A DNA stretch of 64,000 nucleotides from Methanobacteriales archaeon HGW-Methanobacteriales-1 (GCA_002839705.1 PGYO01000002.1:186001-250000); one strand, 5' to 3'; shown: positions 1 through 64,000, numbered from the stretch's first letter. Made by a program: numbers and translations. Notes: generated by a model not told the origin, from the letters alone.

Positions 1-9
1 TTTTTCCAT
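1..9 (-). CDS. 5' end of a gene leaving the window
   Basis: Only the first three codons (Met-Glu-Lys) would lie in the window, reading leftwards from an ATG at 9-7. The support is a well-placed ribosome binding site, GAGGGA on the minus strand (14-19), four bases before the ATG. Nothing can be said about the product, and the call could be a chance match. Confidence 0.25.
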
Positions 10-286
10 GTTGTCCCTCTGATTTGTGTTATTAAATTGAATTTGATTATTTAGTTATTATGTTTTAAGAGTATATATTTTTAAAAAATTTATTTACTCG
101 TAATAATCTGTTTATTTAGATAGATTTTTTTAGATAATATTATATTTTTAAAGAACACTCAGGTGAACAGTCAAGGAACCACTAATAAAAAAATGGCTGC
201 TAATAGTGAATAAAGTAAAAAAATACTTAAAAATAAGGATATTAATTTCTAATTTTTTTTAGTATAAAAAATTAAAATATGAATTT

Positions 287-730
287 TTATTTACTATAAA
301 CTTTAACGATATAAGGAATCCAATTAGTAGTATATGTTTTTGCGTAAGCTTTTCCATAATGACAATAGGAAGTTCTGGTTTTATATTTGTTAGTATATTT
401 ATACCCATTCCAATATCTGTATTTTACTACTGCTTTAAAGTCCACATATATTGTTTTTTTATGAGCTACTCTCAATGTTGAGTATTTTTTAACTTTTTTA
501 CCTTTTTTATACATATATATTTCAGCACTTGCTTGATATTTTCCTTTTTGCCCAGATCTCCATTCTTTTTTATAGCCTGTTATGTCATAACCAGCCATAT
601 AAGTATCGTGTTTTAATTTGAAAGATCCTTCATATTTATTATATCCGTTTGATGCTGAAACTGGGCTTAATGCTAAACCTGAAACAAAGATTATCAATCC
701 TATTATTATTAAAATGTTTCTTGTTTTCAT
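287..730 (-). CDS. Small secreted Tyr/Lys-rich protein
   Basis: The 147-residue product starts with a clear signal peptide (lysine/arginine at 2-4, hydrophobic core to about residue 22, probable cleavage after SPVSA near 26). The mature part of about 120 residues is basic, very rich in tyrosine and lysine, has one cysteine and no further membrane segment, so it is probably exported to the cell surface or wall. No clear Shine-Dalgarno precedes the ATG; a TATA-like AT stretch lies about 20-30 bases upstream, which would suit a short leader. I do not recognise a family. It is divergent from the nuclease gene at 1279. Confidence 0.6.
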   Translation of the reverse strand: MKTRNILIIIGLIIFVSGLALSPVSASNGYNKYEGSFKLKHDTYMAGYDITGYKKEWRSGQKGKYQASAEIYMYKKGKKVKKYSTLRVAHKKTIYVDFKAVVKYRYWNGYKYTNKYKTRTSYCHYGKAYAKTYTTNWIPYIVKVYSK

Positions 731-1278
731 GGTTAATATTATTAAGGCATATATTATTTATATTTGTATTAATTTATAGTATTAAAAATATGAAATAATA
801 TCTTTTTTAGATATAATAGTTTAATGGATAACCTCTGTAATGAATAGAATTTTAATATTGGAATAAATAAAAATTTAGTCCTTGTTTTAATGGCTAATTA
901 AGATAAAAAATTTAGAAGGCAGTTATAGTAAATTGGCAGTAATATGTCAGTATTGTGTCGATTTATTGAGATTCTTGCGCTTTCTTCCATTATTTGATAT
1001 TATTTTCATGAGCGTTTCATTCAATAACATTCAGGTTTCGTACACTTTTCATCAGTTTTATTGAAAAATTTGTAAGGAAGTAACTTCCAGATTTCTTACT
1101 GCTTATTCTATTCAAGAGATTTAAACTACCTATTTTTTTCTAAACCCAGGTTTTTAGAGTTTTTAGAAGCATAAAAAAAGAAATTTTTTAGAAAATATTG
1201 TATTTTTAATTCTATTACAATAGCAAATAATAATAATACCAGAATAAATACTATATAAAAAGTGTTTGGGGGACAGCC
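731..1278. other. Intergenic region between divergent genes
   Basis: This 548-base AT-rich spacer separates a leftward and a rightward gene. I see no convincing small gene, RNA gene or long repeat in it. It should hold the promoters of both neighbours; the sequence GGGGGAC at about 1267-1274 is the ribosome binding site of the gene at 1279. Confidence 0.4.
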
Positions 1279-3159
1279 ATGATAACATTTACAAATATTG
1301 ATTTAGAAAAAAAAGAACCAATTCGTAGAGGTAAATCGATATATATTTTAGATAATGAGGAATATTTCGCTGAAGAAGTAGCTATTAAATTTTACGAAGA
1401 TTTGGGTTATCATGCTATTTGGGCTGAAAATGATTACTGGTGGGAGATTATGGCATTGTTATTTTGGGAGATAATATTTGCCAGAATCCCCGGTGCTGTT
1501 ACTGAAATATATAATGGAATTGAAATAGAAGTTGATCCGAATGACAAAACATTTGATCAGAAGTATAATTTCATGTTAGAAATAAGTGGAATGCCTAATG
1601 ACTTTTTTACACCAGAGTTTTATCAAAGACGAAAAAATCTGATAGATAATAGGATAATGGAATTAAAAAATGGTGATTTAGAAAAAACTATTTCAGAATC
1701 TTTTAAAAGAAATTATGGGAAGACCTGCAGGCCTATTGAAAGATGGGACAAATTTTCTCTTGAGCAATTGTTAATTCCTATCAATAAAATTAGTAACGAA
1801 CTCTGTTTAAAAATACTTGAAAGATTACTTTATAATTTCAGCTATAATCGTTCTGGATTACCTGATTTGATTGTTTATAATGGTAATGAATTGTTTTTTT
1901 CTGAAGTAAAAAGTGATAATGATCGTGTTTCTGAAAAACAACGTGAATGGCATAGCTTTTTGTCAGATGAACTTAAATTAAGGGTTGAATTATTCCTTAT
2001 AAATCACTCTGATAATAAAATTAAAAGGTTAAAATCTTCCTATGAAAATGCTTCTAAGATTGTAAAAGTTTCTTTTGGGTTTTCTACTTCAAAAAATAGG
2101 GAAAAAGCCATTGAATTTATAAAAGATCAAGATTCATTTGCTAAAAAAGGAAAAGGCAAAGACCAAGTGTTTAGTGCAAAATTCTCCATAGGTGATATTG
2201 ACAACATTTATAAAATTCTTGATTTAACTAGTCGTTGGAAGTCCCAAAAAATTGAAATTGGCAAAGAAATTATTTCTTCTACAGAATTAAGAAATTCATT
2301 GTGGTGTTATAGGCAGAAAACAGAAAATGGGGCCTCCTTAGATTATTGTAGGCAAAATGAATATGATAAAACCCATAATACTTTCGGATGTAAACAAATT
2401 TATTTTAATGAAGTTGAAAATAATCAATGGCTAATTTCTGATGATGAATTTGGTTATGTGGATACTAATGCTGGTGAATGGATTTTTAATAAAGATAAAA
2501 TTCTTGAAACAGTAGAAGAACAGTTAAATCGTTTGAAATATTGTCCATTATTCAACGAAAGAAAGATTCGCAACTTAATTAAAAAAATTCCTGATAAAAT
2601 TAATCCAAAAGAAGAGGAATATTGGGCTTTTATTGCTAATAATTATGAATTATGGTTTTTTCATGAAAATAAATGGATTAGTAATTATGGTAATACAAAA
2701 TTTCCAGGATATAGTTCTATAATTGGTGTTAAAGAGGACTTTAAAGAAAGGTCAAATATCGTTCGAAAACTCCGAACTAAAAATTTGAATACTGTTACTC
2801 TATCTGAATTGCCTGTAGATTCACAAAATGAAATTATGGAGAATTTAACAAAAGATATGTCTTCAAAGGCAAATAAATCTTCTAGGTCCACTCAGAAACC
2901 TTCAATATCTGCTAAATCTGGGAAAGAGAAAAAATCAGGATGTTTTATCGCTACGGCTGTTTATGGAAGTCATTCTAATGAGGTAGTGGTTCTTAAGTCA
3001 TTTAGAGATAATACTTTAAAAAATTATTTTTTAGGAAGATTATTTATCCATTTCTATTACAATATAAGTCCTTATTTTGTTAAAACCATTGAAAGCCACC
3101 ATTTCATATCAATGTTTCTAAGAAGAATTTTAGATAAGCTAATCAAGAAGATCAATTAA
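1279..3159 (+). CDS. VRR-NUC nuclease domain protein with CFI-box C-terminus
   Basis: The 626-residue product carries a VRR-NUC type PD-(D/E)xK nuclease module at about residues 180-245: RSGLPDLIVY, then FFSEVKSDND, then EKQREW, giving the expected Asp, Glu-x-Lys and downstream Gln/Trp residues. The N-terminal 170 residues are Trp- and Glu-rich and not recognised. A Lys/Ser-rich linker (about 525-550) leads to a C-terminal module beginning GCFIATAVYGS, the 'CFI-box' found at the ends of varied prokaryotic proteins; it ends in a hydrophobic/basic tail. VRR-NUC proteins act in DNA repair and in mobile or defence contexts; the accessory neighbourhood here favours the latter. GGGGGAC before the ATG supports the start. 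Confidence 0.75.
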   Translation: MITFTNIDLEKKEPIRRGKSIYILDNEEYFAEEVAIKFYEDLGYHAIWAENDYWWEIMALLFWEIIFARIPGAVTEIYNGIEIEVDPNDKTFDQKYNFMLEISGMPNDFFTPEFYQRRKNLIDNRIMELKNGDLEKTISESFKRNYGKTCRPIERWDKFSLEQLLIPINKISNELCLKILERLLYNFSYNRSGLPDLIVYNGNELFFSEVKSDNDRVSEKQREWHSFLSDELKLRVELFLINHSDNKIKRLKSSYENASKIVKVSFGFSTSKNREKAIEFIKDQDSFAKKGKGKDQVFSAKFSIGDIDNIYKILDLTSRWKSQKIEIGKEIISSTELRNSLWCYRQKTENGASLDYCRQNEYDKTHNTFGCKQIYFNEVENNQWLISDDEFGYVDTNAGEWIFNKDKILETVEEQLNRLKYCPLFNERKIRNLIKKIPDKINPKEEEYWAFIANNYELWFFHENKWISNYGNTKFPGYSSIIGVKEDFKERSNIVRKLRTKNLNTVTLSELPVDSQNEIMENLTKDMSSKANKSSRSTQKPSISAKSGKEKKSGCFIATAVYGSHSNEVVVLKSFRDNTLKNYFLGRLFIHFYYNISPYFVKTIESHHFISMFLRRILDKLIKKIN

Positions 3160-3533
3160 TTATGATAACCGTTGTAACTAATTGTAACCGAAGCAATTAT
3201 CAAAGGCATATTATCAGTACACTCATTATTCAGTAATTGATAAATGTTACTGCTCAAAAATTCAATCTTAGTTTTTTCATAATATTACTCTTCTAATAAT
3301 AATAATAATAATAAACTTATCTTTTTACAATTAAATTAATAATTTAAAATAACTATTTTTTGTTTTATGGCCCCATTCTTGGTTTATGACTTTTATTTTC
3401 ATTAATTTATTATTAATAATTTATTTTCTAAACTTTACAAACCCGTTTTATACATTAACGTAACATTTAAGGTGTCTGAAAAGTATGATATATTAATAAT
3501 AACGAGTAATATGAATTATGAGGAGGTATTAGA
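3160..3533. other. Intergenic region with AAT microsatellite
   Basis: The 374-base spacer has no gene that I can support. It contains an AAT trinucleotide run at about 3294-3313 and a promoter-like AT-rich stretch before the next gene. The strong ribosome binding site AGGAGGT at 3520-3526 belongs to the gene at 3534. Confidence 0.4.
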
Positions 3534-3905
3534 TTGGTAACCATAAAGTGTGTGAATTGTGGGAATGAATATCAATTAAAAAAGGGAAAGATCCCATCCG
3601 ACCTTCAATGTGAATGTGGGGGGAAATTAAAAGTCAATATTGTTCCAAAGAATTATCATACTAATACGGATCATAATCAAACAAAAACCCAAAAATCCTA
3701 TAAAACAAACTTAAAACCATGTAAAACTTGTGGGAGAGAAATAAGCACTAATGCTAGAAAATGTCCACATTGTGGAGAAAGAAATCCAACAACTCCTTAT
3801 TTTAAAGATATGAATACTGGCGAAAAAGGTGTTGAAGTTATTGTTACTATAGTTGTAATCATAATAGCCATAATAATATCTATATTCATCTTGTTGCTTT
3901 GTTAA
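3534..3905 (+). CDS. Double zinc-ribbon protein with C-terminal membrane anchor
   Basis: The 123-residue product has two zinc-ribbon modules: CVNCGNEY with CECGGK in residues 5-32, and CKTCGRE with CPHCGERN around residues 62-83, so eight metal-binding cysteines in all. Residues about 98-122 form one long hydrophobic helix ending LLLC, so the ribbons probably face the cytoplasm on a membrane anchor. The start is TTG, chosen because AGGAGGT lies seven bases upstream and no ATG fits. Such zinc-ribbon anchors are common in archaea and their function is not known. The membrane protein at 3974 follows after 68 bases. Confidence 0.7.
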   Translation: MVTIKCVNCGNEYQLKKGKIPSDLQCECGGKLKVNIVPKNYHTNTDHNQTKTQKSYKTNLKPCKTCGREISTNARKCPHCGERNPTTPYFKDMNTGEKGVEVIVTIVVIIIAIIISIFILLLC

Positions 3906-3973
3906 AGTAAATTAATCTAATTTATGATGAGAAAGAAATTATCTAAGAATCTTCAAAGAAAAGAAGTGGATTA

Positions 3974-4351
3974 ATGTTGAATATAACACATAAGCAGTAT
4001 AGAATTGAAAATTTTTCAATTTTTATAACTTGTATAATATTATATGGTTTTAATACATTAATCTTTTCTAATATAAATGTTTATAAATTAAACTATTTTT
4101 TCTCTTCTTATTTTAATGATTTATTAGCTCCGCTTTTACTTTTTTCTTATATTAACTTGCTTCTATCATTAATCGATAAAAAAATATATTCTCTTAAATA
4201 TTTAATTCTAATTATCGTATTATGTTCTTTTGTATGGGAATATCTGGCTATTTTTCTCAAACCTACTAGTGTTCCAGACCCTATCGACATAATATTTTAT
4301 TTTTTAGGAACTTTATTATATTGGATAATTTATAAAAAATGGATAGACTGA
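3974..4351 (+). CDS. Small multi-spanning membrane protein
   Basis: The 125-residue protein has about four hydrophobic helices (roughly residues 14-32, 42-64, 73-92, 103-120) with short charged loops, and a conserved-looking VPDPIDIIFYFLGTLLYW segment before the last helix that resembles small integral membrane proteins of unknown function. I do not recognise the family with confidence. It lies 68 bases downstream of the zinc-ribbon anchor gene in the same direction, so the two may be cotranscribed. Confidence 0.55.
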   Translation: MLNITHKQYRIENFSIFITCIILYGFNTLIFSNINVYKLNYFFSSYFNDLLAPLLLFSYINLLLSLIDKKIYSLKYLILIIVLCSFVWEYLAIFLKPTSVPDPIDIIFYFLGTLLYWIIYKKWID

Positions 4352-4672
4352 AAAAGCAACACCTAATTCTCTTCCTTTTGCAGTTGATTTTTAAATTTAG
4401 TAGTTAGAAAATATCATTATGAATTTAACATCTTAATTATGCTGTTGAAAACAAAAATTGATTATCAGATATAAGAAGCTTAAAATTATCATATAATCTC
4501 TAATCGAGGAATTATGAATTATTTTTAAAGCAATTGTTAAAAATAATTATCATAAATTATATATTATATTCAACTTAACACATTTAACATGTATTCTTAT
4601 AGTAATAATACTGCAACATTTTCCTGAATTTCAAATAGAATGGGTATAAAAGAAGAATATCCTAAATAACCC
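4352..4672. other. Intergenic region with promoter of the HsdR fragment
   Basis: This 321-base spacer shows no supported gene. A TATA box (TATAAA at 4645-4650) lies about 26 bases before the GTG at 4673, the spacing expected for a leaderless transcript of the next gene. Confidence 0.4.
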
Positions 4673-5056
4673 GTGGTATGTATGAAACCTGAAGAAAAGG
4701 CAAGGGAAAAAATAGATAAGCTATTAGAAGCTGCTGGATGGGTCATTCAAGACTTTGAGGACCTTAATTTAGGTACTTCCTTAGGGGTTATTATTAGGGA
4801 ATTCCAAATGAAAACCGGCCCGGTTGACTATTTACTTTTTGTTAATAGAAAAGCAGTTGGTGTAATTGAAGCCAAACCAGAAGGAACTACATTAACTGGT
4901 GTGGATACTCAATCAGACAAATACATCAGTGGAATGCCGGAACAAATTCCACATATAGAACCATTGCTTTTTGCCTATGAAACTACAGGCACGGAAACTC
5001 TTTTCAGAGATTTAAGAGATCCAGATTATCGTTCTCGTAATGTTGGAGAATCTTGA
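4673..5056 (+). CDS. hsdR: Truncated type I restriction HsdR N-terminal nuclease domain
   Basis: The product (127 residues from GTG 4673; ATG at 4682 is an alternative) matches the N-terminal domain of EcoR124-type HsdR subunits. The PD-(D/E)xK core is visible: GPVDYLLFV followed by GVIEAKPEG. Full HsdR proteins run near 1000 residues with SF2 helicase domains; here the reading frame stops soon after DPDYRSRNV, exactly where intact homologues continue. No hsdM or hsdS is present. It is therefore either a remnant of a lost type I system or a stand-alone nuclease fragment. A TATA box 26 bases upstream and no Shine-Dalgarno suggest leaderless translation. It lies 56 bases before the SIR2 gene. 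Confidence 0.75.
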   Translation: MVCMKPEEKAREKIDKLLEAAGWVIQDFEDLNLGTSLGVIIREFQMKTGPVDYLLFVNRKAVGVIEAKPEGTTLTGVDTQSDKYISGMPEQIPHIEPLLFAYETTGTETLFRDLRDPDYRSRNVGES

Positions 5057-5112
5057 GGCAGGTCTGGAGTAGTTCAGTGGGATTTACCATGAATTGGAAA
5101 AGTAGGGATAAT

Positions 5113-6090
5113 ATGATTGATAGGATTGATCCAGTACCTAAAATTGAAGATGAAATAATTGAAGCCATAAATAATAAAAAGTTAGCCATTTTCATAGGAG
5201 CGGGCGTATCTAGATTAGTAGGATGTGATAGCTGGGCTCAACTTGCAAATAACTTAATTAATACATGTTTTTTAACAAAAAAACCGAATGGCAAATCTTT
5301 AATTAATTACGCAGAAAAAGAAAGACTTTCGACTGATGGTGATCTGAAAAAGGTAATTACTATATGTCATGGTATTTTAGAAGAAAATAATGACGAAAAA
5401 TTATTTTTTAACCAATTGGAAAAATCTTTAAAAAAAGATGAGGAAATCAAACCACCTAACATTTACACTGAATTATATCAAATGCTTGAAGATGATCTTG
5501 GTGATATTTCTGGTACTTATATAACTACTAATGCTGATGAACATTTCACTAGTTTATTCAAAAATTTTAGAGAAATAGTATTTGATCCTGACAAATTCGA
5601 AACATCAGAAATTGGTGAGAAAAAACTTTACCATGCTCATGGCATCATATCTCACAGAAAAACTTTAGTTTTTACTGTAAATCAATACATAAATCGTTAT
5701 AATCATGAAAAGTTTGGAGAAGTCATGAGGGAAATATTTGATAAATATGTGATTTTATTTATTGGATATGGATTAGATGAGTTTGAACTAATTGATTTTT
5801 TAATTACAAAATTGGGTTTAAGTAAAAATAACCCTGATAGAGTAGTCCTTAAAAATTTTATTCTTAAACCTTATTATACTCATGAAAAGAATATTCTGAA
5901 GTTCGATCAATTATACTATAAAAAAATAGGGATTTCTGTTTTAGGTTATCAAATTGATAATAAAGGATACGAACAGCTTTATAATGTTATAAAAGAGTGG
6001 AATGAAGAATTAATTAATATTAAATCTAGATCTTATGATTCATTTAAAGACCTGAAGGATGTGATTAAGGATCATGAAAAACTTAGCTGA
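5113..6090 (+). CDS. SIR2-domain NADase-like protein (candidate defence effector)
   Basis: The 325-residue protein is a SIR2-like (SIR2_2) domain. Visible motifs are IFIGAGVSR for NAD binding (residues ~29-37), TTNAD with the conserved Asn/Asp, LYHAHGII with the likely catalytic His, and FIGYGLDEFELIDFL. SIR2 domains of this type act as NAD-depleting effectors in several anti-phage systems (Thoeris ThsA, DSR, SIR2-HerA, prokaryotic Argonaute partners). The start at ATG 5113 is chosen for TAGGGA five bases upstream; in-frame ATG 5089 and TTG 5053 lie further upstream without a good site. Its end overlaps the next gene by 17 bases, implying translational coupling and a joint role. Confidence 0.75.
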   Translation: MIDRIDPVPKIEDEIIEAINNKKLAIFIGAGVSRLVGCDSWAQLANNLINTCFLTKKPNGKSLINYAEKERLSTDGDLKKVITICHGILEENNDEKLFFNQLEKSLKKDEEIKPPNIYTELYQMLEDDLGDISGTYITTNADEHFTSLFKNFREIVFDPDKFETSEIGEKKLYHAHGIISHRKTLVFTVNQYINRYNHEKFGEVMREIFDKYVILFIGYGLDEFELIDFLITKLGLSKNNPDRVVLKNFILKPYYTHEKNILKFDQLYYKKIGISVLGYQIDNKGYEQLYNVIKEWNEELINIKSRSYDSFKDLKDVIKDHEKLS

Positions 6091-8773
6091 AAAAAGGAAG
6101 GAAATATTAAGGAAAATAAACTTCAATGAGCCTTTAAAAAAACAATTTTTCTTAGAACTTTCAAAAACATCTAATCCTTTTCCTTGGTTTGAAGATTTGA
6201 TTAATGAAGGTTATTTTGATCCAGAAAATTACCCTACTGCTCAGGAAGTTCCTGAAAAAGAGGGTTTTTATCGTATGCCTTTTTGGGAACCTCTAGGTTA
6301 TCTTGAAAATGTAGCAAAAGTTAACTATCAAAATTTTGATAAGGATATAACAAAATCATTAGTCAAAGTAATAGATGATTTTATCAATTATGATGCTGGT
6401 GAAAGGAACTTTAGAACAGATTATGCCTTTTTTAATATCATTTTTTTACTTCCAAAGAATGAAATTAAGATGGAATATATTGATTTAGTGGAAAAAAACC
6501 TTAAATCTAATTGGAATTCTACTTTAATTCAATCAGAACTTTCTAAGGATCCTATAATGAAATTAATTGATTATAAAAGAAAAGATTTACTTTTAAGATT
6601 ATTAGGCATAATATTGGATTTTAAAAAAGAGTCTAATAAATATTCGGATGAATTTGTTTCTATAATGGATGAATTCTGGCTAGAAAAAATTTTAAAAAAT
6701 CATAAACTTGGAATAGCTGAATTTTGTGCTTTAGAAGCATACTATGTAGCTGAAGACAAAATGTTGGAAATTTTAAATGAAGATGAATATCAATTTTTAA
6801 TTTCTGCTATAGAAGATAATCCTCAAACAATCTATCAGGGGGATTATGATGATCAAATGGTGTATTTTGTCAGAGATATGATTGAATATTCATATTCTGA
6901 TGAAATTAAGGATATAGTTAAAAATTTAATTAATTCTAAATTTTCAATATTTAGAAAAATTGCTATTCATACAATTAATCATTATTATGATGAATTAAAT
7001 GATTTATTTTGGAAGGGGAATGGTAATCCATTGAATGATTATCCTTTAAAATATGAGTTATATCACTTGTTTGAAGCGAATTATCGTAAATTTGATAAGG
7101 ATACTGAAAAAGTAAATTTGATAGTAGATTGGATAAATAACAAAGATTATATTCTTAAATTAGAAAATGAAGAAGAAATCGCTTGTGAAAAATTAAAATG
7201 GCTGTATGCGCTCAAAAAATCAAAAAATAAGGAGATTAAATCATTAATAGGAGGTTATGAAAAAATTTGCACTGAAAAAATTCATCATCCGGATTCTGAT
7301 ATTTGGATTGAAGGACCTATTGAGATTGGCCCAAAGAAATCTGATATGTTATGTAAAAAATCTAATCAGGAACTCGCTGATTATTTAAATGATTCGGATA
7401 CTTTACAGTCAGTATTTGATAAATCAGAAATTGAAGAATCCTTCATTAAATGTGTTTCGGATAACCCTGAAAAATTTGCTACTGATATTGATCATTTTTT
7501 AAATGTATCTCGGAAAAATCAATATCATTTAATCTATGGTTTAGTTAATGCTCTCAGGTCAGAAAGAATATTCAAATCTCAGGAAATATTTGGTTTTATC
7601 AAGAAGATTGTGGATGATGTTAATTTTTGGACAGAAGATTATACAAATAAGAATAATTATAAAAACTGGATAGTTTCTGCGATTGCTGAATTTATTGAAA
7701 CTGGCACACAAGATGATAAATATGCCTTTGAGAATGATTTACTTCCTGAGGCCGAAAAAATACTTCTAATACTATTAAGAAATACAAAGGCTGAACTTCA
7801 GGATATGCATGATTTGGTAACGTCTGTTCTAAATTCTACTTTTGGGAAAATATATTCCGCAATGATTGTTTATTCTCTTAAATCTTTTAGAGAAACCAAA
7901 CGATTTCCCGATTCAATTAAATCGGAATTAGAGAAATGCCTTGAAAATCCCAGTAGAGAACTTTCAGTCACACTAGGAAGATTTTTACCTAATTTATGTG
8001 TTTTGGATAAGGATTGGACTAAAAATAATATTGAATTGATGTTTCCTAAAGAAAAAGAATCTTGGAAACCAGCATTTACAGGATATCTTTTCTATTCTTC
8101 TGTAATTTACACTAACATTTATAACATGTTTAAAGAGGGAGGACATTACGATAAAGCGATAAAAACTGAATTTGAAGATCGACAAGTTATTCAAAGATTA
8201 ATTCAGCATGTTTGCACATTTTACTTAAATGGTGAAGAAAAATTAGATGATCCTGATAGTTTAATTTCGAAATTAATTGATAATGAGAATCCTCAACAAA
8301 TATCTTTTATAATAAACTTTATCCTAGCTAAAAGAAACTCCATTGATGTTATTCAAGTGAAACTTCTATGGGAAAGAATTTTTAATACTTTTACAGATAA
8401 TCAAGAGATTTTAAATTGTGAAATTATTGCTAAATTATACAGATGGATTGAATTAGTTGAAGAAATTGATGGTGACGTATTAAACTGGCTTATTGCCGCG
8501 GCGGATTGTATGGAATCAGATACTTCAATGTCAATTTTTATTAAAAACTTGGCTGACCATGTCGAAAAATCTCCAAAAGAAGTTGCTGAAATATATTTAA
8601 AATTATTGCCTAAAACTCCAGAATACATGCCTGAAGACATAATAATGATTGTGGATACTTTATTTCAAAAAGAAGAGATTAAAATTGCTAATCATATCTG
8701 TAATGAATATAGAATTAAAGGGTTCGATTTTTTAATGGAAACTCATGAGAAAAATAATCCATCTAATCAGTAG
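6074..8773 (+). CDS. Large SIR2-partner protein, probably helical-repeat
   Basis: The 899-residue protein has no signal peptide, no Walker motif and no membrane segment. It looks almost wholly alpha-helical, rich in Leu/Ile/Glu/Lys/Asn with repeated short amphipathic helices, so a HEAT/ARM-like solenoid is likely. An aromatic N-terminal segment, NPFPWFEDLINEGYFDPEN at about residues 33-51, and EPLGYLENV shortly after resemble segments I associate with big proteins of SIR2-containing defence loci, but I cannot verify that here. The start codon lies inside the SIR2 gene, so the two are coupled. By analogy with DSR proteins, where a SIR2 domain is fused to a large helical region, this may be the sensor of a split system. 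Confidence 0.6.
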   Translation: MKNLAEKRKEILRKINFNEPLKKQFFLELSKTSNPFPWFEDLINEGYFDPENYPTAQEVPEKEGFYRMPFWEPLGYLENVAKVNYQNFDKDITKSLVKVIDDFINYDAGERNFRTDYAFFNIIFLLPKNEIKMEYIDLVEKNLKSNWNSTLIQSELSKDPIMKLIDYKRKDLLLRLLGIILDFKKESNKYSDEFVSIMDEFWLEKILKNHKLGIAEFCALEAYYVAEDKMLEILNEDEYQFLISAIEDNPQTIYQGDYDDQMVYFVRDMIEYSYSDEIKDIVKNLINSKFSIFRKIAIHTINHYYDELNDLFWKGNGNPLNDYPLKYELYHLFEANYRKFDKDTEKVNLIVDWINNKDYILKLENEEEIACEKLKWLYALKKSKNKEIKSLIGGYEKICTEKIHHPDSDIWIEGPIEIGPKKSDMLCKKSNQELADYLNDSDTLQSVFDKSEIEESFIKCVSDNPEKFATDIDHFLNVSRKNQYHLIYGLVNALRSERIFKSQEIFGFIKKIVDDVNFWTEDYTNKNNYKNWIVSAIAEFIETGTQDDKYAFENDLLPEAEKILLILLRNTKAELQDMHDLVTSVLNSTFGKIYSAMIVYSLKSFRETKRFPDSIKSELEKCLENPSRELSVTLGRFLPNLCVLDKDWTKNNIELMFPKEKESWKPAFTGYLFYSSVIYTNIYNMFKEGGHYDKAIKTEFEDRQVIQRLIQHVCTFYLNGEEKLDDPDSLISKLIDNENPQQISFIINFILAKRNSIDVIQVKLLWERIFNTFTDNQEILNCEIIAKLYRWIELVEEIDGDVLNWLIAAADCMESDTSMSIFIKNLADHVEKSPKEVAEIYLKLLPKTPEYMPEDIIMIVDTLFQKEEIKIANHICNEYRIKGFDFLMETHEKNNPSNQ

Positions 8774-9032
8774 TTAAAAGAGCGGAATATACTTATTTTC
8801 CATGTGAATTATGATGTGCTAGTATAATTTGAAAATCCTACCTTTGATAATTTCATGGAACATTATTCTTATCTGGAAGATTTATTTGCTAATACATTCT
8901 TTATATCTTGAAAATTTTTTGATATTTATTTTATTATGAAGTGTTATAATCCAATCTAGTTTAGGGATAAAACACATTAATGTTTGAATATAATAATAAA
9001 ATAAAAATTGTTATATCAACAAAGGAGAAAAA

Positions 9033-10895
9033 TTATACAAATTTAAGTATATTCTCTCTCAAAAGCTTATTCACTAACTTACCATCGGCCTTACCCTTCA
9101 GCTCTTTCATGGCCATACCCATTAATGGACCCATGGCCCCCATGCCTCTTTCTTTTATCATTTTTTCATTTTTAACAACTATATTTTCTATTATTTTAGC
9201 TGCATCGTCTTCAGAGAGCATTATCAGGTTCAAAGATTGGGCAGCTTTTAGGGGTGTAACTTGCTTATCTGCTACGTGTCCTATTATGTCTGAGAGAGCA
9301 TCTTTAGATACTTTATCTTCTTTTAAAAGTTTTAAAACCTCTTTAATTACTTCTAAATCAAGATTGTCAATGTCATGACCATCTCTTTTAAGTTCTTTTA
9401 GTGAATAAGCCAGTAGTGATGCCACCACAATTTTATCCACATCCATTTCACTTAAAATCTCTTCAAAGTCATCGGCCTGATTTCTTCTGACTAGTTGGCC
9501 AGCTAGATCTTCACTAAGGTTATATTCTTTAATTATCCTTTCTTTTTTCTCTTGGGGGAGTTCTGGAAGATTTGATTGGATTTTTTTGACATAATCTCGT
9601 TCTATAGGAAATAGCGGAATGTCAGTTTCCAGATACATTCTGCTGGAGGTAGGCAGTGGCCTTAAGAATTCAGAATTACCATCAGGAAGTGCTTTTCGGG
9701 TCTCTTCTACTACACCATCTAAGGCCATTTTAGCTCTTCTTTGCACTTCTTCTAAAGCAGCAATAGCAATGTCCTTTTCATGAGCCACGATAATTACGGC
9801 ATCATCTGCTCCGGCCTGGGTGAATTCTCTCAATTTACTAACTTCTTCGGCGGTTATTCCATATGCTGGAAGCTCATCGGTATGGAATATGCCAGAAACT
9901 CCTAATTTTTTAGCATAACTGGAGAATTCTGTTCCGAGTCTCCGGCCAGGTTGTAATTCCACTCCCACCAGGCCATTAAATCCTTCCAACTTTATGGCCA
10001 TTACACTGGATGCACTGGCAATAATTTTAGAAGTAGTATCCTGGAATAATTCATTAATATCATATATGACGTCTGGAACATTAGCACTGCGCTTTTTTAG
10101 TTCTTCTCTAATTTCTACCAGTTTTATCTGACGTTTAACTTCTCTTTCCACCATTTCTGGCATTAAATCCAGATCCTGCACACCTTTAATTTCCACGCGA
10201 GCCCCTTCTCTAATGGAAATATTCAAGTCTTGTCTGATGGTTCCCAGGCCTCTTTTTACCCTAGTACTCCTTAAAACCTGACCTAACTGGTAGGCCACTT
10301 CTTTCACCTGGTCGGGGTGATGGATGGATGGGTCGGTGGTGATCTCTACTAAAGGAATTCCTAAACGGTCTAATCTGAATGTTACGCCGTCTTGGGTGTT
10401 TTCTATTCTTCGGGCAGCATCTTCTTCCAGACATAAGTTTTCGATTTTTACTTTTCCATAGGGGGTTTCTAGAAAACCGTCGGTGGCCACCAACCCGGTT
10501 CTTTGAAATCCTCCGGTGTTACTACCATCAATTACCTGTTTTCTCATGGTATGGAATTCATCCACGATTCTCATACTTAAAAGAGATGCGATGATGGAGG
10601 CCAGCTCTAGAGCTTCTTCATTTAGAGGATGTGGTGGTTCTTCATCAGCTTCTACCAGGCAAGTCTCATGGGAATAAGCCTGATACTTAAATCTCAATTT
10701 CCGGCGGGCCTCTTCAAAGGCAGCCCGATCAATTTTTCCCAGTTCACTTTGGGTGGGCCTTAAGTTCCGGAATATTTCATATTCTGCTTCTTTATCAGTT
10801 AAATTGCAACTGCATGGGCAGAATAGTTTGCTTTTACTATCTAGTTGTTGATGTATTTCTAACCCCATTTTAAGTCCGAGTTTGTCCCAGTCCAT
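9033..10895 (-). CDS. gatE: Glu-tRNA(Gln) amidotransferase subunit E
   Basis: GatE works with GatD to convert Glu-tRNA(Gln) to Gln-tRNA(Gln) in archaea; it activates the tRNA-bound glutamate and transfers ammonia. The 620-residue protein starts [18 protein letters not shown] and has the GatB/GatE catalytic N-terminal domain, an AspRS-like insertion (about residues 275-400, around [14 protein letters not shown]) that separates GatE from GatB, and a helical YqeY-like tail (GVVEETRK onward to the C-terminus). Length is normal. The ATG at 10895 is preferred over an in-frame GTG at 10904 because the GGGTGA that contains that GTG is the ribosome binding site. gatD lies 116 bases upstream on the same strand, so the pair is probably one operon. 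Confidence 0.95.
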
Positions 10896-11011
10896 TTTTT
10901 TCACCCAATAATAAAATTTAAATTATAATTATAATTATAATGTTTATATTAACTTTGAATTTTTAATGTATTGAATCAATATCTTGTAATTTGTATTTTT
11001 TGAATCAGTAT

Positions 11012-12322
11012 CTAAATAAGAAAATAATCCAGAGACGATTTTTCTTCCATTTCTCCAGCAATATTAGTATTCATAATTTTCTTAACTTCATTTAAATTGT
11101 CACTTTGACCTAAAGCCCAGACCAATTTAACATAAGCAGTCTCGGGTAACATATCTTCTCCGGAAATAAGTCCGGCATTTATGAGTCTTCGCCCAGTACT
11201 GTAAACATTCATGTTTATTTTTCCATAGAAGCATTGTGAGGTCATTACTACAGGTACATGTTCTTCAGTAGCTCTTTCCAGTGCAGGGATTAAGTAATCT
11301 GGGCAGTGCCCTAATCCAGTCCCTTCTAGCAAAATACCTTTGTATCCTTTATCTAAATGGTAATCAATGATCTCGCCTTGTATCCCTGGGAAACTTTTTA
11401 TAAGAGCTACTTTAGGTTCAATATCATCTTTAATTTTTAATTCTACTTCTCCCCTCTTTTTATAGGATTTTTCAGGGGCAATTTGTAATTTTCCATTTTC
11501 TATTTCGCCCAGGGGTGTTGTATTTATACTGCGGAAGGTATCTCTACGAGTAGTATGCATTTTTCGCACTTTTGTTCCTCGATGCAGATAACAGATAGAG
11601 TCATCATGAGTAGCATGCATGCAAACCATAACTTCAGCTAGATCTGATTTGGCGGCAGCTACCGAATTAAGAAGATTTAAAAAAGCATCGGTGGATGGCC
11701 TATCAGAGCTTCGCTGAGCACCGGTAACCACAATAGGTACGGGGGTCTCCAGGATAAAACTCAAAGCTGCGGATGTGTAATGCATAGTATCTGTACCATG
11801 GGCCACTACTACACCATCCGCACCGTCATTTATCTCATCAGCAATAGAATTCGCAGATTTAACCCAGTATTCTGGCTTCATATTTTCACTCAGAATATTA
11901 AAAATGGCCTTTCCATTAATGTTGGCTTGATCCATCAGTTCCGGGTTGGCACGCAAAAGATCATCTGCACTGAAAGCAGGGTGAACTGCTCCAGTTTTAT
12001 AGTCAATTATGGATGCTACTGTCCCACCAGTAGAAATAATGGAAATGTTAGGATTTTCAGGATTTTCTTTGATGTCCAGTGGAGGTAATTCTATTTTTGG
12101 CTGTTCACCTTTTGAAATTATTTCGACTTTCGCATCGGAAATATTAACTCCCACATTATAACCACTGTCCATTTTTAAAACCAGATGTTGGTCATCAGCA
12201 TCTTTTGCCCGGTCAAGCAACATACCTTTGTAAGCTATTTCTGGTTTAATAACTGTTATGAAATCTCCAACAGAGATTTTTGATGATTCTAATAATTCTT
12301 TAGCTAATCCTTGATAATTCAT
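11012..12322 (-). CDS. gatD: Glu-tRNA(Gln) amidotransferase subunit D
   Basis: GatD is the glutaminase/asparaginase-like subunit that supplies ammonia to GatE for Gln-tRNA(Gln) formation. The 436-residue protein has an N-terminal beta-barrel-like domain (about residues 15-70) and an L-asparaginase I-like domain with ISTGGTVAS near residue 95 (first catalytic Thr) and [13 protein letters not shown] around 175 (second catalytic Thr-Asp). GAGGAAT sits eight bases before the ATG. It lies upstream of gatE in the same direction, as expected for an obligate heterodimer, and the length is that of the family. Confidence 0.95.
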
Positions 12323-12656
12323 TAAGATTCCTCTTTTATTTCCTTAAAATACCATCTCTAAGATTTTAGTAATCTGATAAATAAATATTGAAATTATCTT
12401 TAAGTGAAATATCTGTAATCTTTTTTATAACCTTTTTTATTGGGATATAAGATATGATAAAAAAATTCTAAATGTTAATATTATATTTAATTTAAATCGT
12501 AATAAATGTGGTTAGTGATTATAATACGTTAAAAATTAGATTTTATATTTATTTTTTCTATATGGTATATTATTAATCAAATAATAAAAATAAAAAAATT
12601 AGAAAATAATTCTGATACAATATAAACAAAGATAATATCCAGTTAATATATCAAAA
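12323..12656. other. AT-rich intergenic region
   Basis: This 334-base spacer lies upstream of gatD and downstream of vorA, both leftward. It holds the gatD promoter and the end of the vor transcript. Several T- and A-runs are present but I found no gene, RNA or clear inverted repeat. Confidence 0.4.
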
Positions 12657-14129
12657 TTATTCTAATTTGATGTTCTCTTCAGCCCATTTGGCCCCGGCTT
12701 CCAGTATTTCCAGGTTTATATCTACCAATTTTGGTTTTCCTGAGAATGTGTGGGCCACAGCCGCTTTAAATGATTCTTTATCTAGTTCCGTGTATCCAAG
12801 ATGCATTAGAACTCCCAGCATAACGGTATTAGCTGCTCTTTTAACTCCCATACTTTTAGCTATTCTCATAGCCGGTACAGGAATTGTTTTAACGCCTTTT
12901 GAGCCTTCATATTCTCCAGATGCCGAGTCATAGATTATGGTTCCTCCAGGGAGTATATCTGGTCCAAATTCGTCCAATGATGGCTTATTAAAGGCTACCA
13001 TTATTTCATTCCTTTTAACTGCAGGCGAACCAATAATTTCACCGGAAATAACCACCACGCAACTGGATGTTCCACCTCTCTGTTCTGGTCCATAAGAAGG
13101 ATACCAGGAAACATGGCGCTGTTCAGTACAGGCGGCCTGGGCTAAGGTAAGCCCCATACTTAAAACGCCTTGTCCTCCAAATCCTGCTATTTTAATGAAC
13201 TTCTCTTTGAATTCAGGATCATCAACAGGGTCCGGGTTACTGTCATCAGCCAGATGGAATATTTCATCCAGTGATTCTTTAGAAAAGTCACTCTCGTCTC
13301 GATGTAGTGGAATGGCTTCTTTGCTTTTGTCCCGGAATTTATTCAGAGGAAACTCTTTTTCCATTTCTTCATTTATGAATTTCTCAGCAGCAACAGCGTC
13401 CTGTCTGAGATTGGTAGGGCAAGGGGATAAGACTTCTACAAAGGCATAGCCTTTACCATCTCTTTGAATTTCCAGTGCTTTTTTAACTGCAGTTTTTGCT
13501 TTTCGTATATGCTTAATATCTGAAACTGAGACTCTTTCAATATACACTGGGGCCTGAAGATTATCCAGAAGCTCACACATGTGTAAAGGATATCCTGCAT
13601 ATAGAGGATCCCTTCCCTGAGGGCAAGTCACGGTTACTTCACCTAAAAGGGTAGTAGGGGCCATTTGACCTCCAGTCATCCCATAAACAGTGTTATTTAC
13701 AAAGAAAACTGCCAGTTTTTCTCCACGATTTGCGGCCTGTATGGTTTCATTTAGACCAATGGAAGCTAAATCTCCGTCTCCTTGATAAAGCATGACTATG
13801 GCATCATCTTCTGCTCTAGAAATACCGGTTCCCACAGCGGGCGCTCTTCCATGGGCCACCTGAACATTTCCACAATCAAAATAATAGTAGGCAAAAACCG
13901 CACAACCTACGGGACTGATCATAACTGCTCGCTCTTGAATGCCTAATTCATCCATAGCCTCTCCAATAAGTTTATGAAGAATTCCATGACCACAGCCGGC
14001 ACAGTAATGGGTTGCGGTGGGTGCACTTCCTCCTTTCCGCTCAAAAACGTCATAAAGAGAATCTGGTTTTTTTAATATTTTTTCATCCCTATTGGAATTT
14101 ATTTTTGAATTAGCAGGGTTCGGGTTCAT
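12657..14129 (-). CDS. vorA: 2-ketoisovalerate ferredoxin oxidoreductase, fused beta/gamma subunit
   Basis: VorA is the thiamine-pyrophosphate-binding subunit of the enzyme that interconverts branched-chain 2-keto acids and acyl-CoA with ferredoxin. The 490-residue protein joins a TPP-binding beta domain ([10 protein letters not shown] near residue 42, [12 protein letters not shown] near 117, conserved [11 protein letters not shown]) to a gamma domain starting near residue 315 ([25 protein letters not shown]). The fusion and about 480-residue size match the Methanothermobacter VorA. The gene abuts vorB: the vorB stop is directly followed by this ATG, with GGAGG inside the vorB end, so translation is coupled. 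Confidence 0.9.
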
Positions 14130-15185
14130 TTAGATGCCTCCTGCAAGTTCTCTTATTTTAGCCACTAAATCGTCCAGTTCTATGAGATTTCCACCCATTC
14201 GATTAACCAGTTCCACATCATGGCATTTAATGGCCATTTTTATGTCTTCTCGCATCTGACCATTGCTCATTTCCACAGATACAAATTTACATCCGTTTTC
14301 CCGATCCAAATGGGCTAATCTTTCATCAGGGAATGGGAATAATGTAATGGGCCTTAAAAGACCGACCTTTATTCCCTCTGAGCGAGCAATTTCCACAGCA
14401 CTTCTACAAATTCTACTACTTATTCCATAAGATACCAGAACAATTTCTGCATCTTCGGTGTAATATTCTTCGTATTCCACTTCGTTTTCCTTTATTTTCT
14501 GGTATTTTTCCTGCAAATAGAAGTTAAATTCTTCTAATTGATTAAAATCAAGGAATATGGAAGTTGCCAGATTGTTCATCGTTTCTTTATTCCCACATAC
14601 TGCCCGGGAATTATCTATGGTTGGTGTAATTGCCTTTTCTGGATAATGTAATGGTTCTGCCATCTGACCTAGCACACCGTCGGCCATTACTACCACCGGA
14701 TTTAAGTACTTATCTGCCAGTTCAAAGGCTTTTATAGTAAGATCACACATTTCCTGAACACTATTGGGGGCCACTACTATGTTTTGATAGTTACCATGGC
14801 CTCCTCCTTTAACTATTTGATTATAATCTCCCTGTTCGGGCCCAATATTACCTAAACCTGGGCCAGCCCGCATTACATTGACAATAACTGCAGGCAGTTC
14901 TGTTCCAGCTAAGAATGATATTCCTTCTTGTTTAAGACTTATTCCTGGCCCTGAAGAGGCGGTCATTACTCGGTGACCAGCTGCTGCTCCACCATAAACC
15001 ATGTTTATGGCTGCTTCTTCTGATTCAGCCTGTACAAATTTTCTCCCAACCATGGGGAAATATTTGGATGCTTCATGTAATATTTCACTGGCAGGAGTAA
15101 TTGGATATCCAAAATAACAATCGCAACCAGCATACATGGCTCCTATAATCACTGCTGTATTTCCTTTTACCATTTGGGTGGCCAT
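14130..15185 (-). CDS. vorB: 2-ketoisovalerate ferredoxin oxidoreductase, alpha subunit
   Basis: The 351-residue alpha subunit (pyrimidine-binding side of the TPP site) begins with the family pattern [20 protein letters not shown] and contains [28 protein letters not shown] and [12 protein letters not shown]. The C-terminal half carries the transketolase-like domain with [10 protein letters not shown]. Length agrees with VorB of Methanothermobacter. Its ATG directly follows the vorC stop, with AAGGAGG in the last vorC codons. Related PorA/KorA proteins are alternatives for substrate range, but the fused VorA next door favours Vor. Confidence 0.9.
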
Positions 15186-15479
15186 TTATTCTGCCTCCTT
15201 ATTAATTGCTTTCTTGGTTTTTTCCGCACTTTTGGATTTACCAGGTTTTTTGGGAATATGTACTTCCACAGCTAATGGCTCAGGACAAGTGTAATAACAG
15301 TTTCCACATGCATTACATCCTTCTCCTTTATAAAATGCGTAATGATATCCTCTTTTATTAATATCATGGCTCATTTCAAGTACTTCTCGTGGACAGGCCA
15401 GTATACATCTTTCACAGGCCTTACACTCATCTATATTTATTACTGGATAAGCTTCTTTTCTTTTTGCAGTCTCAGACAT
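15186..15479 (-). CDS. vorC: 2-ketoisovalerate ferredoxin oxidoreductase, 4Fe-4S subunit
   Basis: The 97-residue protein is a two-cluster ferredoxin-like electron-transfer subunit: [12 protein letters not shown] near residues 18-29 and [12 protein letters not shown] near 55-66. A Lys-rich tail ([20 protein letters not shown]) follows and is longer than needed for the fold. It is the first gene of vorCBA, all translationally coupled, and passes electrons between TPP-bound intermediates and ferredoxin. The acyl-CoA synthetase gene lies 161 bases upstream on the same strand. Confidence 0.9.
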
Positions 15480-15640
15480 TTTTAATCCTTCTATTGAAAC
15501 TGATTTATTATAAGTAAATATTTAATAAATCTTTTAATTTTAGTTATTTTTATTTAGATTATTTTTTAAATTCAATATTTTAGATTTTTATTAACTAAAA
15601 AAATATAAAATATTTAATAAATGGAATTAATGAATTTTAA

Positions 15641-17311
15641 TTACTTTTGATCTTCACTTCTAATTTCAACCCTTCTAATTTTGCCGCTTATGGTTTTAGG
15701 TAGTTCTTCTACAAATTCCACAATTCGGGGGTATTTGTAGGGGGCAGTCACACTTTTAACATGATTTTGAATTTCTTTTTTTAGTTCTTCAGATGCTTCA
15801 TAACCTTTGGTAAGTACCACGGTAGCTTTTACTACTTGGCCACGCACCGAATCAGGATATCCGGTTATTGCACATTCCAGGACTGATGGGTGAGATATAA
15901 CTGCACTTTCTACTTCAAAAGGCCCAATTCTATACCCTGAACTTTTTATCATGTCATCTGTTCGACCAATGAACCAGAAATAGTCATCTTCGTCCATCCA
16001 GGCAGTATCTCCAGTATGGTAGTGGTCCCCATACCAGACTTCGCTAGTTTTTTCAGGGTTTAGATAATAACCTCCAAAAAGACCAATTGGTTTTCCCTGG
16101 CTGGTATTCATTACCAGCTCTCCTTCTTCACCAATATCTACTAAATTTCCTTCTTTATCTAAAAGCTCAAGATCATATCCTGGAGATGGTTTTCCCATTG
16201 ATCCCGGGCGCGGTTCCATCCAGGGGAAATTAGCCAGACAAACTACACATTCGGTCTGCCCAAAACCTTCCATAAGTTTTAAACCAGTTAATTCATAGAA
16301 TTTATTGAATACTTCTGGATTTAATGGTTCTCCAGCGGTTACCACATATTTTATAGAAGATAAATCGAATTTTGACAAGTCTTCCTTGATTAAAAATCGG
16401 TAAATTGTTGGAGGGGCACAATAAGTTGTCACTTTATACTTTGCAGCTTTCTCTAACATGTTTCCAGCATCAAATCTTTCATAATCGTACACAAATACTG
16501 CACTCCCAGATATCCATTGGCCGTAAATCTGACCCCACATAGCCTTGGCCCAACCAGTATCAGCTACGGTGTAGTGTAATCCATCTTCACACACGTTCTG
16601 CCAGTATTTGGCTGTTATTATATGTCCTAAAGGATAGGTAAAATCGTGTTGCACCATTTTAGGAAGGCCGGTTGTTCCTGATGAGAAGTAAACTAATCCA
16701 ATGTCTTCATTCCTGGTATTTTCTTCTCCTTGAGGTCTTTCAAATTCTTCTGAGGAGTTTTCTATTTCTTTCTTGAAATTGAGCCAGCCTTCTCTATCTT
16801 CGTCCCCTACAATGGCCTTAACTAGTTTGATACTGGTTAAATTTTCTTCTGCTTCATCAAAGCTTTGAGGCACTCCATTTTCACCTATACAGACCACCAT
16901 TTTTATATTGGCCTTTTCAATTCTATATACAATGTCTTTGGCCTTTAGCATGTGGGTGGCAGGTATAGTAATGGCTCCAATCTTGTGAAGTGCCAGTATG
17001 GAAAACCAGAATTCGTAACGGCTTTTTAAAGTTAACATTACGGTGTCGCCTTTCTTTATTCCACACTTTTTAAAGAAATTAGCTGCTTTATCACTGTATT
17101 TTTTTAAATCAGCGAAGGTGAATATTTTCTCTTGACCATTATCATCACACCATACTAGTGCGGTTTTTTCTGGATGTTCTTTAGCATATCGATCCACCAC
17201 ATCATAAGCAAAGTTGAAGTTTTCTGGTGTTAAAATTTTGAAATTATCTCTAAAATCTTGATAAGAGTCGAAATCAATTTGATTTACAAAGTTTTTTAGT
17301 AATGAAGACAT
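15641..17311 (-). CDS. AMP-forming acyl-CoA synthetase
   Basis: The 556-residue enzyme belongs to the acetyl/medium-chain acyl-CoA synthetase family: acid plus ATP plus CoA gives acyl-CoA. Visible motifs are the phosphate loop [16 protein letters not shown] near residue 210, [16 protein letters not shown], the aromatic GFGQTEC motif near 350, [20 protein letters not shown] near 430, and the C-terminal catalytic lysine in [13 protein letters not shown]. Position directly upstream of vorCBA suggests it activates branched-chain or aryl acids (such as isobutyrate) that Vor can reductively carboxylate for amino-acid synthesis; that is inference. AGAGGT precedes the ATG. An XRE-cupin regulator lies immediately upstream. 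Confidence 0.85.
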
Positions 17312-17434
17312 ATTCCTACCTCTTGGAAATAATAGTTACCTATTTGAATAAATTTGAATATTTGTTTTATCTTTTAAATTTAGACCATTTATGGGTCATA
17401 AACTGAAATTAAATAATATAATTATAATCTAAAA

Positions 17435-17983
17435 TTACATTACTATGGCCATAAACTTGGCATTTTTTCCATTCAAAGCTTCCATAGCATGTTCGTAGGT
17501 GGAATCAAAGAATATGGAATCTCCTTCATTGAGAATTATTTCATGATGGTGAATGTAAAGTTTCATGCTTCCTTCCAGAACATAATTGAATTCTTGCCCG
17601 GGATGAGTATTTTTGGATGGTTCTTTACCACTGGGTTCTACTGTAACTATGAATGGCTCTGCTTTTTTATGAATGAATTTTTCAGCCAGATTTTCGTACT
17701 TGTACTGTTTTTGTCTTTCAACTGCAGCACCTTTCCCTTTACGAGTAACTGTGAAAATATGCATCCTGGTTTCTTCTCCAGTAAGTAAAAGCCCTAAATC
17801 TACTTTTAATTTGTTTGCAATTTCATATAGGGCGCTGGCCGGGATTTCTTCATCTCCGGATTCATATTTTTGATAAGTTTCTGCAGGTATTTCTAGATCT
17901 TGAGCCATCTCATCAATAGTGATATCTGATAATTCTCTAAGCTCCATTACTCGGGAACCAATCTCTTTGCTTTTTTCTTGCAT
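17435..17983 (-). CDS. XRE-family regulator with cupin sensor domain
   Basis: The 182-residue protein has an N-terminal helix-turn-helix of the XRE type ([20 protein letters not shown] then [14 protein letters not shown]) and a C-terminal cupin domain ([35 protein letters not shown]). Such proteins sense small ligands through the cupin barrel. It lies 123 bases upstream of the acyl-CoA synthetase on the same strand, so it probably regulates that gene and perhaps vorCBA. The ATG at 17983 is preferred, with GAGGTG five bases upstream; an in-frame GTG at 17989 overlaps that site. Confidence 0.85.
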
Positions 17984-18367
17984 ATCCACACCTCAATATA
18001 ATAGGAAATTGTTTATTAAGATTTAAAAATCTTATTCAACATATTATTATAATTTATTATAGTCGTAAAATTTTTATTTATAATGTAAAAAAATATTTTA
18101 TACTGATTTAATGAATGTTTTAAAATTTCAATTATAATATGTAATGATTATTAATGATAAATTTTTTTACACTTATAAATATTTGTATTTAATTATCTTT
18201 TTGAATGCTTCAATTTTCAACTGCTTTTGGCTTTTTAAGAAATTGAAAAAATTTTAGTTATAGATGATATATAATTATTATAATTAAATAAAGTCGTCGA
18301 TTTCAGGATATAAATAAAAAATCGAACAATATTTTGAATTTAACCATGAGGTTTGGGGTGTAAGTAA
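17984..18367. other. Divergent promoter region
   Basis: About 380 bases of very AT-rich DNA between the leftward regulator and the rightward gene at 18368. I see no gene; both promoters must lie here. Short AT-rich palindromes are present but none stands out from the composition. Confidence 0.35.
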
Positions 18368-18850
18368 ATGGAAATTAAAAAAGTTAAAATTGAGGTTCCT
18401 GAAGGATACAATATTATTCTGGGCCAGAGCCATTTTATAAAAACTGTGGAAGATCTTTATGAGGCTATGGTAAATACCGTTCCTAATGCTCGCTTTGGTA
18501 TAGCTTTTAGTGAAGCTTCAGGGGATTGTTTAATCCGATATGGTGGGAATGATCACGAGATAGAAATCATGGCCCGAGAAAAACTATTTGAGATTAGCGC
18601 GGGCCATTCTTTTTTGATTATTATGCGAGATGCTTTTCCCCTCAATGTTTTGGGAAGAATAAAAGATGTTCCAGAGGTGGTTAATATATTCTGTGCCACT
18701 GCAAATCCGGTTGAAGTTTTAATTGCTGAAAGTGATCAAGGTAATGGAATCATAGGAGTAATTGATGGATTTAGGCCAAAAGGTATTGAAAATGAAGAAG
18801 ATGTTTCCATCAGAAAGAAATTTCTCCGAGATATTGGTTATAAGCTTTAA
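18368..18850 (+). CDS. Adenosine-specific kinase family protein (DUF355)
   Basis: The 160-residue protein matches the DUF355 family, whose Pyrobaculum member was characterised structurally as an adenosine-specific kinase. Typical segments are [21 protein letters not shown] near the N-terminus, the glycine-containing stretch [20 protein letters not shown], and [16 protein letters not shown] followed by GIIGVIDG. Length is normal. A GGGGTG site precedes the ATG. The gene appears to stand alone; the next gene lies 145 bases further on. The activity is family knowledge and has not been shown for methanogens. Confidence 0.8.
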
Positions 18851-18995
18851 TTTAGTCTATTAATCCCATTAATAAGTGTATTTATGCATTTAATATTATA
18901 AATTTTAAATAAATTATTTTATATATTTTTAAAAACATAGTTAATAATTACACATAGGGATTGATTATTGAATCACTGATTCAGGGGGAATTTAA

Positions 18996-19322
18996 TTGGG
19001 TGAATTAGAAGGAAATGTAGTTTTTGCTAAAAGTACGAGTGTGAATAAAGTCGGTGAAAATTTGGAAGTTCCACAGGAAATGGTTGCCTTAAAAATCAGA
19101 CAGAACGGAACAATTACGGTAGAATTCAGGGGCCTTCAAGAAGAAATTTCCAGAGTTATGGGGTTTTTTGAAACCATGGTGGATATGGAGCCGCTTTCTA
19201 TGAATATTTCATCTACTGGTTTAACCGAAGGCTATTTCAAAGGAACAAATGCTTTTGTAGAAGAAGTAGGGCCAGATGGAAAGTCTATTTGGGGATATGG
19301 AGTAGTTTTCCAAGAACTTTAA
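18996..19322 (+). CDS. Conserved-looking small cytoplasmic protein, unknown
   Basis: The 108-residue product has no signal peptide or membrane helix and looks like a compact alpha/beta or beta-rich fold (VALKIRQNGTITVEFRG; GFFETMVDMEPLSMNI). Start is TTG at 18996, chosen because CAGGGGGAA lies directly upstream at about 18982-18990; no ATG fits. I do not recognise the family. It lies between the DUF355 gene and the convergent afpA gene. Confidence 0.55.
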   Translation: MGELEGNVVFAKSTSVNKVGENLEVPQEMVALKIRQNGTITVEFRGLQEEISRVMGFFETMVDMEPLSMNISSTGLTEGYFKGTNAFVEEVGPDGKSIWGYGVVFQEL

Positions 19323-19498
19323 TAAAATCAGTATTTTTTAAACTAAACATTTCATTATTTTTATTTAAATTAATTTCATATTACTAAATATTTACACTAT
19401 TTTTATTTAATTAATTCATAATAATCAAATTTTGAAAAAAGAATATTAAATTATTTTATATTAAAATAGCTAGTATGAATTAGCTTTAAATGAATTAC

Positions 19499-20071
19499 TT
19501 ATTTATCAGATTCAACTAATTTTTCAAATATGTCATAGATATATTCTGGATGTTCAAATACATGGGTATTGTTCATATTGGCCAATTTTTCCACATGTTC
19601 CACATCTTCTTTAGTTATAGTAAGTTTTAAATCTTTCCCATTTGGAAGCTTAGTTATTACGGTCCCTTCTTTAAAATCTGAAGGCATGATATAAAGTGGA
19701 ACACCAGCTTTCTGCCCCATAATTGCGGCATTAGTCAACAGAGTGTCTGCTATTCTAAGGGATATTTTGGCCACAGTATTGGATGTTGCGGGAGAAATTA
19801 GCATGAAGTCAAATTTACCTAATTGTATTTGTCCGGCCAGGAATGGGGAATTTGCATTTATTTCTACCCATACATTATCAAAGCTGGTTTCTAAATCACG
19901 GTATATTCCATAATATTTAACTACTTGATCCCCGGATTTAGAAATAAATACTCTAATTTCTACTTCGTCCTGATATCTTTTTTTAATGTCTCTCATTATA
20001 GCATAAGTCTCTGGAAGTTTCTCTCCAGCTCCTGTAATTCCCCAAGCAATTCTTTTTTTAGCACCAGTCAT
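19499..20071 (-). CDS. afpA: Archaeoflavoprotein AfpA
   Basis: The 190-residue protein is a flavoprotein-fold (FMN-binding) member of the AfpA family, related to dihydromethanopterin reductase-like and phosphopantothenoylcysteine decarboxylase-like flavoproteins. Visible features are RIAWGITGAGEKLPETY at the N-terminus (phosphate-binding loop), FDFMLISPATSNTVAKIS (conserved PATSNT-type FMN motif) and LLTNAAIMGQKAGVPLYIMPSD. The Archaeoglobus homologue accepts electrons from ferredoxin and is linked to iron-sulfur flavoproteins. Length matches. The gene appears monocistronic, convergent with the gene at 18996. Confidence 0.8.
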   Translation of the reverse strand: MTGAKKRIAWGITGAGEKLPETYAIMRDIKKRYQDEVEIRVFISKSGDQVVKYYGIYRDLETSFDNVWVEINANSPFLAGQIQLGKFDFMLISPATSNTVAKISLRIADTLLTNAAIMGQKAGVPLYIMPSDFKEGTVITKLPNGKDLKLTITKEDVEHVEKLANMNNTHVFEHPEYIYDIFEKLVESDK

Positions 20072-20229
20072 GTAGAATAGTTATATTCATTATTATTAAT
20101 TTATTTTTCTAATTTGAATCAATTTCAGATTTAAATACTATATTTTCACGATAAACAATTCAAACCTAATTATGCTCATATCTAAAAATTCTTATGATAA
20201 AAAAAATATAATTAATCATTGGTGATAGT

Positions 20230-20478
20230 ATGATTCTAGTTCAATGGGTAAGAATATTCCTGGATGAGGCCATGTCTGATGGTTACAACATGTCTAATCG
20301 TCTTAATTATCAGGAAGGGGGAACTGTTAGTGAGATGGGAGTTATAACTCAAATTATGATTGAAGATAGTAAAATAACGGTTTGCTGCAAGTTTCCACCA
20401 GGTGATCCAAACAGTGAGTATATTGTAATTCCCCTAAATTCTAATGTTGTTAAGTTTCATTATGGTGGTTTAAAATAA
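20230..20478 (+). CDS. Small hypothetical protein
   Basis: The 82-residue protein has no signal peptide or membrane segment. The C-terminal half looks like a small beta-barrel (GVITQIMIEDSKITVCCKFPP, YIVIPLNSNVVKF). GGTGAT lies just before the ATG, with a further in-frame ATG inside (codon 15). I do not recognise it. It is divergent from afpA and convergent with the ABC transporter genes. Confidence 0.5.
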   Translation: MILVQWVRIFLDEAMSDGYNMSNRLNYQEGGTVSEMGVITQIMIEDSKITVCCKFPPGDPNSEYIVIPLNSNVVKFHYGGLK

Positions 20479-20620
20479 GTTGAGGATGGAATACATTTTT
20501 AATATTTAATTTTAATTTTTAGATAATATTTATTTATATTTATTTATAAAATCTGTTTGACGTTTTTTAAATAAATTTAAAATAACATTTTAAGCAAAAA
20601 TAATTAAAAAAATAAAAAAA

Positions 20621-21340
20621 TTAGTTCTGAACTTGCCCGTCCAGAACTTCTATGGTCCTATCTGCCAGTGAGGCCACATTCATGTCGTGAGTGACCATAA
20701 TCAGAGTCACATTTTCCTTTTCATGCAATTCTTTCAACCTTTGTAAGATCACCTGACCTGTTTTTGAATCCAGTGATCCGGTTGGCTCATCAGCCAATAT
20801 TATGGAAGGTTTATTAGCTAAAGCTCTGGCAATGGCCACTCGCTGCCTTTCTCCTCCGGAAAGTTCAGTTGGTTTTCTTTTTATTTTATCAGAAAGCTCA
20901 ACATAATCCAGAAGCTCCAAGGCCCGTTTTCGCATGTCTTTTCCAGAAATTTTACTCTCAAACATAGGAACTTCTACATTTTCCAGTACACTTAAATTCG
21001 GAATTAGATTATGCAACTGGAAGATAAATCCAATTTCTTGAGATCTAAAATCACTTAAATCCTTCTTTCGGATTAGATCAATTCCTGAAACAGTAATATC
21101 TCCAGCATCTGCTTTATCAAGTGCCCCAATCATGTTTAAAAGAGTAGATTTCCCAGAACCTGATGGTCCAATTATGGATACAAATTCTCCTTCTTTTATT
21201 TCAAGATTAAGGCCATTTAATGCAGTTATTTTACCATGGTCAAAACTTTTTTTCAGATTTTTTATTTCCACAATGTTGGTGGCGGTTTTTTCATCACTTG
21301 ATTTATTATTGGAAATAATTTCTGCATTCTGATTATTCAT
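20621..21340 (-). CDS. ABC transporter ATP-binding protein, MacB/LolD type
   Basis: The 239-residue ATPase has Walker [11 protein letters not shown]-loop [13 protein letters not shown], signature [15 protein letters not shown] and Walker [14 protein letters not shown], the last typical of MacB/LolD/FtsE-type importless transporters. The start is placed at ATG 21340, which overlaps the last codons of the permease (the permease ends ...TATGAATAA) with GGAGG nine bases upstream; the frame is open further upstream to 21400 but that part only re-reads permease sequence. It powers the permease encoded just before it. Substrate is unknown; candidates are lipids, peptides or antimicrobial compounds. 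Confidence 0.85.
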
Positions 21341-22448
21341 AGCGCAGTGCCTCCGTTGGTGGTAATTTGCTGGCCCGATAGGCCGGATAAAATCCTCCAA
21401 TTAGTCCCACAATAAGGGCCACTAGAAATCCTCTAATAAAGACATCGCTACTGTAAACTGGCTTAATAAATCCTTCCATTCCCAGTGGCAGTAAAATTTG
21501 AATGGCCAGAACTCCCATTATGGAACCTACTATTCCTGCTACTAGGGTCAATACGATGGATTCTCCAAGTATCATTCCTAATATTCTCCGGTTTTTCCAT
21601 CCAACTGCTTTCAATACTCCAATTTCTCTGGTCCTCTCAAAAACAGACATTATCATGGTATTTATTACGCCTATGCCTCCAATAACAATGGCTAAAATTG
21701 ATATGGCCCAGGAAGCTGTGTCAATAGTGTTCAAACCCTGGTCTACACTTTGAAGATCTTCTAAGGATGCAATAGTGGTGACATCATTGCCATATTTGTC
21801 TTCAATGACCTTGGTCACTTCATCAACATTAGCATCTTTTTTTATTTTAACATAGATCATGGTGACCTTGTCAGGTTTATCCTCAATGTCTTGAAGGTTT
21901 TCTAGTGATAAAAAGGCCCCACCATCTTGCTGAAGATCACCAGTTTCAAATATTCCAGTTATTTTATATTTCTTCTGGTTAAGAGTTAAAGTGTCTCCGA
22001 TGGTTTTATTTAGTTTTTCTGAGGCTACTTTTCCAATTATAACTTCCTTGGCACTGCCATTGGCAAATGATTTTCCTTTGGTAATTTTTATGTTACTGAT
22101 GTCCAGCTTATTAGGGTCTATCCCAATTAAAACAAAATAGGGATTTCCTCCAATTGGCTGAATGGCAGTTAAAACTCCAACAGCATCTTCAACTCCATTA
22201 ACTGATTTTATTTTGTTAATATAACTTTCATCTATCTTACTGAGGAACATATCCGACACATTAGATTCTACTACTGAAAAATCAGATCCTCCGGCCTTCA
22301 GTGTTTCTTCAGTTGACGTTTTTAGTCCATCCGTAATTATTCCCAGTGCTACAATGGTTGCTATTCCAATTGCTATGCCTACAATTGCCAGTGCGCTTCT
22401 GGTTTTATTTCTAAATGGATTTTTTAGAATTAACGAGAAAAACGACAT
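21333..22448 (-). CDS. ABC transporter permease, MacB/FtsX type
   Basis: The 371-residue permease has the MacB layout: one N-terminal membrane helix (residues about 17-39, LAIVGIAIGIATIVALGIIT), a large extracytoplasmic MacB_PCD domain (about 40-240), then three C-terminal helices of the FtsX domain (around 245-270, 288-320, 338-360) with the conserved ERTREIGVLKAVGWKNRRI coupling segment. It forms a unit with the overlapping ATPase gene. No membrane-fusion partner lies nearby, as is usual outside Gram-negative bacteria. Confidence 0.85.
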   Translation of the reverse strand: MSFFSLILKNPFRNKTRSALAIVGIAIGIATIVALGIITDGLKTSTEETLKAGGSDFSVVESNVSDMFLSKIDESYINKIKSVNGVEDAVGVLTAIQPIGGNPYFVLIGIDPNKLDISNIKITKGKSFANGSAKEVIIGKVASEKLNKTIGDTLTLNQKKYKITGIFETGDLQQDGGAFLSLENLQDIEDKPDKVTMIYVKIKKDANVDEVTKVIEDKYGNDVTTIASLEDLQSVDQGLNTIDTASWAISILAIVIGGIGVINTMIMSVFERTREIGVLKAVGWKNRRILGMILGESIVLTLVAGIVGSIMGVLAIQILLPLGMEGFIKPVYSSDVFIRGFLVALIVGLIGGFYPAYRASKLPPTEALRYE

Positions 22449-22641
22449 TTTTTCACTCCAAATGTAAATTTTAATTCATGAAAATGGTGGTTTTGAAATC
22501 AACCACATATGACTAACTGTTCATATGACTTTTAAATCTTTCGAAATTTAATTAAAATTGAATAAAAATCTACTAAAATTGTTTTAATAAATGTTAAATC
22601 ATCAAAAGAGATATTTATTGGAATTAATAATAAACTAAACT

Positions 22642-23472
22642 ATGAATCGTAGGTTGGGGCTGCTACTGGAAATTTTGTACATAAGTGTTATTTTAATTGA
22701 CAGTTTTCTGTTATTAACCAGCAGTTTACTGCCATTTAAAATGGCCAATTATCAGAATATAGCTTATTTTGATTTAATTACCAGCATGCTTTTATTGGTT
22801 GGATATACAAATCAGATGAGAAAAACAGAACCTAAAGCTTATTTGAAAAGAAATTGGAACTTATTTATTATTGTTATTCCATTTTCATTCATCGCTATAG
22901 ATATATTAGGTATCAGTGGCCCGTTAATAGTTGTAAAAATTCTTAACCTAATAAAAGTAGTGGCCTTAATGTTTGCAGTCCGGCAGGTAGGGCGATCTGT
23001 GGATGAGTTTGTTGAAAAAAGTCGGCTGATTTATGGGGTAGCCTTTTTCCTGGCTGTTCTTTTAATTTCATCTATTTCTTTTTTCCTGGTGGAGAATGGA
23101 ATTAATCCTAATGTAACCAATTATGAAGACTCATTGTGGTATGTTATTCAGACTATAACTACCGTAGGTTATGGTGATGTTGTCCCTTATACTTCATTGG
23201 GTCGTGTTGTTGGGGTTGTGGCCATGCTGAGTGCTATTGGAATATCCAGTTTGTTAACTGCCGCCACCACTTCTTCATTAATGGATAAATTTCGTAATGA
23301 AAGCGATAAATTGTCTAAAAGAAATTCAAAATATGTTCAAAATCTTGAAAAAAAGATCGACATCTTAAACTCAGAGATTCCTAAAAAAGAGAGTATGGAT
23401 AATCTCAACAAAGAGTTAAAAGACCTTAAATTGGAAATTCAAGAATTAAAAAATTTGCTTGAGAAAAAATAG
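22642..23472 (+). CDS. Potassium channel, six-helix type
   Basis: The 276-residue membrane protein carries the K+ selectivity filter TTVGYGDVVP near residue 174, between two pore-lining helices (about 130-152 and 190-212). Four further hydrophobic segments precede it, as in voltage-gated-like channels, though the fourth (VVALMFAVRQVGRSVDEF) has few regularly spaced arginines, so voltage gating is uncertain. The C-terminal 60 residues form a coiled coil (heptads from KRNSKYVQNLEKKIDIL onward) that probably holds the tetramer together. It is divergent from the ABC transporter. Confidence 0.85.
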   Translation: MNRRLGLLLEILYISVILIDSFLLLTSSLLPFKMANYQNIAYFDLITSMLLLVGYTNQMRKTEPKAYLKRNWNLFIIVIPFSFIAIDILGISGPLIVVKILNLIKVVALMFAVRQVGRSVDEFVEKSRLIYGVAFFLAVLLISSISFFLVENGINPNVTNYEDSLWYVIQTITTVGYGDVVPYTSLGRVVGVVAMLSAIGISSLLTAATTSSLMDKFRNESDKLSKRNSKYVQNLEKKIDILNSEIPKKESMDNLNKELKDLKLEIQELKNLLEKK

Positions 23473-23576
23473 CTAATTAATTTCCAATTTGTATAAAATT
23501 ATTTATTTTAATTAATAACCTATATTTAGAAAACCTAGATTTAGAATATTATTATAATCTAATTAAATCATTTAAA

Positions 23577-23732
23577 CTATTTTTCTTTTAATTCATTTTT
23601 AATTAGATCAATAATGGCTTCATCTAGTTGTTGGTAGTTTTTTGAGAGTGCATACTCGTTAAAATCTGCCAATAATTCTTTTGAAATTTTAAATGAAATT
23701 CTGGTAAATTCCTCTGACTTTTTAGGATACAT
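23577..23732 (-). CDS. Small ribbon-helix-helix-like DNA-binding protein
   Basis: The 51-residue protein reads MYPKKSEEFTRISFKISKE at its start and continues LLADFNEYALSKNY then DEAIIDLIKNELKEK. A short beta strand (FTRISFKIS) followed by two helices is the ribbon-helix-helix layout of CopG/NikR-like repressors and antitoxins. GGTG lies about eight bases before the ATG. A second small gene lies 116 bases upstream on the same strand, so the two could form a small operon. Family assignment is by pattern only. Confidence 0.5.
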   Translation of the reverse strand: MYPKKSEEFTRISFKISKELLADFNEYALSKNYQQLDEAIIDLIKNELKEK

Positions 23733-23848
23733 GTCTACACCAATAATTTTTTCAATAATTCTTAACTACTTCAATTATTTATATTTCAAAATATTTTAAG
23801 TTTCTCCATAAATTTGATAATTAAATTAAGAAAATAAAAATAAATAAA

Positions 23849-24037
23849 TCAATAATTTTTATGAGATGCCATTCTAGTGGTAACTACTCTTTTTGCCCTT
23901 AGAGAAGTTTCATTATCTTTATTTTCTTTTAAATTAATTTCTATTTCATTTAGCAAAGAACTTAAATCGTCTAATTTACAATTATAAGCATAATTTAGCA
24001 GTTTCTTTGATTTTTTATTATCATTTTTGTTTTTCAA
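23849..24037 (-). CDS. Small charged hypothetical protein
   Basis: The 62-residue product is Lys/Asn/Glu-rich and helical, with a basic tail (LRAKRVVTTRMASHKNY). The start is TTG, supported by AGGTGA five bases upstream on the minus strand. I do not recognise it. It lies upstream of the ribbon-helix-helix-like gene in the same direction. Confidence 0.45.
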   Translation of the reverse strand: MKNKNDNKKSKKLLNYAYNCKLDDLSSLLNEIEINLKENKDNETSLRAKRVVTTRMASHKNY

Positions 24038-24210
24038 AATTTCACCTATTTGTATCTATAAATTAGATTATCACACAATAGAACATTCCATATATTTATT
24101 CAAATATTTAAATACATCAAAAAAATCACTTTGAAAATAAAACCTAGATGTATTTTTCATTTACTTGTGCCTGGATTCAGTTGCCCTGGATTGATATATA
24201 ATAAATTTAG

Positions 24211-24253
24211 TTATGGTCAAAATTATGGTCATAGTCAAAAATTATGGTCAAAA
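24211..24253. promoter_or_regulatory. Triple TTATGGTC repeat, putative operator
   Basis: Three direct copies of TTATGGTC begin at 24211, 24223 and 24242, the first and third followed by AAAA, and a related ATAGTCAAAA sits between the second and third. They lie 60-100 bases before the gene at 24311, a good position for a repressor or activator site. The binding protein is unknown. Confidence 0.45.
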
Positions 24254-24310
24254 ATTTAAATAAGATAGAATACATACAAAAGTATAATATAAAAATATAG
24301 GAGGGATTCC

Positions 24311-24631
24311 ATGAAAGAAGATGTTTTCTATGGTAAAGGAATGGCTCATGTTAAAAAGGATTATCCAGACATATATGATGCAGTAGTTAAATTAAATGAA
24401 GCAGCATACACTGGGAAGGCGCTGGACTATAAAACACAGAAACTAATTGCATTAGGAATCACTGCATCAAATTCTGATGATAGAGCTATGAAAAAACAAA
24501 TGATGAGCGCTATTAGAGAATTTGGAGCAACAAAGGATGAAATTGTTGATGTTTTACGTGTAGTTCTTTTGACTGCAGGTAATCCTCCGTTTGTTAAAGC
24601 AATGAAGATATTATATGAATTAAATGAATAA
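24311..24631 (+). CDS. Carboxymuconolactone decarboxylase family protein
   Basis: The 106-residue helical protein matches the CMD/AhpD-like fold: LNEAAYTGKALDYKTQKLIALGITASNSDDRAMKKQMMSAI, then a helix with GATKDEIVDVLRVVLLTAG and NPPFVKAM. It lacks the CxxC of AhpD-type peroxidase partners, as in the Methanothermobacter homologue of known structure, so a thiol redox role is unlikely. GGAGGG precedes the ATG. Three TTATGGTC repeats upstream suggest specific regulation. Biological role is unknown. Confidence 0.8.
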   Translation: MKEDVFYGKGMAHVKKDYPDIYDAVVKLNEAAYTGKALDYKTQKLIALGITASNSDDRAMKKQMMSAIREFGATKDEIVDVLRVVLLTAGNPPFVKAMKILYELNE

Positions 24632-24654
24632 ATTAGTTAAAGAGTTAACTTATT

Positions 24655-24705
24655 CACAGTTCTAGATTAAAATCTAGAATTTAATATTTTTTAATTAGAA
24701 CTGTG
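24655..24705 (+). terminator. Inverted repeat after the CMD-family gene
   Basis: An outer inverted repeat CACAGTTCTA (24655-24664) / TAGAACTGTG (24696-24705) encloses an inner palindrome, TCTAGATT and AATCTAGA (24661-24678). It begins 24 bases after the stop codon and is followed by T-rich sequence, so it is probably a transcript end or 3'-stabilising structure. Confidence 0.45.
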
Positions 24706-24858
24706 TTTACTATTTTCAAAATTATTAATGAGTTATTTTGTATTCAAGATATTAAATACAATTAATATGGGTGTATAATTTTCTCTTTATTTAATTATCT
24801 TACATTACTAAAAAAAATCATGAATTAAAATATTTTAAAATCTGCTGGTGGTTGTTAT

Positions 24859-25491
24859 ATGTCTCAAGATTATGAAGAAAATGCTGGAGGAATGAGTTAT
24901 CGAACTTTAAAAGGGGTCGATAAATCCCAGATCATGGGTTATCTTAAAGGTCATGATGGAACTGGGTCAGCAGAAATACATGAAAAAAATGTAGAATATT
25001 ATTTGGCAAGTATTGAAAAAACTATCTCAAGGTTGGAATTAGCTAGAGTACGCTCAGAATACGCTAATTTACCTGATGAGGATTTCCAAACCATTGATGA
25101 TAAATTGAATGAAGGTTCTAAATGGCTCAATGATCTAAAAAAGAATCTTAAAAAGACAAAAGATACATCTGAGTGTCTGGATAAAATTTCCTATAAGAAA
25201 TGGCACGCGGTAAAACTTATCCCTTCTTCGGTAGAAGGTTATGTGATTACTAAATCTATCCAAATAAAGATTAACCGGATAAAAGGTAATTTATCTGCAT
25301 CAGGGCATCGAATGCATCTTAGGAATGCTGAAAAGCACAATGAATCTTCTAAAAAGATATTTTTAGAATTGATGCAACTGAATGAAACTTCGGATCTGGA
25401 TAATGCTGAAATTTTACGTATAAAAGCTTTCAATGATGCTTCAACGGCTCAGGATATTTTAAAAACTAAATTTAATCAATATCCTCGCTAA
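24859..25491 (+). CDS. Helical cytoplasmic protein, unknown
   Basis: The 210-residue protein has no signal peptide or membrane span and is mainly alpha-helical, with charged amphipathic stretches (YYLASIEKTISRLELARVRS; KWLNDLKKNLKKTKDTSE; KKIFLELMQL). The N-terminus (GGMSYRTLKGVDKSQIMG) is polar and glycine-rich. I do not recognise a family and see no catalytic motif. It lies between the CMD-family gene and the L15e gene, in the same direction, with its own upstream spacer. Confidence 0.5.
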   Translation: MSQDYEENAGGMSYRTLKGVDKSQIMGYLKGHDGTGSAEIHEKNVEYYLASIEKTISRLELARVRSEYANLPDEDFQTIDDKLNEGSKWLNDLKKNLKKTKDTSECLDKISYKKWHAVKLIPSSVEGYVITKSIQIKINRIKGNLSASGHRMHLRNAEKHNESSKKIFLELMQLNETSDLDNAEILRIKAFNDASTAQDILKTKFNQYPR

Positions 25492-25531
25492 TTTTTATTT
25501 ATATTACTTATTTATTTTTCACGGATCAATC

Positions 25532-25672
25532 ATGATTTTTCAATATTCTTTAGATGGCCTTATATTGATGATCAGTGCGATTTTAGTTTTTTTCTTAGCA
25601 ATTAGGAATTGTTCCTATACTTGGATTAGACATAATGACATTTCTGATTTATATGAACTTATACATAATTAA
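25532..25672 (+). CDS. Possible 46-residue single-span membrane protein
   Basis: The open frame MIFQYSLDGLILMISAI... contains one hydrophobic helix (about residues 8-24) followed by a polar tail ending DLYELIHN. There is only a weak ribosome binding site, so this is a tentative small gene in the gap before L15e. Confidence 0.3.
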   Translation: MIFQYSLDGLILMISAILVFFLAIRNCSYTWIRHNDISDLYELIHN

Positions 25673-25763
25673 AATTCATCTGAAATTTTAACTAAAAAAA
25701 ATTTATTTTAAAATCTATTTTAAACCAAACCTTTTTAAGTACTCTTAACTAATATTTATCACC

Positions 25764-25805
25764 GTCAATTTTGACGAGAAAAGACTCTTTTTGGGACAAT
25801 GTCCC
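25764..25805 (+). promoter_or_regulatory. Two inverted repeats in the L15e leader
   Basis: GTCAA/TTGAC (25764-25768 / 25771-25775) and GGGAC/GTCCC around AAT (25793-25805) are perfect short inverted repeats 38-79 bases before the L15e start. They may form a structured mRNA leader; ribosomal protein genes are often autoregulated through such leaders, but that is inference here. Confidence 0.3.
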
Positions 25806-25842
25806 ATGGATGTGGCGCAAGCTGAACAAGAGGTGTTTATTA

Positions 25843-26388
25843 ATGTATAAATATGTACGAGATGCATGGAAAAATCCAGACAATTCCTATGTAAGGGAAC
25901 TTATGTGGGAAAGAGCTCCTCAATGGAGGAGAGAAAGCGTAATTCAAAGAATAGACCGGCCAACCCGTATCGACAGAGCTCGATCCTTAGGTTACAAGGC
26001 CAAAAGAGGTTACGTTGTCGTCCGAACTCGCGTTAGGCGTGGTGGACGAAGAAAAAGCCGATTCAAAGCAGGTCGTAAGCCTAAAAGAATGGGTATTAAA
26101 AAGATTACTCCTAAAAAGTCCATACAAAGGATTGCTGAAGAGAGAGTCGCCAGAAAATTCCCAAATATGGAAGTGTTAAATTCTTACTGGGTATGGGCAG
26201 ATGGAAAACATAAATACTATGAAGTTATTTTAGTTGACCCAAACCACCCTGTTATTAAAAGTGATCCTAAAATCAATTGGATCTGTGAAAAACAACACAC
26301 CGGGCGGGCTTTCCGTGGCTTAACCAGTCAAGGTAAAAAGTCCAGAGGTCTCCGTAATAAAGGAAAAGGTGCTGAAAAATTAAGATAA
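25843..26388 (+). CDS. rpl15e: Large ribosomal subunit protein eL15
   Basis: The 181-residue basic protein starts [20 protein letters not shown] and has the eL15 core [20 protein letters not shown] and [17 protein letters not shown]. The start at ATG 25843 is chosen because AAGAGGTG lies eight bases upstream and the family begins here; the frame is open back to a TTG at 25771 but that part reads across leader hairpins. It opens the run of RNA-processing genes, consistent with the archaeal exosome superoperon. Confidence 0.95.
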
Positions 26389-26613
26389 TCTTTTAGATTT
26401 CTTACTTTTTCCTCTTTTTTTATCTTAATTATCTATTATACTATTTTCATAGAATATCAGTTTTATCAAAAAAAACCAATATTCTTTCTAATTATCAATA
26501 AACCTATTAATGCATTACTATTTGAAAATTACAAGCAATAATCTCCGTAAATGAGCTATAACTTAACTTATTAGAATTTCTTATTATTAATTTCCTGATT
26601 CAAGTTGATTAAA

Positions 26614-27039
26614 ATGATCCACAATATTTCATATAGAGTTTTTATCCAAGGTACTGAAAGGCCAGAAAAGGTTGAAGAGTCATTAAAGACTATATTTCCC
26701 ATGGCTGAGCCTGAAATAGAACATACAGAAGGTTATTATCTTAATCCAGTTACAATTTTAAGTCAAAAAATAACTAAAAAACGGGAAATCAAAGAATTTA
26801 TTCAAAAACTTCGAGAAATGAATAAAGATGATATTATAAAAATATCCCATGATTTTGAAAAAAAAATGGATGATAATGGAAATTTCTTTCTTAGATTTGA
26901 TAAGCAGGAAGCTTTAAAAGGGAATTGGAAAGTGGTAGAGCATGGTGATTCTATACATGTTCGAATAAAAATTGCAGCATATCCTGCTAAAAAAGATGTG
27001 GCCATTAGAATAGCTCACCAAATATTCGAAACAGCTTAA
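26614..27039 (+). CDS. RNA-binding protein, COG1325 family
   Basis: The 141-residue protein (MIHNISYRVFIQGTERPEKV...) belongs to the archaeal family often annotated as exosome-associated or RNA-binding (COG1325), found between L15e and RNase P genes. Segments FFLRFDKQEAL and VRIKIAAYPAKKDVA are typical. A TTG nine bases upstream in frame is an alternative start. Role is inferred from conserved gene neighbourhood with RNase P and exosome genes. Confidence 0.75.
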   Translation: MIHNISYRVFIQGTERPEKVEESLKTIFPMAEPEIEHTEGYYLNPVTILSQKITKKREIKEFIQKLREMNKDDIIKISHDFEKKMDDNGNFFLRFDKQEALKGNWKVVEHGDSIHVRIKIAAYPAKKDVAIRIAHQIFETA

Positions 27040-27205
27040 TTATTGTATTGATTTTATATTAACTTATTATATCATATTACTATAAATTTAATTAATTAAT
27101 CACTAATTAAATTATAAATCTTAAATTATAAAATATTCAATTCATTAAAATAATATTTAAATTAAATTTTACAAGGGACAAACGTCCGGGAATTATCTGA
27201 TTAAA

Positions 27206-27988
27206 TTGAAATTTTACGATTTTCACCTACAGGGAAGAAATTATAACTCTGATAAGAAATTAATTTTGGAAGCAAAAAGATTGGGATACTCTGGTGTCTC
27301 TTTACTATATTCTAAAGATGATTATAATCAATCAAAGGAATATTTGATAGAAATTGAAAATGAGATTAATTCCGGACCAACTAAGGATTCTAATTCTGTT
27401 TCTAATCTAGATTCTATTTCAGATTCTGAGGAAACTTTTAAGATTTTTCCAGGAATTAAGATTTTTCCAAAAAATTCGGAAGATCTAAAAAGGCAGATTA
27501 GAAGTTCTAGAAAAAAAACTAATATTTTAATGGCTGTTGGTGGTGATTTAAAGATAAATCGTGCTGCATGTGAAAATATTCAGCTCGATATTCTATCAAG
27601 ACCATATTATAAACGTAGGGATTGTGGAATTAATCACGTTCTTGCTAAAGAGGCTGCTAAAAATGATGTAGCCATTGAATTAAATATTTGCGACATATTA
27701 CGGTCCAGATCACCTATTAGATCTAAAATAATGGCACATTTTCAGGAAATTGTTAAATTACAAAAGAAATTTAAATTTCCCCTAATTATTGGTAGTGGAG
27801 CGGTTTCTATTTATGATTTAAGAAGACCTAAAGATTTAAATGCACTCAGTCACTGTTTTGGATTGAGTAAAAATGAAGTGAATTTGGCCATTTCTAACCA
27901 TCCAAAAAATATAGTTGATTTCAATAATCAGAGAAAGGACCTTATTATTGTGGGGGCCAAGAAAATTGCTAATTTACCAGACAATTAA
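27206..27988 (+). CDS. rnp3: RNase P protein subunit Rpp30
   Basis: Rpp30 is a TIM-barrel protein subunit of archaeal RNase P, pairing with Pop5 to support cleavage of pre-tRNA 5' leaders. The 260-residue protein begins KFYDFHLQG and has LILEAKRLGYSGVSLLY, ILMAVGGDLKINRAACEN, RRDCGINHVLAKEAAKNDVAIELN and PLIIGSGAVSIYDLR. Residues about 55-75 hold a Ser/Asp/Asn-rich insertion (SGPTKDSNSVSNLDSISDSE) that looks unstructured. Start is TTG at 27206 with a weak ribosome site. The Pop5 gene follows after 83 bases. Confidence 0.9.
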   Translation: MKFYDFHLQGRNYNSDKKLILEAKRLGYSGVSLLYSKDDYNQSKEYLIEIENEINSGPTKDSNSVSNLDSISDSEETFKIFPGIKIFPKNSEDLKRQIRSSRKKTNILMAVGGDLKINRAACENIQLDILSRPYYKRRDCGINHVLAKEAAKNDVAIELNICDILRSRSPIRSKIMAHFQEIVKLQKKFKFPLIIGSGAVSIYDLRRPKDLNALSHCFGLSKNEVNLAISNHPKNIVDFNNQRKDLIIVGAKKIANLPDN

Positions 27989-28071
27989 TTAAATTATTAT
28001 TATATTCAATTAATCAATTTTTTAGCCAATTTTGTATCAAAAGAATATTTAATATAACAAGATGATTATCC

Positions 28072-28443
28072 ATGAAACTTAAAATATTACCTCCTACACT
28101 TAGAGGTTCAAAAAGGTATATTGCATTTGAATTGATTTGCCAAAAATCTATAACTAGGGATGAATTAGTCAATTTAATCTGGAATTCGTGTCTGGAACTC
28201 TATGGTGAATCTGAAACAAGTAGATTCAGGCTATGGCTCATGAGAAAATGGGACTGTGGTCAAAAAGGTAATGATTTTATTATAAAAGGTATATTGCATT
28301 GTAATAGGGGAGATGAAGAAAAAGTTAGGGCTTCTCTTTCATTAGTAACAAATTTCCGTGGAAATAAAGTAGTTTTCCACACTCTGGGTTTATCTGGAAC
28401 CATTCATTCAGCAACACAAAAGTTTATTAAATCCAGACCCTAA
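28072..28443 (+). CDS. rnp2: RNase P protein subunit Pop5
   Basis: The 123-residue protein matches archaeal Pop5: MKLKILPPTLRGSKRYIAFEL at the N-terminus, ELYGESETSRFRLWLM, CNRGDEEKVRASLSLV and the C-terminal GLSGTIHSATQKF. With Rpp30 it forms the heterotetramer that activates the RNase P catalytic RNA. Position between Rpp30 and the proteasome alpha gene is the usual archaeal order. Confidence 0.93.
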   Translation: MKLKILPPTLRGSKRYIAFELICQKSITRDELVNLIWNSCLELYGESETSRFRLWLMRKWDCGQKGNDFIIKGILHCNRGDEEKVRASLSLVTNFRGNKVVFHTLGLSGTIHSATQKFIKSRP

Positions 28444-28587
28444 CATAAATACACAGTATTAATAAATTATTAAATTGATTTGAAAATAAGTCTTGATAAA
28501 GAAATTGAGCATTTTAAAATCAATTAAATGTCACTAAAAAATAAGAAATCACATTCATAAAATAAGATAAAAAAGAGAGGTATACAT

Positions 28588-29334
28588 ATGCAACCACTTC
28601 AAAGTGCAGGTTATGATAGGGCCATTACTGTATTTAGTCCAGATGGAAGACTATTTCAGGTTGAGTATGCAAGAGAGGCCGTAAAACGAGGCACAACTTC
28701 ATTAGGTGTCAAATCAAGCGAAGGAATAGTGCTTGTTGTGGATAAAAGACCCACAAGCAAACTGGTCGAACCTAAATCAATTGAAAAGATATTCCAAATC
28801 GACCAACACATTGGTGCTGCTACATCAGGATTGGTGGCAGATGCTAGAGCTATTATTGAAAAAGCTAGAATAGAGGCTCAGGTTAACAGAATAACCTATA
28901 ATGAACCTATTCGTGTCGAAACACTGTCTAAAAAGATTTGTGACATGAAACAGATGTACACTCAGCATGGTGGGGTGCGTCCTTTTGGATCCGCTTTAAT
29001 AATAGGTGGAGTTAATGGCAAAGGATGCAGATTATTTGAAACTGACCCTAGTGGTGCATTAATAGAGTACAAAGCAACAGCTATAGGTGCTGGAAGACAA
29101 GTGGCCATGGAAGAGTTTGAAAAGAAATATGAAGAAGACATGACTCTTACAGATGCAATTGAACTTGCTCTAGATGCTGTTTACGAAGCCACTGAAGGAA
29201 AAACAACTCCTGAAAGTGTTGAAATAGCTGTTATTGATGTTAAAGACAAAAAATACAGGAAATTATCTGAAGAAGAAATTAAAGATCATGTAGAAGAACT
29301 TCTCATCAGAAAAGAGAAGGAGGAAGAGGAGTAA
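28588..29334 (+). CDS. psmA: Proteasome alpha subunit
   Basis: The 248-residue protein forms the outer heptameric rings of the archaeal 20S proteasome and gates substrate entry. The N-terminal alpha signature [25 protein letters not shown] is intact, and [18 protein letters not shown] and VEIAVIDV are typical of the fold. The C-terminus ends in an acidic/basic tail (RKEKEEEE). GAGGTATAC precedes the ATG. Only five bases separate it from the SBDS gene, so the two are cotranscribed. Confidence 0.97.
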
Positions 29335-29339
29335 AAAAC

Positions 29340-30044
29340 ATGGTTAATCTTGAAGATGCAGTTATTGCCCGTTTGGAATCCCATGGGGAACGATTCGAGA
29401 TTTTTGTGGATCCTGATCTTTCTGCAGAATATAAGAAAGGATCTAATGAATCTGGGATAGAAATAGAAACAGTTCTTGCAGTGGAAGAAATTTTTAAAGA
29501 TGCTAAAAAGGGTGATAAAGCGTCTGAGGAAGGTATGCTTAAAGTATTTCAGAGCACGGATCCCTTGGAAGTTGCAGAGTTAATTATTCAGAAGGGACAA
29601 ATCCAGCTCACTGCCCAACAGCGCAGGGAAATGCTAGAGGATAAGCACAAACAAATCGTTGCTAAAATAGCTAGGGAGGCTATTAATCCTCAAACAGGCT
29701 TTCCTCATCCACCAAAGAGAATTGAAAAGGCCATGGAAGAAGCAAAAGTTCATATTGATCCATTTAAAACTGTTGATGAGCAGATAAATATTGTTCTGAA
29801 AGCTATTCGGATTAAAATTCCAATTAGATTTGAAAAGGTGAAAATGGCAGTTATGATGCCTGGTGAATTTGCCGGTGGTGCATATACTGCCATATCTAAA
29901 TTTGGAAAAATATACAAAGAGGAATGGCAGCAAGATGGATCATGGATAGCGGTGGTTGAAATACCTGGAGGCCTGCAAGATAGTTTCCATCAAAAAATGA
30001 GTGAACTCACAGGCGGGAATGTGGATACCAAAGTTATTAAATAA
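29340..30044 (+). CDS. sdo1: Ribosome maturation protein SBDS
   Basis: SBDS helps release the anti-association factor aIF6 from 60S-type large subunits. The 234-residue protein has the three-domain SBDS layout: N-terminal FYSH domain ([24 protein letters not shown]), a central helical domain with [18 protein letters not shown] and [11 protein letters not shown], and a C-terminal ferredoxin-like domain ([20 protein letters not shown]). It follows psmA by five bases and precedes rrp4, the conserved order linking ribosome maturation to RNA decay. Confidence 0.95.
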
Positions 30045-30097
30045 ACTTCTTCTTTTTCCTATTCTCATATGGCTTTCATATTAAAAGGAGGCATAAT

Positions 30098-31144
30098 GTG
30101 ATATTAATAAAAGATAAGGACCTTGTAGTTCCTGGTGAAGTGCTGGCGGAAGACGATTTTCACGCTGGTCGAGGAACTTTCAGGGAAGAAAATAAAATAT
30201 GCTCTTCGGTAGTAGGCTTAGTTTCTATTAGAAATAAGAAAATTAGTGTAATTCCGCTACAAAGTAAATACCTTCCTAAAAGAGGGGATGTGGTTATTGG
30301 AGAAATCAATGACATAAGATTCTCTATGTGGGGATTAGATATTAATTCACCTTACTCTGGTCTTTTACCAGCATCAGAAGTATTTGGAAAAGAAAAAAGG
30401 GAACTTGAAAAAGTTTTTGATGTTGGTGATGTCCTCTTTTTGAGAGTAATTGATGTTGATGAAGTTAAAAAGGTCAAACTTGGATTAAAAGGTCGTGGAT
30501 TAGGTAAATTCAAGGGTGGAATATTAGTTTATATCACTCCTACTAAGGTACCTAGACTTATCGGTAAAAAAGGATCCATGATTAATATGATCAAGGATAA
30601 AACTCACTGTGACATTGTTGTTGGTCAAAATGGTGTGGTATGGGTCAAAGGACAGCCAGAAATGGAAAGAATTGCTGAGAAAGTCATAAAAATGATTGAA
30701 GAGCAGGCCCACACTTCTGGACTGACAGATCGGGTACGGGATTTACTGGCTGAATTAACTGGTGAAAAAGTTGAATCTGATGACAACCATGAAATTCTTC
30801 AATCAGTAGAAGATAAACTGGAAACTGAATTGGGTACCAAACCTGATGAGGAGCATACTGATTTAAAAGAATCTGCAATTGAAGAAGATGAAGGCCAAGA
30901 AGAAGATCAATTAGAATCTGATCAAAAAGATCAGGAAACTCAGCAAAATGTCCATAAAGATGAAGACGATGCTGAAGAGGGAGAAAGCGCAGAAGAGAAT
31001 GAAGCGCAGGAAAAAGATGAAGTAGATGAAAAATCTGAAGATTCAGATGAATCTACTGAAGAAAAAACTCCAAAAGATGAGAAAAGTTCTCTCCCTCGTA
31101 AAATAATTGAATCTAAATTTAATTTTAATCAGTTTAAGAGGTGA
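30098..31144 (+). CDS. rrp4: Exosome RNA-binding subunit Rrp4 with long acidic tail
   Basis: Rrp4 caps the archaeal exosome ring and binds RNA through S1 and KH domains. In this 348-residue protein the N-terminal domain ([12 protein letters not shown]), S1 domain ([20 protein letters not shown]) and KH domain ([17 protein letters not shown]) occupy about residues 1-215. The last roughly 120 residues are a highly acidic Glu/Asp/Gln-rich tail ending in a basic-aromatic tip ([11 protein letters not shown]), longer than typical archaeal Rrp4. Start is GTG with AAAGGAGGC six bases upstream. The stop overlaps the rrp41 start. Confidence 0.93.
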
Positions 31145-31860
31145 TTATTATCATCACAGAAGATACTAATTTAGGGGCAAAATCAAGGGAAGATGGAAGA
31201 GCTTTTGATGAACTACGTCCCTTGAAAATTGAAGCAGGCGTTTTAGAAAGAGCTGATGGATCAGCATATTTAGAATTTGGTGGAAATAAAATACTGGTGG
31301 CTGTTTATGGTCCAAAAGAATCGCATATTCGTAGATTCCAACGTCCAGATAGGGCCTATATCCGTTGTAGATATAACATGGCTCCATTTTCAGTAGATGA
31401 TAGGAAAAGACCAGGCCCTGATAGAAGATCAGTGGAAATTTCCAAAGTAACTGCCGAGGCTCTCCAACCATCCATACTTCTTGAAAAATATCCAAGAGCT
31501 TTAATTGATATTTTCATTGAAGTATTAGAAGCAGAAGGTGGAACCCGGTGTGCAGGGATTACTGCTGCATCTGTGGCACTAGCAGATGCAGGTATTCCAA
31601 TGAAAGACATGGTTGTGGCCTGTGCGTCTGGTAAAGTCAACGACCAAATTGTTCTTGATCTTTCAGAAGTTGAAGATAAAGAAGGTCAAGCTGATGTACC
31701 GGTAGCTATCATGCCGCGCAGTGGTGAAATTACTCTTTTACAGAGTGATGGTAGTTTAAATGCTGGAGAATTCGAAAAAGCAATAGATCTTGCAGTAGAA
31801 GGATGCCAATCCATTAGTAAAGTTCAGCAAGATGCCTTAAAGAAAAGGTATGGTGAGTAA
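31141..31860 (+). CDS. rrp41: Exosome catalytic subunit Rrp41
   Basis: Rrp41 is the active RNase PH subunit of the archaeal exosome, degrading RNA 3' to 5' with phosphate or adding tails. The 239-residue protein has [20 protein letters not shown], the arginine-rich [42 protein letters not shown] and the catalytic aspartate in [11 protein letters not shown]. Start is GTG at 31141, four bases before the end of rrp4, so translation is coupled. Confidence 0.95.
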
Positions 31861-31861
31861 A

Positions 31862-32650
31862 ATGAATGTTGTTCCTGAAATAACTCGCAAAAGTATAACT
31901 GACCTTATCAACAATTTAGAACGACCTGATAGCCGTGCTATGGATGAATATCGTGAAATTTCACTGGAAACTGGTGTAATTTCTAAAGCTGAAGGCTCTG
32001 CCAGGGTTAAGATTGGAAATTCTCAGATTATTGTAGGTACCAAATCTCAACTCGGTTCTCCGTTCCCTGATACTCCTAATGTTGGCGTTATAATGACTAA
32101 TTCTGAATTACTGCCTATGGCAGCACCAGAATTTGAACCAGGGCCTCCAGATGAAAAATCTGTGGAGCTAGCCCGGGTTACCGATCGTTGTATCAGAGAA
32201 AGTCAGATGGTGGACCTGGAAAAGCTATGCCTGGTTGAAGGAAAGAAGGTTTGGATGATTTTCATTGATTTACACATACTTGATTACGATGGAAATTTAA
32301 TGGATGCTGCGGTTTTAGGTGCAGTTGCTGCCTTGTTAAATACCAGGATTCCCAAGGCCACTATGGTAGACGATGAAATAGTTATTGACTACGAAAACAA
32401 GGAACCTCTTCCAATTAGAGAAAAGGCATTAATGTGTACTTTTGCTAAAATTGGTGAACAGATGGTTTTGGATCCGTCTCTTGCAGAAGAGGAAATCCTT
32501 TCTGCTAGACTTTCCATTGGTATGACTGCTTCTGGGAATATATGTGCCCTTCAAAAAGGTGGAGCAACTCCTTTAACTAAAGAAGAAATAATGAACGCAG
32601 TAAAAATTACTGAAGAAAAAACTAAAGAATTGATGGAATATTTACCATAA
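31862..32650 (+). CDS. rrp42: Exosome subunit Rrp42
   Basis: Rrp42 is the inactive RNase PH partner that alternates with Rrp41 in the hexameric ring and positions RNA. The 262-residue protein has [26 protein letters not shown]-type N-terminal sequence, [44 protein letters not shown] and [15 protein letters not shown]. The ATG at 31862 is preferred because GGTGAG, at the end of rrp41, lies four bases upstream; an in-frame ATG at 31850 is the alternative. Confidence 0.94.
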
Positions 32651-32903
32651 TTAACCATCAATTTCAATTTTTAAACCTAACATTTATATATTTCTTTAAT
32701 TAAATTTTAAATTACTAAATTATTTTGTCGATTATATTAATATTGGCATAATAAACTAATTCACGATACTAAAGTAATTTTTACTTTTTTAGCTGCTATA
32801 TAGAAAACTAGTAACTCTATATATCAACTATTTAACAAAAGAAAGGTTATTTTATATCATAGTAACTGCAATTAATTTCAGAAATTGTCAGTTTTTCAGT
32901 GTT

Positions 32904-32969
32904 AATCACTAATTCAGTGATTCATTTCCCATTTATTGGGAATTGATGATGAGTTTGATAAGCTTATCA
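32904..32969. promoter_or_regulatory. Three consecutive inverted repeats before the L37Ae gene
   Basis: Within the 354-base gap between rrp42 and rpl37Ae lie AATCACT/AGTGATT (32904-32922), TTCCC/GGGAA (32926-32942) and a 14-base perfect palindrome TGATAAGCTTATCA (32956-32969). They sit 36-100 bases before the L37Ae start, so they could be a structured leader, protein-binding sites, or part of the upstream transcript end. The rest of the gap is featureless AT-rich DNA. Confidence 0.4.
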
Positions 32970-33004
32970 TTTCTAAATTGTAAAATTTACTCGGAGTGAT
33001 TCAA

Positions 33005-33274
33005 ATGGCAAGAACCAAAAAAGTTGGTATTACAGGAAGATTTGGTGCAAGATACGGTCGTAAAGCCAAAAGAACTGTAAAACAAATCGAAGAAAACATG
33101 AAAAAGAAACATGTATGCCCTACATGTGATCGACCTGCTGTTAAAAGAGTTAGCAGTGGCATATGGAAATGTAGAAAGTGTGGCGCTGTCTTCACTGGCG
33201 GAGCATACGTACCTGTTACTCCTATGGGTAAAACTGCTACCAGAAACATAAAACGGATTATTGGAGGTTCATGA
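33005..33274 (+). CDS. rpl37ae: Large ribosomal subunit protein eL43 (L37Ae)
   Basis: The 89-residue basic protein has the C4 zinc finger of the family: [11 protein letters not shown] and [13 protein letters not shown], preceded by [19 protein letters not shown]. The ATG at 33005 follows CGGAGTGA; an in-frame upstream extension to 32996 lacks support. The rpoP gene begins one base after its stop. Confidence 0.95.
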
Positions 33275-33275
33275 T

Positions 33276-33407
33276 TTGTATAAATGTGCTGAATGTGGAG
33301 CTATAATTGACCCTAAGGGGTACATGGAAAATAAATGTCCTAGATGCAGATACAGAATTCTCTTTAAAGAAGTTCCCACTGTTAAAAGGACTATAAAAGG
33401 AAGATAA
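33276..33407 (+). CDS. rpoP: DNA-directed RNA polymerase subunit P (Rpo12)
   Basis: This 43-residue protein reads [20 protein letters not shown] then [20 protein letters not shown], the single zinc finger (CxxC...CxxC) and basic tail of archaeal RNA polymerase subunit P. The start is TTG at 33276, with GGAGG at about nine bases upstream in the last codons of rpl37Ae. The pairing L37Ae-RpoP is conserved in archaea. Confidence 0.93.
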
Positions 33408-33467
33408 GGTAATTATTTATTTTACCCTTATTAACCCTCTTTATTCTAACTATTTTATCTGAAGATT

Positions 33468-34025
33468 ATGTTAATTACAACTTCAAGAAAACCTTCTAAA
33501 CGTACCAGATCTTTTTGCCAGTATTTAAATCGTGTTTTCATTTCTGAATACACTAATCGTGGTAAAATGAGTATGAGGGACGTTCTTTTAAAGGCCGCCA
33601 ATTTAGGATATTCCTATGTGGCGGTTGTTTTTGAGTATAATGGCAATCCCAGTAAGATCACCTTTTTTAATAAGGACGGATTAGAAATTCTTTCTATGAC
33701 TATAAATGTGGCCTTACCTGAGAAAAGAATCAATATTCAAAAAGAGGATTTGTCATTTAAATGTGACTTTGAAGAAATGGCCATTTTAGGTGATATTCTT
33801 CAATTAAAAACAGCAAATGATTTTGAATCTGATGAAGCAGATAAAGATGACTTTGATTTTGAAGATTTTCAAGAATCAAATCTTATAACCATCAAAGATT
33901 CTAAATTTGATGATTCAAAACAAGATTATAAGGCTATTTTAGATGTTTTTGATAAAAAAGGCATTTGTACAGGATTTAAAATTTTTATTAAGAATTTTAA
34001 GCTTGAAAATAGTTCAAAAGATTGA
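33468..34025 (+). CDS. Brix domain ribosome biogenesis protein
   Basis: The 185-residue protein belongs to the archaeal Brix/IMP4-like family that binds rRNA during large- or small-subunit assembly. The N-terminal LITTSRKPSKRTRSFCQYLNRVF matches the Brix start (TSRKPS..TR), followed by VAVVFEYNGNPSKITFF. The C-terminal third contains an acidic insertion (DEADKDDFDFEDFQES). It lies in the conserved order after L37Ae-RpoP. Confidence 0.88.
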   Translation: MLITTSRKPSKRTRSFCQYLNRVFISEYTNRGKMSMRDVLLKAANLGYSYVAVVFEYNGNPSKITFFNKDGLEILSMTINVALPEKRINIQKEDLSFKCDFEEMAILGDILQLKTANDFESDEADKDDFDFEDFQESNLITIKDSKFDDSKQDYKAILDVFDKKGICTGFKIFIKNFKLENSSKD

Positions 34026-34073
34026 TTATTTGATAATTAAATCTATTATTAATTATAATCTGGAGATTGTACT

Positions 34074-34349
34074 TTGATTCAGAATACTCCCTTAAAGTCT
34101 GTGGAAAGTGAAATTGAGATAGTATTTGATAGCAATTTACAGGCCCAAGTAGTATTTACTTCAGTTAACCCTGAAATCATTAGTTCTCCTTCACAACGTT
34201 CTTCAATGGAGATGTTAGTTAAAGGGAAGTCTATTTTCCTTAAAATTAAGTCTAAAGATTCAGCTTCTTTTAGAGCATCTTTAAATTCTTCTATTAAATG
34301 GATCATGTTATCTCTAGATGTTTTGGACCTTCAAAAAGAGGATTATTGA
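34074..34349 (+). CDS. pcc1: KEOPS complex subunit Pcc1
   Basis: Pcc1 is the dimerisation subunit of KEOPS, which makes N6-threonylcarbamoyladenosine on tRNAs. The 91-residue protein has the small alpha/beta Pcc1 pattern: VESEIEIVFDSNLQAQVVFTSV, a short RSSMEMLVKGKSIFLKIKSKD strand pair, and the C-terminal helix DSASFRASLNSSIKWIMLSLDVL. Start is TTG at 34074 with GGAG seven bases upstream. It lies between the Brix and prefoldin genes. Confidence 0.88.
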   Translation: MIQNTPLKSVESEIEIVFDSNLQAQVVFTSVNPEIISSPSQRSSMEMLVKGKSIFLKIKSKDSASFRASLNSSIKWIMLSLDVLDLQKEDY

Positions 34350-34504
34350 TATAATACAAATGTGATTTGTTTTATATTAAATTCAATTAATAGATTCCAA
34401 AATGAATTTATAAAATTAATTTAGAAATATATAATGATCTATAATCAATAGATTAAATGGCATTAATATTTTAAAATCATTCTAAATTATTATGAGGTGA
34501 AAAA

Positions 34505-34864
34505 ATGGAAGTACCACAAAATATTCAACACCAACTATCCCAATTCCAACAACTACAACAACAGGCTCAGGCCATCTCCATGCAGAAACAAACTGTTGAA
34601 GTACAAATTCAGGAAACCCAAAAAGCATTAGAAGAACTCAAAAAAGCTGATGATGAGGCTGATGTTTATAAATCTGCTGGAAATCTATTGGTCAAAGTTG
34701 ATAAAACTGAAATCAACACTGAACTGGAAGATAAGGTGGAAACTCTTAAACTTAGAGAAAAAACCATTTCCCGTCAAGAAGAAAGAGTAATGAGTAAACT
34801 TCAGGAAATGCAAGCTTCCCTGCAGGAAGCCATGCAAGGCGCTGGAATAACTCCGGGGATGTAA
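34505..34864 (+). CDS. pfdB: Prefoldin beta subunit
   Basis: The 119-residue protein is an all-helical coiled-coil chaperone subunit: two long helices (about 3-45 and 75-115) around a central beta hairpin containing [17 protein letters not shown]. The hexamer delivers unfolded proteins to the thermosome. It begins [20 protein letters not shown], and GAGGTGA precedes the ATG. The DUF3194 gene follows after four bases. Confidence 0.94.
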
Positions 34865-34868
34865 TTAA

Positions 34869-35153
34869 TTGAAAAATAAGCTCAAAAATTTGACGCAAGA
34901 AGATTTAAACCAGATATCTGATTTTATTTCTTCATCTGCTCAAAATTTTATTTCACAGAAAGTTTCTCAAAAAGAGATCAATGATCTGGATATTAAGGTT
35001 GAACTCTCATATGATGAAAAACTTGAAGTTGATATTACTATAGATCTTTCGCTGGATGATCTATCTTCAGCGAGTCCGGATATCGTTGATGAGGCCATTG
35101 AACATTCCTTTGAAGTTCTTGAGCCTTTTTTGGATCTTAATTTCAGGACATAA
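34869..35153 (+). CDS. DUF3194 family protein
   Basis: The 94-residue protein matches the small archaeal family found after the prefoldin beta gene (LTQEDLNQISDFISSSAQNFI; IKVELSYDEKLEVDITIDLSL). It appears to be a helix followed by beta strands and a C-terminal helix. Start is TTG. Four bases separate it from pfdB, so they are cotranscribed; function is not known. Confidence 0.8.
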   Translation: MKNKLKNLTQEDLNQISDFISSSAQNFISQKVSQKEINDLDIKVELSYDEKLEVDITIDLSLDDLSSASPDIVDEAIEHSFEVLEPFLDLNFRT

Positions 35154-35390
35154 TTTATTTTTTTTATTAATTTTCATATAACTTATTTTAATTTGATGTA
35201 AAAATTTATTCCAGAATTATAAAATAATTGTATATTTACCTACTTTTAAGATTTTTTTGCTATTTATTATTATTACTTTTCAACTTATTTTAAGGGTTTA
35301 ATTATGATTTAATACAATTTCCGCTGATTAAAGCATATTTTTATTACTTTTTTAACAAAAAGTATTTATAGGATTGTGCATATTCATTAT

Positions 35391-35520
35391 ATTGAGCATT
35401 GATTTCCTCCATGCTCAGCCATATTTTTTTGGCCATTAAAAATAATTCAGGGCATCAAAAAAAAATAAATAATCCTTTCGCTCAGTATTGTTTACTTTTA
35501 TCCGATGCCCTGTTTTAATT
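35391..35520 (+). ncRNA. Candidate structured small RNA
   Basis: A TATA-like TTTATA (35365-35370) is spaced correctly for a start near 35391. Directly there is a hairpin TGAGCAT (35393-35399) / ATGCTCA (35411-35417), whose 11-base loop holds CCTCC (35406-35410), complementary to the GGAGG ribosome site. A second, 9-bp inverted repeat CAGGGCATC (35448-35456) / GATGCCCTG (35504-35512) is followed by T-rich sequence suited to termination. There is no open reading frame. This occupies the 452-base gap between DUF3194 and the GNAT gene. The call is inference from structure only. Confidence 0.35.
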
Positions 35521-35605
35521 ATTTTAGAAGGGAGAATTGCTTTTAGAGAATTTAGGTAAACCTTATCTTTTAGAATTTCTTGTTTTATATTAGAATTATC
35601 TTATC

Positions 35606-36145
35606 TCAGGGAATTATACAGTTTTCTAAAATTTGATATTTAGAATAATGTTGTACAGGGATTGATTTTTCCATGTGCACCGTTCCACTTTTATTTTTTG
35701 TATCATAAACAACCTTATATCCCTTAGCCATCCAGAAATCTAGTGATCCTGGCACGGTACGATGTGTATGGAGATATACTTCTTTATATCCCATTTTTTG
35801 ACACAATTCTTCACCTTTTTTAACTAGCAATGAAGCCAGGCCTTGTCTTCGGTATTCTTTTTTAATAAATGCTCTCCAAAAACTGGCGGTTTTATCGGAG
35901 CTGTAAATATCTTTAAATTCTTCAAAATTTTTATCATAGGATCTAATCCCTAAGGTTCCCAATAATCTATTTTTCTCAGGATCAATGGCAATTAAAAAAG
36001 TATTTTTCTCAGAATTTAAATAGAAATTTTCAATATTTATTATGTCCTGATGAAATTCGGGTATATATCCGTATCCAAACTCCTGTTTTATAAGTTTAAA
36101 CAAAAAGTCTTTGACATTGAAAAGCCCAATATCATCTTGTTTCAT
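35606..36145 (-). CDS. GNAT family N-acetyltransferase
   Basis: The 179-residue protein has the GNAT acetyl-CoA-binding motif A: FIKKEYRRQGLASLLVKKGEEL (R-R-Q-G-L-A), followed by motif B GYKEVYLHTHRTVPGSLDFWMAKGYKVVY. The substrate cannot be told from sequence. It is divergent from the nicotianamine synthase gene across a 233-base spacer. Confidence 0.85.
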   Translation of the reverse strand: MKQDDIGLFNVKDFLFKLIKQEFGYGYIPEFHQDIINIENFYLNSEKNTFLIAIDPEKNRLLGTLGIRSYDKNFEEFKDIYSSDKTASFWRAFIKKEYRRQGLASLLVKKGEELCQKMGYKEVYLHTHRTVPGSLDFWMAKGYKVVYDTKNKSGTVHMEKSIPVQHYSKYQILENCIIP

Positions 36146-36378
36146 AACCTTTATTTTAAAATTTATAATTAGATCCCCACCAAGGTAATAATTATTAATG
36201 GATTTAAAGTAATTTTGTAATACTAATATTATATTTTATAAGATTATTTATTATATAGAATTAATTATAAAATAGTATATATAAATTGTTATAGGGTAGC
36301 AAATTTTATATTTCCCTAAGCGTTAGCAAGAAATCAGATTATTATTTATAATTCAATTTTTTATATAGGAGGAAAAAA

Positions 36379-37176
36379 ATGAGTTGTTATGTTTATTGGG
36401 ATAAAATTTCAGACATTGCTGAAAAATTAAAAAATTTTGATAATTTAAACAATAATTTTAATATAGAAAAAATAATTCCTCTATTGGATTCTATAGAGGA
36501 AATAGCCCATGACGAAACTATTGATTTTGATTCTGCAAAACATATTCTTGATCACAAAAAAATGGGTGCTGAATTAAAACTTATTCGTAAATTTTATGTT
36601 GATGTTGGAATGAAATTGGAAACAGAGAAAGCTTTAGAAATTTTAGAAGCTGATGATCCTTGGAAAGTATTGGAGTCTTTTCATTTTTACAAAAGATATG
36701 AAAAATTAATTCGTAATGAAGCTATTCTATCCCAATTATATGGGATGGAAAATATGGTGTTTATTGGTGGAGGACCCTTACCATTGACTTTAATCATGAT
36801 TAATCAATTTTTTGGTATTAATGGTACAAGTATTGAACTTTCTCCGGAGATTGCGGATATTTCCCTTCGTGTTCTTGAAAAACTTGGTCTGGACTCTGAA
36901 ATAAATGTAGTTTGTGGAGATGAAACTAAGCTTAAAAATATTGATTGTGATATGGTTATGGTTGCAGCTCTGGCTGAGCCTAAAAAAAGAGTTTTTAGTA
37001 ATGTGAAAAAATTTACTAGGCCTAATGCTAAAATTGTTTACCGAACATATACTGGAATGAGAGCTATTCTCTATGCTCCTGTCACAGAAGAAGATTTGCA
37101 AGGTTTCGTTACTTTAAATTCGGTATTGCCATCGGGAAAAGTCAATAATACTTCGGTTTTAATTAAAGTTAATTAA
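36379..37176 (+). CDS. Nicotianamine synthase-like protein
   Basis: The 265-residue protein matches the archaeal nicotianamine synthase of M. thermautotrophicus, which joins aminopropyl groups from S-adenosylmethionine (and glutamate) into thermonicotianamine, a metal-chelating molecule. It has an N-terminal helical part and a Rossmann-like SAM domain: NMVFIGGGPLPLTLIMINQF, then GTSIELSPEIADISLRVLEKL and VVCGDETKLKNIDCDMVMVAALA. GGAGGAAAAAA precedes the ATG. Nicotianamine binds Ni, Fe, Co, Cu and Zn, and the gene lies next to the large metal-related surface cluster, although a place near the prefoldin genes also appears in relatives. Confidence 0.85.
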   Translation: MSCYVYWDKISDIAEKLKNFDNLNNNFNIEKIIPLLDSIEEIAHDETIDFDSAKHILDHKKMGAELKLIRKFYVDVGMKLETEKALEILEADDPWKVLESFHFYKRYEKLIRNEAILSQLYGMENMVFIGGGPLPLTLIMINQFFGINGTSIELSPEIADISLRVLEKLGLDSEINVVCGDETKLKNIDCDMVMVAALAEPKKRVFSNVKKFTRPNAKIVYRTYTGMRAILYAPVTEEDLQGFVTLNSVLPSGKVNNTSVLIKVN

Positions 37177-37375
37177 TTTCTTTTTATTTTATTTTTTTAT
37201 CCTTTTTTGAGGCTTTCTTTTTGCTTTATTACTCTTATTAGAATTTTTAGATGATTTTTATTAATAATTAATAAATAGAAAGTGTTAAATACTTTTGAAA
37301 ACTATTTAGAATTGTCACAATAAACTAGGCTTTTGTATTATAAGATACCACCAAACTTCGCCAGTTTATTCCCTC

Positions 37376-37406
37376 TTCCAGTAGGGAATTCAAATCCCTA
37401 TTGGAA
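37376..37406. terminator. Strong 12-bp hairpin
   Basis: TTCCAGTAGGGA (37376-37387), a seven-base loop ATTCAAA, and TCCCTATTGGAA (37395-37406) pair over 12 bp with one G-U wobble, followed by CTCCCATTTTT. It lies 200 bases after the nicotianamine synthase gene in a 700-base gap otherwise without genes. It may be a terminator or part of an untranslated RNA. A simple T-loop-like look (TTCAAAT) is not matched by any tRNA body. Confidence 0.4.
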
Positions 37407-37793
37407 CTCCCATTTTTAATTTGAGATTATTTTTTTTAATTAAGAGAGCGATTCATAATTAAATTTTCAAATTAAATATTGCTATTTTTCAATTTATAAG
37501 TTTTATTCAACCTTTTTTTTCAATATTTTAAACTTATGGGACAGCCTCTTTATTAAATAGGGGTCATGGATCAATAATTATTACTTTTTCTGTTTTTAGA
37601 TAACATTGTTATTTATATTTCCTATAATAAGCTTTTTTAATGAAATAAGTATCAATAAACCTTTAATTTATTTTATGCACTTCTAAAAAGCTTTTGGACT
37701 TCTTTATTTATTATTACAAATTCAACTTTTTATTATACTATTGTATTATTTATTATACTATTTATTACTAATATTCCCGATTTCATTATATTT

Positions 37794-37824
37794 GTAATAA
37801 CATAAATTTTATAAATGTTATTAC
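37794..37824. promoter_or_regulatory. Inverted-repeat operator over the FmdE-like promoter
   Basis: GTAATAACAT (37794-37803) and ATGTTATTAC (37815-37824) form perfect 10-bp arms around an 11-base centre. The centre contains the probable TATA box (TTTATAA, about 37808-37814), so a bound regulator would block transcription. Related half-sites with the same spacing occur before 42811, 47454 and 52425. The right half is a good candidate for a metal regulator such as NikR, but this is inference. Two TTATTATACTATT direct repeats lie just upstream (about 37730-37763). Confidence 0.55.
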
Positions 37825-37876
37825 TACAATCTATTTTTGCGGTTTGTGTAAAACTGCTTATAAGATGTTAAAGGAG

Positions 37877-40771
37877 GTGATAAGTATTAAAAAACAAGGA
37901 ATTAAAAGACAAATAGTATTAATGGCTCTTGCAGTTCTTTTGACGCTGTGTATATGTGGAACAGTGTCTGCTGAAGACTTATCAAGTACAGGAGGTAATG
38001 ACAGTGATGCTCAATCAACTGTATCTGATAATCAAACAGTAATAGACCCTATAATTGGAGTTAAAGTTGGCTATGAATATTCTTCAGATAGTTCTATTAA
38101 TCCAGAGATAACTGTTAAAGATAACAATGGTACCAAGATAGCTTACAATAAAACTTATGATATGGCTTTTCAAGGTTATAAGTTGAGTTTCTTATATCCT
38201 GGTGCAGTTAATGGAACAAAATTCAATGTTACTGTTGCTGCTTCAGGTTATACTACTCAGACCAAGGAAGTTGGAGTTTTCTTTGATCCCAACAATTCTA
38301 GTGATCCTAATTTATATGGAAGTTCTACTTTCAATATGATGGCCACGGCCAATTATAAATTGGGGCGTGAAGTTACCAAAAAGGCAGATCAACTTTTGAA
38401 TTTCTCCAGTGCAGACAGTGTACTATGTATAACTACTGCAGGAGCTCCTTATAGAAATGGAACTACTACTGAAGACTGTTTAGAAGGAATTTTAAATGGA
38501 GCAAACGGATTAATCAGTTATGGACAAGGAAATTTATTAATGCTTAGAGAAACTAAAACCGATCCTGTCGATTTTGGTTTTATAGTCAAAAATGGAAGCA
38601 ATTTAACCTTAGCTTATTTCAAAAATGGTACACTGACACCAAATTATGTAGGGACCTTATCGGAAGACATGACTCTTGCTCAATGGAAAATTGTCAAAGA
38701 GAAATTAGGTTCTGATGCTTATCCTTATGCTAGTTTAGCAAATGCATGGGATATTGGACTCTCTTCTGATATACTCCGAGAAGCAGCATTCCATGGACAC
38801 GTTTGTTTAGGGACTATTAGTGGATATGCTATGATTGAAACTCTTCTTAAGTATTATCCGCCGGGACAACTCACCGCAGATAAGGAGGCAACAAGTTATC
38901 TGGTAGTAGGTACGCCTGGTGAATCAGAAGACGATGCATTTATAATCGGTATGGATAATACTCCTGGAAAACGTGCATATGTTGGATTCAATACTACTGA
39001 TAGTGCAAAAATCACGGGATTTATCCGCTGGAATTCTAAAACCAAAAAAGGAACTTTAGTGATAATGACCTTCGATGAAGATGCAGTGGTTAAAGAATTT
39101 AAAAATGAAACGGGGTTAGATGCTTATTCAAGTATATCTAATGAACTCAAATTCAATAAATGGTTAGTATACCGATTGCAGAACAATCCTGAATCTCTGG
39201 TATCCATTCTTTATGCATTTGATAACCTCACTGAAGAACAGGTTAACTACATAAATGGTGGAACTGGTTCTACCACAGAAGGTGATGCTCATGGTTTGGA
39301 TTTGAATTATATTCTTAACCAAACAAATTTAGTAACTGCAACTGCTAATAATCTGATTTTCACTAAAGGGAATTTAACTTCCCAGGAAATGAAAGATATA
39401 GGATTAAATGCTTCTAATAAAGCTAAAGAGCTTTTCTTGAGTGAAATGGGTATCAACCTTGAAATGGATGATTTTGACTTTTTAGTTTTAACTTCAGCAG
39501 GTTATGCTCGTCTCAATGGTCAGGCAACTGACATGATGTGGGATGGTATATACAGTGTCTTTGGATCTCGAGTTAGCAGAACAACATTACTACCAGTACA
39601 TAGTTCCATGTGGAGCAATTTATGGTTCACATTTATCTTGAGAAAAGATGGGGAAGGAATTGCTGGTTTGGATGGTTCATTTGGAAAATTCTCCTTCACC
39701 ATCGATGAAGATGACAGTTTCCTTTATGCTATCTACATGTACTATGATCCTGTCACAAACCAACTCGTAGTAGCCAATGATTCCAGTGGAAAAACAATAC
39801 ATGATATTGGACCTGCCTGTAATCAAACTTTAGCTTCAAAGTTGTTTGGTAGTTGGAATAGTATAGATACTATTGCAAATGCATGGGCTTATGATCCACC
39901 ATATGATATGTTAATGGCTTATTTATTCCACAACCATGTCTGCCCTGGTGTTTCACCATCATATCTCATAACAGATTACATATTTGAAAACTACCCTCTG
40001 GGAGAAAATGAGAAGTACATTTATGTAACCACTAATGATTACTGTGATGATGATGGTATCATGTATTTATTAGGTGTATCTCCTGGTGCTGGAACATACT
40101 ACAATCAGAGACTCAAGAATAACACAGCAACCACTGGAACTGGTAATAGAGAAGGTTACCTTATAGTATGGGATGATAAGACTCAAACTGGAAAAGTCAT
40201 TATCTTAACCTACAAAGGACCAAAATTCGCGAATGGTTCCAATGCACTTAAAGAGTATATAAATCTGTACCGGAAACAATCCTCAGGAAACGTAGTTTCT
40301 CAGGCCATATTAGGTTGTGAAGCTGAAAGAGTGATTACTAAAGCGGATTTAAGTACAATACTCTCAGGTGCACCTGAGTATGGTAATGCCATTAATTTCA
40401 TTCTAGGACTGCCTGCTAATAGAACTTTGGCAGATATTTTACCCAAGAAAGACGGTTCTAATGGTACTAATACCAATAATGGTAATCATTTGGTAGATAA
40501 TGGCGGATCTTCTAGTAGTGATTCCAGCAACCATGATGGATCTTCCAGTAGCAGTGGTTCTTCTGTGGGTACTAGTGTTCCAGTCAGTGCTGCAATGCAG
40601 ACCACTACTGAATCTGTGAACACAGGCAGTTCTCCTCAAAAGGCCTATGAAATGTCAAAAGCTGGTTCCACTAAAGGTGAATCTAATTCTAACTGGTATG
40701 TATATGTCATAGTTGGTTTCTTATCTTTAGGTGGATTAGTTGGATTTGGATTCATGCGTGCTAAAACTTAA
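37877..40771 (+). CDS. Secreted, membrane-anchored protein with two FmdE domains
   Basis: The roughly 964-residue protein has a signal peptide (KKQGIKRQIVLMALAVLLTL, cleavage near TVSA), a beta-rich N-terminal part, and an internal duplication: each half has a segment like DSVLCITTAGAPYRNGTTTE / DFLVLTSAGYARLNGQATD followed by an FmdE domain with FHGHVCLG (about residue 304) and FHNHVCPG (about residue 684). FmdE domains bind zinc or other metals through His and Cys. A Ser/Gly/His/Asp linker, the motif QKAYEMSK and one membrane helix finish it. GTG 37877 is the conventional start, but it overlaps the GGAGG site; ATT 37886, eight bases beyond, is better placed. It opens the metal cluster. Confidence 0.8.
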   Translation: MISIKKQGIKRQIVLMALAVLLTLCICGTVSAEDLSSTGGNDSDAQSTVSDNQTVIDPIIGVKVGYEYSSDSSINPEITVKDNNGTKIAYNKTYDMAFQGYKLSFLYPGAVNGTKFNVTVAASGYTTQTKEVGVFFDPNNSSDPNLYGSSTFNMMATANYKLGREVTKKADQLLNFSSADSVLCITTAGAPYRNGTTTEDCLEGILNGANGLISYGQGNLLMLRETKTDPVDFGFIVKNGSNLTLAYFKNGTLTPNYVGTLSEDMTLAQWKIVKEKLGSDAYPYASLANAWDIGLSSDILREAAFHGHVCLGTISGYAMIETLLKYYPPGQLTADKEATSYLVVGTPGESEDDAFIIGMDNTPGKRAYVGFNTTDSAKITGFIRWNSKTKKGTLVIMTFDEDAVVKEFKNETGLDAYSSISNELKFNKWLVYRLQNNPESLVSILYAFDNLTEEQVNYINGGTGSTTEGDAHGLDLNYILNQTNLVTATANNLIFTKGNLTSQEMKDIGLNASNKAKELFLSEMGINLEMDDFDFLVLTSAGYARLNGQATDMMWDGIYSVFGSRVSRTTLLPVHSSMWSNLWFTFILRKDGEGIAGLDGSFGKFSFTIDEDDSFLYAIYMYYDPVTNQLVVANDSSGKTIHDIGPACNQTLASKLFGSWNSIDTIANAWAYDPPYDMLMAYLFHNHVCPGVSPSYLITDYIFENYPLGENEKYIYVTTNDYCDDDGIMYLLGVSPGAGTYYNQRLKNNTATTGTGNREGYLIVWDDKTQTGKVIILTYKGPKFANGSNALKEYINLYRKQSSGNVVSQAILGCEAERVITKADLSTILSGAPEYGNAINFILGLPANRTLADILPKKDGSNGTNTNNGNHLVDNGGSSSSDSSNHDGSSSSSGSSVGTSVPVSAAMQTTTESVNTGSSPQKAYEMSKAGSTKGESNSNWYVYVIVGFLSLGGLVGFGFMRAKT

Positions 40772-40856
40772 TTTTCCCATTTTTTTCTTTTTTTATTAAA
40801 AGTGATAAAATTGAATTTATGACTCTTTTAGTATATTATTGAAAGGAGGTGTTTAT

Positions 40857-41345
40857 ATGATGAAAATAAAGATTAATTTTACTGTTTTAACTTGTTTTAT
40901 AATAATCTCAGTGATTTTTAGTGGCATTGCAATGGCACACCCAGGTCATGGGGACTATCCTGAAGAGGTCACAGATGATACTTCAGACCAAACAAATCAA
41001 AATACGGGTAGCACTACTACGACTAGGGATAATACTAAGAAAACTACTAAAACAACCACTACTAAAACTACTAAAACCAGCTCTGGAACTTCCACGGGTA
41101 TTGATAGTTCTTCTAATGATCAATCTACTCAAAGTGGAACTTCTGATTATCAAAATACAACAAATAATAATGATTCTGGATCTCAACCGCTAGAAGAAGT
41201 AACTAGTGCTAATCGAACTAATTCTACTTCTACAAATTCAAATAGTATACCTTGGAGTATTGCTACTTTGATAGGAGTATTTGCGGTGGGATTTGGAGGT
41301 ATTGCTTTAATATTTAAAATTGGACATTTTGGGCGCTTTTCTTAA
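40857..41345 (+). CDS. Small secreted His-containing protein, membrane anchored
   Basis: The 162-residue protein has a signal peptide (MMKIKINFTVLTCFIIISVI) with cleavage before HPGHGDYPEE; the mature N-terminus AHPGHGDYPEEVTDD offers two His and several acidic residues, as seen at metal-binding N-termini. A Thr/Lys/Ser/Asn-rich, probably glycosylated linker follows, and a C-terminal membrane helix (SIATLIGVFAVGFGGIALIF) ends in a basic tail. GGAGG lies seven bases before the ATG. It sits between the FmdE-domain gene and the CbiM-like gene. A decayed copy lies at 47454-47650. Confidence 0.65.
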   Translation: MMKIKINFTVLTCFIIISVIFSGIAMAHPGHGDYPEEVTDDTSDQTNQNTGSTTTTRDNTKKTTKTTTTKTTKTSSGTSTGIDSSSNDQSTQSGTSDYQNTTNNNDSGSQPLEEVTSANRTNSTSTNSNSIPWSIATLIGVFAVGFGGIALIFKIGHFGRFS

Positions 41346-41408
41346 ATAAAAAATTATTGAGCAATTCATTTCAGAAACTACTAAAATTTTAAAAAGGAGG
41401 ATTAGATT

Positions 41409-42032
41409 TTGCATTTACCTGATGGACTTATACCTCTGTGGCAAGCAGTGATTTACTGGATTTTAGCCATTATACCTTTAGCATTTTATGCTTTTAAAAT
41501 ATCAAAAAGTGAAAAAAAAGATAAACTGATAATTAATACTGGAATATTTACCGCTGTGACTGTTGTAGTATCTTCTTTATCAATACCCTCTCCCTTTGGT
41601 ATCCCTATGCACTTTTTCCTGATACCTCTAGTAGTTATTTTACTGGGCCCATTAACTGGTATTGCTGTAGCTTTTTCATGCTTGCTTTTGCAGTTCCTAT
41701 TTTTAGGAATGGGTGGATTAACCACTCTGGGAGCTAATGTACTGGCCATGGGTGTGGTAATGAGTATTTCAACTTATTTATTCTACAAATTAACCTATGA
41801 TCTTGATGAAAGATTAAGCATTTTCGCGGGTACAATAATGGGTATAATAATGGCTACTGTTACTAATGCTATTATTCTAATATTGGCAGGAGTTGCTACT
41901 TTAGAAATGTTAATGGCCACTTTAATACCTTTTTATTTATTTATCGCAGTTATTGAAGGGTTAGCCAATGTTGCTATCATATCATTTATCTTCAAAATCA
42001 AACCTGAAATGTTAAAATTGGATAAAATTTAA
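41409..42032 (+). CDS. cbiM: CbiM-like Co/Ni energy-coupling permease component
   Basis: The 207-residue membrane protein begins MHLPDG, matching the CbiM/NikM signature in which His2 and the N-terminal amino group bind the metal. About six membrane helices follow, with [28 protein letters not shown] and [18 protein letters not shown] typical of the family. Start is TTG, eight bases after AAGGAGG; TTG is required so that His is residue 2. No cbiQ or cbiO (coupling subunit and ATPase) is found in the window, so it either acts with distant partners or alone. The CbiN-topology gene follows after 14 bases. Confidence 0.88.
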
Positions 42033-42046
42033 AAAGAGGATTAAAA

Positions 42047-42517
42047 ATGAAAATAAAAGTAATTTGCTTACTATTTGTTCTTTTAGGAACGATCTCTGCG
42101 GTCAGTGCCCATGGAGTAGATGTTACCAATCAATCAACCATTGTCATTGCCGATAATTCCACGGGATTACTGGCTAAAAAAGTGGTGGATGAAATGGGAG
42201 TCGAGGTTAAGGTTTACAAATTCAAATCGGCTGCTGATGTTACTCACCAGCTGGAACATGCTTTAACCAATCATAATAAAAGAATTCTGGCAGTGGCCTA
42301 TCAAGATACAGTCAATGATTTTTTGGCTAAAAATCCAACCGTTTCCAATAGAATATATGTTAGTTCTGCCGATGATATGGATATAAAAAATGGTTTAACT
42401 CTTTTAAGTTCGGATAATAACACTGGATTTTTAACACCATTCTTAGCTGGCCTTTTGATAGGTCTTATGGCGGGTTTAGGTCTAGGTGCCTTTTGGATGA
42501 AGAAGAAGTTAAGTTGA
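42047..42517 (+). CDS. CbiN-topology accessory membrane protein
   Basis: The 156-residue protein has an N-terminal hydrophobic segment (IKVICLLFVLLGTISAVSA), about 100 extracytoplasmic residues (STIVIADNSTGLLAKKVVDEMGV... a small alpha/beta domain) and a C-terminal Gly-rich helix (FLAGLLIGLMAGLGLGAFW) with a basic end. The two-helix topology and position directly after CbiM resemble CbiN/NikN, but the loop is larger and I see no real sequence match. It may present metal or ligand to the CbiM-like protein. GAGGATT lies before the ATG. Confidence 0.55.
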   Translation: MKIKVICLLFVLLGTISAVSAHGVDVTNQSTIVIADNSTGLLAKKVVDEMGVEVKVYKFKSAADVTHQLEHALTNHNKRILAVAYQDTVNDFLAKNPTVSNRIYVSSADDMDIKNGLTLLSSDNNTGFLTPFLAGLLIGLMAGLGLGAFWMKKKLS

Positions 42518-42730
42518 TTAAATTTTGAATTATTCTTCTATTTTTAATTTTTTTAAGGATTTTATTTTATAATTAATACTTTTACCTTTCTAATGCTGAT
42601 TTTATAGATATTACTTTTTAGGTGTGGGATTTATTTTTAAGGACATAATAGTCATTTAAATTTAGATTTTCTTTAAAAAGTATTATTCTTTTTATTATTT
42701 TATTACTAAATTTAAAATATATTAAAAAAT

Positions 42731-42762
42731 GTAATAATATTTAATTAATAACTATTATTATA
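42731..42762. promoter_or_regulatory. Putative operator upstream of first CobN-like gene
   Basis: GTAATAA (42731-42737) and TTATTAT (42755-42761) form an inverted repeat separated by 17 bases, the same arm and spacing as the site at 37794. It lies about 50-80 bases before the ATG at 42811, at the expected promoter. Confidence 0.5.
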
Positions 42763-42810
42763 TGGTGGTAAGTTCAATTTACTCTGATTAAATGTAAAGG
42801 AGGTGAAAAG

Positions 42811-45800
42811 ATGAAAAAAAACGTAATTTTACTAGTAACGACTTTATTTTTCATCATTGCAATGTGCGGAGCAGTATCCGCAACAGAGAATAACACTGGA
42901 GGTGATCAGAACAATTCTCAAATTGTTATTTCTGGTCAGGTTCTGGATTGTGTTACCAAAGAACCATTTTCAGGAGTAGATGTAACTGCTTCAAACAATG
43001 GAAACAACGTATCAAATACTAAAACAGACAACCAAGGCAAATACGAGCTCAAATTTTTAAGTAATTATACTCAATTCAATATAACTGCCAGCCATGATGG
43101 TCATAAATCATCTACAAAACTGGTAAATGTTGAATCAGATTCAAACAATCAAAATACGAATCTAAGTGGTAAAGCTAATTTTGAGCTGGGAAAACCGAAA
43201 TTATTGGTCATTGTTTACAATGTAAAACCGGGGTTTCTTGATGCTATCAAAGATTGTGATTTTTTAAACATCACTGTATACACATATACAGCCGGAAATC
43301 TCCCCCAATCAGTTAATGCAACTGATTATGATATGGTTTTTGTGGACTATTTGGCCTCAGGATTAAAAAATAATGACTACTGTAACCGTGTAGCAGCTTT
43401 GATGAATCAATCAGCAGCAAATGGAATTCCTACTGTAATGACTATAAATTATGCTATAGGTGTTCATAGTGCGGTAATTATTGCTAATGGGAATTCACAG
43501 TACCAGCCCATGAGAAATTACTGGTCTAACATAAATTACGCCAATGGAAAAGAACTCTTCAAATTCATTGGATTGAACTTTTTCAATTTAACTGTGGGAC
43601 AACCTCAGACACCAATAATCATAACCAGCGAAGCCATATACCATCCTGATGCAAATAGGTTGTTTGTGAGCCTGGATGATTATAAAACATGGTATCAGTT
43701 CAAGGCAGGAAAACCTACGGTAGGTATTGTATTTAGCCAGTCTGAGTATTCAGGTACTGATATGGCCGCAATGGATGCTTTAATCCACGCCTTTGAAAAT
43801 AAGGGTTATAATCTGATACCATATTTCTATCCGCATAGTGGAACCCCAAACATCAATAAGTTTCTACTACAGAATAATCAATCCGCAGTGGATTTAATAA
43901 TCCATTATAAAATGTTTGGTTGGACTTCCAACAGCTCGTACAATGATACTCAATTAGATCTCCAAAAACTAGATGTTCCTATAATAAAAGCATATAAATA
44001 TTTCGGGAACTATTCAAGTTGGCTAAATGGCACACAGGGAATGCAAGCAAGTACATTAGGTAGTACCATTGTTCCTTCGGAACTGGATGGGATGTTTGAT
44101 CCAATCATAATTGCCACGCAGGAAGAAATGCCGCAGTACATGCCATACACAATTACATTGTTCAAACCAATTGATCGCCAGATAAATTGGTTGGTGGATA
44201 GTGCCATAGCTTGGATAAATCTCAGGTACGAATCCAACAGTAATAAAAAAATAGCAATAATTTACTGGCACGGCACTGGTAAAGATCAGGGAGCAACAGC
44301 CGGACACCTGGATGTATACAACAGTATTAGCAGTATATTACAGGCTCTTAAAGACAGTGGCTACGACCTTGGATCCATTAACCTACCGACTAACAATACT
44401 TTAGTGGATTTAATCCGTAATCAAGGTTTGAATGTAGGATTATGGGCTCCAGGGGAGTTAGAAAAACTGGTAAATAATAATCCAGTGATCTTGGTTCCTG
44501 AATCTGAGTACTTGACCTGGTTTAATAAACTCAATGCCGCCAAAAGAAAGGAAGTCATTGATATGTGGGGTGAACCACCCGGTGATATCATGACTTACAC
44601 TAAAAATGGTGTAAAATATCTGGTTCTTCCAGTTATCCAATATGATAATGTAATTTTAGCACCTGAACCTTCACGTGGTTATAATCAGGATATTGATTCC
44701 ATGTATCATGCAGGCAGTGTGCCACCTAATCACCAGTATCTGGCATTTTACTTCTGGTTAAAGAACGACTTTAAGGCAGATGCAATTATTGACATGGGAA
44801 GGCACGGTACTGTGGCATGGTTACCTGGAAAAACTGGGCCTGGTCTTGATATAGATAACTGCTGGGCAGCTATTGTAAGTCAAGACATTCCAGTGATATA
44901 TCCATTTACTGTAGAAGGTAGTGAAGGTATGTTACCAAAAAGACGTCAAGGAGCACTAATGATAAGTCATTTAACTCCGTCATTAACTGTTTCAAGACTC
45001 TACGGTAATTTGACCATACTCAACGACAAAATTTCAGAATACAATTCCCCTAATATTGATGCCGAAACCAAAGCTAAACTAAAGACAAGCATTTTACAAT
45101 TAGTAAAGGACTTAAAAATCAATGAAGATATTGGAGTGAACTTAACCACAATCAACGACACCAACTTTGACCAGTTCCTGGGAAAAGTGCACGCGTATTT
45201 GGACGATATTGAATCAGAATTCATACCCTATGGATTGCATGTATTTGGACAGCCACCTCAGGGAGATGAGCTTACCAATCTAGTTCAATCTTTGCTTGGG
45301 TTTGGTTTCAGAGATTATATGAAAGCCAATAACATATCTGATGCACAGGTTCAGTTAATACTTAAAAAGTTATTAATTGAGGGATTGAATGTAAATCAAG
45401 CTCAAATTTCAGTTCTTGGTTCAACCTCTCTCCAAATGACAACGTATCTAAACCAGGCTATAGTACACGCTGCAAATATCAATAAATGTACCAATGAGAT
45501 GACAGGTCTTCTCCGGGCATTAAATGGTAGATATATCCCTCCAGGTATTTCAGGTGATCCAATTAATAACCCGAATGTACTGCCAACTGGAACTAACTTC
45601 TATTCATTTGATCCTAGGAAAGTTCCAACTGCCGAAGCTACAGCTATTGGTAATAAGCTCGCTCAGGACTTAATTGACGACTACTTGAATAAAACTGGTA
45701 ACTACCCTACCAAGATATCATTTATGCTCTGGGCCATTCATACCCAACAAGATATGGGTGTAATGGAAGCAGCGATATTTTATCTGCTGGGTGTAGAAAG

Positions 45801-47229
45801 AGTACCTGATGCATCAAATCCCAGTATTGTGACTGATGTTAGATTAATCCCTAACTTAGATAGGCCCAGGATTGATGTTGTGGTGAGTACTACTGCTTTA
45901 TACTTGACCATGTTCCGATGCAGATTGGATCTGATTGATAAAGCAGTTAGATTAGCCGCAGCAGCCAATGATACTAAGCCAAACTATGTGAAACAGAATT
46001 CAGAAAATACCTACCAATACTTAAAGTCAAAGGGATACTCTGATGATGTGGCCAGAAAACTATCTATGGCACGAATATTCTCCCAAGAAGAGGGTAATCA
46101 TAAAAACGCCATGCAGGCAGCACTACTTGCAGGGGGTTCCTGGGAAAATGAGAGCCAATTAGCTGATACTTACATCAGCACCTTTGGAAATCTATTCCAG
46201 GGATCAGAGGTTAACTCTATTTTATTTGAAGATTTGTATAAACAAAATTTAAATGGAACAGAAGCTGTGGTATTCCGAAGAACATACAATGCAAATAGCT
46301 TATTTAGTGATAGCGATTACATGGGATACTTTGGAGGATTGGGTCTTACCATAAGAGAAATTTCAGGTAAGGAACCATTGATGTACATCATGAACACAGA
46401 AAATACCAACAATCCTAAACTGGAAACACTGGCAGAATCTCTTTGGAGGGATGTAAGGTCTACTTATATTAATCCAAAATATATTGGGAAGATGATGCAG
46501 TCTGGTGCTCCAGGTGCAGCTCAGTTCTCAGAATTCATAAAAAACATGGCTGCTTGGAGAGTAACTTCACATGATTCTGTGAATTCCAACATGTTCCAGG
46601 AAGCATATGATGTGTACTTCAAAGACAAGTATAATCTCAACATGAAAAAATGGTTTGATAGTGCTAATCCATACTCACATCAAGCTATGGCTGCTGTTTT
46701 ATTGGATTCCATTAGAAAAGGTTACTGGAAGGCTAGTGAGTCTGATATGAAATTTTTAGCTAATACTATGGCTCAAAATGCTATTGATAATGGTATGGCT
46801 TGTTGTGACTGTACTTGTGGTAATTTAGCTATGATGCAATGGGCTTCCCAATATATTAACCCAAATATGCTGGCCAAGTTTAAAAATGCTGTTTATCAGT
46901 CAACTTTGGCTGCAGGGTTTGCTCCGGAACCTGTTAAACCATCTGAAGGCGGTAATCCTTCTGAAGATGGTTCTGATGGTAGTTCTGATACTGGTTCTAG
47001 TGGTGGATCTTCTACTAGCTCGGGTTCCAGTTCTGGTTCTTCTCAGGATAAGTTTGTCAGTGAAGAATCTCAGGCTACGCCTGGTGAACAGTCCGCTCAA
47101 AAGTCATACGAAGTTTCTAAAGCAAGTAATTCCTCTTCTACATCATCAAACATGCCATTTTATGCTATAATTGGTGTTCTTTGTTTGATTGGTCTTGCTG
47201 GATTTGGATACTTCCGTGGAAGAAACTAA
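42811..47229 (+). CDS. Secreted CobN-like chelatase large-subunit protein 1
   Basis: The 1472-residue protein has a signal peptide (KKNVILLVTTLFFIIAMCGA, cleavage near VSA), a carboxypeptidase-regulatory-like beta domain (about residues 35-110, ISGQVLDCVTKEPFSGVDV), then a full CobN/ChlH-type region (about 125-1370). The chelatase motif reads MGRHGTVAWLPGK near residue 664, with Ala where the paralogues have Glu. AKRR-like PKRRQGALMISHLTP follows. A Cys-rich GMACCDCTCGNL sits near residue 1329. A Ser/Gly/Glu linker, QKSYEVSK and one membrane helix close it. Cytoplasmic CobN inserts Co with ATPase partners; an exported form cannot use ATP directly. ATG follows AAAGGAGGTGAAAAG. Confidence 0.8.
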   Translation: MKKNVILLVTTLFFIIAMCGAVSATENNTGGDQNNSQIVISGQVLDCVTKEPFSGVDVTASNNGNNVSNTKTDNQGKYELKFLSNYTQFNITASHDGHKSSTKLVNVESDSNNQNTNLSGKANFELGKPKLLVIVYNVKPGFLDAIKDCDFLNITVYTYTAGNLPQSVNATDYDMVFVDYLASGLKNNDYCNRVAALMNQSAANGIPTVMTINYAIGVHSAVIIANGNSQYQPMRNYWSNINYANGKELFKFIGLNFFNLTVGQPQTPIIITSEAIYHPDANRLFVSLDDYKTWYQFKAGKPTVGIVFSQSEYSGTDMAAMDALIHAFENKGYNLIPYFYPHSGTPNINKFLLQNNQSAVDLIIHYKMFGWTSNSSYNDTQLDLQKLDVPIIKAYKYFGNYSSWLNGTQGMQASTLGSTIVPSELDGMFDPIIIATQEEMPQYMPYTITLFKPIDRQINWLVDSAIAWINLRYESNSNKKIAIIYWHGTGKDQGATAGHLDVYNSISSILQALKDSGYDLGSINLPTNNTLVDLIRNQGLNVGLWAPGELEKLVNNNPVILVPESEYLTWFNKLNAAKRKEVIDMWGEPPGDIMTYTKNGVKYLVLPVIQYDNVILAPEPSRGYNQDIDSMYHAGSVPPNHQYLAFYFWLKNDFKADAIIDMGRHGTVAWLPGKTGPGLDIDNCWAAIVSQDIPVIYPFTVEGSEGMLPKRRQGALMISHLTPSLTVSRLYGNLTILNDKISEYNSPNIDAETKAKLKTSILQLVKDLKINEDIGVNLTTINDTNFDQFLGKVHAYLDDIESEFIPYGLHVFGQPPQGDELTNLVQSLLGFGFRDYMKANNISDAQVQLILKKLLIEGLNVNQAQISVLGSTSLQMTTYLNQAIVHAANINKCTNEMTGLLRALNGRYIPPGISGDPINNPNVLPTGTNFYSFDPRKVPTAEATAIGNKLAQDLIDDYLNKTGNYPTKISFMLWAIHTQQDMGVMEAAIFYLLGVERVPDASNPSIVTDVRLIPNLDRPRIDVVVSTTALYLTMFRCRLDLIDKAVRLAAAANDTKPNYVKQNSENTYQYLKSKGYSDDVARKLSMARIFSQEEGNHKNAMQAALLAGGSWENESQLADTYISTFGNLFQGSEVNSILFEDLYKQNLNGTEAVVFRRTYNANSLFSDSDYMGYFGGLGLTIREISGKEPLMYIMNTENTNNPKLETLAESLWRDVRSTYINPKYIGKMMQSGAPGAAQFSEFIKNMAAWRVTSHDSVNSNMFQEAYDVYFKDKYNLNMKKWFDSANPYSHQAMAAVLLDSIRKGYWKASESDMKFLANTMAQNAIDNGMACCDCTCGNLAMMQWASQYINPNMLAKFKNAVYQSTLAAGFAPEPVKPSEGGNPSEDGSDGSSDTGSSGGSSTSSGSSSGSSQDKFVSEESQATPGEQSAQKSYEVSKASNSSSTSSNMPFYAIIGVLCLIGLAGFGYFRGRN

Positions 47230-47352
47230 AAAAACTATAATCTACCCTTTTTTATTTTTTTTATTTTTTTAAAGTAATTCGATAGAAATTCATATTTAAT
47301 TATCAGCTAATTTTCAGGGATTTATTACAATACCTTTTATTTTCTAAAAAAA

Positions 47353-47383
47353 TTAATAATAAAAATTTAATAGTAAGTATTAT
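47353..47383. promoter_or_regulatory. Putative operator upstream of the decayed gene
   Basis: TTAATAA (47353-47359) and GTATTAT (47377-47383) hold TAATAA-N18-TATTA, the core and spacing of the other cluster sites. It lies about 75-105 bases before the pseudogene at 47454. Confidence 0.4.
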
Positions 47384-47453
47384 ATAATTACTTTTTAATT
47401 ATATATTATTTGAATCAAAATTTTAAAGGTTTATATTATTGTTTAGGAGGTGA

Positions 47454-47650
47454 GACGATAATAAGACTAAAAAACAATTTTATCCTTTTTATTATACGGA
47501 AGAGGTTACTAGTACTGGATCTGATAATTCTACCCCAAAAAGTTCATCCTGGGGTCAAGTTTTCCTGGAACTCGTGCTGCTGTAGTGGTGGCCATTGGTG
47601 CTATTGCAGGTGGACGATATTTATTTAGATATAAAATATTTAATAGATAG
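47454..47650 (+). pseudogene. Frameshifted copy of the small secreted anchored protein
   Basis: A good ribosome site (GGAGG, 47446-47450) is followed by three fragments in three frames: a signal-peptide-like RLKNNFILFII, then EEVTSTGSDNSTPKSSSWG from 47499, then GTRAAVVVAIGAIAGGRYLF ending at the TAG of 47648-47650. Order and sequence parallel the protein at 40857 (linker with EEVTS, then a small-residue membrane helix and a basic end). No single frame encodes it, so it is a decayed paralogue. There is no ATG at the start; ATA lies at the expected distance. Confidence 0.6.
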
Positions 47651-47749
47651 TTATTTTCTTATTTTAAAGTTTTTCAAGTAGTGCCTTTTTTTAAATAATA
47701 AACCTTAATTTTATGAAATATTGATTTTTTTATATTAAAAATAGTAATC

Positions 47750-47766
47750 GGGAGATTCAATCTCCC
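47750..47766. terminator. Hairpin after the pseudogene
   Basis: GGGAGAT (47750-47756) and ATCTCCC (47760-47766) pair around TCA and are followed by TTTT, suited to a transcript end. The core GGGA-ATTCAA-TCCC recalls the hairpin at 37376. Downstream (about 47787-47793) lies an AAGGAGG with no open frame behind it. Confidence 0.4.
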
Positions 47767-47906
47767 TTTTGGGTCTTTCCTAAGTAAGGAGGTAGTTTAG
47801 GATGACAACATGAAACCCATTATTCTATTATCATTATTTTATTTAAAGTTTACTTGAATATAATTAATGATAACTTGAAAAAATAGAAAAATATAAATAT
47901 CAATTT

Positions 47907-47927
47907 TACTTGAATTAAATTCAAGTA
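47907..47927. promoter_or_regulatory. 21-base perfect palindrome before second CobN-like gene
   Basis: TACTTGAATT (47907-47916) and AATTCAAGTA (47918-47927) flank one central A. Further copies of the half-site, TACTTGAATA (47851-47860) and TAACTTGAAA (47871-47880), lie upstream. A TATA-like ATATAAATAT (about 47891-47900) is just before the palindrome, so it covers the probable transcription start. It differs from the TAATAA/TATTA sites of the other cluster promoters. Confidence 0.5.
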
Positions 47928-47969
47928 CATTTGTAAAGGGTGTACTATAAATTTAAAGGAGGTGAAAAG

Positions 47970-50900
47970 ATTCGAAAACAAATGATTTTTTTAGCTTTGG
48001 CTATGGTTTTCGCAATGATAATCTGTGGATCAGTTTCTGCAGCAAACACTACAATGGGGGGTGAACTAGATTCAGAAATTGCTTTAAATATTTCTTTAGA
48101 GCATCCTGAAGCTCTCTCAGGCAATAATTTGCCCAGTGTTTCTGTGAAAGATTCTAATGGAAATTCTATTTCTAATATTTCAGTTACCAAATCTGGAAAT
48201 AGTCAGTATAAAATTAATTTCAAAAGTAATAAAACCAGTTTAAAGGTCAATGTTACTGCATTGGGGCATATATCTCAACTGGTAAATGTACAAATGAACT
48301 GGTTAAACTCAACAAATTCAAGCTACGGTTCTTCAACTGTAAACTTGAGGGCTTATAATCTTCTCATTTTGAGTGGATCTTCAACCTACTCCAAACCTGT
48401 GGTTTACTCCAATAGAAAACTTCGAGAAGAAGGATATTATTATAATTTGAAGTTTTTCACTACCAGTGATTTAACTTCAGGAAATACAACCATTGAGAAT
48501 GAGATTAAAGAATTTGCACAAAAATCAGACATAATAATTCTGGAAATGATTGGAATAAGTTCTGTTAACAAAATTAAAGAGTTAATTAATGGGACTAATG
48601 CTACAATATGGGCTTTAAGGTCTAATTCAACATTCAACAATGTTTCATATATTGATTCCAATGATACACAAATGAGAATTTACTGGGATAACTCTGGTGA
48701 AGAAAACATGGGTCGATTTCAGCTTAAAACACTTCAAAAAATAGGGATGTATGTTGATCCTTCTCAGGATTTAAGCCCGGTTTTTTATCCTAAAGTGTTC
48801 ATTTACCATCCGGATTCTCCAATAGCATCATTTACTACATTTAATGATTATTTGAGTTGGTATTCGCAAAATGGAACATATAATGCCAGTGCTCCATGGG
48901 TAGGAATATTGGGTTATAAATCTCATTTCATGAATGGAAATGGTGAATTATTGCAAGCACTTTTAAGAAGTCTGGAAGAAAAGGGAATGAATGTGATGCT
49001 GGTTATTTGTGATTCAAATGATGATGCCAGAGCCAGTGCATTTTCCACTTTTTTTATGAATGGAAATTCATCCCGTATTAATGCTCTTGTATGCTGTATG
49101 GGATACACCATGGTACTTAGCAATGCCACGGCCAGTGCTGAGATTCTGGAAAAACTTAATGTTCCTGTTTTTGCCCCAATTTATGCCTCAGATCTTGATA
49201 CTTGGGAAAATAGTTCTTCAGGACTTTCCAGTGAGGTATACTGGCAAGTGGCCTGGCCAGAGATGGAAGGTCGTATTGAACCTATATTAATGGGTGGTGT
49301 TGAATCTAGTGAGATTGATCCTTTTACTGGTATAAGTATAAAAAAATACACTCCCATACCCGATCGAATTGAAAGAGTCACTAGCAGGGTTGTTACCTGG
49401 GTAGATTTACAAATACTCCAAAATTCTGCTAAAAAGATAGCTCTTATTTACTACAATACTGCTGGAGGAAAAGACGGTGTAGGAGCATCTTATCTTAATG
49501 TTCCTGAAAGCATATCACAGATTCTAAAAGCAATGGATGATGCTGGTTATACCGTAAATGGAAATTATTCGGTAGAATCAATAATCAGTCTATTTTTAAC
49601 TGCTGGGAACAACGTGGGCTCCTGGGCTCCCGGTGAACTCAAAAAACTGGTGGATGCTGGGGCTATAACCATACCCTTAAGTGATTATCAGAAATGGTTT
49701 GCGACCTTACCTCAAGATCTTCAAAATGAAGTGATTGCTAAGTGGGGACCTACTCCAGGAAATGTCATGGTTTATGATGGAAAAATTGTCATTCCCGGTA
49801 TAATGCTAGGCAACATTTTCGTGGGTGCACAACCCATGAGAGGATGGGGTGAAGACCCAACTTCTATTGCCCATTCAGCAACATTACCTCCCACACATCA
49901 GTATATTGCATTTTACATGTGGTTACAAAACTCCATGAAAGCTAATGCTGTAATTCATCTTGGAACACATGGAACTCTGGAATGGCTTCCAGGTAGAAGT
50001 GTAGGACTTGGTATTGAAGATTGGCCGGATGTTCTTCTAGGTAATATGCCTAATATATATCCCTATATTATGGATAACACTGGAGAAGGAACACAGGCAA
50101 AAAGAAGAGGTTATGCAGTAATAATTGACCATTTAACTGCTACCCTAGTTAATTCTGGTCTTTATGGTGATCTTTCGACACTTAAAGATAAAATTAGTAG
50201 CTATGATTCTACAGATCAATCTGATAGAAAAGCAGTACTTCAAAGCGAAATATTGGGACTTATTAAGTCCTTAAATCTAAACGAAGACCTCAATATAGAC
50301 CTAAATTCCACCAGTTTTGAAGATATCAAAAATAAAGTCGAACATCATTTAGAGGAAATAGAATCTTCTTTGATTCCCTATGGGCTGCATACATTTGGAG
50401 TTGCCCTTAATGGAACTGAATTAGAACAAATGATTGATTCTATTGTTAGTTTTGATATAGTAAATAGAAACAATACTGAGTATCGGAATTATTTACGGTC
50501 ATTACTTACTTCTAATTTGGAGGTGGAAAACTTATTAACCGTTCTTAATGGAAATTTTGTTTCTCCATCATTAGGTGGTGATCCTATTCGCAAGGGTGAA
50601 GAGGTATTGCCTACGGGATTGAACTTTTATTCATTTGATCCGCGTATGGCACCAGATTCAACTGCCTGGAAAATTGGAAGTCAAATGGCCGATGAAATGC
50701 TAGCTCAATACTATGCAGTGAATGGAAAATATCCAGAAACTGTGGGAATTGTATTATGGTCTACTGAGACGATGCGTACCATGGGCCAATCTATTGCCAT
50801 GATATTAAGGTATATGGGTCTAGAACCAACATATGATACTAGTAAACGTTTCACTGGCTATAACATAACCTCATTAGCAGATTTAAAGCGCCCTAGAATT

Positions 50901-52256
50901 GATGTGCTGGTAACCATAAGTGGATTATTCAGAGACACATTTTCATATACTACTAACGTTTTGGACAACGCATTTAGACAAGTTGCTAATCTATCTGAAA
51001 GTATAGAAACCAATTATATACGCAAACACTACTTGACAGATCTAGCTAATTATACCCAAATTGGAATGAATTCTACCATTGCTCAAATTTTAGCGGGATC
51101 CCGTATATTTGGTCCTCCTGCTGAGGCATATGGTACTGGTGTTGCTCAATTGATTCCTTCCACATCTGGATGGGATAATCAGAGCGCTCTGGTGGAAGCT
51201 TATCTTTCCAAGATGTCATATATTTATGGCAATGGGATATATGCTTTAAATGGTATTGATGCACTTAAAAACCAGTTAAAGAACGTTGATGCTACTATTC
51301 AAGTGAGAGACAATAACTATGGGCTCCTGGATAATGATGACGTATATCAATATCTAGGTGGTCTTACAATGACTGCTGAAAGTATTTCTAACAAAGATAT
51401 CAGTGTTTATATTGCCAATACTCGGGGAACTCCACGCATTGAGACTTTAGGTCAGTTTATGTCTACTGAAATACATTCAAGGATTTTAAATCCTAAATGG
51501 AAAGAAGGTATGCTTAATGAAGGTTTTTCAGGTGCCAATGAAATTGCCAATGAAATTGGTCATTTATTTGCCTGGGAAGCAGTTATTCCAGAATCTGTTA
51601 GTGATGAAACCTGGAAATCTATTGCTGAAAACTATATACTCGATTCAAGTGTTAAAAATCAGTTTTTAAAGGCTAATCCTTATGCATTTGCTTCAACTGC
51701 AGCATGGATACTGGAAGCTGCTCGAAGAGGTATGATTAGTATGGATGCAGCTACTCAAACTGCAGTGGCCAATGAATACATCAAAGCTACGGTGGATTAT
51801 GGAGTAGTTTGTTGTCACCATACTTGTGCTAATTTAGAGTTCAATAAGTGGGTGGCCAAGGTTTCTTCTGCATCCTCTGCGACACTGAAGGCTTATGCTA
51901 AGATTATGCAAGCTGCTACTGGTAAAGATATCGGTTTATTATCCAATGATCCATCTACCCCTTCACAAGGTGGCTCATCTAATGGGGAAAATGGTCAATC
52001 TTCATCAAATGAGGATAAGGGCCAATCTTCTTCTAGTAATAGTCAATCTTCTGCTTCTACTCAGTCTAAGGAATCTTCTGATTCATCTGCATCTGAGAGT
52101 ACAACTGGTTCCAGTAATTCACAGCAGAAAGCATATGAAGTTACTAAAAATCCTCAAGGATCCTCGGATAGTACGGGAGTTTCATTCTTTGCTATTTTGG
52201 GGATAATTGGACTTTTGGGACTTTTTGGAGTTGGATATTACAGAAAAAACGTTTAA
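47970..52256 (+). CDS. Secreted CobN-like chelatase large-subunit protein 2
   Basis: The protein of about 1428 residues has a signal peptide (RKQMIFLALAMVFAMIICGS, cleavage near VSA), a short beta-rich N-terminal part and a complete CobN/ChlH-type region. HLGTHGTLEWLPGRSVGLG near residue 666 and GTQAKRRGYAVIIDHLT match cytoplasmic CobN closely, Glu included. GVVCCHHTCANL is near residue 1280. A Gln/Ser-rich linker, QKAYEVTK and a membrane helix end it. The best-placed start is ATT at 47970, seven bases after GGAGG in a block identical to that before the ATG at 42811; the alternatives (GTG 47940, ATG 47982) would translate the ribosome site or cut the signal peptide. The DUF2162, ExbB and DUF2149 genes follow. 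Confidence 0.8.
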   Translation: MRKQMIFLALAMVFAMIICGSVSAANTTMGGELDSEIALNISLEHPEALSGNNLPSVSVKDSNGNSISNISVTKSGNSQYKINFKSNKTSLKVNVTALGHISQLVNVQMNWLNSTNSSYGSSTVNLRAYNLLILSGSSTYSKPVVYSNRKLREEGYYYNLKFFTTSDLTSGNTTIENEIKEFAQKSDIIILEMIGISSVNKIKELINGTNATIWALRSNSTFNNVSYIDSNDTQMRIYWDNSGEENMGRFQLKTLQKIGMYVDPSQDLSPVFYPKVFIYHPDSPIASFTTFNDYLSWYSQNGTYNASAPWVGILGYKSHFMNGNGELLQALLRSLEEKGMNVMLVICDSNDDARASAFSTFFMNGNSSRINALVCCMGYTMVLSNATASAEILEKLNVPVFAPIYASDLDTWENSSSGLSSEVYWQVAWPEMEGRIEPILMGGVESSEIDPFTGISIKKYTPIPDRIERVTSRVVTWVDLQILQNSAKKIALIYYNTAGGKDGVGASYLNVPESISQILKAMDDAGYTVNGNYSVESIISLFLTAGNNVGSWAPGELKKLVDAGAITIPLSDYQKWFATLPQDLQNEVIAKWGPTPGNVMVYDGKIVIPGIMLGNIFVGAQPMRGWGEDPTSIAHSATLPPTHQYIAFYMWLQNSMKANAVIHLGTHGTLEWLPGRSVGLGIEDWPDVLLGNMPNIYPYIMDNTGEGTQAKRRGYAVIIDHLTATLVNSGLYGDLSTLKDKISSYDSTDQSDRKAVLQSEILGLIKSLNLNEDLNIDLNSTSFEDIKNKVEHHLEEIESSLIPYGLHTFGVALNGTELEQMIDSIVSFDIVNRNNTEYRNYLRSLLTSNLEVENLLTVLNGNFVSPSLGGDPIRKGEEVLPTGLNFYSFDPRMAPDSTAWKIGSQMADEMLAQYYAVNGKYPETVGIVLWSTETMRTMGQSIAMILRYMGLEPTYDTSKRFTGYNITSLADLKRPRIDVLVTISGLFRDTFSYTTNVLDNAFRQVANLSESIETNYIRKHYLTDLANYTQIGMNSTIAQILAGSRIFGPPAEAYGTGVAQLIPSTSGWDNQSALVEAYLSKMSYIYGNGIYALNGIDALKNQLKNVDATIQVRDNNYGLLDNDDVYQYLGGLTMTAESISNKDISVYIANTRGTPRIETLGQFMSTEIHSRILNPKWKEGMLNEGFSGANEIANEIGHLFAWEAVIPESVSDETWKSIAENYILDSSVKNQFLKANPYAFASTAAWILEAARRGMISMDAATQTAVANEYIKATVDYGVVCCHHTCANLEFNKWVAKVSSASSATLKAYAKIMQAATGKDIGLLSNDPSTPSQGGSSNGENGQSSSNEDKGQSSSSNSQSSASTQSKESSDSSASESTTGSSNSQQKAYEVTKNPQGSSDSTGVSFFAILGIIGLLGLFGVGYYRKNV

Positions 52257-52367
52257 AACCCCATTTTTCTTTTTCTTTTTTTGTGAAGTAATAAAAACAG
52301 ATTGATTCCAAAAAATAAGTATTAATTGGGTTTTGTTATTACTAAAAAGCCAAAATAAAGAGGAAAA

Positions 52368-52398
52368 GTAATAATATATTTTATATAGAAAGTATTAT
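52368..52398. promoter_or_regulatory. Putative operator upstream of the DUF2162 gene
   Basis: GTAATAA (52368-52374) and GTATTAT (52392-52398) keep the TAATAA-N18-TATTA pattern of the sites at 37794, 42731 and 47353. It lies 27-57 bases before the ATG at 52425 and suggests that the transporter/ExbB genes are co-regulated with the FmdE- and CobN-like genes. Confidence 0.45.
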
Positions 52399-52424
52399 AT
52401 ATCAGTTTTAAGCAAGGTGAATGT

Positions 52425-53132
52425 ATGGATATTGTTAGTTTATTATGGCAAATGGGAGTATTATCAGTATTACTCGTATTCGGAATAAAGATTGGTCTGG
52501 CCATGGGATTTGCAGGCATTAGTAAAAAAATGGCGGCCTTAATTATTGTTGGATATGGATTAGGAATACTAGCCATCACTACACTGGCCAGTGCTTATAT
52601 GGCATTGGTACAAGGCTTTTTTACGCAGTATGCGTCAGTCATCACCATTATCATGGCTGCGGTTATAATGTATGCTGGATTTCACACTATTCGTGAATGG
52701 AAACAGAATCAAAAGAATACGGCTAAAGCAACATGCATGGCCATGGTAGCTCCATGCCCTTGTTGTTTTGGAGCAGTAATTGCGGTTATTGTAATGGTTT
52801 CTCCATTAATTGGTCTTTCTGCTGCTACTATTGGTAAATATTCTGCATTGTTTTTAATGATATTAATAACAATTTTCTATCTAAGTTCAGGTGCAATTGT
52901 TAAATTTGTGAAAAAACCTTACCCTGTTCTTTTAGGAAATTTCATGCTATTTGCAGGCCTTTATTTTATGGTGTCCGCTATAGTACTCCCCAATATAAAT
53001 TCAGTTTTAAGTTCAACCATGACTCCTTTGGACATACCATCCATTACTACTATGGCATTGGCTCTGTTAGGTTCATTAGGGTTATTGGCTCTTGGAATAT
53101 TCTTAAATAAAAAAAGAAGTACTTTAAATTGA
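52425..53132 (+). CDS. DUF2162 family membrane transporter
   Basis: The 235-residue protein has six or seven membrane helices and matches the DUF2162 'predicted transporter' family. A cysteine cluster, CMAMVAPCPCCFGAVIAV at about residues 103-120, sits at the start of a membrane helix and could bind a metal or heme-like ligand. DUF2162, ExbB-type and DUF2149 genes recur together with CobN-like genes, so it is probably the permease of the module. GGTGA lies before the ATG. A hairpin follows its stop before the ExbB gene. Confidence 0.75.
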   Translation: MDIVSLLWQMGVLSVLLVFGIKIGLAMGFAGISKKMAALIIVGYGLGILAITTLASAYMALVQGFFTQYASVITIIMAAVIMYAGFHTIREWKQNQKNTAKATCMAMVAPCPCCFGAVIAVIVMVSPLIGLSAATIGKYSALFLMILITIFYLSSGAIVKFVKKPYPVLLGNFMLFAGLYFMVSAIVLPNINSVLSSTMTPLDIPSITTMALALLGSLGLLALGIFLNKKRSTLN

Positions 53133-53157
53133 AAGAATAGATGAAAAATAAATAATA

Positions 53158-53187
53158 AAATTGAATCTAATGATATAAATTCAATTT
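53158..53187 (+). terminator. Hairpin between DUF2162 and ExbB genes
   Basis: AAATTGAAT (53158-53166) and ATTCAATTT (53179-53187) form a 9-bp inverted repeat followed directly by a T run, the form of an intrinsic-type terminator. Some read-through or a separate promoter must serve the ExbB gene 40 bases downstream. Confidence 0.45.
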
Positions 53188-53228
53188 TTTTTTAAATATC
53201 AATTATAATGATAATATGAGGTGATTTA

Positions 53229-53900
53229 ATGGTTGCAGTCCCTGGCAGTGAAATGTTGGGTAGTATTTTACACGTAATTTCTCTTAGTCTTTTAATACCG
53301 GTTATTGTTGGTCTTTTGGCTTTTATGGCTTATGCTATAATTGCTTTTGGTGGAATGATTTCAGAATATTCCAGTCGGATTAAGACCACTCCTAAGGAAA
53401 TTGAGGATATTATTAAGCAAATTTCTCATCCGCCTACTTCTGAGCAGATTATGGCTGTGGTGGAGAAAAGTGGAATTCCCCAAGCCCAAAAAAATATTTT
53501 GATTGATCTGGCCAATACACAAGATATGCCTGATGCTTCACGTGAGGCGCTGGCCCGTAAACTGGTGGAAAATGAAGAAATTAAAGCAATGAAGGGAATA
53601 GAAAAAACAGATATTGTAACTCGTTTAGGACCTACTCTGGGATTAATGGGTACTTTAATTCCTATGGGGCCTGGACTCGCTGCATTGGGATCTGGTGATA
53701 TAAATACTCTGGCTCAGGCAATTATTATAGCATTCGACACCACCGTAGTGGGTCTGGCTGCTGGAGGTATCGCCTATGTAGTTTCTAAAGTCCGCAGGCG
53801 TTGGTATGAAGAATATATATCCAACCTGGATACATTAGTGGACTCAGTTCTGGAGGTTATGAAACATGGTGCGAAAACACAAGCGACGAATGCTTTCTAG
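53229..53900 (+). CDS. MotA/TolQ/ExbB proton channel family protein
   Basis: The 223-residue protein has three membrane helices (about residues 10-38, 135-160, 175-195) and the family core [21 protein letters not shown] ... [18 protein letters not shown]. ExbB/TolQ proteins form proton channels with ExbD/TolR and drive work across the envelope by the proton gradient. GAGGTGA lies before the ATG. The ExbD-like DUF2149 gene overlaps its end by 35 bases, so the two are made together. Confidence 0.9.
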
Positions 53901-54207
53901 TCAGGGTGAAGAAGATCCCACCGCCGGCTCAGCCAACCTGGTTGATGCCATGCTGGTACTAGCTGTAGGATTTCTAATATTTTTGGTTATGTCTTGGAAC
54001 ATGCAAAACGTTGTATTCTCAGACATGTCACAACAAGAGAGACAAGAAACCATGGAAGCCATGAAAAAAGCAGTTGAACTAAACCAAGGTGATGAACTAA
54101 ATAACACACCGCAAACATCATCTGGCTCGGGTCAGGGATATGTGGAGATGGGTCAAGTTTATAAAGATCCTAAAACAGGCAAACTCATTATGGTACAGGG
54201 AAGTTGA
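53866..54207 (+). CDS. DUF2149 protein, ExbD-like
   Basis: The 113-residue protein has a basic N-terminus (VRKHKRRML), one membrane helix ([20 protein letters not shown]) with an Asp near its start as in ExbD/TolR, and a short extracytoplasmic tail ([20 protein letters not shown]). It overlaps the ExbB gene and probably forms the stator complex with it. ATG 53890 is an alternative start. A T-rich stretch follows the stop. Confidence 0.8.
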
Positions 54208-54346
54208 CAGCTTCCTATAATTTTTTTTATTTTTTTATTTTTAGAATTAATTCTAGTTTTATTGTTTATTCACATTTTTTATTATTCAAAATATTATTTA
54301 ACAGTACTTGTATTTTTTTACTTTTTGTATTAGGGGTGTAAGAAGT

Positions 54347-55363
54347 ATGAAAAAAATTTATAGTTTAATAATTTATTTTTTAGGAATTTTAGCGATGATT
54401 TTATCTTTAATTTTTTATTCTATCGATTTTAATCCACTATATAGTTTTTTAGGTATTTTGGGCATTATAGTATTGATGATTAATTTGAGTAATAGTAATT
54501 CTTGTATCTATAAATCCCAACTTCTTATATTATTGATTATAAGTTTTATTGCTTGGACTATTATTCCACAGATCATTCCTTATCATGGTATAAGATCAGA
54601 TCCAGAAATAACTGAATTTATTGTACTAGTTTTTATTATAGTGGGAGTATATGGGATTATAAGGCAAAAAATATGTTCTAAAGAGATTTCTATTTATATG
54701 CCTGGCTTTGAACTTACAGATAATCGTAAATATCAAGAAGCAAATGACTTCTTTGACGGAATTCTAAAAAATAATCCTGAAGACTCTATAGCCTGGGCAT
54801 ATAAATCAGTATTTCTGAGAAAACTTGGTAGATCTGACGAACAAGATGAAGCCCGAAAAAAAGCTTTGGATGGTAATTTTGACCATAAATTATTTTTAAT
54901 AAGAAAAAATCTTCAGAGTTTCTTATTAAGCATTATAGGTCATTCTTATTTAGAATCCGAGGAATATGAAAAAGCCATGGAATATGCAGATAAATCTCTT
55001 GAAATTGATAGTAAAAATGTTTATTCAATGAATATTCGAGGAATTTCTTTGATTAAGTTAGAAAGGCCAGATGAATCAATCAAGTATTTTAATGAAGCAC
55101 TTAAACTTAATCCTAAAGCCGCAAATGTATTGAACAATAAAGCTGATGCACTTAGAAAAATGGGTGAATATAACAAATCACTGAAGATAATTGATAAATC
55201 TTTAAAATTTGGCCCAGAAAAATCTTTTATTTGGCTTACCAAAGCAGAGATATTAATCGACATGAAAAAAGAGGATGAAGCTCACTTTTACTTGAATAAG
55301 GCTTTAGAAATAGATCGTGGTAATGAGGATGCTCTTAAATTACAAAATAAATATTTCATTTAA
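54347..55363 (+). CDS. Membrane-anchored TPR protein
   Basis: The 338-residue protein has four or five N-terminal membrane helices (about residues 5-110) and a cytoplasmic part with tetratricopeptide repeats. Repeat units are visible at KYQEANDFFDGILKNNPEDS, EYEKAMEYADKSLEIDSKN, RPDESIKYFNEALKLNPKAA, EYNKSLKIIDKSLKFGPEK and KEDEAHFYLNKALEIDRGN. TPRs bind partner proteins; the partner is unknown. ATG 54347 is chosen because AGGGGTG lies before it; a TTG at 54308 is less likely. It is convergent with the surface-protein gene at 55406. Confidence 0.75.
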   Translation: MKKIYSLIIYFLGILAMILSLIFYSIDFNPLYSFLGILGIIVLMINLSNSNSCIYKSQLLILLIISFIAWTIIPQIIPYHGIRSDPEITEFIVLVFIIVGVYGIIRQKICSKEISIYMPGFELTDNRKYQEANDFFDGILKNNPEDSIAWAYKSVFLRKLGRSDEQDEARKKALDGNFDHKLFLIRKNLQSFLLSIIGHSYLESEEYEKAMEYADKSLEIDSKNVYSMNIRGISLIKLERPDESIKYFNEALKLNPKAANVLNNKADALRKMGEYNKSLKIIDKSLKFGPEKSFIWLTKAEILIDMKKEDEAHFYLNKALEIDRGNEDALKLQNKYFI

Positions 55364-55405
55364 ATTCTATTTTAAAAAAGAAAAAGAGAAAGAAATAGTT
55401 TTTGA

Positions 55406-58400
55406 TTATTTCTTTCCGGTCTTAAACTTAACTGTTAAGCTATGGGCTAATTTATTGCCGGCATTGTCCATTACAGCGGATGCTGGAATATACAATGCAT
55501 AATTGGTGTAGCTGTATCGTTTAAGGGCCATTTTTATTTTTAGCGTGTTTCCAGATATCCATTTACTGATTTTCACTTTTTTACCATTTTTAAGGTTTTT
55601 AATGTAAACCTTGGACCAGTTAATACTGTTTTTAATGGATTCAGAGAATTTCACGTAAAGTGTGGAAGTTCTAGAAACTTTAGTGGCCTTATTTTTTGGA
55701 TAGGTTAGGGTAGCTTTTGGTGCGATTTTGTCTATGGTGTATGTTTCGGTGTATACTGTGGAGGGGTTTCCTGCATTATCAATTGCTAAAAACTTTAAGG
55801 TAGCAGATGATGCGATGGTAATTGGTCCAACGTATTTAGTGCTGGCATTGGTTGGTATAGCGCCATTTAGGGTGTAGTAGATACTACCTGCTTCACTTAT
55901 TGATAGAGTAACCACTTTATTGGCGTTGTATAATCCACCTTTGATATTTGCACTGGCGGTTGGTATTGTTTTGTCTATAGTGTATGTTTCAGTGTATACC
56001 GTGGAGGGGTTTCCTGCTTCGTCTATGGCTATGAATTTTAGGGTGGTTGTGTTGTTGATGTTTATTGTTCCGGTGTATAGTGTGCTGGTATTGGTTGGTG
56101 TAGTGCCATTTTGGGTGTAGTAGATACTGCCTGCTTCGTTCATGGTTAAGTTAACATTCTGAGCAGCATTGTATAATCCACCTTTGATATCAGCACTAAC
56201 CGTAGGGGCTGTACCATCAGTTACTGTAATTGTACTAGTGGTGGTGTCATTACCTCCATTACCAGTAACAGTTAATTTTACGGTATATGTACCAACATCG
56301 TTAAATAAATGAATTGGATTTTGCTCAGTACTATCCACAGTACCATCATTATTGAAATCCCAGGCCCAAGCAGTTATATTTCCACTGGAATTGTCATGGA
56401 ACTGTACAGATAATGGAGCATGCCCACTGGTTACATTACTGGTGAAGTTAGCTTCAGGCAAGTAGGAAACAACTAATATGTTGCTTAACAGGTACATGTT
56501 GTCCCCGGTGGTTCCATTGAGGAAACTTTGTATGGCTGCTTTATTATCTCCATTAATCAGGGAACTTGATACATCATAGGATGAGAAACCAATTTGTGGT
56601 CCACCTAAAAAGTTATTCCAGAATCCGGTGTATTCGTTTCCATTAAAGAAGTATTTACTCTTACCGGGATCACCTGCACTGGCTAAGATGACTATAGACT
56701 TAGCATTGTTTAGTTCAGCTGTGGTTAAATTGTTAAAGTTGGCATAGGCCGTTGCTTCGGTACTGTTTACTGAATAAGTATTATCTGCTTTAATGCTGTC
56801 GAATTCGTCGTTGATAAATATTTTTTTGAAAGTTGTAGCCGGATCAGAATAGACCACAATCATATAAGTACCAAAAAGAGCGTAATTATGGGCTGTTTCT
56901 GGTGTAACAGTTAGATTGTTACCGGAAGTGTTGAATAATGCAGTTACATCATAGACATCAGTTCCATAAGGGAAATTATATTCTCCAAATCCTTTCTGGT
57001 CTTTGTAACTTGCTATTTTATTAACCAAAGCATTGTTAAATGTCATGGTGTATGCTGGATCTATAGCTTCCTTGTTATATGACCATGGTTGATATAACAA
57101 AGCTTTTACTACTGTTGCTCCTGTAGGAATTACCAGATTGGCGGCTGTCCAGGTAGCATTAAATGCATCCCAGTTAGCACCATGATAAACACTGTTACCT
57201 ATGGAGTAGATTAAGTCGTATCTACCTTCAAAGCTGGTGGTGGTGTTAAAATCGCTGCCATTGGTGTAACTTTTACCTTTGTAACCATTGTAGTAAACGA
57301 AAGGATCAACAGATAATTGATTGTTAGTTTCATCATATTCTGTTATATCATTAGTACTATCTACTAAAACACCAATGTTCACAGTGCCATTTGCTGTTGG
57401 TGTGTATCCAGTGAAGGTTACAGTGGTTGAAGATCCATTGGCCAGACTGTTAATTAGTTGAGTTTCAGTGTAAGTACCAATATTTAAAGTAACATTAAAT
57501 GGTCCGGAAGTCGCGTTTCCATTGTTGTTAATGGTAACTCGGATGTTGTTTGGTTCATTAGCAAACAAGTTTGCTCCAGCACCTGGGTTGTACTCCACAT
57601 TAGATGCATTTAAATCTGGTTTAGTAGCAGAGTATTTAACTTTTAGAGTAACTATTGGAATTTTTAAAGATCCACTTACTCGAGAATAGGTTAAAATACT
57701 GGAATTTCCAGCCGCAATATCACTGGTTACATTCCAAGTGTTTATCTTGTAATTGTATCCCGTCGCTGGAGCTCCTCCAGTCTTATTTACACCATTAAAA
57801 GTATAATTACCATCTGATGATGAGGTATGAATCATTTTCACCTCAGCACTATCCCATCCACTACTTAGTGATGTGGTATCAAATGTAGTGTTTCTGCTGG
57901 TGGCTGAGAACCATTGATGTCCATCATTTACCCAGTACTCAATCCGGTCATTGTCTCCATCGTCATAGGCCACTATGAGAGCTATGAATTTGATACGACC
58001 ATCCATATTAGATGCCCCTGGAGATGTTTCTACTTTGGTATTTACGGTACCATTTTGGATATAGTCTTTCACGTCATAGCTCAGTAAATAATCTGAGTAA
58101 ACTCGACTTATATGGTCATCCTGCCAGTAAATTGTACCATTACTTCCAGAAGCAGTATTTAAGGTTATTGTATTCTCCAGTATGGTTTCGTAGTTTCCAT
58201 CATTGTTCCCATCGAATGTTACATTGACATTACAGGTTCGGTTATCTGTACCACCCACATATACCATAGTGTATAGTTTGGCGTATTTTACATTGGTGTA
58301 GTTGGATGCGAAGTTAAATTTTGCTTCCTGACTTACTCCTGTGTTTTGTGTTTGATTACTCCATGCAGTGGGTTCCTGAGCATCAAAGTACAGATCACCA

Positions 58401-58537
58401 GAAACATTGCCACTGGCATTGGTGGTTACTGGTAATTCTGCTGCTGATGCAGCACCACATAATAAAATAATACATGACATTACCAGCAGGATAAATAAAC
58501 TTTTTTTCTTTATAGTATTTGGTGAAACGTTATTCAC
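55406..58537 (-). CDS. Surface protein with DUF3344, CARDB, PKD and Ig-like domains
   Basis: The roughly 1043-residue secreted protein reads: signal peptide (KKKSLFILLVMSCIILLCGA, cleavage near ASA), DUF3344-type domain (about 40-305), CARDB (ASNVEYNPGAGANLFANEPN, about 310-415), a second DUF3344-like domain (about 420-720), PKD (FTSNVTSGHAPLSVQFHDNS, about 725-800), two chitobiase-C-like repeats (GLYNAAQNV / GLYNANKVV) and an SbsA-like Ig domain at the end. These are adhesion or wall-associated modules. GTG at 58537 overlaps the AGGAGG site and no ATG lies at normal distance, as in other genes of the cluster. It is divergent from the third CobN-like gene, which shares its first domains. Confidence 0.8.
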   Translation of the reverse strand: MNNVSPNTIKKKSLFILLVMSCIILLCGAASAAELPVTTNASGNVSGDLYFDAQEPTAWSNQTQNTGVSQEAKFNFASNYTNVKYAKLYTMVYVGGTDNRTCNVNVTFDGNNDGNYETILENTITLNTASGSNGTIYWQDDHISRVYSDYLLSYDVKDYIQNGTVNTKVETSPGASNMDGRIKFIALIVAYDDGDNDRIEYWVNDGHQWFSATSRNTTFDTTSLSSGWDSAEVKMIHTSSSDGNYTFNGVNKTGGAPATGYNYKINTWNVTSDIAAGNSSILTYSRVSGSLKIPIVTLKVKYSATKPDLNASNVEYNPGAGANLFANEPNNIRVTINNNGNATSGPFNVTLNIGTYTETQLINSLANGSSTTVTFTGYTPTANGTVNIGVLVDSTNDITEYDETNNQLSVDPFVYYNGYKGKSYTNGSDFNTTTSFEGRYDLIYSIGNSVYHGANWDAFNATWTAANLVIPTGATVVKALLYQPWSYNKEAIDPAYTMTFNNALVNKIASYKDQKGFGEYNFPYGTDVYDVTALFNTSGNNLTVTPETAHNYALFGTYMIVVYSDPATTFKKIFINDEFDSIKADNTYSVNSTEATAYANFNNLTTAELNNAKSIVILASAGDPGKSKYFFNGNEYTGFWNNFLGGPQIGFSSYDVSSSLINGDNKAAIQSFLNGTTGDNMYLLSNILVVSYLPEANFTSNVTSGHAPLSVQFHDNSSGNITAWAWDFNNDGTVDSTEQNPIHLFNDVGTYTVKLTVTGNGGNDTTTSTITVTDGTAPTVSADIKGGLYNAAQNVNLTMNEAGSIYYTQNGTTPTNTSTLYTGTININNTTTLKFIAIDEAGNPSTVYTETYTIDKTIPTASANIKGGLYNANKVVTLSISEAGSIYYTLNGAIPTNASTKYVGPITIASSATLKFLAIDNAGNPSTVYTETYTIDKIAPKATLTYPKNKATKVSRTSTLYVKFSESIKNSINWSKVYIKNLKNGKKVKISKWISGNTLKIKMALKRYSYTNYALYIPASAVMDNAGNKLAHSLTVKFKTGKK
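55720..56206 (-). repeat. Two tandem 80-residue repeats in the surface-protein gene
   Basis: Two copies of about 240 bases each encode chitobiase-C-like domains with the same frame: SADIKGGLYNAAQNV ... GNPSTVYTETYTIDKT and SANIKGGLYNANKVV ... GNPSTVYTETYTIDKI. High similarity at DNA level (for example around GTGGAGGGGTTTCCTGC) indicates a recent internal duplication. Boundaries are approximate. Confidence 0.6.
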
Positions 58538-59041
58538 CTCCTAATTACTTTAATTTAACTTTAATTAGTCTAAGCATTTTTTACAATTTCAAATCTAAAA
58601 AATACATTACAATATAAAAATTAATTCCACCCCTTTTTGGAATATCCCCTCCAATTAATTATGAACTTTATTCATGAACTTCTGATATATATTACTATTT
58701 ATTACTTTTTTTTTATTACTAAATTCCTTGTTTTCAGGAGTTTTGTAATAATATTTCTTTTATATTATTAGAGTTAACTAAATAAAAATGATTATTATTG
58801 ATTATAAATGCTTTATTTTTTGTAATATTACGTATTTTCAGAAAATAATTATAATTATTACTTTATAAATAAAATAAGTTCCTATTTTCTTTTATTTTAT
58901 TATTTTAAAACTAGCTCATTCTTAATAACATATTATGATATTTATTACAAAATCATTAGAATATTAGAAATAAGTAATAACAAAAAGTAAATACATGCTA
59001 ATGCTTTAATTATAATTAATAATGATTTTAGAGGGGATTTT
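58538..59041. other. Divergent promoter region rich in TAATAA/TATTAC words
   Basis: The 504-base spacer between two divergent surface-protein genes has no gene. It holds GTAATAA (58745-58751) with TTATTA (58765-58770) at a shorter spacing than the other cluster sites, the palindrome GTAATATTAC (58823-58832), and an everted pair TTATTAC (58942-58948) / GTAATAA (58974-58980). GAGGGG at 59031-59036 is the ribosome site of the third CobN-like gene. Confidence 0.4.
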
Positions 59042-62000
59042 ATTAAAAAAAGAATTATAATTATGATTTTTATGTTATTAATTTTATTTTCCTGTGGAAC
59101 TGCATTTGCAGATAATAGTACTGGGGGAATAAAACTTAACACCACTCAAAATGGTACTGTAAGTGGAGGTTTATATACTGACACTTATTATGGTCTGAAT
59201 GAAACATCACAAAATGCATATGCCAACAACAGTGTTAGTAAAAATTTTAAAGACTTACCTGCCAATTCCACAGTGGCCTGGGCCAGATTGAGTGTAGTTG
59301 TGTATTGTGGTAGTCAACAGGATGACCGTAGTGGTTATGCCAACATTACATTTAATGGTCAGCAGATTGGATACGAATACCTTAAAAGTAATTATGTTTT
59401 TGCCAGTTCAGGGGGAAGTCCGGTCTGGTTAAATGACCATGTGAATCGTATCACCAGTGATTACTTGATGTATTATGATGTTACCAGCCTGGTAGGACAG
59501 CAGAACAATGCAATGGTACAAACATTACAGGAAACAATTAATTTTGATGGTAGGATAAAACTGATTAATCTAGTGGTGGCCTACAATGATGGTGATTCTG
59601 ATAAGATAATGTATTGGGTCAATTATGGCCATGATACCTGTACCGATACTATTTATCTGGGGAAAACCTTCTTTAATGGCACCATTCCTGGGGATATTTT
59701 GGATGCTCAGTTAGATGTGATCCACTTATCCAGTACTGATGGACTTTATACTTTTAATGGAAACCCTATCTCTTCAGGGAGTCCTCAGGGGGATTATTCT
59801 GGATCGAATACTTGGAATGTGACTGGTATTTCAAATAACGGGCCATTAAATAATTTAACCTATGATAATATGGGAAGTTATTATAAAATCGTTTTAGCAA
59901 TGTTAAGTGTTAAATACGAGCCACCAGTAATTAGTTTAGCTGATTTGAAAGTTCAAGACCTGGAAATACCTCCATCCATAATTAATCTGACCTCATCAAT
60001 TAAGGCCAGTATAATTAACCTGGGAAATAACAATTCCAGTAATTTCAAAGCTAAACTATTTGATAATAATGTAGAAATAGGAAGCCAAATCATATCCAGT
60101 TTAAGTGCTGGAGATAGTATGGATTTAACTTTTAACTGGACGCCAAGCACTTTAGGAATTCATAATCTAAAACTGGTTTTGGATACAGATAATACGGTTA
60201 ATGAGTCTAATGAATCCAACAATGAATTCAACTCTTCAGTTATTGTGGAAAGACAGAGGCCTGATTTAACGGTTACTGGATTGAACATTCCTTCTGAAAT
60301 ATTTGTTCTAAAACCATACAATATCACAGCCAGTATAAAAAATGTAGGATTGAATATAAGCTCTTCATTTACAGTTAAGATAATGGACAATAATAAAGAA
60401 ATATCCTCTCAAACCATATCTGGACTGAACTCTGGACAGTCACAAACTATTGTATTAAGCTGGATACCTGAAAGTAGTGGTTCCCATAATATTAAAATAT
60501 TAATTGATCCTTTAAATGCTATAAATGAAAGTAATGAAAACAATAATGAATTATCCCAATCTTTACTGGTTAAAGAAGGTAATAAAACCACTATTTTTCT
60601 TATAAGTGACACTTCAGGAACTAATATTCTTAATAGTGCTGCTAAAGAAATACTTGAACAATACTCTGGAAGATTCATTATTCAAGTTAGAAACAATCAA
60701 CAGATAGTCAACATGACTGATGGTGAATTGATTACTTATCTTAATGCCACCGATATTTTTATCGGGGAATGGTTGAGTACCGATGTTAGTTCCAAGCTAC
60801 TCTCCATATTAAATGCACATCCGGAACTATCCAATAAATCAGTTTTCCTCATACTAGAACCACCAGTATCTAACCTTCCAGAATCAGTTTCATTAATGAA
60901 ATATTCAACTATTAATGGAGTTAAATTACTCTCTAATTTCACCACAGCACAATTAAATGCCTATTATGCCAATACTACTCGAGGAACTGATTATAGTAGT
61001 GTGCTAAATTACACCTTATCTTCAGGATTCCCGGCATTATACAACAAGGCCATATTGTATAAAGATTTAAATGACAAGGATAGTCTTAAAAATCAGATAC
61101 TTTGGGCCTTAAATTTAATGAATTTGCCTTTAAATTATACTGAACCAACTTTTTCTGCTGATAAGCAAGATTATGGTATTTATCGTTACAAATGGTATGT
61201 TAAACTGGATCCTGTCACTGGAAAATATGTAATGGATCTGGAAAGTTATATGAATGATTACTTAGTAAGTGGTCGGCCTACGGTGGGTCTCATAGAAAGT
61301 ACCATGTATGTAAATTCCCAGCAACTGGAACCCTATTACAAGATTATAGATGCCTTAGAAGCCCGGGGAATGAATGTTATTCCTATCATGGCCTATGGTG
61401 GAACTACAGAACAGCTAAAAGTAATGATGGATGCATTTACCAATGCTACTAATATAACCAGCTTCCTAAATAACCCTTCCAGTTATCAGATAATGGTTGA
61501 TTCAATTATTGAAATGCCCGCTTATGGTTTGGGTGGGGATAGTTTTACCAGTACCACTGCATTTTTTGAGGCATTAAATGTAACTATTATCCGAGCTATT
61601 CACTCTGATTCGGTTTCTAATGAAGAATGGGAACTAAGTTCAACTGGTTTACCAAGCACCAGTGGGGATAAATGGTGGCACGTAGCCATATCCGAAGCTC
61701 AGGGAATAATACTAGCTACTTTTGTAGGTGGACAATCCACCACTATTGACAATGCCACCGGAGCAGCCCTGGTAGGTTATGTTCCTCAACTGGAAAATAT
61801 TGGGAATATGGCCGATAAAATCAAAGGATGGGTGGATTTAAAATACACTAACAATGCAGACAAGCTTTTGGCCTTGATATACTACAATTATCCTCCGGGA
61901 AAGGATAATATTGGGTCCAGTTATCTTAACACAGTAGAAAGCCTTTACAATCTTCTTAATATCCTTAAAAGTCAAGGTTACAAAGTAGATAACATTCCGG

Positions 62001-64000
62001 CCAATGAATCAGAACTCAGATCCCTCATGATTGATCTGGGAATAAATGTGGCCAATTGGGCTCCTGGTGTGCTGCAGAATATGACCAACAACCCCAATAT
62101 AATTCTTTACCCGGTGGCCAGTTACCAGCAATGGTTCTCTAAACTGGATAATATGACTCAACTACAGGTAATTGAAGGACCAGTGGCTTATATTGGAGAG
62201 TTATGTAAAAAAGCTGTGAATCTGGATTACACTGACGGGATGGCAGAAAAAATAGAATCGTGGTACTCGGAAATGGTGGCATTACTACCAGCTAATAGAA
62301 CTTCTGTGGCCAAACCAGTTCTGGACAATATATTAACTTCTCTTAAGAATTATGTATCTACCAAAAATGTTACTTATTATAATCAATTCTTAACTTATAA
62401 AGCACAGTTTTTTGCCCTTAATGTAAGTGGAATGAATGGATGGGGTCAAATTCCTGGAAATGTTATGGTGGTTACTAAAAATGGCACTCAATACTTTGTA
62501 ATTCCTGGATTAAAATTCGGAAATATTTTTATTGGACCAGAACCACAAAGGGGATGGGAAGCCGATTCAGATAAATTGTATCATAACAGTGTAGTGGCCC
62601 CTCCTCATCAGTACCTTGCTTACTTTGCCTATCTGCAGGAACAGGGAACTGATGCAATGATATACATGGGAAGACATGCCACCCACGAATGGCTGCCAGG
62701 TAAAGAAGTAATTCTCTCACCAGATGACTTACCAAGCATTGTCACCGGTAGTGTTCCTCAGATATATTATTATATTTCTGATGGTCTGGCTGAAGGTATC
62801 CAGGCCAAAAGAAGAGGTAATGCAGTTATTATTAGCCATCTAACTCCACCTATGACTTTCACAGCATTATATGGTGATTTAGGAAATCTTTCGGTTTTAG
62901 TTGATGATTATGATGGCGCCAATGCCACTCAAAAACCAGTAATATTGGCCCAAATAGTAAAAATATTAAATAATAACACCTATTACTTGGGAAATACCAC
63001 TGTTCTCAGTGGGGATGCTCTGGTAGAAGCAGTAAATAATTATCTGGTAAGTATTCAAAGTACCCTGTATCCTTATGGTCTGCATGCTATTGGAGGAAAC
63101 TGGACTGACGAAGAGGTGGCCCTACTGGTAACTTCCATGTTATCCGTCGATTTTGAAGTAAATAATGGGTCACAATCAACCTCCCTGCATGATGAAATTG
63201 CTAAAATATTGAAGGGAAAAACCTATGATCAACTGGGAGTTATTGATAAACAAACAGTCCAAAACAAATGTGTAGCTATTATTAAAGCTTTAATTTACTG
63301 GGATGTGGATACGGTAGCTAATATTCTTACCATCAGCCCCAGCAATAACTTTAAAGAAGTTCTAAGTGTGGGAAAAGAATACATAGGTCTAATAAATCAG
63401 AGTATACAAAATGAAGTAAACAGTCTTTTAACCGCATTAAATGGTGGTTATGTAGCACCTGGAGCGGGTGGGGATCCAATTTCCTACCCATCTATCTTAC
63501 CAACAGGTACTAACTTCTTTGATGATCAGGGATCTGAAATACCCACCAAAGAGGCTTATGCTTATGCCAAAACATTGGCCCTACTTGCTCTGGTAGATAT
63601 AAATGATGATACTGAAAAAATAGCTGTGGGTATCTGGTGTGTGGAAACAGCCCGGGATGATGGTGCCCTGGTGGCCATGGTCCTTTATCTATTAGGGATG
63701 GAGCCGCAATGGTCTGATTCACCTAGCGCAGGAGTCGATGGCCAAAAACTAAAAGAAATGCCTAAATACGTCGAATTATCTGATCTGGTGAGACCTGCTG
63801 GATGGGAAAAGAAAAGAATAGATGTGGTTATTGTAACTAGTGGTCTTTTCAGGGACTTATACAGTCGTCAGGCTGGTCTTCTAGATAATGCATTTAGAGT
63901 GGCCTTGGCTAGGTCTTATTATACCATCATTAATAATGCCACTCTCACTTCAAGATATGGAACTACCATTAAAACGTCGCTAGATAAAATAATGTCTGGT
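59042..64000 (+). CDS. Secreted CobN-like chelatase large-subunit protein 3 (runs off window)
   Basis: The frame is open from 59042 to the window end (1653 codons, no stop). It encodes a signal peptide (KKRIIIMIFMLLILFSCGTA, cleavage near AFA), a DUF3344-type domain (about residues 35-300) like that of the divergent neighbour, two CARDB domains (ADLKVQDLEIPPSI; PDLTVTGLNIPSEI), then a CobN/ChlH-type region from about 720. The chelatase motif is MGRHATHEWLPGKE near residue 1210, then EGIQAKRRGNAVIISHLTPP. The C-terminus is outside the window. The best-placed start is ATT at 59042, five bases after GAGGGG; the first ATG (59063) would remove the positive end of the signal peptide. Confidence 0.78.
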   Translation, partial: MKKRIIIMIFMLLILFSCGTAFADNSTGGIKLNTTQNGTVSGGLYTDTYYGLNETSQNAYANNSVSKNFKDLPANSTVAWARLSVVVYCGSQQDDRSGYANITFNGQQIGYEYLKSNYVFASSGGSPVWLNDHVNRITSDYLMYYDVTSLVGQQNNAMVQTLQETINFDGRIKLINLVVAYNDGDSDKIMYWVNYGHDTCTDTIYLGKTFFNGTIPGDILDAQLDVIHLSSTDGLYTFNGNPISSGSPQGDYSGSNTWNVTGISNNGPLNNLTYDNMGSYYKIVLAMLSVKYEPPVISLADLKVQDLEIPPSIINLTSSIKASIINLGNNNSSNFKAKLFDNNVEIGSQIISSLSAGDSMDLTFNWTPSTLGIHNLKLVLDTDNTVNESNESNNEFNSSVIVERQRPDLTVTGLNIPSEIFVLKPYNITASIKNVGLNISSSFTVKIMDNNKEISSQTISGLNSGQSQTIVLSWIPESSGSHNIKILIDPLNAINESNENNNELSQSLLVKEGNKTTIFLISDTSGTNILNSAAKEILEQYSGRFIIQVRNNQQIVNMTDGELITYLNATDIFIGEWLSTDVSSKLLSILNAHPELSNKSVFLILEPPVSNLPESVSLMKYSTINGVKLLSNFTTAQLNAYYANTTRGTDYSSVLNYTLSSGFPALYNKAILYKDLNDKDSLKNQILWALNLMNLPLNYTEPTFSADKQDYGIYRYKWYVKLDPVTGKYVMDLESYMNDYLVSGRPTVGLIESTMYVNSQQLEPYYKIIDALEARGMNVIPIMAYGGTTEQLKVMMDAFTNATNITSFLNNPSSYQIMVDSIIEMPAYGLGGDSFTSTTAFFEALNVTIIRAIHSDSVSNEEWELSSTGLPSTSGDKWWHVAISEAQGIILATFVGGQSTTIDNATGAALVGYVPQLENIGNMADKIKGWVDLKYTNNADKLLALIYYNYPPGKDNIGSSYLNTVESLYNLLNILKSQGYKVDNIPANESELRSLMIDLGINVANWAPGVLQNMTNNPNIILYPVASYQQWFSKLDNMTQLQVIEGPVAYIGELCKKAVNLDYTDGMAEKIESWYSEMVALLPANRTSVAKPVLDNILTSLKNYVSTKNVTYYNQFLTYKAQFFALNVSGMNGWGQIPGNVMVVTKNGTQYFVIPGLKFGNIFIGPEPQRGWEADSDKLYHNSVVAPPHQYLAYFAYLQEQGTDAMIYMGRHATHEWLPGKEVILSPDDLPSIVTGSVPQIYYYISDGLAEGIQAKRRGNAVIISHLTPPMTFTALYGDLGNLSVLVDDYDGANATQKPVILAQIVKILNNNTYYLGNTTVLSGDALVEAVNNYLVSIQSTLYPYGLHAIGGNWTDEEVALLVTSMLSVDFEVNNGSQSTSLHDEIAKILKGKTYDQLGVIDKQTVQNKCVAIIKALIYWDVDTVANILTISPSNNFKEVLSVGKEYIGLINQSIQNEVNSLLTALNGGYVAPGAGGDPISYPSILPTGTNFFDDQGSEIPTKEAYAYAKTLALLALVDINDDTEKIAVGIWCVETARDDGALVAMVLYLLGMEPQWSDSPSAGVDGQKLKEMPKYVELSDLVRPAGWEKKRIDVVIVTSGLFRDLYSRQAGLLDNAFRVALARSYYTIINNATLTSRYGTTIKTSLDKIMSG

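Follow-up and report, generated by a model that had tools for sequence, protein, structure and literature searches.

Closest described systems and the archaeal locus

The large subunits of the CobNST and ChlHDI chelatases are cytoplasmic and work with AAA+ partners. Exported CobN-like proteins are also known, as BtuS and HmuS. As cited in PMC6460266, BtuS is a proposed third CobN type whose members are predicted to be exported and anchored; the B. fragilis BtuS concerns heme iron. HmuS, a heme de-chelatase, belongs to the heme-iron system of Bacteroidota and is encoded in hmuYRSTUV of Porphyromonas and Prevotella, the products of which are annotated as HmuY, TonB receptor, CobN, hypothetical protein, ExbB, and DUF2149 and which is induced by iron depletion (PMC10434189). 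The HmuS paper states that complete hmu operons are missing from archaea and considers the roles of the archaeal homologues unclear (PMC12583661).

Here, we analyze a window of 64,000 nucleotides from Methanobacteriales archaeon HGW-Methanobacteriales-1, in which exported CobN-like proteins are encoded with a DUF2162 permease, ExbB, and DUF2149. The locus is thus not fully new, as BtuS and HmuS are precedents for the export and HmuV had already been annotated as DUF2149. We read it as a system for nickel acquisition coupled to the proton motive force (PMF), in which nickel complexes are captured and de-chelated outside the cytoplasmic membrane, and assign this reading a probability of about 0.65. 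Nickel as the metal is well supported; we infer the de-chelation chemistry and the ligand. The evidence consists of sequence and the proteomics of others, and function is predicted.

Nickel decides which enzymes methanogens can use, and its acquisition at nanomolar levels is the question addressed. The cluster links the "Transporter" and "CobN1" of a 2025 nickel limitation study with the archaeal homologues of the 2025 HmuS paper and gives the nicotianamine synthase MtNAS a likely physiological setting. It offers deletable genes in the tractable Methanothermobacter and bears on rumen and gut methanogens, in which the system is widespread.

Composition and extent of the cluster

A preliminary description of this DNA had reported an exported chelatase-like cluster. 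Pfam searches and extension into the genome confirmed the observation and showed the cluster to be bigger. All of the families named (three CobN proteins, a two-FmdE protein, a CbiM-like permease, DUF2162, ExbB, and DUF2149) were recovered by Pfam where they had been placed, while two genes had been missed: that for a thermonicotianamine synthase (NAS; 36379 to 37176, plus strand; PF03059, E value of 3e-94 to MtNAS 3FPE) and that for its divergent partner, a GNAT acetyltransferase (35606 to 36145, minus strand; Pfam Acetyltransf_1). These two genes form the 5' start of the cluster, upstream of the interval first described, and the 3' end lies 1.3 kb past the window.

The remaining genes are on the plus strand. 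FmdE2 (37844 to 40771) is exported and C-terminally anchored and has two FmdE domains (PF02663 twice, 3e-23). It is followed by a small exported protein with the predicted mature N terminus HPGHG (40839 to 41345; conserved A|HPGHG), a lone CbiM/NikM-like permease (41409 to 42032; PF01891, CbiM 3e-42), and a protein in the position of CbiN (42047 to 42517) that has a signal peptide, a Rossmann-like domain, and a C-terminal transmembrane (TM) helix, as judged by conserved residues and an AlphaFold model. Next are exported CobN a (1472 aa; 42811 to 47229; CobN-Mg_chel, 7.5e-296) and CobN b (1438 aa; 47940 to 52256; CobN-Mg_chel, E value of 0). A triad follows, comprising the DUF2162 permease in the HmuT position (52425 to 53132; PF09930, 5e-67), an ExbB/TolQ-like proton channel in the HmuU position (53229 to 53900; PF01618 MotA_ExbB, 7e-11), and ExbD-like DUF2149, which shares both position and annotation with HmuV (53866 to 54207; PF09919, 2e-23). 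Exported CobN c (2079 aa; 59063 to 64000, continuing to 65302) combines PF02514 CobN-Mg_chel (8.8e-166) with DUF3344 and CARDB. A TPR protein (54308 to 55363) and a DUF3344 protein (55406 to 58537) also lie inside the interval, which does not imply membership in the cluster. Rfam at gathering thresholds gave no match anywhere in the window.

Exported CobN proteins and the AAA+ question

Across the whole genome, the three CobN genes of the cluster are the only ones, and all are of the exported type. CobN c, completed from the genome, ends at G000:C2:251302 (window position 65302) with the same C-terminal anchor as the others. By the sole criterion of hydrophobicity, a signal peptide and an anchor are present in most full-length homologues of the exported type. 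Most of these homologues also bear a C-x4-C-x-N signature near the C-terminal end (CCDC[ST]CGN or CCHHTC.N), the Cys pair and Asn of which are likewise present in HmuS. In contrast, the cytoplasmic CobN of one relative (G097) lacks signal, anchor, and signature and is encoded next to an ECF transporter and an AAA+ chelatase subunit of 599 aa. An AAA+ gene also lies next to a cytoplasmic-type CobN in a second relative (G102). No AAA+ gene was found within the cluster or at the exported CobN loci of the relatives inspected. The preliminary description had proposed an extracytoplasmic, AAA+-free, metal-related system and had named AAA+ pairing in relatives as evidence that would count against it; the proposal holds, and at the loci inspected only cytoplasmic CobN was found in such pairs. 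Although CobN a to c share the large-subunit fold and the CobN-type Asp motif with CobNST and ChlHDI, they are not functionally members of those systems because they are exported and have no AAA+ partner.

These properties bear on a suggestion made in 2011, that the CobN-like proteins MTBMA_c10550-10570 and MTH673 "could be nickel chelatases" (PMC3087415), which here would mean insertion of nickel during F430 biosynthesis. The CobN/ChlH fold and nickel regulation would fit such a role, but the proteins are exported to a side of the membrane that has no ATP and no AAA+ partner. The nickel chelatase of F430 biosynthesis is already known and is CfbA. We regard insertion as very improbable.

A lone ChlI/ChlD-like AAA+-VWA protein of 727 aa is encoded elsewhere in the genome (G000:C1:468842-471025), with no CobN nearby. 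Exported CobN proteins and FmdE2 proteins with HxHxC have an (A/S)YE(V/L/I) motif 15 to 25 residues before the C-terminal TM helix (seen in 37844 to 40771, 42811 to 52256, L007:6163-12402, and homologues), which is possibly a docking or sorting signal. The motif was rejected as a mark of every triad partner; short FmdE2-like proteins beside the triad do not have it. At loci such as L105:9915-14231, L137, and L185, very large exported proteins encoded downstream of the triad match CobN c in part and are not CobN.

Comparison with HmuS and hmuSTUV

The order CobN-DUF2162-ExbB-DUF2149 is that of the published hmuSTUV products, with DUF2162 equated to HmuT by position only. The archaeal cluster thus resembles hmuYRSTUV in having an exported, membrane-bound CobN, a membrane protein, ExbB, and DUF2149 in order, and also in the induction by metal starvation published for a relative. 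It differs in that none of its genes encodes the outer membrane capture proteins HmuR or HmuY, in its host, which has no outer membrane, and in its additions, namely, several CobN proteins, FmdE2, CbiM, NAS, and upstream elements that suggest nickel. The partner genes also differ from those of BtuS.

The best PDB match of CobN a was HmuS (9D26, 455 bits, versus 347 bits for CobN), while that of CobN b was CobN (7C6O, 502 bits, versus 420 bits for HmuS). In a tree of a partial region, HmuS grouped with CobN a and CobN c with moderate support (87/89). The cavity residue His538 of HmuS, within HFG(T/A)HG, is kept in all three proteins (MGRHGT in CobN a, HLGTHGT in CobN b, and MGRHATHE in CobN c), whereas His1209 and Glu1212 of LSLDHxxEFMGG are replaced by Asp and Gly/Gln, respectively, in CobN a and CobN b. 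Of the head and neck heme ligands, His254 is kept in CobN a and Met79 is replaced by Leu; CobN b gave no HmuS alignment across this region. Because His1209 is replaced by Asp, CobN a and CobN b do not qualify as HmuS in the strict sense.

The same replacements bear on whether the cluster salvages heme or another tetrapyrrole in the manner of HmuS, for iron or for the ring rather than for nickel. Such a role would explain the hmuSTUV-like operon order, the closeness of CobN a to HmuS in the PDB, and the grouping of CobN a and CobN c with HmuS, and BtuS proteins of M. barkeri are upregulated on Fe(II)/Cys and FeS2 (PMC10846266). We nevertheless consider it unlikely given the loss of His1209 and Met79 and the lack of HmuR and HmuY, and nickel is indicated both by the upstream elements and by the published data on Methanothermobacter marburgensis described below.

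The retained His538 is also relevant to a role in the cell envelope, in adhesion, or in nickel sensing, with a noncatalytic CobN fold and nickel regulation that is incidental. The adhesin-like DUF3344 and CARDB fused to CobN c and the surface-like proteins around some triads would suit this explanation. As all three CobN proteins retain the active-site His, the partner proteins have conserved His of a metal-binding type, and metal transporters belong to the cluster unit, we judge it improbable.

Partner proteins

Homologues of FmdE2 of this type keep the motifs HGHxC and H[ND]HxC, and sequence comparison of FmdE2 with the PDB gave no match. Among the 17 listed proteins encoded next to CbiM/FmdE2, all but one (16) have the A|HPGHG sequence. 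The lone CbiM has the NikM/CbiM metal ligands, an N-terminal MH and a second His, with H2 and H68 invariant among 33 homologues. Two other CbiM proteins are encoded in the genome, in complete CbiMNQ-type operons located elsewhere, each CbiQ with its own CbiM, and neither CbiQ nor CbiO is encoded alongside the lone CbiM in the cluster. The cluster therefore resembles the Nik/CbiMNQO transporters in its metal-binding CbiM and in an upstream element common to it and nikMNQO but differs from them in lacking Q and O and in the unrelated fold of the protein in the N position.

That last protein had been described as having the topology of CbiN. Its likeness to CbiN is limited to position: no Pfam or NCBIfam family matched it, and its AlphaFold model, a generic Rossmann-like domain plus one TM helix, gave no PDB match at an E value of 0.001. 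H22, H67, E70, and H71 are nevertheless invariant in 18 sequences. DUF2162 has an invariant CPCC (15 sequences). A CcdA/NicO-like fold was considered for it and rejected, as the AlphaFold model (pLDDT of 75) gave no PDB match at an E value of 0.001. The lack of a fold match for both DUF2162 and the CbiN-position protein counts against the nickel reading.

In ExbB and ExbD, channel Thr residues and a TM Asp serve the proton path. Both Thr residues (T142 and T172) are invariant in 100 homologues of the cluster ExbB, and Asp27 of DUF2149, located in the TM sequence VDAMLVLA as in ExbD, is kept in 99% of 97 homologues. The proton gradient module of the preliminary description is thus present with its proton path residues conserved.

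Gene order in relatives

The order CobN-DUF2162-ExbB-DUF2149 recurs in many Methanobacteriaceae, across genera, and a scan of genome contigs with DUF2162 returned almost only this family. Around the lone CbiM, an FmdE2-HPGHG-CbiM-CbiN-position unit is seen repeatedly, and several genomes have the triad attached to it, at three loci without any CobN. Because the triad is found either with CobN or with the FmdE2 unit in the absence of CobN, the two seem to serve one energized core as alternative or joint partners outside the membrane. In a second taxonomic family of the order (f3/g18; eight genomes, all with NAS), the order where read is GNAT (divergent)-NAS-FmdE2-CobN-DUF2162-ExbB-DUF2149, and the outer flanking genes, where seen, are those of the window. 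In 7/8 of these genomes, NAS and DUF2162 share a strand, with NAS 9.2 to 9.4 kb upstream; the remaining one (G113) is broken by contig ends.

A second DUF2162-ExbB-DUF2149 of the window's genome (G000:C9:101865-108440) is followed by genes for a SAM methyltransferase, a Peripla_BP_2 protein, a FecCD-type permease, an ATPase, and a cytoplasmic FmdE and is thus linked to a chelate-type ABC importer. A third ExbB-DUF2149 pair (G000:C4:206967-207943) has large surface-like proteins containing PKD-like repeats as neighbors. We note that one contig titled Actinomycetota bears an archaeal CobN-DUF2162-ExbB-DUF2149 and is probably a mis-binned methanogen contig.

An upstream DNA element shared with nickel transporters

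Upstream of the system genes, we observed an element with the core GTAATA, the full form of which is the palindrome AAAGTAWTACTTT. In the window, core pairs resembling operators precede NAS (36185 to 36222, 32 bp apart), FmdE2 (37763 to 37799, 31 bp apart), and CobN a (42701 to 42736, 30 bp apart), and nine cores, including pairs 30 to 31 bp apart, precede CobN c (58690 to 58979); core density is 8.3/kb upstream of system genes versus 1.9/kb. Overall, 235 cores were counted in 29.1 kb upstream of system genes (8.06/kb) and 85 cores in 64.9 kb upstream of other genes (1.31/kb), a sixfold difference in density. Pairs of cores peak at a spacing of 31 to 32 bp in the system and nik regions and are nearly absent in controls.

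As the element was found post hoc by inspection, its tests are the contrast between nik and cbi genes, which is a fresh test, and the genes downstream of it genome-wide. With transporter types assigned by us from NikM-like or CbiM-like sequence, the 500 bp upstream of nikM-type genes contained 10.6 cores/kb (11 genomes), versus 0.75/kb for cobalt-type cbiM (8 genomes). The exact palindrome occurs 9 to 17 times per genome in five relatives, versus 0 to 2 times for a reversed control. Among the genes that follow it are mcrB, frhA, hmd, hmdC, nikM, NAS/GNAT, CbiM, FmdE2, and the gene for a NikA/CntA-like protein; those named are nickel enzymes, a replacement enzyme for nickel shortage, and nickel transport genes. 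Some other genes behind the palindrome have no obvious link to nickel. Heavy-metal P-type ATPase genes at three loci also have it upstream and are candidates for a nickel exporter or a sensor-linked pump. For the exact palindrome, the window's own genome shows no enrichment (1 versus 4 for the control) and gives no support for it as an operator, so regulation there is deduced only from the core and its spacing.

Because the element is common to nikMNQO and not to cbiMNQO, the metal is most likely nickel. The preliminary description had named both nickel and cobalt; the former is thus favored and the latter is not supported. Uptake of cobalt or corrinoids would accord with the CobN homology and the CbiM-like permease, but cobalt-type cbiMNQO has almost no such element upstream, the genome already has a complete cobalt-type CbiMNQO, and the protein after the lone CbiM is not CbiN. 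We hold this alternative to be very improbable. More broadly, the insertion and corrinoid readings of the preliminary description are disfavored, and its proposal that corrinoids or F430 are carried into the cell is not supported.

Published responses to nickel limitation

In a 2025 proteome of M. marburgensis under nickel limitation, "Transporter, MTBMA_c10530," "possible metal-chelating proteins," "CobN1," and NikR1 were upregulated, as were Hmd and HcgG, while Mcr and Frh were downregulated (PMC12350162). We infer, with locus numbers among the grounds, that MTBMA_c10530 is the ExbB of this cluster. The preliminary description had accepted that no response to metal or corrinoid supply would refute it; as to metal, the increases in MTBMA_c10530 and "CobN1" contradict such an absence for the family (PMC12350162).

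Two aspects of these data weigh against the nickel reading. Both CobN and NAS appear to be broken in M. marburgensis, and the transporter is still induced. In G107 (chromosome of 1,634,695 bp), CobN is in three pieces. Breakage affects NAS and CobN together in both G107 and G114 and leaves FmdE2 and DUF2162 intact, and this joint breakage counts in favor of the nickel reading. The second point against it is that Mcr and Frh fall at low nickel and Hmd rises; therefore, either one site serves both responses or several regulators are involved.

Proposed mechanism

In the proposed nickel acquisition cycle, CobN and FmdE2 would bind nickel in organic complexes outside the membrane. One candidate ligand is nickel-tetrapyrrole debris such as F430; another is a nicotianamine-type metallophore that the cell itself would make through NAS and that GNAT perhaps acetylates. 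By analogy, the handling of a tetrapyrrole by each characterized CobN relative favors F430 debris, whereas the operon position of NAS favors the metallophore; we do not rank the two. CobN may free Ni2+ by means of the conserved cavity His, chemically as HmuS frees iron from heme, with ExbB-DUF2149 coupling the PMF to this cycle through conformational change, or to DUF2162. The nickel would then pass over the His-bearing HPGHG and CbiN-position proteins (H22, H67, and H71 in the latter) to CbiM, in genomes that have it in the unit, or else to the general NikMNQO.

NAS and a possible metallophore

NAS keeps the catalytic residues E81 and Y107 of MtNAS, for which roles have been described (PMC10491745), and is orthologous to it. 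In the f3 genomes, the operon begins with NAS, and GNAT is beside or near NAS in several genera as well as in the second family. NAS thus belongs to the cluster system. It is not obligatory, since two congeners (G098 and G099) have lost NAS and keep CobN; that NAS always accompanies exported CobN was rejected, and its loss in these genomes is a further point against the nickel reading.

Staphylopine Cnt and MtNAS systems offer a parallel in the orthology of NAS, in the ABC, MATE, or MFS genes near NAS in other genomes, and in the NikA/CntA-like protein gene that carries the upstream element. Unlike in Cnt, no opine dehydrogenase was seen and secretion is only putative here, while Cnt has no capture by exported FmdE or CobN. 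That a nicotianamine-type nickel metallophore is made and secreted, with nickel recovered at the surface by PMF-driven CobN/FmdE de-chelatases on an HmuSTUV-like core, is a tentative and somewhat doubtful extension of the nickel acquisition reading. Elsewhere, the neighbors of NAS are GNAT, MATE or MFS proteins, and peptide/nickel-type ABC ATPases. In one genome (G049), NAS-GNAT is divergent from nikMNQO, which is followed by a hydrogenase maturation protease, and the shared intergenic region contains eight half-sites of the element.
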